IMG/VR virus record: IMGVR_UViG_3300043254_000051 | Span: 1 to 37,999 of that record | Source: a virus | Length of the DNA stretch: 37,999 nt | Direction: 5' to 3' (one strand) | Shown: in pieces, positions 1 through 37,999 of the stretch | Numbering within the stretch: position 1 is the stretch's first letter | How the letters are laid out: the number at the start of each line of letters is the position of its first letter | Position numbers and translations under genes: made by a program | The notes under the pieces: model-generated | What the model saw: only the letters and a program-made list of their open reading frames with translations | What the model was told of the DNA's origin: nothing | Database searches by the model: none

Positions 1-3000
1 CTAAGGCAGCGGTTGAATTTCGAGATAGGCGTTCATCGTGCAGGTGCTGCCCTGGGGCGTACCGATGTTCAAATACAGGGTCGTAAAATTATACGCCGTG
101 CCGCCGGCGCCGCTTGATTGAGTGCCGTTTCCGGCCGTGTTTAAGGCAGTCGTGGTTATCGCCGAAAGGGCGGTTTGCCCGAGGAGTGCCGTGCCGCCCT
201 GGGAGGCAGCACTGTAGAGGCCAAACTTTGCCGTCGTGAATGTTCCGGTCAGGCCTTGTGTGAAGTACGTCTTGATTCGCCAATTCGACACACCAGACGG
301 CAACGGCACGGTAAACGATGTGTCCCCGGTCGCGTTGCAGTTCACGTTATCGATCGGAATATTGATCTGCGGATAATTGAGCAGCGCCAGGACTTGCGAT
401 GGTGTGCAATCAACTTCAGACGTGCCGTTGAGGCTGCATTTGACGGTATTTGCGCCGCCCGACGCCATGCCGGAATTTTGCAGCTGCTCGTATTTGTTAT
501 TCGCGCTCGAACCGCCCCCTGACACTATCGGCCAATGACTGGTGCCGAAATCGAACGATGACGACGCTCCGCTGCCGGATGGCACACCGATCGCGCCAAC
601 GAAACTGATCGGCACGCAATCGGATGAGCCGGGAAAGAACGAGTTAGGATTCTCCAAGCCCGCCAGGACGAATGGCCCGCCGATGTTGCAGCGGCGCCCA
701 GTGATTCCGGAGAATCCAGGGAAGCTTGGTGAGGCGGCACTCAGCGGCTGGCCGCCGTTGATGATCCCGCCGGTGCCAATGATGGCGAAAGAGGACGAGA
801 AAGTTAGGCCGGCAGAGCCAGTGCATCCTACGGCGGGATCGAGGACGCCGCCAGATGTGATATAGAGAAACGCTACCATATTGCCGGTGACAAAACAGGG
901 TCCGTCAATAGTGACAGAGGCGCCGTAGGTCAAATCGATGGCAATGCCCGACGTGAGCGCACCGAAGGAAACATTGTTTAGATCGACGTGCCCGGGAGCA
1001 CCGACACCGCCAACAATGAAATTCTCGCCATTGCTGGAACCGTTATCCGCGAACGCCACATTGTTGAATCCGAGCGTGCATCCATCCTTGAACGCGACAG
1101 CGTTGCCGAAGAGCGGCGGCACAATGGCAACGGAGGTCGCAGCGGTGCTGTCGCCGTTGACCTGGATAACAGACGTGCCGAGGAAGGGGCCGCCTTCGCA
1201 AACCATCGCGTAATTCGGCGAAGCTGCATGCGCGAGATTGATCGCATTGGCGAAGCCGGCTGAGTGAATATGGTTCAGAAAAAGATTTAACGCGCGCTGC
1301 GCAGTCAGGCACGCGGTCGCCGGCCGCAGGCAATCGTTGGCGTCGCTTCCAGGCCCGCAGGTCGAAGCGCCTGTCGTGCCGCAGGTCGCGGACGCGGTGA
1401 TAACATCGCCGTTGCCGATGCCGGCGCCAACGACATTCGCCGACAATACCGCCGTCGTGCCGGTTACCGAAAGCACCGTTGTGCCGCTCGGGATGGCGGC
1501 CGGTGTAGTGACGTCAGAGATCTGCACGCCGGCCGCAATCCACGACGGCGTTGAGGCGAAATTCAGCGTGTTGTTGCCGGCAGAAGTGGTGGCGTTGGTC
1601 GTCGCGGAATTGCCATTAACATAAAGCGTGGTTGAGGCGGAAACGACCCAGAGACCGGGATTATAGAACGACTGCCACGCGCCGTTGACGATCTTCACGC
1701 CGGCCGATTGGCCGGGGAAAAGCTCGGCGAAAAGATCGGATGGAAAGCCCGACAAGAATTTAGCGTTGGTGCCGTCGCCGTTCTTGATCAGCACCGAGCA
1801 GTTCGACGGGAACCCGGTGACCGCCGGCAGCGTCAAGGTGAACTGCCCGGTCGAGCCGGTGCCAAGCTGTATCGTCTTGCCGCAATCGGTCGCTGCAACG
1901 GAGTAGTTGGAGATTTGCGTGTTGAGAATATTCTCGTCAATTCCCGCAGCCGCGGCAATGCCGTAGCCGCCAAGCGTCGTCGGCGTGCCGGTGATTCCGC
2001 TCCAAGCGGCGCTAGAGCACGTCGCGGCGGCATTCGATAAATCACCGCACGCCGGCTGCGATTGATGGGGGGCGCCCGACGTGGAAACTGAATCGATCCA
2101 CTGATGGGCGATAGCGGCGATGCTCTCGATGCCGCCAAGGGTCGAGGCAGTGGGACTCGGCGGTATGACCACGCCATCGATATTTCCGCCGCCGGATTGC
2201 GTGCACGGCGAGTTGCCGGGGAAGTAGGTGTTGGCGTTGCCGGTGGCGCTGAGGATCAGGCCGCCGGTATTTGCTTGGCAGCGTGAACCGGTGACCGTAT
2301 TGCCATGAAGATTAATCGTGATGTTTTGAAAAATGGCTTTTCCATCAGAATCAGCATAGGCAAATCCCAGCCCGCTAAACGACGGATTGATCCCTGGCAA
2401 TAGATCAATATTGGCAGTGACGTCATTGACGAACAGACCGCCGCTGGTCACTTGCACGGCGGCGTTTGACGCCCCACTCGCGAAGCCAATGTCGGCTCCT
2501 AGATGGACTTGGGAATTATCGTTGATGTTGAACAGACTGGCGGGCGAGCCACCAAAAATATTGCCAGCAACCAGAAGTTCGAAACACCCGTTGGTGGCCG
2601 CAAAGGCGACCGAGGTGGATTGAAAGAAGATATTTGAAAACGCTATATTTGTCTGAAAGTAACATCCGACAGCGGGATTGCCGGCCACGCTGAACGCAGA
2701 ACCGTTGGTGACCGTACCGCCGCCGGCGTAAGCACCCCCAAACGTAGTGCCCTGCAACGTCAGATGAGTGCCGTCAGTGACTGTCGCCCGCCAGGTCCCG
2801 TTGCATCCCGTCGCGCCGCCGACCCCGTAGACCGAAACGATCTCGTTTGCCGAATAGGTCGACGTGGACGAAAGCGCGATTTCGCACAAACCACCGTTGC
2901 TGACCGCTCCGGTAATCGACAACGATGCCCCAACAACCCTAAGCGCGTTGCCGCCCTGGGCGCCGACAAGGTCATGGAACGCAACATGAAGGCCTGACAA

Positions 3001-3657
3001 ATCAGTCGTCGCAGCAGCCATATTGCAGACTGCTTGCGTTTGTCCCAATGAGACAAAATCGATTTGGTCGACGACAAAGTTCAAACATTGTTGGGCAGTC
3101 TTGAACGCGGAAGCGCCAGGCGCGAGACCATCCGTGGCGCCAATCGCGTCCGTGCCGTTTGCATAGTCACTATAGAAATTAGTCAGCGCGCCAAAGGTCT
3201 GCGGCGAGCGCCAACGGCCCGGCCGCGAAAGCACGGCCCACGTGCCATTGACGATGCCGATCTTGCACGTCTGCCCTGGCCAAAGAATGTTTTGCGTCGA
3301 ACACCCGCTACCGCTCAGTCCCGAGATTCCTTTGCCGCGAAGCGTTGTGGTGTCGCCATTGGTGATGTTTACGACGCAATTGGATGGAAAGCCGGAAACA
3401 CCTGGAACCGTAATGGTGAAAAAGCCGGTCGACCCCGTGCCCGCCAGAACGGTCCCACCGCAATATTCCCCCGCGATCGTGGTGTTCGAAGTGACCGGCC
3501 ATGGCAAATTGGCATCGACGCCGTAGCCGAGGAACGTGGCGCCCGTGGCCAGGCAGGCGGCCACGATGACGGCGCCGGCCAATCCGAAGCGGCGCAACGC
3601 GCCGGACTGTTTGTTTGCTTGATTCGTCATCGCGCTGTCCATCTCATCATAATCCAT
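1..3657 (-). CDS. Large tail spike/fibre protein with signal-like N-terminus
   Basis: A Gly/Ser/Thr/Ala-rich protein of about 1,218 residues at the distal end of the tail operon, as expected for a receptor-binding spike. The stop codon is the first three bases of the window, so the gene is complete. The N-terminus has basic residues followed by a hydrophobic stretch (about residues 24-45) that looks like a signal peptide or anchor. A module that opens with GTGSTGFFTITVP and continues with a PGQTCKIGIVNGTW-like segment appears twice, once near residues 70-150 and again near residue 590, so the protein has an internal duplication. Between them lie beta-rich segments typical of beta-helix spikes. 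The start is uncertain: ATG at 3657 overlaps the upstream gene by 11 bases, and in-frame ATGs at 3642 and 3630 are alternatives. No enzymatic motif was recognised. Confidence 0.75.
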   Translation of the reverse strand: MDYDEMDSAMTNQANKQSGALRRFGLAGAVIVAACLATGATFLGYGVDANLPWPVTSNTTIAGEYCGGTVLAGTGSTGFFTITVPGVSGFPSNCVVNITNGDTTTLRGKGISGLSGSGCSTQNILWPGQTCKIGIVNGTWAVLSRPGRWRSPQTFGALTNFYSDYANGTDAIGATDGLAPGASAFKTAQQCLNFVVDQIDFVSLGQTQAVCNMAAATTDLSGLHVAFHDLVGAQGGNALRVVGASLSITGAVSNGGLCEIALSSTSTYSANEIVSVYGVGGATGCNGTWRATVTDGTHLTLQGTTFGGAYAGGGTVTNGSAFSVAGNPAVGCYFQTNIAFSNIFFQSTSVAFAATNGCFELLVAGNIFGGSPASLFNINDNSQVHLGADIGFASGASNAAVQVTSGGLFVNDVTANIDLLPGINPSFSGLGFAYADSDGKAIFQNITINLHGNTVTGSRCQANTGGLILSATGNANTYFPGNSPCTQSGGGNIDGVVIPPSPTASTLGGIESIAAIAHQWIDSVSTSGAPHQSQPACGDLSNAAATCSSAAWSGITGTPTTLGGYGIAAAAGIDENILNTQISNYSVAATDCGKTIQLGTGSTGQFTLTLPAVTGFPSNCSVLIKNGDGTNAKFLSGFPSDLFAELFPGQSAGVKIVNGAWQSFYNPGLWVVSASTTLYVNGNSATTNATTSAGNNTLNFASTPSWIAAGVQISDVTTPAAIPSGTTVLSVTGTTAVLSANVVGAGIGNGDVITASATCGTTGASTCGPGSDANDCLRPATACLTAQRALNLFLNHIHSAGFANAINLAHAASPNYAMVCEGGPFLGTSVIQVNGDSTAATSVAIVPPLFGNAVAFKDGCTLGFNNVAFADNGSSNGENFIVGGVGAPGHVDLNNVSFGALTSGIAIDLTYGASVTIDGPCFVTGNMVAFLYITSGGVLDPAVGCTGSAGLTFSSSFAIIGTGGIINGGQPLSAASPSFPGFSGITGRRCNIGGPFVLAGLENPNSFFPGSSDCVPISFVGAIGVPSGSGASSSFDFGTSHWPIVSGGGSSANNKYEQLQNSGMASGGANTVKCSLNGTSEVDCTPSQVLALLNYPQINIPIDNVNCNATGDTSFTVPLPSGVSNWRIKTYFTQGLTGTFTTAKFGLYSAASQGGTALLGQTALSAITTTALNTAGNGTQSSGAGGTAYNFTTLYLNIGTPQGSTCTMNAYLEIQPLP

Positions 3658-4087
3658 AGCCGGAATTCACGCCATCGTTGAAGGGGATCAACTCGAACCG
3701 CGACCCCGTGGGCGGGGACAACGAGGTGCCGCCGTCGAACGTGTCCGCGCCGGTCGGCACCAGGGTCACCGCCGCCGATCCGATCAAAATCTTGAAGGTG
3801 ATCGAACCGACGCGCGACGATGCCGCAGGCACGGTGATTGTCAGCGGCGAAGTGACATTAACGTTAAGGATGACGTCGTCCGCGGTGACCGGCAAGTCGG
3901 CCGAGCTGTGGATGGCGCGCTGCTTTTCGGCGCGCCGCGCCAGCGCGAACCCGCCTAGCGTCGCGCCGTCGTGCACCACGGCGCGGTTGTTGGTGGTATC
4001 GACGACGACCTCGCCCTGGGCGCCGGTGAAGGTCGCGACCTGGGCCGAAGTGCCGCGGCGCAGTTGGACTTGTGTTGCGGTTGTCAT
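3647..4087 (-). CDS. Short tail fibre protein with Mtd-N-like domain
   Basis: A 146-residue protein. Its first 45 residues (MTTATQVQLRRGTSAQ, then a GEVVVDTTNNRAVVHDG segment) follow the pattern of the N-terminal domain of phage major tropism determinants and related tail fibre proteins, which ties a fibre to the baseplate. The rest is a small beta-rich domain ending in NSGYGL. The start at 4087 is preferred over a longer frame because it begins exactly at the conserved MTT...LRRGT segment. It sits between two large fibre genes and overlaps the next gene by a few bases, so it is probably part of the same adhesion apparatus. Confidence 0.7.
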   Translation of the reverse strand: MTTATQVQLRRGTSAQVATFTGAQGEVVVDTTNNRAVVHDGATLGGFALARRAEKQRAIHSSADLPVTADDVILNVNVTSPLTITVPAASSRVGSITFKILIGSAAVTLVPTGADTFDGGTSLSPPTGSRFELIPFNDGVNSGYGL

Positions 4088-4088
4088 T

Positions 4089-5840
4089 TTACACCGCGCG
4101 CGCCTGCCGCAGCAGCGCGTCCCGCGCGTAACCGCGCACTTCAACCCAGTCGCGCGCGGCCAAGTGATGATGGCGCAGAGAGCCGTCGTCGTTCGCCGGT
4201 TGCTCCAGCGCGCCCATGATCTCGCGTAGGCGGGCGTGGCTACTGATCATGGCCGAGCTGCCGGTCGAGCTGTTGAAATAGATCGTATAGGTCGTGCTTG
4301 ATGTCGTCTGCGGCGCATCGATGATGTCATAGGAGACCACGCCATCAAGCCCGAAATCGTTGGCGCCGCCGCCGGTAGCGCCGGTCTGCGCCGATTGGCT
4401 GATATTGGTGGAGCTGCCGCGGCGCACCACCGAGGTGACGACAGCTGTGACCGCGGTGTTGACGGTGCCGGATTCGCTCACCTCGATCAGATTGACAGCG
4501 CTGGTCGGGGTGATGCTCGCGGCAGCGCTGGAAGCGGCGAAGGTGGCGCCGGCGCTGGTGACTGTGCTGCTCTGGGTGAATACCTCTTGTACGGTGTCGC
4601 CGGGCTTGTGGACGCCCGGGCCGAACACCTGGATCTTGCTTGGCGTCGTCGCCCAGCCGGTGCCGGCGGTCCATGTCACCTCGACATAGCCGGCTATTCT
4701 GATCGCCACGCCCGACATGGCTGCGACATTTGCCTGGATCATGCCGGCTGCCCCGCCTCCAGTCGTTCCCGAGCCGGTCGTTTGCAACACATCTTCGGCC
4801 AGCGGGAAGACTTGCGTTGTGGTCGATTGATTGCTTAAGCCGAGCCGGATATCGGCGCAGCTTCCCGACAATTCCGTGCGGCAGATCAGCGTGACCCAAA
4901 GTCGGCACACGACGGCAGTGGTGCAGCCCATGGAAAAGCCGCTGTTGACCTGAAACGACAGCGCCGAGGTGATTTGGCCATAGACAACGCCGTTCGATCC
5001 GTTATTGAGCGTCGTCGATCGGAAATTGACCAGCACCGGATTTGCCGGCGATGACGGATTGCTGCCGTTCACGCCGAGAACGGACACCGTGAGGTTGTTG
5101 CCGGAAACGGCCGCGGCGAGTTGCAGGTTGAGCGGCGCCTCATAGCCCAGCGCCGATTGCGCCAAAGCCGACGCTCCGACATTAAGCCCGAACGTCGACA
5201 GTGCCGCGCCGGTCGCGCGCTCATAATGGATCACCTGCACGTTGGTCGAGGTGAGCGCCAACACAATCGCGTAGTCGCCTGTGGCGGTGACGATATTGCT
5301 GCCGTTGTTCGGCAAATTCAGTGGCGTACCGCCGGTACCCCCGCCCTGGGTCAAGGTCAGCGCGCCGGCAAACGTGACGATCTTGACCGTGCCGGGCACC
5401 GCATGACCGTTCGCCAATTGGGTGATCGTGCTCGTCCCGGTCACCGCGACGGAAGCGGCCGGCACCGACCACAGATCGGTGATGGAGGCGCTGGCCAGTG
5501 ACGCCTGGACGCCGCCACCGATCTGCACGGCATTCAAGTGGTTGGTGGTGTCGACATTCCAGAGATTGTTCCAGCCCGTGCCGTCCCATTGTGCGACGTA
5601 GCCGGTGTTGGTGTTCCACCACAGCATTCCCGTCGTCGGCGAGTCTGGCGTTGTGCCGCCTGCGAACAGCGCGAGCGCGCTGCCGAGGCAGTTGTTGATG
5701 TCGTTGACCAGCGTGAGCCCGGACACCGTGCCCGAAGTCGGCATGACGCAGATCAGGGGCACCGCCGCTGCCGGGGTTGCCGCGACGATCGTGCCGGCGA
5801 CGAAGAATGCAGCAAAAGCCGCGCGAATGCATTTGATCAT
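4089..5840 (-). CDS. Tail fibre protein with Sec-type signal peptide
   Basis: A 583-residue protein. The N-terminus is a textbook signal peptide (basic MIKCIR, hydrophobic core, cleavage-like ATPAAA at about residue 26), which is odd for a virion protein assembled in the cytoplasm. Just after it is a TPDSPTTGMLWWNTNTG segment, the type of pattern seen near the N-terminus of phage fibres. The middle is beta-rich and low in charge. The C-terminal region (about residues 520-583) is more charged and helical (SSHARLREIMGALEQP), perhaps for trimerisation or a chaperone contact. Start and stop are only a base or two from the flanking genes, so it is co-transcribed with the hub and spike genes. Confidence 0.7.
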   Translation of the reverse strand: MIKCIRAAFAAFFVAGTIVAATPAAAVPLICVMPTSGTVSGLTLVNDINNCLGSALALFAGGTTPDSPTTGMLWWNTNTGYVAQWDGTGWNNLWNVDTTNHLNAVQIGGGVQASLASASITDLWSVPAASVAVTGTSTITQLANGHAVPGTVKIVTFAGALTLTQGGGTGGTPLNLPNNGSNIVTATGDYAIVLALTSTNVQVIHYERATGAALSTFGLNVGASALAQSALGYEAPLNLQLAAAVSGNNLTVSVLGVNGSNPSSPANPVLVNFRSTTLNNGSNGVVYGQITSALSFQVNSGFSMGCTTAVVCRLWVTLICRTELSGSCADIRLGLSNQSTTTQVFPLAEDVLQTTGSGTTGGGAAGMIQANVAAMSGVAIRIAGYVEVTWTAGTGWATTPSKIQVFGPGVHKPGDTVQEVFTQSSTVTSAGATFAASSAAASITPTSAVNLIEVSESGTVNTAVTAVVTSVVRRGSSTNISQSAQTGATGGGANDFGLDGVVSYDIIDAPQTTSSTTYTIYFNSSTGSSAMISSHARLREIMGALEQPANDDGSLRHHHLAARDWVEVRGYARDALLRQARAV

Positions 5841-5841
5841 G

Positions 5842-8800
5842 TCAAAATCCCTCGACCGTTATGTTGACGTTGTCACGCTCGACCCGAAAGCCGCCGTTGG
5901 TGAACTGAATGGTCAGCTGCGATAGCGACAAGCCGCTGATGCTGTATAGATCGCCCGCCGTCGGCTGCCACGACACGCTCACATAAGGCAGATCCGCGCT
6001 GCCGGGCCCGCCGTTGAACGCCGCCGGCGTCGTGGTGCCGTCGCGCTGGAAGGCGATGGTGAGGCCGCCGGGGCTGCTTGGCACGCTTTGTTGCTGATAA
6101 TGATCGATGCGCGACGGCAGCTGCACCGTGTAATTGAACGCCATTGCCTCGGCGATGGTGTTTGGATCGCTCGACTGCAGCGCAAGCCGAAAGTTCCAAG
6201 CCATCGCCGGATAGACACCGGGAACGAATTTCTGCCAGGGACCAAAGAAGACGATGGTATCGCCGGCCGAAACGCCGGGACCGGTCACATTCTCGGACAG
6301 CGTAATGGTGGTTGACGTGGTCGCGTGCACCGTTGTGCCGGTCGCAATGGCGCCCCGTTGCGTGAAGTCGACGACCGTCAGGCCGGCCACGACCCAGGCC
6401 GGCACCGCGGCAAATGTCAGAACGGCCCCCGATGGCGCCGTCGCGCTCGCCGTCAGCGTTTGCTGTGCCAACGCGATTTCGATCCAGCCGTCGACATATT
6501 GGGTCGAGGCCGAGCCGAGAATGTCGGCATCGGTCAGGACGTCGGCGTCGGCAAGAACATTCTGGCCGACCGGCACGCCCTGGATCTGCGTCGACGCGTT
6601 CACCGAGGCCTGCACCACCGACCCGGCATTGACGATGTGCGCCGCCGGTATGGTGTAGTAGAGCGGCGTATCGGTGATCACGCCGCCGAAATCGAGTACG
6701 TCCGGAATCGAGAACACGATGGTGTCGCCGGACAGAACGCCGGGAACCGGCGCGCTGATGGCGACCGTAGCCGACGTGGCGGTGATGGAACCATAATCGA
6801 CGTCGGTCGTAGCCGATGCCGTAATCGCACCGTAGTCCGCGTCTGCCGCCACCGTGCCCACGACCGGGCCATCATCGATGGCGTTGTAAACGATCGCAGT
6901 GGCGGTCGCGAGCTCCGGGATGACGCCGGCCGTCGTGGTATCGGCGACCGCCATGCCGACCGCGACATTCGACGGCAGATAGGCGAACGACAAAACGTTG
7001 CCGCTTGTGGTCGCAGCGTCCGTCACCGCCGATTGCAGCAGCGGATTGGCGCCGAGGATATTTCCGGCGCCGCCCAACCTCAAGTTTCCGGCATCGACAC
7101 CGATGCCGTTCTGGAACGTGCCGGTCCAGCCGGTCGCCTGTTCGTCGAAGCCGGCGAGCAGGTTGAGCGAAAGCTGGTTGCCGGAAATCTCGATCGCCGA
7201 CGCATTGTCGCTATAGACCGTCAGCCCCGCGACCGGCTGGCAGCGCGCCTTGATCAGAAAGGTGCCGTTGCCTTGCGCAATGAACGGCGGATGCGCCTGC
7301 GAGCGGATGAATTGCGCGTTATCCCAGGCATTGCCCTGGCGGACCTCGTAGAGAATGCCGTTGCGAAAATCCTCGATCTCGTCCCAGTAGATCTTCTGGA
7401 ATCCTGCCTCATAATTGGTGTAGAGGTCGCTGACGTCGGGCAGCGGCGAAGCCAGCGCGGCTCCGGTGATCGTGTAGGCGAACGCGGTGCAGTCGGCGAG
7501 CGATTGGGTGCCGCCGCCGTAGACGTTGAAGCTCTGGAACTTCAGATAGACCGTGTCGCCGATGCGGCTTTGATCGTAGGGATAAGAGAAGAACGCACCA
7601 TCGAGCCGCGCGAATTTGGTGACGAGGGCCGGATGGTCGACGATCTGGTCTTCCGTGCCATAGGCGCCGCGCACCAGGTAATTGAGATTGTACGTGTTCG
7701 GGCCCGTCAGCGTCGCCGTCTCGTAAGAGACGATCTCGCCGCCGACATAGCAGCGGTTGTTCAGCGCCCTGGCATCGGCTTGGGTGCCGGACGACAACAA
7801 GCCTGCGCTTTCCGTCAGATCGACCGACAGCGTGTGGATCTGGTCGATGGTCTGCCCGGTAATGCTGACGCCGACGGTTGGCAGGTCAGCCGTGGTGACG
7901 CCGATGCGGGCGCCGGCGCTGACAGTGCCGATTTGGCTGTAGTTGCCATCTTGTTGATAGGACAGCCAAATATTGCAGCCGCCCCACAGCGGATTAACGC
8001 TGCACGCGCCCGCCATGATCTTGAGGCCGCCGCCGAGCTGGTCGGTCGGCTCGAAGATGAGGACGTCGGCGACCGAGCCCGGATCGGCATTGCGGTCGTT
8101 CGGCACATTGACGACCGAGGTCGTCGCGTATTTGGTCGCCGTCGCATAGCCGAGCGGAAACTCTTCCGCGGTGATCTCCAGATAGCCGTTCTCGTTCTCC
8201 TCGATATTGGTGATGCGGATCGGCGTCTTGTTGAGGCCGAGCACGGTGTCGGTGACCGTCACCAGGTCCATGGGATCGAGCAGGCAATATTCCCACGACA
8301 GGCGAAACTTGTAGGTATTGCGGATATAGACCGCGCGCTGCAGCATCAGCTGCGCCGCGATCAGGGCCACGCCGGTGTCGCAGATTTCGTGCGCCGTGAC
8401 GGTCGGCGCGATGCGCTCGCCGCGGACGGTATTACCGAGATTACTAAGGCTCTGGCTGGTCAGCTCGATGGCGTTCTGATCGCGCGATTCGACCGGGGTG
8501 AGGTTGTAGGCGTTGTTGCGATCGGCGCATTCCACGCGCCAGACGTTGTAGGCCTGATAAGGATCGGTGCGCGACACCGTGAGCGGATCGGCATTGTTCT
8601 CGACGATGTAGTCGTCGTCGCCGAGATCGTAAATCGGCGTCACGTTCGGATTGAACGTCACGCCGTTGCCGGTCACCGCGGTGTCGCCATAGGGAATGAA
8701 GCGCAAGAGGCCGCCCGACCAGACGGCCGCGGTATTGGTCAGCTGCAGCCAGCGGTTCAGAATACCCGATGCCGCCTCGGCGTTGGTGAGCGCCGGGCTG

Positions 8801-9588
8801 AACGCCAGGCCGACCGCGCGGCAATAGGTCTGATACGACGCGTCGTCGCCTGAGCCGAGAAGCGACGTCGTGTCGATCGACACGGTCGGAAAGCCGACGC
8901 CATATTGTGGATTGGTCAAAAAGTCGGAGACGACCTGCGCCGGATCGGCATCGACGAAAATTGCCGTCGTGCCGGGAACGTCGGTGTAAGGCGTCTGCCC
9001 GTGGCCGGTGGCATAGAGGAAACCCAAAACTTCGAAATTGTGGTTGTCGAGCGTCGCGCTGCCGGACAAGTCGTATTGCGCAGCGGCGACATAAGCGGTG
9101 CCCTGATAGGACAGCGCGACCTGGCCCAATAACGCCGCTTCGCCGAGCGTCGGCTGAATATCGGCGAGGATCCCCACGATCGAGCTGGTGGCGGCCGGCG
9201 TGGACAGATAGGACCACACGGGCTGCGGCGTGCCGCCGAGAAACAGCGACAGTCCGAGCGCGCCGAGCGACGTCGTCGACTGTCCGCGCCAAACATCCCC
9301 GATGCCCGTGATCGGCCCTTCGCAGATCGCCAAAATGACGTCAGCCTTATAGTCGTACTGACCCGTGTTGCTGTTGCCGCCGCCGCTGTTGAAGAGTCCT
9401 TTGCCGCCGCCGCCGCTGCTACCGGCCGGGATCGCCTTGAAGTTGGCATACCAGATGACGTTCGGCGCGAGCTTGCTGGTTCCCCACACGATCGGGATCG
9501 GCAGCGCCGAGACCGCGGTCTGGATTTGCAGTCCGGTATAGTCCGGCGTCGAAGCTGGTTTTGATCCGCCGCTGCGGAATATGCTCAT
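5842..9588 (-). CDS. Baseplate hub / host-specificity protein (gpJ and GTA gp15 type)
   Basis: A 1,248-residue protein directly after the NlpC/P60 gene, the same position as GTA ORFg15 and lambda J. The N-terminus carries the family features: an IPIVWGTSKLAPNVIWY-like segment, then a Gly/Ser-rich loop and YKADVILAICEGPI, which shape the central tail tube end. The middle region (about residues 250-720) contains hub and fibronectin-like segments. The second half (about 820-1110) holds degenerate adhesin-like repeats of the type 'GTTV...T.S.NVTG.GV.AGDTIVF', also found in the spike gene. It probably forms the tail tip that carries the fibres and opens on receptor contact. Confidence 0.85.
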   Translation of the reverse strand: MSIFRSGGSKPASTPDYTGLQIQTAVSALPIPIVWGTSKLAPNVIWYANFKAIPAGSSGGGGKGLFNSGGGNSNTGQYDYKADVILAICEGPITGIGDVWRGQSTTSLGALGLSLFLGGTPQPVWSYLSTPAATSSIVGILADIQPTLGEAALLGQVALSYQGTAYVAAAQYDLSGSATLDNHNFEVLGFLYATGHGQTPYTDVPGTTAIFVDADPAQVVSDFLTNPQYGVGFPTVSIDTTSLLGSGDDASYQTYCRAVGLAFSPALTNAEAASGILNRWLQLTNTAAVWSGGLLRFIPYGDTAVTGNGVTFNPNVTPIYDLGDDDYIVENNADPLTVSRTDPYQAYNVWRVECADRNNAYNLTPVESRDQNAIELTSQSLSNLGNTVRGERIAPTVTAHEICDTGVALIAAQLMLQRAVYIRNTYKFRLSWEYCLLDPMDLVTVTDTVLGLNKTPIRITNIEENENGYLEITAEEFPLGYATATKYATTSVVNVPNDRNADPGSVADVLIFEPTDQLGGGLKIMAGACSVNPLWGGCNIWLSYQQDGNYSQIGTVSAGARIGVTTADLPTVGVSITGQTIDQIHTLSVDLTESAGLLSSGTQADARALNNRCYVGGEIVSYETATLTGPNTYNLNYLVRGAYGTEDQIVDHPALVTKFARLDGAFFSYPYDQSRIGDTVYLKFQSFNVYGGGTQSLADCTAFAYTITGAALASPLPDVSDLYTNYEAGFQKIYWDEIEDFRNGILYEVRQGNAWDNAQFIRSQAHPPFIAQGNGTFLIKARCQPVAGLTVYSDNASAIEISGNQLSLNLLAGFDEQATGWTGTFQNGIGVDAGNLRLGGAGNILGANPLLQSAVTDAATTSGNVLSFAYLPSNVAVGMAVADTTTAGVIPELATATAIVYNAIDDGPVVGTVAADADYGAITASATTDVDYGSITATSATVAISAPVPGVLSGDTIVFSIPDVLDFGGVITDTPLYYTIPAAHIVNAGSVVQASVNASTQIQGVPVGQNVLADADVLTDADILGSASTQYVDGWIEIALAQQTLTASATAPSGAVLTFAAVPAWVVAGLTVVDFTQRGAIATGTTVHATTSTTITLSENVTGPGVSAGDTIVFFGPWQKFVPGVYPAMAWNFRLALQSSDPNTIAEAMAFNYTVQLPSRIDHYQQQSVPSSPGGLTIAFQRDGTTTPAAFNGGPGSADLPYVSVSWQPTAGDLYSISGLSLSQLTIQFTNGGFRVERDNVNITVEGF

Positions 9589-9597
9589 GGCCTGCGC

Positions 9598-10104
9598 TCA
9601 TGATTTCTTGTTGCCGCTTTTTTTGGCCCAGATGCTGAAAAAAAGCGGCTTACGCGCCGGATCGGCAAGCACGGCGTTGCGCAAAACTTCGTCCTCGATG
9701 ACCATTCCCGCCTGGTGGTAGGCGTGAACCATGCGCAGCGGCGCTACCGCGGTGACGATGCCGCCGTGCGAGTAACAACGGCCATAACGGAACACCATCA
9801 CGTCGCCTGACAGCGGCTGCACCACTTCGGCGCCGCGATCGAAGATGAAGCCGAGATAGCGCTCTTCGCTGCGGTGCAGATGCCAGTCCACCGGATAAGG
9901 CCGCGGATCGAACGGCGCACACAGATTCAAGTCGACGAAAACGCGCACCAGCAGCATGCCGCAATCGACGCCGACACCCTTGATATCGGCGCAGTTGTGA
10001 TAGGGCGTGCCGATCCATGACCGCGCCGCGGCGATGACGGCCGCACGTTGTGCGGCCTCGGACGACGGAGGACGGACGACGGAGGACGGATTGTTGTCGT
10101 CCAT
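9598..10104 (-). CDS. NlpC/P60 tail-tip peptidoglycan hydrolase
   Basis: A 168-residue NlpC/P60 cysteine peptidase, the counterpart of GTA ORFg14. Predicted role: cutting peptidoglycan peptide stems in the periplasm during genome entry. The catalytic cysteine is Cys48 in GVDCGMLL, the histidine is His113 in CYSHGGIV, and a third polar residue lies in HAYHQAG (about residues 127-130). The N-terminal 15 or so residues (DDNNPSSVVRPPSS) are not part of the fold; they are encoded by an inverted-repeat element that covers the start codon, so the original start may have been further inside. The gene lies between the DUF2163 hub and the gpJ-like gene with short gaps. Confidence 0.88.
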   Translation of the reverse strand: MDDNNPSSVVRPPSSEAAQRAAVIAAARSWIGTPYHNCADIKGVGVDCGMLLVRVFVDLNLCAPFDPRPYPVDWHLHRSEERYLGFIFDRGAEVVQPLSGDVMVFRYGRCYSHGGIVTAVAPLRMVHAYHQAGMVIEDEVLRNAVLADPARKPLFFSIWAKKSGNKKS

Positions 10105-10138
10105 GATCTGTCCTCTGTCGTCCGTCGTCTGTCGTCCG
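10059..10138. repeat. Imperfect inverted repeat over the NlpC/P60 start codon
   Basis: Two arms of about 28 bases (10059-10086 and 10111-10138), built from repeats of GGACGAC/GGAGGAC, are reverse complements with only a few mismatches and a 24-base loop. The ATG of the NlpC/P60 gene lies in the loop and one arm encodes its first residues. It looks like a small dispersed repeat that landed at the gene start. In mRNA it would form a strong hairpin around the start codon. Confidence 0.7.
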
Positions 10139-10140
10139 AA

Positions 10141-11028
10141 TCAGATCGCCATCTGTGGCGGCGGCACGTAGGGAAAGCCGCGAAAATTGACCAGATTGTT
10201 GAACTTCGCCTGGCACGTCGTCAGCGTGTGATCGCAGCCGAAAAACACCGTGAAGCCATCGCCCAACGCCGGCACGCTCTGCAGCGGATTGATGAGGTTC
10301 AACGAGGAGCCGTTCACCACCGAGCCGACCGTCGCCGTCACGCCGGCAAGAACGCCTGAGTTGAACGTGATCGTGCCCTGGGCAAAGTTGGCATTGGCGA
10401 GGGACCAATAGATGATCGAGGCTGTCGATCCGGCACCGACCGTGCCGCTGTTGCTGTACGACGGCGATATCGACGTCTTGCTGAGCTTGCATCCGCCATC
10501 GTAAAGCGTATGCAGGCAGGTCGGCTGATACATGTTGCGCGGCATATCGATGTCGAGCAGCACCAGATCGGAATTGACAGTCAGCTTTGCCGAAGTGCGG
10601 CCAATCTCATCGATATTGCCGAGCCGCCCCTTGAACAGCATCGCCGCGCCGATCGCAGTGCCGCCCAGCCGGTCGGAGAAAAACACCCGATAGCGCACGA
10701 TCTCGCAGCCGTCGAACGATCCGTCGCGCAACGCCTGTAGAAACGGCGCGCCGCCCGAAATGGCGTCGGTCGAGCGCGCCGCGATGGTGATCTGCTGCTG
10801 GTCGGCCTCGAGCCCGACTGCGGCCTTGTATTTGAGGCCATCGACCAGGATGGAGTTCGCCAGATAGGCGACGCCCGCATAGGTGAAGGTCACGTCGATA
10901 TTGGTATAGGCGAGCGTTGCGCCGCCTTGCAGCGAAAACAAAAAGGCGTCCGCCATCAGCAACTGGGCATCCGGGCTGGCGCGCGCCGCGTTGAGATACG
11001 AGATCAGCGCAGTTGACGCGGGCTTCAT
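10141..11028 (-). CDS. DUF2163 baseplate hub protein (GTA gp13 type)
   Basis: A 295-residue protein of the DUF2163/TIGR02218 type, the counterpart of GTA ORFg13 and comparable to lambda gpL. Four cysteines, Cys171 and Cys180 (PTCLHTLYDGGC) and Cys265 and Cys272 (GCDHTLTTC), match the pattern that binds an iron-sulfur cluster in this hub family. It would join the tail tube end to the host-specificity protein. It lies two bases after the DUF2460 gene and just before the NlpC/P60 gene, the usual order in alphaproteobacterial tail operons. Confidence 0.87.
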   Translation of the reverse strand: MKPASTALISYLNAARASPDAQLLMADAFLFSLQGGATLAYTNIDVTFTYAGVAYLANSILVDGLKYKAAVGLEADQQQITIAARSTDAISGGAPFLQALRDGSFDGCEIVRYRVFFSDRLGGTAIGAAMLFKGRLGNIDEIGRTSAKLTVNSDLVLLDIDMPRNMYQPTCLHTLYDGGCKLSKTSISPSYSNSGTVGAGSTASIIYWSLANANFAQGTITFNSGVLAGVTATVGSVVNGSSLNLINPLQSVPALGDGFTVFFGCDHTLTTCQAKFNNLVNFRGFPYVPPPQMAI

Positions 11029-11029
11029 C

Positions 11030-11650
11030 TCACTGCCCGCTCTTCACGCTGCGGAATTTCATGCTTTGGAGCTTCCACAGGTTCGACATGAATTCCTCGA
11101 ATTCCATCTGATCGTCGATGAACCGGCACTGGAAGGCGAACGAGAAATCGGCGGACACCACGACGCCGGCGCCGGGCGGCGTCGTGAAGGTCAGCGTGTT
11201 CGGCGTCGTCAGGCCGAAGCTGCCGCCCGATTGCGGCGTGCCATTGAGATAGACATGCGAGACCGCGGTGACCCAGCCGACCGGCTCGGCGAAGCCGCCG
11301 AGCGCGCGGACGAAGCTGAAAGCGGTCGTCGCGCCGTCGCCGACGCCGATGCCTTGACTGGTCGCGGAATTATCGTCCGGATCGATATAAAGAAACGTGC
11401 CGAACTGGCCCTGCAGCTGCAGGAAAAAACCCATCAGGTTTTGCAGGCTCGACGCGCCGAGCCCGGCAAATCCGCTCGCCGACGAGGTGAGACCATAGGT
11501 CGCCTCGAACTCGTAGAGCGGATAGTTCATCAGCGCGATACGCACCTCGCGGCCCGACGCATGCGAGGCGATGCGGGTATTGAACGCGGGCTTCTTGCGG
11601 CGCGACCAGGCCAGCCCCGGCAATGTCGGCAGCGAAGGCGGCGTCGTCAT
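11030..11650 (-). CDS. DUF2460 distal tail protein (GTA gp12 type)
   Basis: A 206-residue protein of the DUF2460/TIGR02217 family, equivalent to GTA ORFg12 and to Dit-type distal tail proteins. Typical elements are an N-terminal GREVRIALMNYPLYEFEATY segment, a GTFLYIDPDDNSA turn and, near the end, the acidic DDQMEFEEFMSNLWKLQSM stretch. It caps the tail tube and holds the hub. The next gene (DUF2163) starts two bases after its stop. Confidence 0.87.
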   Translation of the reverse strand: MTTPPSLPTLPGLAWSRRKKPAFNTRIASHASGREVRIALMNYPLYEFEATYGLTSSASGFAGLGASSLQNLMGFFLQLQGQFGTFLYIDPDDNSATSQGIGVGDGATTAFSFVRALGGFAEPVGWVTAVSHVYLNGTPQSGGSFGLTTPNTLTFTTPPGAGVVVSADFSFAFQCRFIDDQMEFEEFMSNLWKLQSMKFRSVKSGQ

Positions 11651-11665
11651 GGTGTTTCGCTCCTG

Positions 11666-12892
11666 TCACGCCCGCGCGCCGCGCAGCCCGAGATGGGCGC
11701 CGCTCTTGATGCCGTTATTGATGGCGCGGATCATGTGTTTGGCGTTGTCGTGGAAGAAACGTTCGACGCTTCGCGAATCCAATGCCGAGATATTGACGCT
11801 GACCGGGGCGTGAACGGTGCTGCCCATGCCGGCGCCGGTGAACGGTCCCGACGTCTTCGCCGACGGAATGATCTTCTCGCCCTGATGGATGACCGCCAGG
11901 CCGCTGCGCACCACGTAATCGGTGCCGACGTCGGCACTCGCCACAAGGCCGATGGCGCCGGCGGCAATGGCGCCGCCAGCCGCCAAGCCGATCGCGGGCG
12001 CCGCCGGACCGGCCTCCGGGGCGACTGCCGCCGATACTTCGCTGGCCGTTTGACCGGCCGAGGCGTAGATCGATTTCAGCGCATTGCCGATGACTTCAAA
12101 AATGCTGACTTTGCCCGAGGCCAGCTCCGCTGCCGTGCGCGCCGCGGAACCGGTTGTCGTTGCAGCGGTCTTGGCGGTCTCCGTGGCAACATGAGTGGTC
12201 AACTCGCTCGCCTTACTGGCCAGAAACTCGGCGGTCGCCTTGATCTGATTCTCGATGAATTTCAGCGCTAGATCGGCGCTGATGTTCTTCATTGCTTTGG
12301 ACCACGACGTGGTGCCGGCGAGCAGTCCTTTCAATTGCGAGTTTATAGCGCCGGCCACTTGATCGGCGGCCGCTTTCCATTCCTGCGCATATTTCAACGC
12401 TGCCTGGTCGTTGGCTTTTTCTATGTCGAGATCCGCCTTTTTCTGGTCGAGGATTTTCTGGTCCTCGATCCGCTTCAAAATAACGGCATCGCCGTTGGCC
12501 GCTGCCCTCTGCTTCTCGAGCGCCTTCAGCTGCGCGTCCAATCGCTTTTGGATCGCAGCGATCGTTGCCGCGGTCTTTTCCTCCTCGGTAATTTTATGAA
12601 GAGCGAGCGAGGTTTTGAGATGCTCCATCTCCTCCTGATAGGCGATATTGGCTTGCTGCATCTGGCTCCGCATCTCTTCGGCGGCAAGCCGCGCCCCCTG
12701 CCGATTGGAAGCCGCGGCGCTGAGCTTGCTTCCCGCCTCGTCCGCGCTGTCGCCCATTGCATTGAGCTGGCCGGACAGCTCCTTGATCGACGCCACATAG
12801 GCCGCGACCGACGCCTTGGCGCGGCCAACGCCTTCCTCGAGCCCATCGGTCGAAGCGCCAAAGCTCACCTCGACGCTATTGTCGTTGGCCAT
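11666..12892 (-). CDS. Short tail tape measure protein
   Basis: A 408-residue protein in the tape measure position, after the tail chaperone genes. Residues about 20-180 are rich in Ala, Lys, Glu and Gln and predicted coiled coil. The C-terminal half is Ala/Gly-rich and hydrophobic (about 285-320), and the end is basic (SGAHLGLRGARA). This is short for a siphophage tape measure. Using the usual rule of about 1.5 angstrom per residue, the tail would be only around 60 nm. The start ATG at 12892 begins with a conserved-looking MANDNSVEVSFGAS segment. Confidence 0.82.
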   Translation of the reverse strand: MANDNSVEVSFGASTDGLEEGVGRAKASVAAYVASIKELSGQLNAMGDSADEAGSKLSAAASNRQGARLAAEEMRSQMQQANIAYQEEMEHLKTSLALHKITEEEKTAATIAAIQKRLDAQLKALEKQRAAANGDAVILKRIEDQKILDQKKADLDIEKANDQAALKYAQEWKAAADQVAGAINSQLKGLLAGTTSWSKAMKNISADLALKFIENQIKATAEFLASKASELTTHVATETAKTAATTTGSAARTAAELASGKVSIFEVIGNALKSIYASAGQTASEVSAAVAPEAGPAAPAIGLAAGGAIAAGAIGLVASADVGTDYVVRSGLAVIHQGEKIIPSAKTSGPFTGAGMGSTVHAPVSVNISALDSRSVERFFHDNAKHMIRAINNGIKSGAHLGLRGARA

Positions 12893-12907
12893 CGCGTGCC
12901 TCCTGGC

Positions 12908-13108
12908 TTATTTGATCATTCCGCCCGGGAACATCGCGAGCAGATCGTGATAATTTTTCGAGGCTTGCTGTTTCGGCTTGATGCCGAGATAGGCCGCCAC
13001 CATCCGCCGCAGCGGCGGGCAATCTGCCCAGGCGCGATGCAGGTCTTCGAGAAAAAACACGTCGACCTGGTCCAAGACCTGATCGCGCGTCCAGTTGAGC
13101 TCAATCAC
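12908..13108 (-). CDS. Second tail assembly chaperone-like small protein
   Basis: A 66-residue protein between the first chaperone and the tape measure, the place where siphophages encode the second tail assembly chaperone (gpT-like), and where GTAs have a small gene. The GTG start overlaps the stop of the previous gene as GTGA, so translation is probably coupled rather than reached by programmed frameshift. The sequence has an AYLGIKPKQQASKNYHDLL segment and many aromatic residues. Identity rests mainly on position. Confidence 0.68.
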   Translation of the reverse strand: MIELNWTRDQVLDQVDVFFLEDLHRAWADCPPLRRMVAAYLGIKPKQQASKNYHDLLAMFPGGMIK

Positions 13109-13497
13109 GAGGTCGGCGACGAGGGCCCGCCAGTCGAAGGCGTCAAAGCGCTCGCCGCCGAAATTTCCCCCACGGCATCGACCTTTCTGCCGCCGGCCTG
13201 CTCGATCACGACCGGTAGCGCGGCGACAAGCTCGGCGATGGTGATGGGCAGATCGAAAAACTCGTCATGGGTCAGCCGCGGATGCGCCCGCCGCAGACCG
13301 TGCCACAGCACCTCGGCCAGCGGCATAAGCCGCTCGCCGGACAGATTGTCCATGCCGATGCCGGACAGTTTCGGCACGTAGTCGGCAATGGCCAGGATTT
13401 GCCGCAGCGACAACGGCGCCACATGGAAATCCTGGCCGCCGAGCCGCACCGTGCGCGCGGTCGAAAGGTCGATGGATTCGTCAGGCTGGACAGTCAC
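13105..13497 (-). CDS. Tail assembly chaperone
   Basis: A 130-residue protein upstream of the tape measure. The N-terminal RTVRLGGQDFHVAPLSLRQ segment is typical of gpG-like tail assembly chaperones, which coat the tape measure before tube polymerisation. The C-terminus (from about residue 105) is Ser/Pro/Gly-rich and looks flexible. The stop is overlapped by the GTG of the next gene. I saw no convincing slippery heptamer, so a fusion product of the lambda G-GT type is not supported. Confidence 0.72.
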   Translation of the reverse strand: MTVQPDESIDLSTARTVRLGGQDFHVAPLSLRQILAIADYVPKLSGIGMDNLSGERLMPLAEVLWHGLRRAHPRLTHDEFFDLPITIAELVAALPVVIEQAGGRKVDAVGEISAASALTPSTGGPSSPTS

Positions 13498-13556
13498 GCC
13501 ACGTCTCCTTGCCCGCTTGGCGGCCGCATTTCAGCGCGGTTGCCGGCTGTTTAGGG

Positions 13557-13672
13557 TGTTTCAACACTTTGGAGTGATATTCATCTTAACTGTTGAAACC
13601 ATTGAAAATACGCTATATTTATAGTCTCAACAGTAGATATGGAAAGATAGAAAAACTGTTGAAATGATTGAA
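13557..13672 (+). promoter_or_regulatory. AT-rich promoter with repeated TGTTGAAA words before the moron gene
   Basis: This is the most AT-rich stretch of the tail region. A 19-base direct repeat with two mismatches is present at 13588-13606 and 13654-13672; the second copy covers the start codon at 13664. Inverted half sites (TTTCAACA at 13559 and CTCAACAG at about 13626) give four related words. A possible sigma-70 promoter is TTGAAA (13593-13598), a 15-base spacer, and TATATT (13614-13619). The arrangement fits a self-regulated gene with operators over the promoter and ribosome binding site. This is inferred from repeats only. Confidence 0.5.
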
Positions 13673-14692
13673 TTTCAAGAGCTTAACAGCGACCAGCGGC
13701 GCGAAGCGGTCAACACGCAACAGCGCTACGCGGCCTATCGCGAGGCCACCGAACGCGCCAAAGGGTACCGCGGCTCGATGGTCTGGACGCAGATCAAGGG
13801 GCGCGATTATCTGGTCCGAAGTCACTACGACACACCAGGAGTCAGGCGACAAATCTCGCTCGGTCCGCGCTCCAAAGAGACCGAGACCATCAAGCTCGAC
13901 TACGAACGCGGCCGGTCGGACGCACGGGACCGCGTGAAAAACTTAAAAGCCGTCATCGAACGGCAATCGGCGATCAACCGCGCTGTTGGGCTCGGCCGCG
14001 TGCCGCTGATCGGAGCGAAGATCATTCGCGCCTTGGATCAGGCGGCAATGCTCGGTTCGGTCATCCGGGTGCTCGGCACCAATTCCATCTATGCCTATGA
14101 GGCCGCCGCAGGCGTCCGCATCGATCCCGGCCTGACCAGCACCGAGGATATCGACTTGCTGCTCGATGCCCGCGGCGAATTGACTGTTGCGGCGAGCGAG
14201 AACGTCTCGCATCCATCGCTGCTTCACTTGCTGAAAAAGATCGATCGCAGCTTCGAGCGCGGGAAGGAGCCATTCCGCGCCGTCAACGGCGACGGCTACC
14301 TCGTTGATCTAATCAAGCCATTGCGCAATCCACCTTGGCGGGATGAACGGCAGCGGGTCAGCGCCGATGCCGGCGACCTTCTGGCCGCCGAAATAGAAGG
14401 CCTGGTTTGGCACGAAAGCGCACCCGCTTTCGAGGCGGTTGCCATAGACGAAAAGGGCCAACCTTTACGCATCGTCACGACCGACCCGCGCGTATGGGCC
14501 GCGCACAAGCTTTGGCTATCCAAGCGCCAGGATCGCGAGCCGCTCAAACGTCGGCGCGATGAAGCCCAAGCCCGCGCCATCGGCAGCCTCGTCGCACAGT
14601 ACCTGCCTCACCTGCCGTATGCCTCGGACCAATTGCGAATGCTTCCGAAGCCGGTCTTTGAAAAGGCAGCTCCCCTTTTCAGTCCTTTATAG
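13664..14692 (+). CDS. GSU2403-family nucleotidyltransferase-fold protein (moron)
   Basis: A 342-residue protein resembling the GSU2403/NTP_transf_8 family of minimal nucleotidyltransferase-fold proteins. The core GTNSIYAYEAAAGVRI followed by STEDIDLLLD matches the G-[ST] plus [DE]-h-[DE] pattern of the fold. The N-terminal 130 residues are helical and charged, and the C-terminal part has a conserved-looking TTDPRVWAAHKLWLSKR segment. The natural substrate of the family is not known to me. It is the only plus-strand gene here, inserted between the tail tube and the tail chaperones, with its own AT-rich promoter region. It is therefore a moron, possibly expressed from the prophage. Defence or toxin roles known for other nucleotidyltransferase-fold proteins are only analogies. 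Confidence 0.75.
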   Translation: MIEFQELNSDQRREAVNTQQRYAAYREATERAKGYRGSMVWTQIKGRDYLVRSHYDTPGVRRQISLGPRSKETETIKLDYERGRSDARDRVKNLKAVIERQSAINRAVGLGRVPLIGAKIIRALDQAAMLGSVIRVLGTNSIYAYEAAAGVRIDPGLTSTEDIDLLLDARGELTVAASENVSHPSLLHLLKKIDRSFERGKEPFRAVNGDGYLVDLIKPLRNPPWRDERQRVSADAGDLLAAEIEGLVWHESAPAFEAVAIDEKGQPLRIVTTDPRVWAAHKLWLSKRQDREPLKRRRDEAQARAIGSLVAQYLPHLPYASDQLRMLPKPVFEKAAPLFSPL

Positions 14693-14720
14693 GCAGAGCT
14701 CACCGTCTGGTTCCGCTGCC

Positions 14721-15461
14721 CTATTCGCTCAAGCTGATGCTGCCGATATTGTTCGACGCGTCCGCGATCGCCTGGAAATCGAACTCGGCGACGGTGAATT
14801 TCTGATTGGCGAACGGCAGCGACAGTTTTGGCGAGACGCAGGCGTTGAGCTTCACCACCAAATCCTTGGCAACGCCGAAATAGTTGAAGGTTTCCTTCAA
14901 CGAGATTTCGAACGTCGGCATCGGGCCGGTGAGCTGGTTGGTGAGGCTGATCTTGTTGCCGGAGGAGACGGCGTAGGTGTAATAGATCAGCACCACCGCG
15001 TTATTGTCGGCGGTATTGAAGCTGTAGACCCCGCCCGCAACGCTGTATTGGCCTTGCGCCGGCGACGACGCCACCGGCGCGAGCTGTGCGCCGCTCGAGG
15101 CGTAAAACACGCCGTAATCCTCGGCAAAGGTGCCGCTGTTGGCGACGGTGACAGCGCCCGACGCGACGGTGTCGGTCTCGCCCGTGGTCATTTCCAGCAT
15201 GCTGTTCGCCGCCAAGGTCTGGCCGAGGAACAGATTGTTGATCTGGTTTGCCTGCAGACGCGCGTATTTCGCCTTGCCGGCAATCTTGAATTCGCCACCG
15301 CCGGCCGCGACCGGCATATTGTACTGGCCGAGAAGGAACTCGACCTTGCGGTCGAAATCGAGCGAAACCGATTCCAGCGTGCCGAGCAGCGCGGGCGGCG
15401 TATTGGCGACGTCGGTGCGCTTGCCGATCAGCGTGCCGGAACCGAAGGCGTATTGGGTCAT
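14721..15461 (-). CDS. Major tail tube protein with inserted decoration domain
   Basis: A 246-residue protein in the tail tube position. Residues about 1-95 and 170-246 form the tube fold (ending in KFTVAEFDFQAIADAS). Residues about 97-165 are an inserted module with the pattern GVFYASSGAQLAPVASSP then YSVAGGVYSF and VVLIYYTY. The same module, clearly related, is inserted in the head-tail connector at 18087-18917. In many phages such surface domains decorate the tube and help adhesion, so an exposed decoration role is likely. The gene converges with the plus-strand moron, 28 bases away. Confidence 0.83.
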   Translation of the reverse strand: MTQYAFGSGTLIGKRTDVANTPPALLGTLESVSLDFDRKVEFLLGQYNMPVAAGGGEFKIAGKAKYARLQANQINNLFLGQTLAANSMLEMTTGETDTVASGAVTVANSGTFAEDYGVFYASSGAQLAPVASSPAQGQYSVAGGVYSFNTADNNAVVLIYYTYAVSSGNKISLTNQLTGPMPTFEISLKETFNYFGVAKDLVVKLNACVSPKLSLPFANQKFTVAEFDFQAIADASNNIGSISLSE

Positions 15462-15501
15462 GGATGTGTCTCCTGGTCAGAGTTTTGGAAATGGGGTGAA
15501 G

Positions 15502-15579
15502 GGCGAGTAGCGAAATGGCGAATGGCGCTCGGAAAGGGCAAAACCCCTTCTCTATTCGCTATTCGCCACTCGCCATTCG
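15502..15579. repeat. Inverted low-complexity repeat between tail genes
   Basis: Arms at about 15502-15527 and 15552-15579 are built from GGCGAATG/GGCGAATAG words in opposite orientation, separated by a GGGCAAAACCCC segment. It fills the gap between the tail terminator and the tail tube gene and resembles a dispersed intergenic repeat. Next to it, a perfect small hairpin (GTGCCG, TTA, CGGCAC; 15582-15596) spans the stop codon of the tail terminator. Neither has a U-run in the direction of transcription, so I do not call a terminator. Confidence 0.55.
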
Positions 15580-15587
15580 TTGTGCCG

Positions 15588-16034
15588 TTACGGCACCAAA
15601 ATCTGGAACGGAATCGCGGCGACGGCCTTGCCATCGATGTCGCCGGTATCGATGAACACTGGGCCAAACGAGTAGCAATGAGCGACAAGGCCGCCGAGGG
15701 TCTGTTTGTTGCCGTTCATCGTATCGGCGCCACTTGGCGCCACCGCGGCGTCGACGGCGTCGAGCAGCGCATTCATCGCGGTATCCGGCGTGTCCTCCGG
15801 ATCCATCCCGGCCGAGAGATAGACGAACACATGGGCATTGATGGTCAGCGTCGGCAAACCCTCGTTCTGCCGGCCGCGCACCTCGCCAGTCTTGAGCATG
15901 GTCAGAAACGGCATCTGCGTCTCGTTGACCTGATCCCAATGCACGAAGCGCCGGCTCGTCGCCGTGAAACTCGCCGCGCCTTTGATGAGGTCGAAGAAGG
16001 CAACGGAAATCTGTTCGCGGGTGACCGTGGTCAT
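15588..16034 (-). CDS. Tail terminator / DUF3168-like tail completion protein
   Basis: A 148-residue protein just upstream of the tail tube gene. The N-terminal TREQISVAFFDLI, the RRFVHWDQVNETQMPFL segment and the central TINAHVFVYL strand fit the DUF3168/gpU-like tail terminator group, which stops tube growth and joins head to tail. The first half is separated from its usual upstream neighbours (connector and neck proteins) by the deaminase/Imm1 pair, which therefore looks inserted into this gene order. Confidence 0.75.
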   Translation of the reverse strand: MTTVTREQISVAFFDLIKGAASFTATSRRFVHWDQVNETQMPFLTMLKTGEVRGRQNEGLPTLTINAHVFVYLSAGMDPEDTPDTAMNALLDAVDAAVAPSGADTMNGNKQTLGGLVAHCYSFGPVFIDTGDIDGKAVAAIPFQILVP

Positions 16035-16112
16035 CGCGTGTTCCCCGTGAATTGTCGTTCCAATACCCCGTAGCCGCGGCCTTAAGCCGTGAACCTCAGG
16101 GCCGGATAATTG

Positions 16113-16511
16113 TTATATGGAGTCCCAAGAAAAGGCGTCGCAACGCTCGCCTGTTTCCAGAAAATACAGCGCTATCTTTTTCAATTCGTCGAAGGTCAAT
16201 ATATTTCGCGCCGGCACCGGAGTGGGAGTATTTGCCGTGAGAAACTCTACATACCCGCTCATCAAACGTGGTTGAGGTGCAACGGCGACGAGGTACGGCG
16301 GATCGCCGTCAGTGCGACTATGTTGGACGCAACCAATCTCACCGCCCATCCCGATCATAAGCTCGAATCCGTTATCGCCCGAGAATCGTCCGAAGAACGG
16401 AGCGTTGCTTCGCCTTCTGTTGAGCAAATCGACGAGCGATGCCTCGTCTGCAATAACCTCGCCATTCATTATATCAAATTTGTCCTGCTGATTGACATAT
16501 TTGATCTTCAT
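16113..16511 (-). CDS. Imm1-family immunity protein
   Basis: A 132-residue acidic protein whose ATG overlaps the stop of the deaminase gene (ATGA), as expected of a cognate immunity gene. The layout fits Imm1 (PF14430): a central FELMIGMGGEIGCVQ strand pair and a C-terminal ILTFDELKKIALYFLETGER segment ending in a Trp-containing motif (FSWDSI). Imm1 proteins are the known partners of SCP1.201/DddA-type deaminases, including DddI, which supports both calls. It should bind and block the deaminase in the cytoplasm. Confidence 0.82.
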   Translation of the reverse strand: MKIKYVNQQDKFDIMNGEVIADEASLVDLLNRRRSNAPFFGRFSGDNGFELMIGMGGEIGCVQHSRTDGDPPYLVAVAPQPRLMSGYVEFLTANTPTPVPARNILTFDELKKIALYFLETGERCDAFSWDSI

Positions 16512-17557
16512 GGACCGATGCCTCTAAATTTCACGACCTTACCGCTTGGGAGAACAACGTCTAATGTAGCGCCCGGTGGAAGCATCTTCGGTAGCAATTT
16601 GGTGCAGGTATCACATATGTCCGGATTATTTATGTAAAGGGTACCCTGCATGAGTTCTTGATCGCGCATAATAGCGGCAGCGTGGCCTTCTACGTGTGAC
16701 TTAGTAATCAAGTCGAATCCAGAGCTCTCCGGCGGCATATTTGCTGCCGGGCCATCATATCCGCTTTCCAGTTCAATCGGAGAATGGTTTGGGATATCGA
16801 GAATTCCAGAGGTCTTGCCTCCTGTGTATGGCGCCAGTTTTGGCGGTAGGCCGCCCGGAAATGGTAGCTTTGGTTGCGGTTCAACTGTATCGGGCGGTCC
16901 GGACGGCGCTTTCGCTGGAGCTTCTGGTGTCGGTAAAGGTTCGCTTGGAGGCGAAACCCGGGGCAACCCTCGCGGAAATGGAAGCTCAGGTGGTCCGCCT
17001 TCCCCGCCACCACCGCCAAACTCCGGTCTTTCCCAAGGCTTATGCCTGGGATCCATCATAACCGGCACGACGTTGGGAGCTTCGGGTGCCGTTGTCGCCG
17101 GCGCAAACCAACCGGGATTTGGCGGTTCACCGGCGCGCGGATGTTTTGCAGGATCCCAATTCGCTTTGAGCAAACGACTGCGGTGGAGCTCTGAAGCGCG
17201 CCGCATAATGTCGTCGGCGGATTCGACGCCTTTCGCGAGCGATGGCGGGTTGGGGAATTGCATCTGCACAGTGGCAATCGCGGCTATCGCGAGATCGCCG
17301 CGATTGAGAGCGTTTGCAATGATCGCTAGTGCGCTAGCCTTTGTCGTGACATCGATCGGAAGCCGGTAGCGTGTCGTCAGTTCATGGTTGAGCTCGGTAA
17401 CCGGCCGAACGGTCCACCAGTTGCCCGCGCCACCAATGTTCGCGCGCTCAAGCAGCGGCACGCCGCCGGCAAAAGCACCTTGCGCATCGCACGAAATGCC
17501 ACCGTCATCCCCGGTGGCCGAAAGCGAAAACGCGCGCAATCCTCGCAACGTGAGCAT
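16508..17557 (-). CDS. SCP1.201/DddA-like cytosine deaminase toxin
   Basis: A 349-residue polymorphic toxin. The C-terminal domain (about 260-349) has the deaminase active-site pattern: His288 and Glu290 in SHVEGHAAA, and Cys315 and Cys318 in NPDICDTC, followed by KMLPPGATLDVVLP. This is the SCP1.201-like layout, whose best-known member, DddA, deaminates cytosine in double-stranded DNA. Residues about 1-155 form a helical pre-toxin region ending in DPAKHPRAGEPPNPGWFAP, and 155-250 is a Pro/Gly-rich linker. This N-terminus differs from the MKPPLPRT module of the other toxins. ATG 17557 is preceded by GGAG at good spacing. All four zinc and catalytic residues are present, so the enzyme may be active. 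The Imm1 gene follows directly. Whether it prefers single- or double-stranded DNA or a free nucleotide cannot be told from sequence. Confidence 0.85.
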   Translation of the reverse strand: MLTLRGLRAFSLSATGDDGGISCDAQGAFAGGVPLLERANIGGAGNWWTVRPVTELNHELTTRYRLPIDVTTKASALAIIANALNRGDLAIAAIATVQMQFPNPPSLAKGVESADDIMRRASELHRSRLLKANWDPAKHPRAGEPPNPGWFAPATTAPEAPNVVPVMMDPRHKPWERPEFGGGGGEGGPPELPFPRGLPRVSPPSEPLPTPEAPAKAPSGPPDTVEPQPKLPFPGGLPPKLAPYTGGKTSGILDIPNHSPIELESGYDGPAANMPPESSGFDLITKSHVEGHAAAIMRDQELMQGTLYINNPDICDTCTKLLPKMLPPGATLDVVLPSGKVVKFRGIGP

Positions 17558-17613
17558 GCGGTCGTCTCCGTTCGGTCTTTGCGGATGCAAAAAGGAAAGC
17601 CCCGGCGCTAATC

Positions 17614-18087
17614 TCAGAGGATTGCTTCGCCGACCGCCTCGCTCAATCCCCCAGCAATGTCCTCCGCCATCTCCGCCAACGACGACCGCAGATAAGACCG
17701 CTCCGGCGTCGTCACCGCCGGCAGGTTCACCCGTGCCGCGAAAACCCGCTTACCGCCCACCACGAAGGCGAGCGCCTTGGCTTTGTCCGGCACGATCTCG
17801 TGCGGCGGAATGGTGCCGCCGAATTCCTGAATCGCGGCGTATTTGACGTCGCCGGATGTGCCGATGCGGACCGAGACGTCGGTCGACGATTCGTCGACCG
17901 ACGCGATGATCGAGCTCGCCAGCGCGCCGCTCCGCATATTGAGCACGCCGCCGGAAAGCTTCTGCTGGATCTTCGCTTCCAGCGCCACGGCAAGCACGTT
18001 GGCCTTGCTCGCGAGCGCCTGGCGCACCCGGTCGGGCATGCCGGCAAGGCTGGCGCTGTAATCGTCGCGCAGATCGAGCTGAAACAT
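17614..18087 (-). CDS. HK97 gp10-like neck / tail completion protein
   Basis: A 157-residue protein whose ATG overlaps the stop of the connector gene (ATGA). An N-terminal helix (residues about 15-45), then a SGALASSIIAS segment, a KYAAIQEFGGTIPPHEIVP segment and the C-terminal YLRSSLAEMAEDI are typical of HK97 gp10-like proteins that sit at the head-tail joint. No defects seen. Confidence 0.85.
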   Translation of the reverse strand: MFQLDLRDDYSASLAGMPDRVRQALASKANVLAVALEAKIQQKLSGGVLNMRSGALASSIIASVDESSTDVSVRIGTSGDVKYAAIQEFGGTIPPHEIVPDKAKALAFVVGGKRVFAARVNLPAVTTPERSYLRSSLAEMAEDIAGGLSEAVGEAIL

Positions 18088-18917
18088 CACGCCCCCACCA
18101 CGCTGCGATACGGATCGAGCGAGGCGCGGACGAAATCCGGAATATCCTTCAGGCTGTACGACGCCGTCTGCTGGCCCTGCACGGTCTGCGCGCTCTGGCC
18201 GACGCGAGTGCGGTAGCGATAGCGTTCCGCCACCCATTCGATACAGGCATTGTTGATCGCGGCCGGAATAAAGCCGTAGGAAATCAGCACCGCGGCGCCG
18301 GCATCGGCGGCCGCGAACGTGTACACGCCGTTGGCGACCGCATATTCGCCCGCGGCCGGATTGCTCGCCACCGCCACAAGCGGAGCGCCGTTGGCGTAAG
18401 TGACGCCGGCATCGCTGGCCCACGGCCCGAGCGGCGCCGCCGCCGCGACGCTATACGGTCCCGGCGAAGCCGGCACGCTCGCCGCTTCGTTCTCGACCGC
18501 ATAGCCGGCCGAGTAATCGACCACGACGTTTTGCCGGCCCTTGCGAAAGTATGTGCGAAACACATCGAGCGCCTGCGGCCGGCCGGGCGGCAAGCCGTCC
18601 CAGGATTCGAGCAAATAGCCTTTGGCGGACGGCATACCGACCGGCGCGGCCGCAGGCACGACGGCCGTGTCGATCAACAACGTGACGACTTGCAGCACCG
18701 GATAATGGCGCAGGAACAGGCGCGTCTTGTCGTTGCCGTCGAGCCACTCCATGAACAGCCGCGGCGTCAATGACGGCCGGCCGAGATAAGCGGTGATGGC
18801 GCCGCTCACATCGGTGATCAGGCGCGCGATCAGCGCGTCGTCCGACGTGCCTATGCCGCTCGAGCCGGCGAGCCAGGTTTTGACGTCGGCAAGCGTGGCG
18901 AGATCGGATGCGGCCAT
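18087..18917 (-). CDS. Head-tail connector (gp6-like) with inserted decoration domain
   Basis: A 276-residue protein with the N-terminal ATLADVKTWL and the SGAITAYLGRP region of phage gp6-like head-tail adaptors, and the usual C-terminal VAERYRYRTRVG and SYSLKDIPDFV helices. It is longer than a normal adaptor because residues about 150-215 are an insert (YANGAPLVAVASNPAAG, YAVANGVYTFAAAD, AAVLISYGF) closely related to the module inside the tail tube protein at 14721-15461. ATG 18917 is chosen because it begins the conserved fold; a longer open frame upstream overlaps the small head gene and looks spurious. Confidence 0.85.
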   Translation of the reverse strand: MAASDLATLADVKTWLAGSSGIGTSDDALIARLITDVSGAITAYLGRPSLTPRLFMEWLDGNDKTRLFLRHYPVLQVVTLLIDTAVVPAAAPVGMPSAKGYLLESWDGLPPGRPQALDVFRTYFRKGRQNVVVDYSAGYAVENEAASVPASPGPYSVAAAAPLGPWASDAGVTYANGAPLVAVASNPAAGEYAVANGVYTFAAADAGAAVLISYGFIPAAINNACIEWVAERYRYRTRVGQSAQTVQGQQTASYSLKDIPDFVRASLDPYRSVVGA

Positions 18918-18919
18918 TG

Positions 18920-19129
18920 TCAATCCTCCGCAGCGGTCTTTTTCGCAGCCGCCCGCGGGCGCCGCGGCGCGGCTTTGGGTTTCTGCTCGGCGCCGGTTTC
19001 GACGAAGCCAAAACACTCGATCAACAGCGCGCCGATCCCGGCCTCGACCTCGTAGACGCCCTCGCGCGACGCAATGACGACGCCGGCGACGCAAGGATCG
19101 CCGACGCCTTCCGGCGCTTTCAGTTTCAT
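18920..19129 (-). CDS. Small conserved head-region protein
   Basis: A 69-residue protein that ends two bases before the connector start. The first 45 residues (GVYEVEAGIGALLIECFGF) look like a small beta-rich domain and the C-terminal 20 are basic and Ala/Pro-rich (PRRPRAAAKKTAAED). Small genes of this sort often precede the connector in alphaproteobacterial phages; function unknown to me. Confidence 0.6.
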   Translation of the reverse strand: MKLKAPEGVGDPCVAGVVIASREGVYEVEAGIGALLIECFGFVETGAEQKPKAAPRRPRAAAKKTAAED

Positions 19130-19263
19130 GGCATGCCTCGTGATTTTCAGGTGAGCGCACCGGTTGGCACAGCTCGTGGCTCAGCACGCAGGCGGCCTCG
19201 GCACGGCCGGCCGGCTGCCGATCAAGATATCAGAATAATTGGAGCATGATCGTGCTTCGTCCG

Positions 19264-19818
19264 CTAACAGATGTCGACAAAATAAAAATGTCCGAATGCG
19301 TGGGATTCGACATGAAGGTCGAGCCGAAGATTCTTGGTTCTTTCCTTCCAGTCCTCAGATAGCGCATCGGACATTATCGTATCGCCCTCATCATAGGCCA
19401 ACCCGGTGTTGCAGGGTGTGCTGCCCGACCACCGCCACACGGTAAATTTCGGCTCCGGCAGCTTCGATATTTCATCGAGGTAATAAGGGTACGAAGCAAA
19501 AAGATGAATGTAGTCGCCGGCCCTCTGGCCGCCGGGCCAGGCGAAATCAAGACACAATATCACGGCGATCACGCTTAACGGCAACACGAGGGTCGATACC
19601 AGCCGGCGCCAAGCTTGCTCATAGAGCCATACCGCGCACAGTGTGACGGCCAGCACCACCACCCCCACCCAGAGCGTGAGGATCGCTGAAGCCACCATTG
19701 GCGGCAAAATGAGCCGCCCGAACCAAACGAGGACACAAGCTATCGGAAAGGCAACGGCGAGGATGGCTGGCCAATAAAGGATTCGATCGCGACCTTCGCC
19801 TTGCACTTCGAACCTCAC
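19264..19818 (-). CDS. Membrane immunity protein of the orphan toxin tip
   Basis: A 184-residue protein with four hydrophobic segments (starting at RILYWPAILAVAFPIACVLV) and a C-terminal soluble part with WKERTKNLRLDLHVES and FGHFYFVD. It belongs to the same family as the proteins at 30786-31319, 31405-31689 and 32889-33137. All have an LYWP first membrane segment and, where not truncated, an AWRRL(V/L)S(T)...LPLSV turn. Every well-preserved copy follows the same kind of toxin C-terminus, so immunity to that toxin is the likely role. The GTG start at 19818 lies next to the toxin stop. A membrane immunity protein suggests that the toxin acts in the membrane or periplasm. Confidence 0.7.
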   Translation of the reverse strand: MRFEVQGEGRDRILYWPAILAVAFPIACVLVWFGRLILPPMVASAILTLWVGVVVLAVTLCAVWLYEQAWRRLVSTLVLPLSVIAVILCLDFAWPGGQRAGDYIHLFASYPYYLDEISKLPEPKFTVWRWSGSTPCNTGLAYDEGDTIMSDALSEDWKERTKNLRLDLHVESHAFGHFYFVDIC

Positions 19819-20220
19819 TCATCGCTTCGATCGAACGCGCCCGGACTCATATAGATCGTAGCCCCTCAGATTATCCTCAATATCTTGTTTGGTCGAGTGC
19901 ACGTAAGATTCATCCATCATTTCGCTGGGACCAAATTTGGATTTAAGTGAGGCGTAAAAGTCCGCAAACGCCAGGGCATCCTCCCTGCTGACGCCGGCCG
20001 CAGCCATGAAAATACCCGTAGCGATGCTCGTATAGTGGCGGTAATCGCGAACATAGTGTGAGTCGAAGCGTTCGGCGTCCAAAGAGCCGCCATGGATGAA
20101 TGGAGCCAATTGCGAAGCAATTTTCGCCGCCAGACCGGCCATAGCGCTCGGCTCCAATAGGCCGGCCGCCGCCTGCTTATTGAATTGATGGATATTCGCA
20201 GCCAAGGAATGAGCGGCCAT
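19819..20220 (-). CDS. Orphan toxin C-terminus (membrane-immunity type)
   Basis: This frame encodes the same C-terminal domain as the toxin at 31697-32788 (shared pattern: FDAERFD, VRDYRHYTSIATG, FMAAAGVSRED, then VEDNL/IEDNL and GYDLYESGR), but it has no MKPPLPRT module or linker. Homology begins at about 20235, right after the DUF2019 gene. The first ATG is 20220, preceded by a purine-rich GGAAGCGGGG, so a 133-residue orphan toxin could be made. It is followed directly by its membrane immunity gene. It looks like a displaced older tip pushed downstream when the HNH cassette arrived. The catalytic function of the domain is unknown to me. Confidence 0.65.
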   Translation of the reverse strand: MAAHSLAANIHQFNKQAAAGLLEPSAMAGLAAKIASQLAPFIHGGSLDAERFDSHYVRDYRHYTSIATGIFMAAAGVSREDALAFADFYASLKSKFGPSEMMDESYVHSTKQDIEDNLRGYDLYESGRVRSKR

Positions 20221-20261
20221 CCCCGCTTCCGCGTATTTTTCCGGAAATGACTTCTGCGCCG

Positions 20262-20633
20262 CTATTTCGGGACAAATATGCCGCGATCGAGGCTCACAAG
20301 GCACATGCCGGCATCGCCTGCATATGGCTGCCGGCCCCAAGCCTCAATGGCCTGAAGCATTTTCCGAGCAGCCTCTGGCGCAACAGCGAGTGTCGTCTTG
20401 GCCGCCATCAAACGAACCCACAAATTCGGGTGGTCGAAAAGGGTGAGCAGCGCTCGCCGCTGATCGCCGGGTCGCCGTTTCAATTCCTGCTTAACTGCGT
20501 TCATTTGCAAATAAAGACGGTTATATTTTGCATTGTCGTCGTCGAACACCGCCTTATCTTCCTCGATGCCGAGCGCTGCGAAGCGCTCGACCAATTGAGC
20601 GATGGTGAGATTGTCAAGATCGGTATCTTTCAC
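20262..20633 (-). CDS. DUF2019-like immunity protein of the HNH toxin
   Basis: A 123-residue protein with the DUF2019 pattern: LVERFAALGIEED, YNRLYLQMNAVKQELKRR, HPNLWVRLMAAKTTLAVAP and a C-terminal GDAGMCLVSLDRGIF. The GTG start at 20633 overlaps the stop of the HNH toxin as GTGA, the arrangement expected of a cognate immunity gene. DUF2019 proteins are helical repeat-like proteins often found behind toxin genes. A longer frame upstream exists but starts inside the toxin and is less likely. Confidence 0.75.
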   Translation of the reverse strand: MKDTDLDNLTIAQLVERFAALGIEEDKAVFDDDNAKYNRLYLQMNAVKQELKRRPGDQRRALLTLFDHPNLWVRLMAAKTTLAVAPEAARKMLQAIEAWGRQPYAGDAGMCLVSLDRGIFVPK

Positions 20634-21505
20634 GGCCTGAGCACTCCAAACCTGATTAGGGCATCGATGCCAACGCGGCGGCGATCCTCCCAACTTTTTC
20701 CCCTCAGATAATCCCTCGGCGACAGTTCTCCGAATTCGTCATTCCCTCTGCCATACCAACCGTTGATCTGCCAGTGCTTCAGGGTCGGAATGCGCACCAA
20801 GTTATCGGGCCCATCGATTTTCTCATCAGAGAACCCCTCCTTCCTCGCAGGAGTTTGCTCGACGATATGATGGATATCGTATCCAACTTGTGGATTTAGC
20901 ACATCCTGCTGTAGCTCTATTAGGGTCTTCGGTGGCGAAAGATAGGCACGTATGTACGGTAACGCCCGGGTTGTCATCCAAAAAGCCGCTTGCAAGAGTC
21001 GGAGATATCTTCCCGCTACCCCTTTTCCTGCCGTCGCCAGCCAATACGCAGCAGCTTTGATAAAGGCATTGAGACCGTTTGCGGTCGCCGGAGGCCGTGC
21101 CGGAATTGGCGGTGGCTCTTCAAGCGGCGGACCTTGGTTGTGGCCCACGCCGGGCGGATCATTTGCCGCGTATTGACCGCCCGGCTTCCACGTATTGTCG
21201 GGCGTCGCATCGGAAATGACGGCGCCATCTCCGCCCTCTCTTGTCCACTGTCCGCCATCGGAATTGCCTGCAGGCACACGTGGCTCGTCGGGACTAAAGC
21301 CGGCCTTGCGCAAATCAAGAATTAGCTCGTGAACGATTTGCGCGATCAGCTCGCTTTCAGTGTGCGTTGTTGCAGGTTCTGTTTGCCGCCTAACTTGCTC
21401 ATCCTGTTTCGGCGCGGCGAGCACGCGGATGGCTTTCGCGATCTCAAGCTGTACATGCAGCGTTCGTGGAACAGCGCTCAGGATACGTGGAAGTGAGGGC
21501 TTCAT
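20630..21505 (-). CDS. HNH-nuclease polymorphic toxin on the MKPPLPRT-type module
   Basis: A 291-residue protein. The N-terminus (MKPSLPRILSAVPRTLHVQLE, residues 1-30) is the shared module of this locus. The linker PDEPRVPAGNSDGGQWT is at about 72-88, and GVGHNQGPPLE, a motif common before Rhizobiales toxins, is at 119-129. A hydrophobic helical stretch spans 145-190. The C-terminus (205-291) is an HNH/HHH-type nuclease: His212-His213 in YDIHHIVEQ, Asn235 in DNLVRIP and His244 in LKHWQI. This would cut nucleic acid in the target cell; the hydrophobic stretch might help membrane passage. DUF2019 immunity follows with a 4-base overlap. No defects seen, so this may be the active cassette of the capsid island. 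Confidence 0.82.
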   Translation of the reverse strand: MKPSLPRILSAVPRTLHVQLEIAKAIRVLAAPKQDEQVRRQTEPATTHTESELIAQIVHELILDLRKAGFSPDEPRVPAGNSDGGQWTREGGDGAVISDATPDNTWKPGGQYAANDPPGVGHNQGPPLEEPPPIPARPPATANGLNAFIKAAAYWLATAGKGVAGRYLRLLQAAFWMTTRALPYIRAYLSPPKTLIELQQDVLNPQVGYDIHHIVEQTPARKEGFSDEKIDGPDNLVRIPTLKHWQINGWYGRGNDEFGELSPRDYLRGKSWEDRRRVGIDALIRFGVLRP

Positions 21506-21573
21506 GCGCTTGTCCTCCGCGACGAGTCACGCGGGGCCGCTCCGGCGATTTGTGCGGCCGCGAGGCGAGTTGG

Positions 21574-21638
21574 ATGCCGGGTCAAGGCCGCGCATGACGC
21601 GGAAAGGCGTGCGAGCGGCCCTTAAGGCGGCCGCTCGC
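21574..21638. repeat. REP-like element and short palindrome
   Basis: Two structures sit in the gap before the HNH toxin. The sequence at 21574-21600 resembles the GATGC(C/G)CGGGTCAAGCCCG...CATGACG type of dispersed palindromic repeat common in Bradyrhizobium-like genomes, here degenerate; a better copy is at 25918-25936. A perfect 10-base stem with an 8-base loop follows (21611-21620 with 21629-21638). Neither has a U-run on the minus strand. Confidence 0.5.
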
Positions 21639-21685
21639 TGCACTCGCGTCCAATTTTTCTTGCAGTTGGACAGGGTCAAACGCGC

Positions 21686-21777
21686 TCACCCCGCAGCGAT
21701 ATTGGCAATCACCGCCATGGACGGCGAGAAATAGTGCTGCAGCACCTCGTCGGCATAAACGCCAATTTCGCAGCAGT
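21686..21777 (-). pseudogene. Displaced remnant of the capsid 3' end (older copy)
   Basis: About 28 codons plus a stop match the end of the major capsid gene: GVYADEVLQHYFSPSMAV then IANIAAG. Differences from the intact gene include Ser for Pro, Ile for Thr, and TGA instead of TAA. It is more diverged than the copy at 23234-23510, suggesting an older event. It directly follows a small immunity-like gene and precedes the HNH toxin gene, so it marks a cassette boundary. Confidence 0.82.
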
Positions 21778-21797
21778 AGTGGGCGATAAACTGCTCA

Positions 21798-22040
21798 CTA
21801 CCTGTATTTTCCGTGCCTGGCGATACTCGCTTCCACCTCGACATTTAACTCCGGATGCGCCGCCAACGCCTTGTTGATCAGCGCAACGCCAATCGCGTCG
21901 ATCGCAGCTGCGATCCCACGCGAATAATCCTTGTATTCTTCGGGACTGCATCGCTGCTTCAGAATCCCCAGAAACTGCTGCAGTTCTGAGCTGCTGCGAA
22001 ACGCAGTTTTGATCATATCTCGCGCTAAATCGACATCCAC
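21798..22040 (-). CDS. Small helical protein, possible second immunity gene
   Basis: An 80-residue helical protein (LARDMIKTAF, ELQQFLGILKQRCSPEEYKDY, then an AIDAIGVALINKALAAHPEL segment). It starts with GTG and GAGG upstream. It lies between the Imm32-like gene and the capsid remnant, in the immunity part of the His/Trp toxin cassette. I do not recognise the family firmly; small helical proteins of this kind occur beside rhizobial toxin genes. It may be a spare immunity gene of a lost toxin. Confidence 0.55.
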   Translation of the reverse strand: MDVDLARDMIKTAFRSSSELQQFLGILKQRCSPEEYKDYSRGIAAAIDAIGVALINKALAAHPELNVEVEASIARHGKYR

Positions 22041-22090
22041 GTGCGACCTCAGCCAAGGATTGCCCTCAGGCGCCCATCCGTCCGCGCCCG

Positions 22091-22306
22091 TTAGTCACCG
22101 CCCGTTGTAATGATGACCTCGCCGATGGCTTCCTTTCCCCAGGGATTTTTCTCGCTGAGCTCACGTCCTCCATTCGAGGGAGTCCGGAGGTGAAGGTGGC
22201 CGCTGGATCGAACCTTCTCCAGAGCCGCGATCAAGGTCGCCAACCCTTCGCTGTCACAAGAAATCTGAATCGCTCGCCCTTCGTTCGCAAGCTCAAAACT
22301 CAGCAT
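22091..22306 (-). CDS. Imm32-like immunity protein
   Basis: A 71-residue protein with ISCDSEGLATLIAALEKV, then GHLHLRTPSNGGRELSE and a C-terminal GEVIITTGGD. This resembles the small Imm32 group (a DxEGL helix, an H-x-HL strand and a final hydrophobic strand); the match is from memory and moderate. ATG 22306 is preferred to an upstream TTG because GGAG lies six bases before it. As the first gene after the His/Trp-rich toxin, it is the likely cognate immunity protein. Confidence 0.6.
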   Translation of the reverse strand: MLSFELANEGRAIQISCDSEGLATLIAALEKVRSSGHLHLRTPSNGGRELSEKNPWGKEAIGEVIITTGGD

Positions 22307-22405
22307 CTGATTCTCCAGTCGCGGCGGTGACAATTTAGTAAGATACTTTGAATTTAGTCGATTTAATAAGCCACACGGTCGCTGGCAATCCCTGCCGTAA
22401 ATTTT

Positions 22406-23104
22406 TTATCCTGGAATTAATACGGGTGCGGTTGGAAAGACTGGGAATGGTTCGATTGGCAGAATGGGCTCGGGGATGACTGGAATAAACGGATTGGGCG
22501 TCCAAGGGGGCTGGTCGCCATTGGGATCAGACAACGACTGATCCGACTCTGGTTGTCTCTTTTGTGTGGGCCAGGGTTTCTTCGAGTTTGGAGGCCATCT
22601 GTCCCCATCGTCCGTGTCCCAGTGCCGCCAGTGAAAGTCATCCTCCGGATGCACGGTGAACCTTCTACCATCCGGATCTTCCAGCCAGTATGTACCGTTC
22701 GGCCATTGGCCCTGTTTCCAGGTATTTGGATCGTAGCCTGGCGGAGGCGGAGGAAAATACGGACCACCTGCAACTACTATCTCACCATCCTTAGGTCTGA
22801 ACTGTCCTCCCTTGCCGTCGGGTGTTCGTGCCGGCCAGCCGGGATGTACTGGATCATCGACCGCCGCCTTCGTGGCCTTCGCGCTTACCGCGCGAGATCG
22901 TGAGCGCGTCAATAGCCACTGGCGACATGCCTCGCGGAGCTCTCGTCCGATTTGCTCGTCCAGCGCGCTGATCTGCGCCTTTTCCGCGCACGACGGAGGT
23001 TGCACGTGCTTGTCCAAGAGCGTGTGGATTGCCTTGACGATCTCGAGCTCCACGTGCGGCAATCGCGGCACGGCGCTCAAGGTGCGCGGCAGCGGTGGTT
23101 TCAT
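22406..23104 (-). CDS. Polymorphic toxin with His/Trp-rich C-terminal domain
   Basis: A 232-residue protein. Residues 1-35 are the shared module (MKPPLPRTLSAVPRLPHVE), 40-70 a helical part, and 84-104 a linker of the variant form DDPVHPGWPARTPDGKGGQF. The C-terminal domain (about 122-183) has aromatic and histidine motifs: YDPNTWKQGQWPNG, TVHPEDDFHWRHWD (His152, His158, His161) and RWPPNSKKPWPTQKR. Such compact His-rich tips are usually nucleases, but I cannot name the family. After it comes a Pro-rich tail (190-232), an unusual end for a toxin. Followed by the Imm32-like gene. Confidence 0.68.
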   Translation of the reverse strand: MKPPLPRTLSAVPRLPHVELEIVKAIHTLLDKHVQPPSCAEKAQISALDEQIGRELREACRQWLLTRSRSRAVSAKATKAAVDDPVHPGWPARTPDGKGGQFRPKDGEIVVAGGPYFPPPPPGYDPNTWKQGQWPNGTYWLEDPDGRRFTVHPEDDFHWRHWDTDDGDRWPPNSKKPWPTQKRQPESDQSLSDPNGDQPPWTPNPFIPVIPEPILPIEPFPVFPTAPVLIPG

Positions 23105-23233
23105 GTGCCTGATCTCGTGAGGACGTCATTGTCGGCATGACCCGGCAATCCACACGGCGACAAAGCCACATGGATGCACGGGTCACGCCAACGCTTGACG
23201 GACGAGGAAGAGCCGAGAAAATGCGGGGCAGAC

Positions 23234-23510
23234 TTACCCCGCTGCGATATTGGCGATCACCGCCATGGACGGCGGGAAATAATGCTGCAGCACCTCGTCG
23301 GCATAGACGCCGGTCTCGTAACGGCGCGCCCGCGGCGGCCATTCGATCTGGTAGTAGTCCTGCCGGGTGCGCACCTGCACGACGTTGCCGACGTTCGACA
23401 GCGGATACGGCAGAGTGCGCGAGGTCATCAGCAGCGCGCCCGCCGGCATGTTGGGATGCACGCGGATGTCGAGCACTTTTGGGCCGGCCATGGAGAACTT
23501 GTTGAGATAG
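23234..23510 (-). pseudogene. Displaced copy of the capsid 3' end (recent)
   Basis: 277 bases match the 3' end of the capsid gene (25990-26266), with about nine differences counted by eye, including the stop codon (TAA in both). The frame is open and starts within YLNKFSMAGPKV, so an 85-residue piece could begin at the internal ATG, but there is no reason to expect a functional product. It lies after the lipase gene and before the next MKPPLPRT toxin. Its high similarity to the intact gene suggests a recent duplication or import by recombination, or ongoing gene conversion. Confidence 0.9.
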
Positions 23511-23570
23511 AATACTTGCCGCCTCGGCTAATCGCGAGGTCGACGACTTACTGTGTCAGCAGACGAGTTG

Positions 23571-25010
23571 CTACAAATGCGCCGTGTGAATCCGCCTACT
23601 CTTCTTGGCCGTCGGCGGGGTTGCCAACGGATGCCCCTCCGTCCAAGTCCAACTCGTATTGGAAATCTTCGGCTCGCTGGCAAACAGATTGCTCGCTTTC
23701 TTCTGATCAACTCGAGCACTTCGCACAAGAGAGCCATCGGGCGCGTAGAACACCTGCTCCACCGGATTGATGCTGGGAACGGGCACTGTATCTTCGTCCG
23801 AGCCGGGAGCTCTGTACCGCGTGGTGCAGCCCGTAGTCGCCGGCGGTTTATAGTCAAGCTGCGTCTGATCATTATAAGATGCGCTGACGATCTGAGCAGC
23901 AAGCCCACTCCCTTCCCGTATGGAGTGCTTTTCGATTGGGCCGGACCCCGGAACGGCCTTGAATTCGACGTAACGAATAAGCGGGTTGCAATTTGAATAG
24001 ACGCTCGCAAACTGAAAGCGCCCAACAACCGGATTAACTAACGCCGATAATCCCTCCCCGGTTTGATAGACTCGATCGATTTCGAGCCCTTTGGCGTTTT
24101 CGTCGCGAGTTTTCGGGTCGATCAGCCCTGCGGCGATGACGGGCGACGAGTCGAATGCAAATACCTTAGCGATGCGGGGCTCTTTGGTCGCAGGATCTTT
24201 GGTTGCAGCAAGAGCGACAAATTGCGCCAAGCCGCCGCCAAGCGAGTGCCCAACCGTAACAACCTGCGGGCGACGCGCCGCTCTTCGATAGCAATCCAGC
24301 TTGGTTATCCTTTTAATGATGGTATCGATATTGCGACGCAGTTGATGATAATAATCGTCGGTCTCGTAGTTGCGTCGCGAGACGAAGCTCCTGACCCAGT
24401 TAACAGCTTGTGTTACTGGCTCACCGTTTGTTTCCCAATCAGCACCGGACGATCCAACTGTGCCACGAAATGCAATGCTGACCTCGCTGCAAGCATCGTG
24501 CTCAACGTGGGGATAACGGGTGCGGGCCCAGACCTGAAATGCGGGTCCTTGCGAGAAGGGTTGTACCCCACTTTCTCGATATGCGTTCATGCAATTTGCA
24601 TCGGAAGTATCGTAGCACGTCAAGTAGGAATCGCTCCCGAACTGGTATTGCCATGCCTTTAGATATGCCCATGCGCGCCCAGTTGTTTCTTCATCTGGCG
24701 TGTACGGACTTACGGCAAGAGCGACGTCAGCGCCGTTCAGCGACGGATCGCCGCCACTTTGGAATGGATTGTCCGACCGAGTGAAATTTCTTAGCGTGCC
24801 ATCGAACGCCGCGACAGATATATAGGCCGCGGCCGCCTGGAGGGCGTACGGCGCATAATAGCGAGCACACTTCGCTGCAGGCGTCGCTTCAATCCAGAGC
24901 GGCTGGTCAGTACTCTTGCATTGCGCGACTGCCGGTTGAGCGTGCCAGGTCAGCCCATATGCCGCTGCAACAAGAACCGCACGAAAAGCCACATTCGAAA
25001 AAGCGGGCAT
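23571..25010 (-). CDS. Secreted class 3 lipase-like hydrolase
   Basis: A 479-residue alpha/beta hydrolase. The N-terminus is a Sec signal peptide (cleavage likely after QPAVA, about residue 29); the Cys that follows Gln is not a lipobox. The nucleophile motif is VTVGHSLGGGLAQF, with the SIAFRGTV strand before it, as in class 3 lipases. Candidate triad partners are the Asp in VFAFDSSP and the His in IEKHSIREG. The C-terminal 60 residues look disordered. The substrate is probably a lipid or ester at the envelope; phospholipase toxins have the same motif. It lies in the capsid island behind a membrane protein and before a capsid scar, so it is cargo of this locus and not a structural gene. It has its own secretion signal and lacks the MKPPLPRT module. 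Confidence 0.78.
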   Translation of the reverse strand: MPAFSNVAFRAVLVAAAYGLTWHAQPAVAQCKSTDQPLWIEATPAAKCARYYAPYALQAAAAYISVAAFDGTLRNFTRSDNPFQSGGDPSLNGADVALAVSPYTPDEETTGRAWAYLKAWQYQFGSDSYLTCYDTSDANCMNAYRESGVQPFSQGPAFQVWARTRYPHVEHDACSEVSIAFRGTVGSSGADWETNGEPVTQAVNWVRSFVSRRNYETDDYYHQLRRNIDTIIKRITKLDCYRRAARRPQVVTVGHSLGGGLAQFVALAATKDPATKEPRIAKVFAFDSSPVIAAGLIDPKTRDENAKGLEIDRVYQTGEGLSALVNPVVGRFQFASVYSNCNPLIRYVEFKAVPGSGPIEKHSIREGSGLAAQIVSASYNDQTQLDYKPPATTGCTTRYRAPGSDEDTVPVPSINPVEQVFYAPDGSLVRSARVDQKKASNLFASEPKISNTSWTWTEGHPLATPPTAKKSRRIHTAHL

Positions 25011-25141
25011 GATCGACCCCCAGTCGACTCAGGCGTGTATACGACCATAATTTGCAACTATATGCAATGACACCCCCAAGAATGGGTGAATAATCCGGCG
25101 CCGGGGGACGAGCCTTGTAAGATGCCGCGGGGCTGCTGAGG

Positions 25142-25741
25142 CTAGTGGCGTGATTTGTCCGAACGCAGCCCCGAGAAAAATCGAATGACGACCGCAACAA
25201 CCACGTAGACTATGGACGTAGCGAGCGCGATCACGACTCCAGTGATCACAAGCTTCGGGTTCACGGTATTATGCGCAACGTCGCCCACGTTGCCTCCGAA
25301 CATCAGACATGGTCCGACACCGCCCTCATTCGGCTGACAATTGGCATTGGCCAAATGGGCAATCGACAGCAGCGGACCAAAGTAAGGGAGCACCGCAAAT
25401 ACAAGAGTCACTGTCAGTCCCAGCAACAGCCGGCTGACAAGGCGTCGCCAACCGAAGGTGATCGTCAAATAGCACAAGCAGAGCCAGAACACGGCGATCC
25501 CATAGTCGCCCATCCAATCCGCCACCCAAACCGCTGCCTTCAATATCTTGGCGATGATGTCACTTAGTGGCACGTTGCTGATCGTGCAGACGACCTTGTC
25601 AGTGACCTCACACCCTTTGAGTTTGGCCAAGACCGTGACGGCGTATATAGCGAGCTCTGGAACAAACGGCAAAACGATAAGCAACAGCAAAACGAGCCGC
25701 CACCAGCGGCTGCGGAGTTGTTTGTCCGTGATCGTATTCAT
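25142..25741 (-). CDS. Polytopic membrane protein before the lipase
   Basis: A 199-residue protein with about four membrane segments (around residues 14-38, 70-100, 102-130 and 165-190) and Cys-containing outside loops (KGCEVTDKVVC and NCQPNEGGVGPC). One turn, FGWRRLVSRLLLGLTV, is reminiscent of the WRRLxS turn of the membrane immunity family of this locus, though the rest differs. ATG 25741 is chosen because it starts at MNTITDKQLRSRWW, just before the first membrane segment. It may be immunity to, or a partner of, the lipase that follows 131 bases downstream, or the leftover partner of a lost toxin. Confidence 0.6.
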   Translation of the reverse strand: MNTITDKQLRSRWWRLVLLLLIVLPFVPELAIYAVTVLAKLKGCEVTDKVVCTISNVPLSDIIAKILKAAVWVADWMGDYGIAVFWLCLCYLTITFGWRRLVSRLLLGLTVTLVFAVLPYFGPLLSIAHLANANCQPNEGGVGPCLMFGGNVGDVAHNTVNPKLVITGVVIALATSIVYVVVAVVIRFFSGLRSDKSRH

Positions 25742-25917
25742 CTGAATCGGCTTTCCTGATTCTTTATAGTAAACAACGCTGCTCGGCGAGCGGTTTCCGC
25801 GACTAATCGACAACCGGGTATGCAAAACATCGCCGCTGGCTCGTGCGTACATGCGGGAGTGCTGCCGCGCCACAGCGGGCTTGTTCCAACATTCGTATGC
25901 GGCGAGGCAGCGCGGAT

Positions 25918-25936
25918 GCGCGGGTCAAGCCCGCGC
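25918..25936. repeat. REP-like palindrome after the capsid gene
   Basis: A 7-base perfect stem (GCGCGGG / CCCGCGC) with a TCAAG loop, flanked by GAT and GTGACGAGG, is a form of a dispersed repeat common in Bradyrhizobium-like genomes. It lies in the 250-base gap between the capsid stop and the membrane protein, which otherwise holds only GC-rich sequence and a CTCCTC/GAGGAG hairpin near 25968-25985. Confidence 0.55.
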
Positions 25937-25989
25937 GTGACGAGGAGAGGCGCGAGCGGCCCTCCTCCCGAAAGAGGAGACGACAACCA

Positions 25990-27561
25990 TTATCCCGCTG
26001 CGATATTGGCGATCACCGCCATGGACGGCGGGAAATAATGCTGCAGCACCTCGTCGGCATAGACGCCGGTCTCGTAGCGCCGCGCCCGCGGCGGCCATTC
26101 GATCTGGTAGTAGTCCTGCCGGGTGCGCACCTGCACGACGTTGCCGACGTTCGACAGCGGATACGGCAGAGTGCGTGAGGTCATCAACAGCGCGCCCGCG
26201 GGCATGTTGGGATGGACGCGGATGTCGAGCACTTTTGGCCCCGCCATGGAGAACTTGTTGAGATAGGTGCGCACCATGACGCCGCCGCCGAGCGCGCCCT
26301 GATCGGCATCGAACACGAAACGCTGCGCCGCATTGGTATTGCCGGCCAGGATCTTCTTCGACAGGTCGTTGGCGACCTGCGAGCCGACCCACATGGTGTC
26401 GGGCGAGAGCCGGTAATTGTCCCAGCGGTTCTTGAGCGCCGCATCGATCTCGACGACGACGCCGGCGCCGTCGCCGGTCAAGGTCGAGCCGGCCCCGGCG
26501 GTGCCGGTGGCGAGATATTGCACATAGGCGTTGGAGCCGGACTTGAACGCCTGGTAGAGCAGGCCGTCGAACACCAGCGCATTGGTCGAATTGTCCGAGC
26601 CGAGCGCGGCCGCAGTCTGCGTGCCGGCCGCGTTCGCGGTGATCACCAGCGAATTGATGGTGGTGATGGCGCCGAGCACTTCGGAGCCGGCCGCGCCCCA
26701 GAACCAGGCATAGCCCATGGCACCGGTCACCGGCGCGACGCTGGTGGCGATCGAGCCGGAAGTGCCGGACGAGATCGACGCCGTGGCATTGGCCGATTTG
26801 CCGGCCGCGCCGCCGCCGAACGTATCCGACGAACCGTCGGCATTGCTGCGCGTGATGGCGCCCTGGATGCCGCCGGTGATGGAGCCGTTGACGATGGCGT
26901 CGAGCGACAGCGCGACGCAGATGACGCTATAGGGGCTCGCCGCGGCAGTGAGGCTGCCGCCGGAGGTCGACGGCGCCAGCGACGGCGTCGGCGTGGTGCC
27001 GAGCGGCACCGACGTGTTGCCGCCCAGGATCAACAGCTCCTCGCCGAGCATGCAGGCTTCGAGACCTATTTTGGCGCCGATCGCCTTGATGTCGTCAAAA
27101 CCCATGCCGGCATATTGCGCCTCGAAGTCGACCGAGGTTTCGATGCCGATGCCCTTGTAGGCGGCGCTATAATCTTGCGTCGCCACCGCGCTGACGCCGC
27201 CGCGGTTGCCGCCGGAGACGCCGATGCGAAGCCCAGTGGTGTTGATGCCGGTCACCGCGCGCCAATTGGCCTGGATGCCACCCTTGCCGGAGACGCGCGG
27301 GATCTCGTTGCGCAGCGGCGTGAGCATCGGATAGACGAATTTGGCGCCGGTCTCGAGGTCGTAATAGGTCAGGCCCGAGGTCGGCGAATTCGATTCCGAA
27401 AACGTCGTTTTGGCCAGCGGATCGCCGGGCAGCGGATTGGCGTGCGCCTTCTCGATCTCGCGCAGGAAGCTGCCGGCATTGGTCAGCGCGGCGCTGTAAT
27501 CCTGCATGGTGTGCGGCAAGGCCGACTTGGCAAGGAAGTGCGGAAGGTTGGGCTGATACAT
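25990..27561 (-). CDS. Major capsid protein
   Basis: A 523-residue HK97-fold-type capsid protein judged by its position after the prohead protease, its length and its character. The N-terminal 50-60 residues are the likely scaffold part removed by the protease. The region 185-370 is unusually Ser/Thr/Gly/Ala-rich, with a GYAWFWGAAGSE segment, and is likely an inserted surface domain. The C-terminal RLSPDTMWVGSQVANDLSKKI and the end (VYADEVLQHYFPPSMAV) resemble the P-domain and tail of capsid proteins. Its 3' end is repeated at 23234-23510 and 21686-21777, so this gene is an anchor for cassette exchange. Confidence 0.85.
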   Translation of the reverse strand: MYQPNLPHFLAKSALPHTMQDYSAALTNAGSFLREIEKAHANPLPGDPLAKTTFSESNSPTSGLTYYDLETGAKFVYPMLTPLRNEIPRVSGKGGIQANWRAVTGINTTGLRIGVSGGNRGGVSAVATQDYSAAYKGIGIETSVDFEAQYAGMGFDDIKAIGAKIGLEACMLGEELLILGGNTSVPLGTTPTPSLAPSTSGGSLTAAASPYSVICVALSLDAIVNGSITGGIQGAITRSNADGSSDTFGGGAAGKSANATASISSGTSGSIATSVAPVTGAMGYAWFWGAAGSEVLGAITTINSLVITANAAGTQTAAALGSDNSTNALVFDGLLYQAFKSGSNAYVQYLATGTAGAGSTLTGDGAGVVVEIDAALKNRWDNYRLSPDTMWVGSQVANDLSKKILAGNTNAAQRFVFDADQGALGGGVMVRTYLNKFSMAGPKVLDIRVHPNMPAGALLMTSRTLPYPLSNVGNVVQVRTRQDYYQIEWPPRARRYETGVYADEVLQHYFPPSMAVIANIAAG

Positions 27562-27608
27562 GGTGTGGTTCCCGTGGTTGGTTGGTTGGTTTTCAATCTG
27601 AAAGTTTC

Positions 27609-27728
27609 ACCTCCCCCTGCAGGGGGGAGGCCGTCGCGCACAGCGCGACGGGTGGGGGCAAGTACTGAAAGTGCGGTGGACGTCCCCACCCGGCCGCTTC
27701 GCGGCCGCCCTCCCCCTGCAGGGGAGGG
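27609..27728. repeat. Composite palindromic repeat between protease and capsid
   Basis: Nearly the whole gap between the protease and capsid genes is made of palindromes: a CCTCCCCCTGCAGGGGG unit near 27610-27630, a CGTCGCGC/GCGCGACG hairpin (27632-27650), a GGGTGGGG/CCCCACCC pair, a CGGCCGCTTCGCGGCCG hairpin (about 27691-27707) and a second CTGCAG-centred unit (27709-27729). It resembles the palindromic elements scattered in Rhizobiales genomes. As a structured mRNA spacer it could tune capsid expression. Confidence 0.7.
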
Positions 27729-27729
27729 T

Positions 27730-28746
27730 TTAGTCTCGGCGCGGACGAAAACCCGGAATCGCGCGCATCGGCTGCGATTGCGCCTTACGGATCGCGGCTT
27801 CCGCGAGCGCTTCCAGCGCGCCCGGCTGATCGAGCAGCGCTTCCGGCTTGGGAAAGATCGAGTCCTCGCTTTTCTCGGCAACGCGCACCGAAGTGGTGCC
27901 GAGCGGCAGCGGCTGTGCCTCGATTTTCTTCACGCGTGCGGCCAGCTCATCCACGTGCGAGGTCACGGCCTGCATCGCCTTGGCCAAAGAGCCATCGAAT
28001 ACCTTTGCGAGCTTTGCCGTCCCATCGTCATCGGCAGCTTCCGCGGCACCCTCGCCGGCCTGCGGTGAGAATTTCGGCCGCGTCTCGACCTTGGCGCCGG
28101 CGACCGGCCCGGCCGCTGCGCAGCAATCCGGATCGAGCCCGACCAGGAGATCGTGGGTTTGTTTGATGCGCTCCTTGTCGGCCTTGGAGTGGCGCGCGCC
28201 GATCTTGGCGAGACCCTCGGCCAGCGCGGCGGACACGGGATTGTCCTTGAACTTGCGCAGCTCGGTCGAGCCGTCGGCCTTGATCACCGCGAAGGTCGCT
28301 TCCGGCAGGCACGGGTGATCGACCAGCGACACCTCCATGGGCTCGGCGGTGTAGCGCATTAGAGCCGGCTCGTCGGGATCCGGCCAGCGCTTCAGATACC
28401 GTCCGCCTTGCGAGAAGCCGGTATAGACGCCCTGCTCGACTTTTTCCCACTCGGCGTCGTCGACCACCTTGCCGCAGATCTCGATGCGCTTGTGCTCGTC
28501 GTTGAAGGCGATCTCGACGAGCTTGCCGGCCGCTACGTTGGAATGCATGGCGCGCAGATTGCCGAGACTTTTGCCTTCCGTGGCGGACGCGAATTTGCGC
28601 GACCATTTCTGATAATGCGGCTTGGTCGAGGCATAGTCGCAAACTTCGCCGGACACATCCGGCTTCTCCGCGGTGACGACGCCATAAACCAGGCGCTGCG
28701 CCGCATCGATCTTGGTAATGGGAACGAAGATGTTCATGTCGTCCAT
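27730..28746 (-). CDS. Prohead serine protease (HK97/XkdF type)
   Basis: A 338-residue protein. Residues 1-170 carry the prohead protease domain: His68 in NLRAMHSN, Ser112 in YTGFSQGG and Glu138 in MEVSLVDHP form the expected triad. The region from 170 to 300 is helical and charged and could act as scaffold, and the C-terminus is basic (RAIPGFRPRRD). It would process the capsid N-terminus and itself during head maturation. AAGGAG lies a few bases before the ATG. The next gene is the major capsid protein. Confidence 0.85.
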   Translation of the reverse strand: MDDMNIFVPITKIDAAQRLVYGVVTAEKPDVSGEVCDYASTKPHYQKWSRKFASATEGKSLGNLRAMHSNVAAGKLVEIAFNDEHKRIEICGKVVDDAEWEKVEQGVYTGFSQGGRYLKRWPDPDEPALMRYTAEPMEVSLVDHPCLPEATFAVIKADGSTELRKFKDNPVSAALAEGLAKIGARHSKADKERIKQTHDLLVGLDPDCCAAAGPVAGAKVETRPKFSPQAGEGAAEAADDDGTAKLAKVFDGSLAKAMQAVTSHVDELAARVKKIEAQPLPLGTTSVRVAEKSEDSIFPKPEALLDQPGALEALAEAAIRKAQSQPMRAIPGFRPRRD

Positions 28747-29054
28747 TGCGTACTCCTTGTTGCGTCGTTGCCGCGCATGGGTGTGGACCGAGGCGGGTTG
28801 TGCCCCGGTCGAGCTTGAAGCTTATCGGGCGATCTTTGCGGAAAACGGATGGTGCGTGTTGCAATCGCCTCGTCACGCGCGACGAGGCGGCGGTCGTCAG
28901 AAAATTCTCACGAACGATTGCCGTACGTGCCGACTATTACGGCGTCGCCTGTGGCCGCCACCCAATAAAATGGCACAGGTGGCTGGGTGATAACCCGGTG
29001 ACGTCCTTGCCCTGAAGTCTCGCGAGACATGGCCCGGAGAGCGTGCCGCCTTCA
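28747..29054. other. Intergenic region before the prohead protease
   Basis: About 300 bases with no supported gene. It holds a perfect hairpin (9-base stem 28866-28874 with 28881-28889, 6-base loop) without a U-run, and the AAGGAG ribosome binding site of the protease at its end. This is the boundary between the toxin island and the head genes. A promoter may be needed here, but I saw no convincing one. Confidence 0.5.
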
Positions 29055-29267
29055 TCATCGGATGGGATTTTTAAGCGTCATAACCTCATGTGCGCGACAA
29101 AGAGGGCATTGCATATGCCGATCAGTTATCTCAGCATCGCCGGCATCTATAATTTGCAAAATTCCCTGACCGCAAATTGGGCACGCGACCGCGGCTTTCG
29201 GATCGACCGCCAGAATTTTCGCCGCCTCGATCCAGCGCCGCCGTTGGGCGTTGACTTGTTCGATCAT
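29055..29267 (-). CDS. Zinc-ribbon small protein, spare immunity copy
   Basis: A 70-residue paralogue of the protein at 29430-29642: both share a W-EAAKILAVDPKAAVACP core and a CPxC...CxxC zinc-ribbon pair. Its ATG overlaps, as ATGA, the stop of a 44-codon toxin tail remnant just upstream, exactly as the intact copy overlaps its toxin. It is therefore a retained immunity gene whose toxin has been lost except for the 3' end. Confidence 0.72.
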   Translation of the reverse strand: MIEQVNAQRRRWIEAAKILAVDPKAAVACPICGQGILQIIDAGDAEITDRHMQCPLCRAHEVMTLKNPIR

Positions 29268-29395
29268 TGATTCATGACTCCCGATCGAAGGACTTTGTCT
29301 ACAAACTCTCGAGCGGCGTCTAACTCGAGCGCCGCTGATTCACCTGAATGGAGAGCGGTGGTTCCCGCCGTGGAATTCGGCCTGTACAGCTCGCA
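29264..29395 (-). pseudogene. Remnant 3' end of a toxin gene
   Basis: In frame, this encodes CELYRPNSTAGTTALHSGES then an AREFVDKVLRSGVMNQ end and a stop, clearly homologous to the end of the toxin at 29639-30616 (ELYRLN, VHSGES, AKKILQSGVMGQ). The upstream part of the gene is gone, replaced by the intact immunity gene at 29430-29642. It keeps the ATGA overlap with the following immunity gene. It is a scar of an older allele of the same toxin type. Confidence 0.85.
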
Positions 29396-29429
29396 ATCCA
29401 ACGGCTGCATGCACACACTGCGGCCTACG

Positions 29430-29642
29430 TCATTTGACGGGGTCTGTAAGCGTCATGACGTTGTTCGCGCGACAGACGACGCATTGCATATAGCGGTCAA
29501 GTTTCACATCATCCTGGCGGGCATCGATGACTTGCAAAGTGCCCTTGCCGCATTCCGGGCAAGCGACCGCGGCTTTGGGATCGACCGCCAGAATTTTTGC
29601 CGCCTCGAGCCAGCGCCGCCATTCCGCGCTGATTTCAGTCAT
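29430..29642 (-). CDS. Zinc-ribbon immunity protein
   Basis: A 70-residue protein with CPEC and CVVC pairs that should bind zinc, and an N-terminal WRRWLEAAKILAVDPKAA helix. The ATG overlaps the toxin stop (ATGA), the pattern of a cognate immunity gene. Not a family I can name. The tandem paralogue at 29055-29267 supports a protective role, as spare immunity genes are often kept in such arrays. Confidence 0.68.
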   Translation of the reverse strand: MTEISAEWRRWLEAAKILAVDPKAAVACPECGKGTLQVIDARQDDVKLDRYMQCVVCRANNVMTLTDPVK

Positions 29643-30616
29643 TGACCCATAACTCCCGATTGAAGGATTTTTTTCGCGAATGCCTGAGCAGCGACAGTTT
29701 CGACTGCGCTTGACTCGCCTGAATGGACACCGGTGGCTCCCGCTACCGTGGTATTTAGCCTGTACAGCTCTTGCAATACCGTTGCTTGCGTTTCTTGCGG
29801 CGTCGCAAAGGCCCCTGGACCCATTGAAAAGCCATTTCCATTGAAGTTGGTCATGGCCGATATATTGGGGGGTATATTCGGTTCGTACTGAATTGTTCGG
29901 CCGCCAATCGTCACGGTGCTCTCTTGTTCGGCCAAATACGCCGCTCGAAGCTGCGCAAACTCTTGTGAGCTCAGCACGCTTTGCGCTTCATTGACGGTTA
30001 TACCTTCGATGGCTGCCGCCAGTCGAGCGCTGTCCGCGGCCCGGGAGGCATTGACCGATTGTTGGACCGCGGCGGCCTCTTCCTCGGTGATTCTGCCCGT
30101 CGCAACAAGTCTTTCCAGGGTTGCCGCCAGGCCTACCGCCGGAGGAATGTCGTTGACAAGTTGAACCCTTCCCGAATCCGTCCCCTGCCAATACGGATTG
30201 TCGCCGGTTGCCGTGGCGTCCGTCTGCGTATCGGACGCCAGTTGAGCATAGTGGCGCGTCTTCGGCGTATCGCCTACGGCATGGGACGTGTCTCCCGGCG
30301 ATCCGCTCCCGTCCGCCGTCGTCCATTGCCCGCCCTTCGAATTTCCGGCCGGCACGCGCGGCTGATCGGGACTGTACTTTTTCAGCGCCGCCCGCAGCTC
30401 CGCTTTCGCCAGTACCGCGGCCTCTTCGAAGGCCTTTCGGATGTCAGCGGCAAGCAGCTCGAAATCGCGGCGGATCGCGGCGATTTCGGCGTGGCGCCTC
30501 CGCAGCAGCTCGCCCTCGTCCGGGCCCGCCAGCGTGCGGATCGCTTTGGCGATTTCGAGTTGCACGTGCAGCGTCCGGGGCACGGCGCTTTCGATGCGCG
30601 GCAGCGGCGGTTTCAT
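29639..30616 (-). CDS. Polymorphic toxin paired with zinc-ribbon immunity
   Basis: A 325-residue protein beginning with the shared module (MKPPLPRIESAVPRTLHVQL, helical to about residue 80) and the linker SPDQPRVPAGNSKGGQWT (about 81-98). A helical region (150-240) follows. The C-terminal domain (about 245-325) has GNGFSMGPGAFATPQET and then LQELYRLN, VHSGES and a helical end. I do not recognise its activity. A closely related C-terminus survives as a remnant at 29264-29395, so the domain has been exchanged at this site at least once. The start at 30616 is where the conserved module begins; an upstream in-frame start exists but has no homologue in the sister genes. Confidence 0.72.
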   Translation of the reverse strand: MKPPLPRIESAVPRTLHVQLEIAKAIRTLAGPDEGELLRRRHAEIAAIRRDFELLAADIRKAFEEAAVLAKAELRAALKKYSPDQPRVPAGNSKGGQWTTADGSGSPGDTSHAVGDTPKTRHYAQLASDTQTDATATGDNPYWQGTDSGRVQLVNDIPPAVGLAATLERLVATGRITEEEAAAVQQSVNASRAADSARLAAAIEGITVNEAQSVLSSQEFAQLRAAYLAEQESTVTIGGRTIQYEPNIPPNISAMTNFNGNGFSMGPGAFATPQETQATVLQELYRLNTTVAGATGVHSGESSAVETVAAQAFAKKILQSGVMGQ

Positions 30617-30785
30617 GTGCTTGATCTCGGTGTGGAAGGCTTTCACGGCGCATGCGTGTTGGCTTGTCCGGTGCGGTGTGCGCTCCGGTCAGAGGGCAGT
30701 TCTGGATTCGGCTGAAAGCTCGAAGAAAAAAGCGGTAGGGCGCCAGAGCGTCCGCGGACGTCATGCCCAGCAGACGCAGCGATGC

Positions 30786-31319
30786 CTAGTAGAGACCGAC
30801 AAAATAAAAATGGCGAAACACCGGCGGCTCACCGCCGTAATGCACGCCGAGCCGATCGGCTCTTTCCTTCCAAGACCCGGACGGGTGATCGGACGTTATC
30901 TGGTCGCTCTCGTCGTAGACGACACCGTAATCTCCCCGATAGCCGGGCCCCCAATCCCACACCATGAACCGCGGCTCATCGGTAGGCAGCTGCGATATTT
31001 CGAGGCGATAAACGGGATACATGACGAAGAGATGCACGTAGTTTCCCACCATTCCCGGCAAGCCAAGATACATGAGAACGCTCAGCGGCAAGATCATGGT
31101 GGATAACAGTCGCCGCCAGGCGCACTGAAATATCGATGCGATGCAAAACATCGCAGCGATGCTGGCCGACCAGAGCCAGCCTAAAAGGCCATAGAGTTCT
31201 GAAAATTCAAAGCCTGAGAGCGTGATCCAAACGACAACCAAAATTAGCGGCCAATAAAGGAATCGATCCTTAACTTGGACGATTTGAGGATCACTAGCGA
31301 CCTTCATGTCGGCCTTCAT
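30786..31319 (-). CDS. Membrane immunity protein, full-length copy
   Basis: A 177-residue protein with about four membrane segments (first FLYWPLILVVVWITL) followed by a soluble C-terminus that contains WDWGPGYRGDYGVVYDESD, WKERADRLGVH and FRHFYFVGLY. It matches the copy at 19264-19818 along its whole length. Its ATG overlaps (ATGA) the stop of a toxin tail remnant, so it is the immunity gene of a lost toxin allele. It may still protect against toxins of that type or of the intact neighbour, whose own immunity gene is truncated. Confidence 0.72.
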   Translation of the reverse strand: MKADMKVASDPQIVQVKDRFLYWPLILVVVWITLSGFEFSELYGLLGWLWSASIAAMFCIASIFQCAWRRLLSTMILPLSVLMYLGLPGMVGNYVHLFVMYPVYRLEISQLPTDEPRFMVWDWGPGYRGDYGVVYDESDQITSDHPSGSWKERADRLGVHYGGEPPVFRHFYFVGLY

Positions 31320-31390
31320 CGCCTGCTCTGCCGAATGCGTCCAGACTCATACAGATCGTAGCCCCTTAGGTTATCTTCGACACCCCGCTG
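31316..31390 (-). pseudogene. Remnant 3' end of a membrane-immunity-type toxin
   Basis: About 24 codons (GVEDNLRGYDLYESGRIRQ and a stop) match the end of the toxin at 31697-32788 (DVEDNLKGYDLYESGRIRQ). Upstream, the sequence runs directly into the truncated immunity gene at 31405. The stop overlaps the next immunity gene. It marks an exchange in which a newer toxin plus part of its immunity gene replaced most of an older toxin gene. Confidence 0.85.
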
Positions 31391-31404
31391 TGCCGTCGGA
31401 TCAC

Positions 31405-31689
31405 TCAGCGCCACCAGACAAAAACCACGACGAGAACACTCAACGGCAAGGTTACCGCAGAGAGCAACCGACGCCACGCGCGATCGCATATCGCCGAAAT
31501 GCAGGCTACGACACCGGCCCCCGCTGATATCAGCCAACACAAAAGTATTTCGAGCGGCGCAAAGTCCAAACCTGGTCCTGTGCGGTCGTACGTGATGAAA
31601 AGCCAAGACCAAAAGACAGCCAGTATAGTCGGCCAGTAGAACACCCGATCCTTGATCGGGATGATTTGATCATCGCTCGCGGCTTGCAT
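31405..31689 (-). pseudogene. Membrane immunity gene, truncated at the 3' end
   Basis: Starts eight bases after the toxin stop (ATG 31689, MQAASDDQIIPIKD) and contains the first two to three membrane segments and the AWRRLLSAVTLPLSV turn, but ends after VVVFVWWR. The soluble half present in the sister copies (residues about 100-180) is missing and the sequence runs into the toxin tail remnant. The 95-residue product may be inactive; protection could then come from the full-length copy just downstream. Confidence 0.72.
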
Positions 31690-31696
31690 ATCGGAC

Positions 31697-32788
31697 TTAT
31701 TCCCTACTTTGCCGAATTCGTCCGGACTCATAGAGATCATAGCCCTTTAGATTATCTTCGACATCCCGTTTGGACAAGTGTGGGTAGACTTCGTCCCTCG
31801 GATCACCAGGATCAAATGTAGAAAACTCCTTAGCATAAGCGTCCGCAATTGCGAGGAAATCCTCCCTGCTGACTCCAGCGGCCGCCATAAAGACGCCGGT
31901 CGCAATACTCGTATAGTGGCGATAATCGCGAACATAGTTGTAATCGAACCGTTCGGCATCGAAAGAACCACCATGGAGAAATGGCGCCAATTCCTGACTG
32001 ATTTTCGCCGTCAATCCGGCCAAAGCTTGTTCGTTAGACTCATTTGGCTCGTTAAGCTCGTTCTGCACCGCCTGCTTGAATAAACGAATGTAGTCGGCCA
32101 AGTGCGACGCGGCCCCTGCCTGTGCATATTCTTCCGGCGGCAGGTCATCCGGCCGAAGCATTGGCTTGCCTTGATCATCGAGAATCGGCCGGCCCGAACT
32201 GTCCAGGAATTGCAGCGGATGCTTCGGATGATCGGCCGGAATTTCGCCCGCCCCAATGGGGTGATAGGTTCGCAGTTGAGGTGGCACCAAATTGGCCAGG
32301 CGGCGCCGCAAATCTTCCAGGTGTCGTGAGAAAAAATCGCTTACCGATCCGCTTCCGCCGTCTTTGGTCCACTCTCCTCCGCCGGGACTGTACTTCGGCT
32401 TACGCGGCTCTTCAGGGTCATAATCTTTGACTAGAGTTCGCTTTGCGATGCGGGGCGCGCGTCGCGCGTCCGCTCTTTTTTCCTCCTCCGCATTCACCTC
32501 AATCGGCACATAGCCGGTGGCGGGCGCCATCGGCCGGCTGGAGCTACGCTCTTTCAGCGCTTTCCGCACCTCCGCCTTTGCCAGCGCCAGGAATTCCTCA
32601 CCGGCCCTGCGAATGTCGCGGGGGAGCGCCTCCAAGTCGCGGCGGATCGCGGCGATCTCCGCGCGGCGCTGCCGCAGCAGTTCGTCCTCGTCCGGCCCGG
32701 CGAGCGTACGGATCGCTTTGGCGATTTTGAGTTGCACGTGCAGCGCCCGGGGCACGGCGCTTTCGATGCACGGCAGCGGTGGTTTCAT
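31697..32788 (-). CDS. Polymorphic toxin of the membrane-immunity type
   Basis: A 363-residue protein. Residues 1-75 are the shared module (MKPPLPCIESAVPRALHVQL, then the charged EDELLRQRRAEIAAIRRDLE helix). Residues about 88-100 (PATGYVPIEVNAE) match the C-terminal part of the portal (TATGYVPIEANAG), so the gene is a chimera with portal sequence. The linker is a variant (DYDPEEPRKPKYSPGGGEWT). The C-terminal domain (about 240-363) has HGGSFDAERFD, VRDYRHYTSIATG, FMAAAGVSRED and GYDLYESGR. The immunity family is membrane-bound, so an envelope or periplasm target is likely, but the activity is unknown to me. Related tips are found at 19819-20220 and 31316-31390. Confidence 0.72.
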   Translation of the reverse strand: MKPPLPCIESAVPRALHVQLKIAKAIRTLAGPDEDELLRQRRAEIAAIRRDLEALPRDIRRAGEEFLALAKAEVRKALKERSSSRPMAPATGYVPIEVNAEEEKRADARRAPRIAKRTLVKDYDPEEPRKPKYSPGGGEWTKDGGSGSVSDFFSRHLEDLRRRLANLVPPQLRTYHPIGAGEIPADHPKHPLQFLDSSGRPILDDQGKPMLRPDDLPPEEYAQAGAASHLADYIRLFKQAVQNELNEPNESNEQALAGLTAKISQELAPFLHGGSFDAERFDYNYVRDYRHYTSIATGVFMAAAGVSREDFLAIADAYAKEFSTFDPGDPRDEVYPHLSKRDVEDNLKGYDLYESGRIRQSRE

Positions 32789-32827
32789 GTGGTTTGATCT
32801 CTGCTGGCGGAGTAGGTGCGAGCGTCT

Positions 32828-32888
32828 TGAAGCTCTCGCCGGGCACGAACTTGGCGCGGCAGCGCTTGGCGAGGTCGCCGGCGAAGCC
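32828..32888 (-). pseudogene. Portal gene scar 3 (short)
   Basis: About 20 codons that read GFAGDLAKRCRAKFVPGE, the same portal segment as in scars at 34283-34428 and 35930-36080 and upstream of the window's right edge. It is fused in frame with the truncated immunity gene on one side (at ERAW/GFAG) and lies just before a MKPPLPRT toxin on the other. Confidence 0.75.
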
Positions 32889-33137
32889 CCAAGCCCGTTC
32901 GCTTATCGCCGATATGCAGGCTATGACGCCGGCGCCGACCGATATCAGCCAACACAGAAGGATTATGAACGGTGAAAAATCCAAGCCTGGCTCGTAGTCA
33001 TGCATCATGAGGAGCGTGGCCCAAACGACGGCCAGCACGATCGGCCAATAGAGAATTCGATCGATACTTACGCCCGCACGTCGGCACTCATTATCGTCCC
33101 GATGAGGCCCGTCCGAAACGACATAGCGTATGTCCAT
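32889..33137 (-). pseudogene. Membrane immunity gene truncated and fused to a portal scar
   Basis: From ATG 33137 the frame encodes the N-terminal half of the membrane immunity family: ILYWPIVLAVVWATLL, an LLCWLISVGAGVIACIS segment and ERAW. At that point, where sister copies continue RRLLS, it passes in frame into portal sequence (GFAGDLAK). It is a recombination product with about 83 immunity codons and no soluble C-terminus. Upstream lies only a short fragment resembling part of another toxin gene. Confidence 0.72.
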
Positions 33138-33186
33138 TATTCTGGTTTTGGAAACGGCGCTTGTCGAGCTTCGTCGTCGCAACGGT

Positions 33187-33219
33187 GCTCTCTTGCTCGG
33201 CCAAATACGCTGCTCGATC
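33187..33219. repeat. Short fragment matching the zinc-ribbon-type toxin gene
   Basis: About 33 bases (CGGTGCTCTCTTG...TCGGCCAAATACGC) match, with two or so differences, the sequence at about 29915-29948 within the toxin at 29639-30616 (codons for YLAEQESTV). It is a further scrap of toxin coding sequence in the debris between two cassettes. Confidence 0.5.
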
Positions 33220-33255
33220 GAGCCACACTGCAATTACTTTTCACGCTCACCAAAG

Positions 33256-33648
33256 CTAAGATACGGACGCTGCCAGGGGATTTGAGGCGTAATGTGAACT
33301 TACAAAAAGCAACGCCTTCTTTTCGGCGTCAGTTAATTTGAACCGCTCTGGCTCTCGGTCGGGTCGGTATTTCTGATACTTTCGATCCAGTTCCAGGAAA
33401 ATATGGCGGATTTCCGCGGGAAGGGGAGCCACTGAATCTATCACGCACGGAACGCCTTTATCGTCAGCCACTGTTACGCCGGTCCTTCGGTCAAACTCAA
33501 GATTTTCCTGTGTGGTCACGCGCCTGGCTTGAATGGTGGTTTGGTCGATGGACAGTACCAAACAAATCAAACTCGCCCCGCTAGGGGATTCAGCATGAAA
33601 AATATCGCCGATATCAAGTTTGGCCAGCAACGTTTTGCGATCAAACAT
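33256..33648 (-). CDS. Probable immunity protein of the Cys-rich toxin
   Basis: A 130-residue protein starting eight bases after the toxin stop. The first half is a beta-rich domain (LDIGDIFHAE, SLICLVLSIDQTTIQARRV, LEFDRRTGV) and the second half is helical (AEIRHIFLELDRKYQKYR, LTDAEKKALLFV). I do not recognise a named immunity family; the role is inferred from position after a toxin of the same series. Confidence 0.6.
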   Translation of the reverse strand: MFDRKTLLAKLDIGDIFHAESPSGASLICLVLSIDQTTIQARRVTTQENLEFDRRTGVTVADDKGVPCVIDSVAPLPAEIRHIFLELDRKYQKYRPDREPERFKLTDAEKKALLFVSSHYASNPLAASVS

Positions 33649-33655
33649 GATTTTG

Positions 33656-34249
33656 TCATCTCCGCAGAAGATAGGGACTCAAAGTCAGAACCTTCTCCTT
33701 GGACGGCTCATTCTGTATACCTAACACTTTGACCGCGCAATCCATGCAAAGCGCGTGACCGCTTACGCTATACATTGCTGTTGCGCCATAACTGCCTCCG
33801 CTTTGACATCCTCCTGCGAAGCCTTCACAGCGCAGGTCTCCGCCTGCAGCAAGTTGAACATTGGGGACGTTGGATTGATCAGCGCCATCGGCAGAGCCGC
33901 CCCTATTGGAGGAGCCCCTTACATTATCGACGGAACCGCTTGCGCCTTCGGGCGTCCACTGCCCACCATCGGGACCGCCGGCGGGCACGCGCGGTTGGTC
34001 GGCGTTGTATTTTTTCAGCGCCGCCCGCAACTCCGCTTTCGCCAGCGTTGCGGCCGCCGCGAAGGCTTTGTGTAGGTCGCGGGAAAGCGCCTCCAAATCG
34101 CGGCGAATCGCGGCGATCTCCGCGCGGCGCTGCCGCAGCAATTCATCCTCGTTCGGCCCGGCGAGCGTGCGGATCGCTTTGGCGATCTCGAGCCGTGCGT
34201 GCAACGTCTGCGGCACGGCGCTCAAGGTGCGCGGCAGCGGAGGTTTCAT
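33656..34249 (-). CDS. Polymorphic toxin with small Cys-rich C-terminal domain
   Basis: A 197-residue protein: shared module at 1-90 (MKPPLPRTLSAVPQTLHARL, charged helices), linker ADQPRVPAGGPDGGQWT at about 94-110, a Ser/Gly-rich spacer, then a compact C-terminal domain of about 60 residues with CEGFAGGCQSGGSYGATAMY and ALCMDCAVKVLGIQ. The four cysteines could hold a zinc ion or disulfides. Activity unknown. Residues 1-110 are almost the same as in the barnase-type toxin at 35075-35896, so these two cassettes share a recent source. Confidence 0.68.
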   Translation of the reverse strand: MKPPLPRTLSAVPQTLHARLEIAKAIRTLAGPNEDELLRQRRAEIAAIRRDLEALSRDLHKAFAAAATLAKAELRAALKKYNADQPRVPAGGPDGGQWTPEGASGSVDNVRGSSNRGGSADGADQSNVPNVQLAAGGDLRCEGFAGGCQSGGSYGATAMYSVSGHALCMDCAVKVLGIQNEPSKEKVLTLSPYLLRR

Positions 34250-34282
34250 CCTTGAATCCTTGCATTGGTTATTGCCAGCCGC

Positions 34283-34600
34283 GGCACCGAAAACGCAAAG
34301 CAGATGATGCGGGCGAGCCACTCGTCGAAATCGTCCTTGTGCTGCGGCTCTTTGGTCTGGACGACCTTATCCGCCGTCTCGCCGGGCCCGAATTTTGCCC
34401 GCCGGCGCTTGGTCAGGTCGCCGGCGAAGCCCCCTCCCTAACCCTCCCCCGCATGCGGGGGAGGGTTAGGGAGGGGGCATCCTGTAACCGATTGATCTGG
34501 TCCGGCGTCCAGCCCTGCGGCAGGCCGATCAGCGCGTCGGGGATCGAGCCTTCGCCGTAGTAGTCGAACTGCTGGAGTGTAAGAAAGCGCTCGATCTCTC
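34283..34600 (-). pseudogene. Portal gene scar 2, interrupted by a palindrome
   Basis: Two portal segments. The upstream one (34479-34600) reads LTLQQFDYYGEGSIPDALIG then LPQGWTPDQINRLQ; the downstream one (34283-34428) reads GFAGDLTKRRRAKFGPGETA and FDEWLARIICFAFSVP. Between them is a 50-base perfect palindrome that shifts the frame and replaces part of the gene. The downstream segment ends where the next MKPPLPRT toxin's leader begins (AATAACCAATGCAAGG). It is the longest portal fragment in the island. Confidence 0.85.
34429..34478. repeat. Perfect 50-base palindrome (RPE-like)
   Basis: Each arm is 25 bases, centred on GCATGC, composed of CCCTCCCTAACCCTCCCC-type sequence; I checked the base pairing position by position. 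It sits inside portal scar 2. Such GC-rich palindromes that can be read as protein (PLPNPP/LTLPRMRG) are scattered in Rhizobiales genomes. Here it interrupts coding debris and so arrived after, or during, the loss of the gene. Confidence 0.85.
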
Positions 34601-34616
34601 CGCGATCGCTACCTCA

Positions 34617-35069
34617 TCATTCTCGAGAGCGCTCCGGTTTCAATTGCCGCCGAAGATTATCGGCTATCGAGCGAAGTTTGGGATCAGGCCCTTCGTATTG
34701 CACTGCCTCCACCGCATCGCGAAGCTTGGCCTCTTGATCATCAGACGCGCCACCATCGTTTGCGGACGCAATTACAATCGAGACTTCAACGTCATTGCCG
34801 TTGTGCCGTTTTCGATAAATGCGTCCTTCCGCGAGCATACCCCTTACCAATTCGACATGGTCATGAACCTCTTTCGGCGCCGCTGAAAGGCCAGAAATTC
34901 GGACGGTATACGGCGGTTCCACAGCATTGATTCCGCCCAAAATCATCGAATCGACCAAAGCGTCAGGGCTCTGGCCGTGCCGAGCCGGCGCACCAATCGA
35001 GGCGAGGAGCGCATGATAAAAATCGCGCACCGTTTTCCATTTTGTAGCATCAAGCTCGATGGTTCGCAT
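34617..35069 (-). CDS. Barstar-like immunity protein
   Basis: A 150-residue protein whose N-terminal half fits barstar (PF01337): an initial strand MRTIELDATKWKTVRDF, helix YHALLASIGAP, and HGQSPDALVDSMILG, the barnase-binding helix-loop region. The C-terminal half (VEVSIVIASANDGG, then a helical tail) is longer than classical barstar. It starts five bases after the stop of a barnase-like toxin gene, an exact match of partner families. It appears intact although the toxin gene is broken. Confidence 0.82.
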   Translation of the reverse strand: MRTIELDATKWKTVRDFYHALLASIGAPARHGQSPDALVDSMILGGINAVEPPYTVRISGLSAAPKEVHDHVELVRGMLAEGRIYRKRHNGNDVEVSIVIASANDGGASDDQEAKLRDAVEAVQYEGPDPKLRSIADNLRRQLKPERSRE

Positions 35070-35074
35070 GATCC

Positions 35075-35896
35075 CTACTCGCCGCGCGGGTTCAGGTTGA
35101 GACGATAGAAACTGCGGTAATGATTGTTGGTGTAATACATCGCTCCAATACCAGCATCAATCACGATTCTGCCAACGCCTCTGCCGGCGCCAAGTCCCGG
35201 TACATCGAAAGCAATATACCCGCTCGCGCTAGGAGGTTGAACAGCGCCTGTCTCATAGTGCGGTCGGTTCTCGTAGGCATGCGGATACAACGTGCTGAAG
35301 TCTTGATTTAATATAAGAGTCAATGCGTCTGCAATATTTTGCTGTTCATCCGGCAATATCGGACCGTTCAATCCTTTTGGATCCAACGGATCCTTTCCTG
35401 GCGGACGTGCAATCGTAAACCCGCGAGGCGTGACCTCGTTCTGTGCAAGCCGCGGACCGTTGTCAGAAGCGTTAGCCTCGCCGGTACCGGTCTCATCCGT
35501 CAGCGTGCCGGTATCTATTGCGGCGTATCGTTTGGGCGACTCCGACCCAACGCCCGCGGCGTTAGAACTATCTGCCGACTATCCGTTGCCACCGTCGCTC
35601 GTCCACTGCCCGCCATCGGGATTGTCGGCGGGCACGCGCGGTTGGTCGACGCTGTATTTTTTCAGCGCCGCCCGCAACTCCGCTTTCGCCAGCGTTGCAG
35701 CCGCCTCGAAGGCTTTGTGCAGGTCGCGGGAAAGCGCCTCTAAATCGCGGCGGATCGCGGCGATCTCCGCGCGGCGCTGCCGCAGCAGTTCGTCCTCGCC
35801 CGGCCCGGCGAGCGTGCGGATCGCTTTGGCGATCTCGAGGCGCGCGTGCAAAGTCTGCGGCACGGCGCTCAAGGTGCGTGGCAGCGGAGGCTTCAT
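35075..35896 (-). pseudogene. Barnase-type toxin on the MKPPLPRT module, broken by an amber codon
   Basis: From ATG 35896 the frame gives the shared module (MKPPLPRTLSAVPQTLHARL), linker SVDQPRVPADNPDGGQWT, then an in-frame TAG at 35579-35581. Past the stop the same frame stays open to 35075 through a spacer (RYAAIDTGTLTDETGTGE, closely matching the portal fusion's RYAARDTGTLTDETPGT) and a barnase/RNase N1-like C-terminus: GRGVGRIVI then YYTNNHYRSFYRL. Alignment by eye keeps the barnase Arg83, Arg87 and His102 equivalents, but the catalytic Glu73 position is Ala (YIAFDV). So the toxin looks both interrupted and catalytically impaired, unless amber readthrough or a TTG restart at 35386 is used. 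The barstar gene follows. Confidence 0.82.
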
Positions 35897-35929
35897 CCCT
35901 AAATCCTTGCATTGGTTGTTGCCGGTCAC

Positions 35930-36080
35930 GGCACCGAAAACGCAAAGCAGATGATGCGGGCGAGCCACTCGTCGAAATCGTCCTTGTGCTGCGGCTCCTT
36001 GGTCTGCACGACTTTGGCCGCGGTCTCGCCGGGCACGAATTTGGCGCGGCGGCGCTTGGCCAGGTCGCCGGCGAAGCGGC
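35930..36080 (-). pseudogene. Portal gene scar 1
   Basis: About 50 codons of portal sequence: RFAGDLAKRRRAKFVPGETA, KVVQTKEPQHKDDFDEW and LARIICFAFSVP. The last 108 bases (35930-36037) are nearly the same as the window's right edge (37892-37999), which belongs to the real portal gene. It ends at GGTGCCG, and the leader of the barnase-type toxin follows (CAACAACCAATGCAAGG). The frame upstream is not portal. Confidence 0.88.
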
Positions 36081-36103
36081 CACCCGTATCGGCTGAAATG
36101 TCG

Positions 36104-36460
36104 CTACGTTTCCGGCTTCTCGTGGCGCGGCCGAGCCCCGGCCTTGGTAGTCAAATCACGGTCGACTTGTTCCCAGATTGTCGTCAGAAATAGACGCGCT
36201 CCGTCTATCCCTTGGTGCCCGACGATCCAGAAGTTGCTGTCGGTCGAATTCCAAAGTTCCTGCAAATCCGCTTCGTCCGGCTTCTGCAGCAGCAAATCGG
36301 CCAGAAATTCTCTTAAAACGATTTTGCCCCCACGATCGAAGCGCAATAAAACCGTCGCAATCCATTCTCGTTCGTCCTTTTTACCGCGCGGGCCTTCCGC
36401 GCCAAATAGCACAGCGAACGAATAAAATTCGCGAGGCGCCTTGATCTTCGTATTTTTCAT
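36104..36460 (-). CDS. Possible immunity protein in the portal-RNase cassette (second)
   Basis: A 118-residue protein with EFYSFAVLFGAEGPRGKKDE, a WIATVLLRFDRGGKIVLREFL segment and DSNFWIVGHQGIDGARLFLTT. It looks like a small alpha/beta protein. I cannot name the family. It lies second after the portal-RNase fusion and before portal scar 1, a typical place for an immunity gene of the current or a previous toxin. Confidence 0.58.
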   Translation of the reverse strand: MKNTKIKAPREFYSFAVLFGAEGPRGKKDEREWIATVLLRFDRGGKIVLREFLADLLLQKPDEADLQELWNSTDSNFWIVGHQGIDGARLFLTTIWEQVDRDLTTKAGARPRHEKPET

Positions 36461-36517
36461 AAAAGAACTCTACCCACACTGGATCAAGTTCGATGATTTG
36501 CATGATGACCAAGCAAC

Positions 36518-36748
36518 CTATAGCTGCCCCTTCGCTTTCAGCTTTTGCGTGAAGTCGCACAGGGCATCGTACTGCTCCTCGGTCTCGATATAGCCAAATT
36601 CTCCCACCGGGGACGTAATAGGATGAAGATTAACACCAATACCGTCCAGGAATCTTTTTACCTCTTGATACACCTGCTCATTGGGCCATGTGAATCTCGT
36701 TTCGACTCCGTCGGGCGCGGTATAGAGGACCATTTTCAAGTTCGTCAT
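36518..36748 (-). CDS. Possible immunity protein of the portal-RNase fusion (first)
   Basis: A 76-residue protein (MTNLKMVLYTAPDGVETRFT, VYQEVKRFLDGIGVNL, then YIETEEQYDALCDFTQKLK). ATG 36748 is preferred over an upstream GTG at 36757. It begins about 50 bases after the stop of the fusion gene, so it is the first candidate for the cognate immunity protein of the RNase domain. The family is not recognised. Confidence 0.58.
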   Translation of the reverse strand: MTNLKMVLYTAPDGVETRFTWPNEQVYQEVKRFLDGIGVNLHPITSPVGEFGYIETEEQYDALCDFTQKLKAKGQL

Positions 36749-36799
36749 CGCTATCACCGGTCAATGAGTTGCCTGCACCAGTTTATTGAGTTCGCGTTG

Positions 36800-37999
36800 T
36801 CACTTCTGCTCCACGGGACCAGTGCGAGGATAGGCTGTAACAATTCTGTACCCGCGGGGCCTGGTCGGGTCATATTGTATCACTACGCCAACTCCATCGG
36901 TCACTCGCATATAAGGCTCGGTATCGGGGCTGGGCCGATACAGTTCCCGGCCAGTCACAGACCCGGGAGTGTCGAGCGTGATAAGCCACTGATTCCTCAC
37001 AATTCCACTGGCAACAGCAGCGACCTCGGCAACATTCTTCAGCGCGCCGAGTGCGCTATTGACCAAATAGTTGGCACTTTCAATCGAGTCAAATGATCCC
37101 TCGCGCCGATCGTACACACCGGCAGAGCGCCAAGTCTTGCCAATCATTTGCGCTAATAGTTCCACATCGGATTTTCCGACATGCTCGCTGATAGCGTGTC
37201 CTCTACCGATAGGCGCTTCTTCGTCGCGCAAGTCGACGGGTTTTTGTTGCGACGAATCATTGGCCGCCAACTGGGTTTTGGGTTCCGCCGAATCGTCATG
37301 TGCATGCGAATTCGATGGTGTACCTGGCGTCTCGTCCGTCAGCGTGCCGGTATCCCGCGCGGCGTATCGCGTGGGATGTTCCGACCCATCGCCTGCGGCA
37401 TCCGAGGAGCTTAATGGCGATCCGCTGCCACCATCGCCCGTCGTCCGCTGCCCGCCGCCGGGATTGCCCGCCGCCACACGCGGCTGGTCGGAGCTATATT
37501 TTTGGACGGTCGGCGCGCTTTTTGCGCCCTGCCCGTTCCCACCGGCCGTCTGTTGTCCCGCATTGGCCTCAATCGGCACATAGCCCGTAGCGGTGAGCAC
37601 CATCGGGCGGTCGGCGGCGGCGTTGTCGAAGGGGTCGAGGCCGAGGGCGTCGCGCATCTCGTTGAGCGTGAGCGCACCGACTTTCAGCCGGCCTTCGAGC
37701 ACCGTCTCGGGGTCGCCTTCGTCCTCGTCGAGCCAATGCAGCTCGAGATCGGGCGAGGCGAATTCCTCCGCCACGATCTCGTCGATCAAATCCTTGACCC
37801 ACTCCTTGGTCGGCTCGAGGCCCTCCTCCTCGGCCTGCGCCGAATGGTTCTCCGCGGTGGCGCGGTTCATCACCTTGGTGGCCCATTGCGGCGGCACCGA
37901 AAAGGCAAAGCAGATGATGCGGGCGAGCCACTCGTCGAAATCGTCCTTGTGCTGCGGCTCCTTGGTCTGGACGACTTTGGCCGCGGTCTCGCCGGGCAC
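36800..37999 (-). CDS. Portal protein C-terminus fused to a CdiA-CT RNase A-like toxin (partial)
   Basis: The gene runs off the right edge; 399 codons are visible (numbered from the edge). Codons 1-145 are phage portal sequence (FDEWLARIICFAFSVPPQW, MNRATAENHSAQAEEEGLEP, then the RLKVGALTLNEMRDALGLDP segment typical of portal C-termini). Codons 168-186 are the toxin linker (YSSDQPRVAAGNPGGGQRTT). After a low-complexity spacer, codons 265-399 fit the bacterial CdiA-CT RNase A domain: His273 in HVGKSDVELLAQ, and Thr388/Tyr390 in RIVTAYPR. In Yersinia kristensenii CdiA-CT the active residues are His, Arg 11 later, Thr and Tyr (from memory). The Arg position here is Gln284, which may weaken the enzyme. 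The fusion is seamless in frame. A portal with a toxin tail would be present in about 12 copies per virion. Confidence 0.85.
   Translation of the reverse strand: MPGETAAKVVQTKEPQHKDDFDEWLARIICFAFSVPPQWATKVMNRATAENHSAQAEEEGLEPTKEWVKDLIDEIVAEEFASPDLELHWLDEDEGDPETVLEGRLKVGALTLNEMRDALGLDPFDNAAADRPMVLTATGYVPIEANAGQQTAGGNGQGAKSAPTVQKYSSDQPRVAAGNPGGGQRTTGDGGSGSPLSSSDAAGDGSEHPTRYAARDTGTLTDETPGTPSNSHAHDDSAEPKTQLAANDSSQQKPVDLRDEEAPIGRGHAISEHVGKSDVELLAQMIGKTWRSAGVYDRREGSFDSIESANYLVNSALGALKNVAEVAAVASGIVRNQWLITLDTPGSVTGRELYRPSPDTEPYMRVTDGVGVVIQYDPTRPRGYRIVTAYPRTGPVEQK

What the first reader, a model, noticed from the sequence alone, without database searches (positions are those of the whole stretch)
16113..37999. 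Polymorphic toxin/immunity islands built into a phage head operon
Between the portal, protease, capsid, connector and tail terminator genes there are at least seven toxin-type genes with different C-terminal domains (RNase A-like, barnase-like, HNH, DddA-like deaminase, and three of unknown activity), each followed by one or more candidate immunity genes. The families match in known pairs (barnase/barstar, SCP1.201 deaminase/Imm1). The insertions fall at three places in a single structural operon. MuF-type phage toxins are known as polymorphic toxins of temperate phages; an array anchored on portal and capsid genes, with scars of exchange, is not something I know to be described. Function as virion-delivered weapons or as superinfection or competitor control is inference.
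Basis: partly seen in the sequence, partly recalled or inferred. Interest (0 to 1): 0.93.

Follow-up and report, generated by a model that had tools for sequence, protein, structure and literature searches.

The report
Phage portal proteins carrying swappable toxins
A family of bacterial viruses fuses interchangeable toxin domains to the protein ring through which its DNA passes, keeps older toxin and antidote genes as a growing array between its head genes, and shares the same toxin-linker motif with virus-derived gene transfer particles of related bacteria; this would make the virus head a carrier of rapidly changing antibacterial weapons.

Summary
The window is a metagenomic phage contig. 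Its portal gene is fused in frame to an RNase A-type toxin (PF18431). Behind portal, capsid and the HK97-gp10-like neck gene lie 7 more toxin genes, each with its own partner gene (barnase/barstar and DddA/Imm1 among them).

In about 100 related contigs the portal tails fall into ten sequence clusters. Portals at least 95% identical carry different tail families in 7 of 9 pairs. Between cassettes lie leftover pieces of portal (74), capsid (33) and gp10 (18). Two series of close relatives show how these arise: a new toxin joins the structural gene and the old one, still attached to the old gene's 3' end, is pushed downstream, as in CDI and Rhs loci.

Some outgroup portals are portal-MuF fusions, so toxins seem to have replaced MuF. 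A linker (KYNPDQPRVPAGNPDGGQWT) joins carrier and toxin. All 124 distinct copies in this lineage map to the head/neck gene region. The same linker-toxins occur inside RcGTA-type clusters in at least 16 of 37 linker-bearing genomes of the host order.

Virion packaging and delivery are inferred, not shown.

The parts
36800..37999 (-). portal protein C-terminal part (cut by record end) + variant linker + RNase A-type toxin tail
   Evidence: phage portal by homology to the L014 portal (phrog_2662); PF18431 at aa 267-391, E 2.7e-12; one uninterrupted ORF
36518..36757 (-). partner (candidate immunity) gene of the RNase A tail
   Evidence: downstream of the same toxin family in 7 of 9 loci
36104..36460 (-). 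second candidate immunity gene of the RNase A tail
   Evidence: within 900 b of the toxin in 2 of 9 loci
35929..36075 (-). leftover portal fragment (portal nt about 964-1110)
   Evidence: 95% identical to portal; repeat D4
35075..35896 (-). head domain (MKPPLPR...) + linker + barnase-type toxin; in-frame stop just after the linker
   Evidence: PF00545 E 2e-7; stop seen against intact L019 copy
34617..35069 (-). barstar immunity gene, intact
   Evidence: PF01337 E 1.5e-7; follows barnase in 6 of 7 loci
34278..34572 (-). leftover portal fragment (portal nt about 855-1114)
33656..34249 (-). head + linker + Cys-rich toxin of unknown family (also found as a portal tail in L165, L206)
   Evidence: head repeat D1; same family on portals
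33256..33648 (-). partner gene of the 33656 toxin
   Evidence: 5 of 5 loci
32834..32885 (-). leftover portal fragment
31697..32788 (-). head + portal-like linker piece + helical toxin with no known fold relative
   Evidence: AlphaFold pLDDT 90 on 29 homologues; no PDB match at E<=0.001
30786..31740 (-). two membrane-type partner genes (31405-31740, 30786-31319) of the 31697 toxin
   Evidence: none of 28 toxin copies lacked a listed partner downstream, nearly all of this membrane group
29639..30616 (-). head + linker + toxin of unknown family
   Evidence: head repeat; dN/dS 0.25-0.48
29055..29642 (-). two zinc-ribbon partner genes (29430-29642, 29055-29267), tandem paralogues
   Evidence: 5 of 5 loci; repeat D7
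27730..28746 (-). prohead protease
   Evidence: PF14550; phrog_9427
25990..27561 (-). major capsid protein
   Evidence: phrog_13692 E 2e-131; tblastn to phage major capsid proteins
25142..25873 (-). membrane protein, candidate partner of the lipase
   Evidence: position only; no family
23571..25010 (-). class 3 lipase with apparent signal peptide, first cassette behind capsid
   Evidence: PF01764 E 8.8e-6
23233..23510 (-). leftover 3' end of the capsid gene, stop codon included
   Evidence: 97% identical over 277 nt
22406..23104 (-). head + second linker type (HPGWPARTPDGKGGQFRP) + proline-rich toxin candidate
   Evidence: head repeat D2; partner in 3 of 3 loci
21798..22333 (-). 22091-22333 Imm32-like partner; 21798-22040 orphan partner
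   Evidence: PF15566 E 7e-4, below cut-off; 21798 family without a listed toxin in 6 of 7 cases
21690..21774 (-). leftover 3' end of the capsid gene
   Evidence: repeat D6
20630..21505 (-). head + linker + HNH-type nuclease toxin candidate
   Evidence: HH..N..H motif read by eye; DUF2019 partner in 27 of 36 copies
20262..20693 (-). DUF2019 partner (candidate immunity) gene
   Evidence: PF09450 E 1.4e-35
19264..20340 (-). remnant of a 31697-type toxin without head (19819-20340) and its membrane partner (19264-19818)
   Evidence: repeats D5, D10 with 31697
17614..18900 (-). head-tail connector and HK97-gp10-like neck protein
   Evidence: PF05135, PF04883; phrog_26
16508..17590 (-). third carrier N-terminus + DddA-like dsDNA deaminase
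   Evidence: PF14428 E 1.7e-13; same N-terminus with other C-termini in L013, L016, L017, L032, L063, L192
16113..16511 (-). Imm1 immunity gene
   Evidence: PF14430 E 1.3e-5; 7 of 7 DddA copies
14721..16034 (-). tail terminator (15588-16034) and tail tube (14721-15461)
   Evidence: phrog_8150, phrog_8234, both without a named function; roles inferred from gene order; right border of the third insertion site

Best explanation
This is a polymorphic toxin system whose carriers are virion head proteins. In an ancestor the portal was probably fused to a MuF domain (as in some outgroups). In this lineage that C-terminus was replaced by exchangeable toxin domains joined through a conserved linker. 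Further toxins sit on two other carrier N-termini (the MKPPLPR head behind portal and capsid, and a separate domain behind gp10). Each toxin travels with its partner gene. When two phages recombine, a new structural gene with its toxin and partner is joined into the resident copy. The resident gene's 3' end, with the old toxin and partner still attached, is displaced downstream. Repeated rounds build the array, and the partners kept in it protect against toxins of sister phages. Inferred steps: portal tails (about 12 per particle) lie inside the capsid as MuF proteins do, head-tagged toxins are packed too, and they are ejected with the DNA into the next cell, where they disable cells or resident phages lacking the matching partner. 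Shown: fusion, tip variation, displacement scars, pairing, purifying selection. Not shown: packaging, toxicity, neutralisation.
For: Portal-toxin fusions in most of 37 distinct full portals of the clade, ten tail clusters. At core identity >=95% 7 of 9 pairs differ in tail family, at 90-95% 47 of 67, below 85% 403 of 478. Outgroup portals L058 and L115 carry PF04233 MuF, L115 also PBECR3. Displacement at portal: L057 and L012 are 99.5% identical over 5,733 bases, but L057's full portal carries a tail that in L012 sits downstream on a portal fragment behind a full portal with another tail. Displacement at capsid: L017 has capsid-cassette Y, while L014 and L063 have capsid-new cassette-capsid 3' end-cassette Y, collinear with L017 across the fragment. 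All 33 capsid fragments come from the last quarter of the gene and none of 74 portal fragments begins in the first 500 bases. Fixed pairs: DddA-Imm1 7/7, barnase-barstar 6/7, 33656-33256 5/5, 29639-zinc ribbon 5/5, 31697 with a partner 28/28. dN/dS 0.07-0.48 in toxins and partners. All 124 distinct linkers map to the head/neck region or to contig ends beside it, none to tail intervals. The same linker-toxins follow terL, portal or protease in RcGTA-type clusters of at least 16 genomes.
Against: No mass spectrometry, no toxicity data, no transcripts. The window's barnase gene has a stop; about a third of toxin copies are damaged or lack an N-terminal part against about a fifth of partners (noisy, p 0.03). 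No integrase or serine recombinase was found in the 11-12 records of the clade searched, so lysogeny, and with it lasting immunity, is unproven; HTH_3 regulators were found in 5 of 12. A phage that poisons the cell it enters must also manage its own replication, which is unexplained. Linker-toxins also occur alone in chromosomes away from detected head genes.
Confidence: 0.62

Rival explanations
1. The toxins are virion-carried effectors for taking over the newly infected cell (RNA and DNA degradation, DNA editing), and the partners only shield the producing cell during assembly; competition between phages is secondary.
For: Nuclease-type activities dominate; MuF and portal fusions with PBECR and 2H domains have been read this way (PMC5512222); some outgroup portals carry MuF and PBECR3.
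Against: Rapid tip exchange and retention of displaced pairs fit toxin/immunity arms races better than a conserved takeover function; dedicated partner genes in fixed pairs.
Confidence: 0.2
2. The cassettes are addiction modules or selfish toxin-antitoxin genes that persist in the operon and are never packaged.
For: Toxin followed by antidote gene; many linker-toxin matches in host genomes lie away from detected head genes.
Against: In-frame fusion to the portal in full-length genes; restriction to the head region in phages and insertion behind head genes in RcGTA-type clusters are not expected of simple addiction genes.
Confidence: 0.1
3. Toxins are released by lysis as bacteriocin-like proteins rather than injected.
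For: The window holds a lipase with an apparent signal peptide among the cassettes.
Against: No receptor-binding or translocation domain was found on the toxins; carriers are head proteins.
Confidence: 0.05
4. The array is neutral debris of frequent recombination at sites where insertion does no harm.
For: Some toxins are broken, and scattered 5' break points point to unguided joining.
Against: Purifying selection on toxins and partners; most toxin copies intact with an N-terminal part (131 of 196); one conserved linker across 127 distinct sequences.
Confidence: 0.03

Closest known systems
MuF polymorphic toxins of temperate phages (Jamet 2017, PMC5576092; Zhang 2012, PMC3482391; Bxa, PMC11699363)
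   Same: Toxin domain at the C-terminus of a head protein next to terminase and portal, immunity genes downstream, polymorphic tips.
   Different: No MuF domain found in this clade's toxin carriers; the portal itself and two other N-termini carry the toxins; several cassettes at three sites; displaced copies with structural-gene remnants.
Portal or MuF fusions to PBECR and 2H domains (Iyer 2017, PMC5512222); portal-MuF fusion annotated in Arthrobacter phage Sonali
   Same: Portal protein with an extra domain at its C-terminus.
   Different: Described there as domain architectures; no immunity partners, tip exchange or arrays in the passages read.
CDI and Rhs loci with orphan toxin/immunity arrays (PMC4927057)
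   Same: New tip joins the carrier gene; the old toxin/immunity pair is displaced downstream with a piece of the carrier gene; tandem arrays.
   Different: The carrier is a phage head protein, three structural genes do it in one operon, and the PF00589 and PF00239 families were not found in the sampled records.
RcGTA-type gene transfer agents of Alphaproteobacteria
   Same: The same linker-toxin cassettes, several with DUF2019-type partners, sit behind terL, portal or protease in at least 16 genomes.
   Different: Other portal and capsid families (HK97-type); no portal fusion established there; most such clusters have no insert between protease and capsid.

Membership tests
Polymorphic toxin system | Conserved N-terminal carrier with variable C-terminal toxin domains | tested here: met
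   Ten tail clusters on portals, several shared with head-type genes; third carrier with several C-termini
Polymorphic toxin system | Cognate immunity gene directly downstream | tested here: met
   Fixed pairs by position; neutralisation itself not testable here
Polymorphic toxin system | Toxicity neutralised by the partner | not testable with these tools
   Needs expression assays
MuF toxin family | MuF domain (PF04233 superfamily) in the toxin carrier | tested here: not met
   No PF04233 in the window portal part or in the clade portals scanned, L011 and L061; met in outgroups L058, L115
MuF toxin family | Location in the packaging/head module next to the portal | tested here: met
MuF toxin family | Temperate phage | tested here: inconclusive
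   No PF00589 or PF00239 match in clade virus records; HTH_3 in 5 of 12; all records may be fragments
CDI/Rhs-like orphan arrays | Displaced toxin/immunity pairs that keep part of the carrier gene | tested here: met
CDI/Rhs-like orphan arrays | Carrier is a two-partner secretion or Rhs-repeat protein | tested here: not met
   Carrier is a phage portal (phrog_2662, PF04860)
RcGTA-type cluster (for L222/L231, not the window) | GTA_TIM protein, DUF2460 and phiJL001 gp84-type hub proteins with HK97-type portal, protease and capsid | tested here: met
   PF13547 8e-111, PF09343, PF09931; TIGR01537, TIGR01543

The most novel reading that the evidence does not exclude
The helix-plus-linker motif (KYNPDQPRVPAGNPDGGQWT) is a cargo tag or processing site by which head assembly of Hyphomicrobiales phages and of RcGTA-type gene transfer agents loads polymorphic toxins, so that phage particles and gene transfer agents deliver kin-selective toxins together with DNA.
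Probability: 0.35. Interest if true: 0.95.

Novelty: new variant of a known kind. Interest (0 to 1): 0.86.

Why it matters
If true, the phage portal is a fast-evolving toxin carrier. This extends polymorphic toxin biology from MuF to an essential virion protein and shows tip displacement working in viruses as in CDI and Rhs loci. Several partner families (DUF2019, the zinc-ribbon, membrane and 33256 types) become predicted immunity proteins. At least two toxin domains have confident models and no match in the PDB. The same cassettes in RcGTA-type clusters raise the testable possibility that gene transfer agents discriminate between kin and non-kin recipients.

Tried and rejected
Assembly artefact: rejected, since identical arrays recur in separate metagenomes. 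L057 arising from L012 by simple deletion between portal copies: rejected, because the 5' part of the portal is only 90% identical. Capsid-toxin fusion in L093: rejected, the long ORF lies in another frame. First tail clustering merged everything through the shared linker and was redone on C-termini. Site-specific integration at one point: not supported, 5' break points of the fragments scatter. Toxin decay versus partner retention: only weak (67% against 78% intact, p 0.03, noisy measure). PADLOC defence families: no match. Linker in 50,697 phage records: no match. A search for a linker variant around the DddA carrier printed nothing. Literature: no paper on portal toxin arrays or on toxin cassettes in RcGTA-type clusters found (open-access library only).
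Full report
WHAT IS IN THE WINDOW. The window is a 37,999-base virus record. One operon on the - strand runs from a portal gene (cut by the record's end) through protease, capsid, connector, neck protein, tail terminator and tail tube to tail genes. The portal ORF continues without a stop into an RNase A-type domain, PF18431. Behind portal come a barnase gene (with an in-frame stop just after its linker; an uninterrupted copy exists in L019) with an intact barstar, and three toxins without a family. Behind capsid come a lipase, a proline-rich candidate and an HNH-type gene with a DUF2019 partner. Behind the neck gene come DddA-like and Imm1. Six genes share the N-terminal head MKPPLPR..., and most share the linker KYNPDQPRVPAGNPDGGQWT or a variant. 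Direct repeats show leftover pieces of portal and of the capsid 3' end between cassettes.

RELATIVES. The capsid found 80 viral loci and 46 genome loci; the portal core found 76 loci. The hosts named in the genome records of close relatives are mostly Xanthobacteraceae, with Beijerinckiaceae, Rhodoblastus, Bradyrhizobium and Methylobacterium further out. In the close clade (capsid >=85%) the portal-protease interval exceeds 600 bases in 35 of 39 loci, capsid-connector in 29 of 40 and neck-terminator in 17 of 26. Other junctions rarely do: 7 of 58, 3 of 39, 2 of 25. In outgroups the neck-terminator interval never does (0 of 36).

PORTAL TAILS. There are 85 distinct full portals, 37 of them in the clade. 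The 35 clade tails of 80 aa or more form ten clusters, including RNase A, barnase, a restriction-endonuclease-like type (by motif), two Cys/His types and a GHH type; two small clusters may be truncated tails. At core identity >=95%, 7 of 9 pairs have different tail families; at 90-95%, 47 of 67; below 85%, 403 of 478. Tips are thus nearly unlinked from the portal's own descent. Outgroup portals either end without a tail, carry another tail, or carry a MuF domain (PF04233 in L058 and L115; L115 also PBECR3), so the clade's tails most likely replaced MuF (inference).

HOW THE ARRAY GROWS. The extra fragments come from the 3' side of the structural gene: 74 portal fragments in 33 loci, none starting in the first 500 bases; 33 capsid fragments in 23 loci, all from the last quarter and most ending at the stop codon or 90 bases beyond. 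gp10 remnants are mostly from its 3' end as well. L057 and L012 share 5,733 bases at 99.5%. L057's full portal bears a tail that in L012 is found downstream on a portal fragment, behind another full portal with a different tail. Because the upstream portals are only 90% identical, L012 is best read as having gained a foreign left arm. At capsid, L017 shows capsid-cassette Y; L014 and L063 show capsid, a new cassette, a capsid 3' piece and cassette Y, collinear with L017 across the piece. Break points scatter, so unguided joining is more likely than site-specific insertion.

PAIRING AND SELECTION. DddA-Imm1 7/7, 33656-33256 5/5, 29639-zinc ribbon 5/5, 31697 with a partner (nearly all membrane proteins) 28/28, barnase-barstar 6/7, RNase A-36518 7/9, HNH-DUF2019 27/36. 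dN/dS is 0.07-0.48 for toxins and partners and 0.03-0.12 for structural genes. A third carrier N-terminus behind gp10 bears DddA, HNH-like and other C-termini.

LINKER AND HEAD-REGION RESTRICTION. Across 127 distinct linkers of the common length, both glycines of GGQW, the glycine of PAG, the arginine of PR and the tryptophan are 98-100% conserved. In the clade, 124 distinct occurrences map to intervals from terL to the neck gene or to contig ends beside them, none to tail intervals. No record of the phage collection holds the linker.

GENE TRANSFER AGENTS. In 298 genomes of the host order, 37 match the head-linker query. In at least 16 of these a match lies directly behind terL, portal or protease of an RcGTA-type cluster. 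In G279 the cluster is confirmed by GTA_TIM (8e-111), DUF2460 and the gp84-type hub and HK97-type portal and protease; G306 and G031 also have g12 and g13 homologues; the others are assigned by homologous head genes only. Of 29 clusters where it could be judged, 25 have capsid directly behind protease, so the insert there is a minority, derived state.

STRUCTURES. The 31697 toxin domain (pLDDT 90) and the commonest portal tail (core around 90 or above) have no PDB match at E <= 0.001.

WHAT IS NOT SHOWN. Packaging, ejection, toxicity, neutralisation, lysogeny and transcription. That portal C-termini and MuF proteins lie on the inside of the capsid rests on general knowledge of SPP1- and HK97-type phages; SPP1 gp7 in the portal complex is cited in PMC5576092.

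Noticed in passing
L222 (G279:C11:522000-541000) with L231: Linker-toxin and partner cassettes behind terL, protease and before capsid of an RcGTA-type cluster; similar inserts in at least 16 genomes of the order.
   Followed up: partly
window 23571-25873: A class 3 lipase with apparent signal peptide and a membrane protein form the first cassette behind the capsid, without head or linker.
   Followed up: no
window 35075-35386: Read by eye, the barnase-like domain keeps the Arg and His of the active site, but the usual catalytic Glu position appears to be Ala (GYIAFDVPG).
   Followed up: no
L226, L228: Single linker-toxins (with a DUF2019-like partner in L226) stand in chromosomes near uvrC-type genes with no head genes detected nearby; could be loaded in trans.
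   Followed up: no
L107, L110, L121, L111: Rhodoblastus-type prophage portals (about 50% core identity) also end in extended, toxin-like tails.
   Followed up: no
L114-L117: Methylobacterium prophage portals of 1,079-1,510 aa; L115 combines portal, MuF and PBECR3.
   Followed up: partly
window 21798-22040: A small gene family mostly without a recognised toxin upstream (6 of 7 cases), possibly an orphan immunity gene.
   Followed up: no
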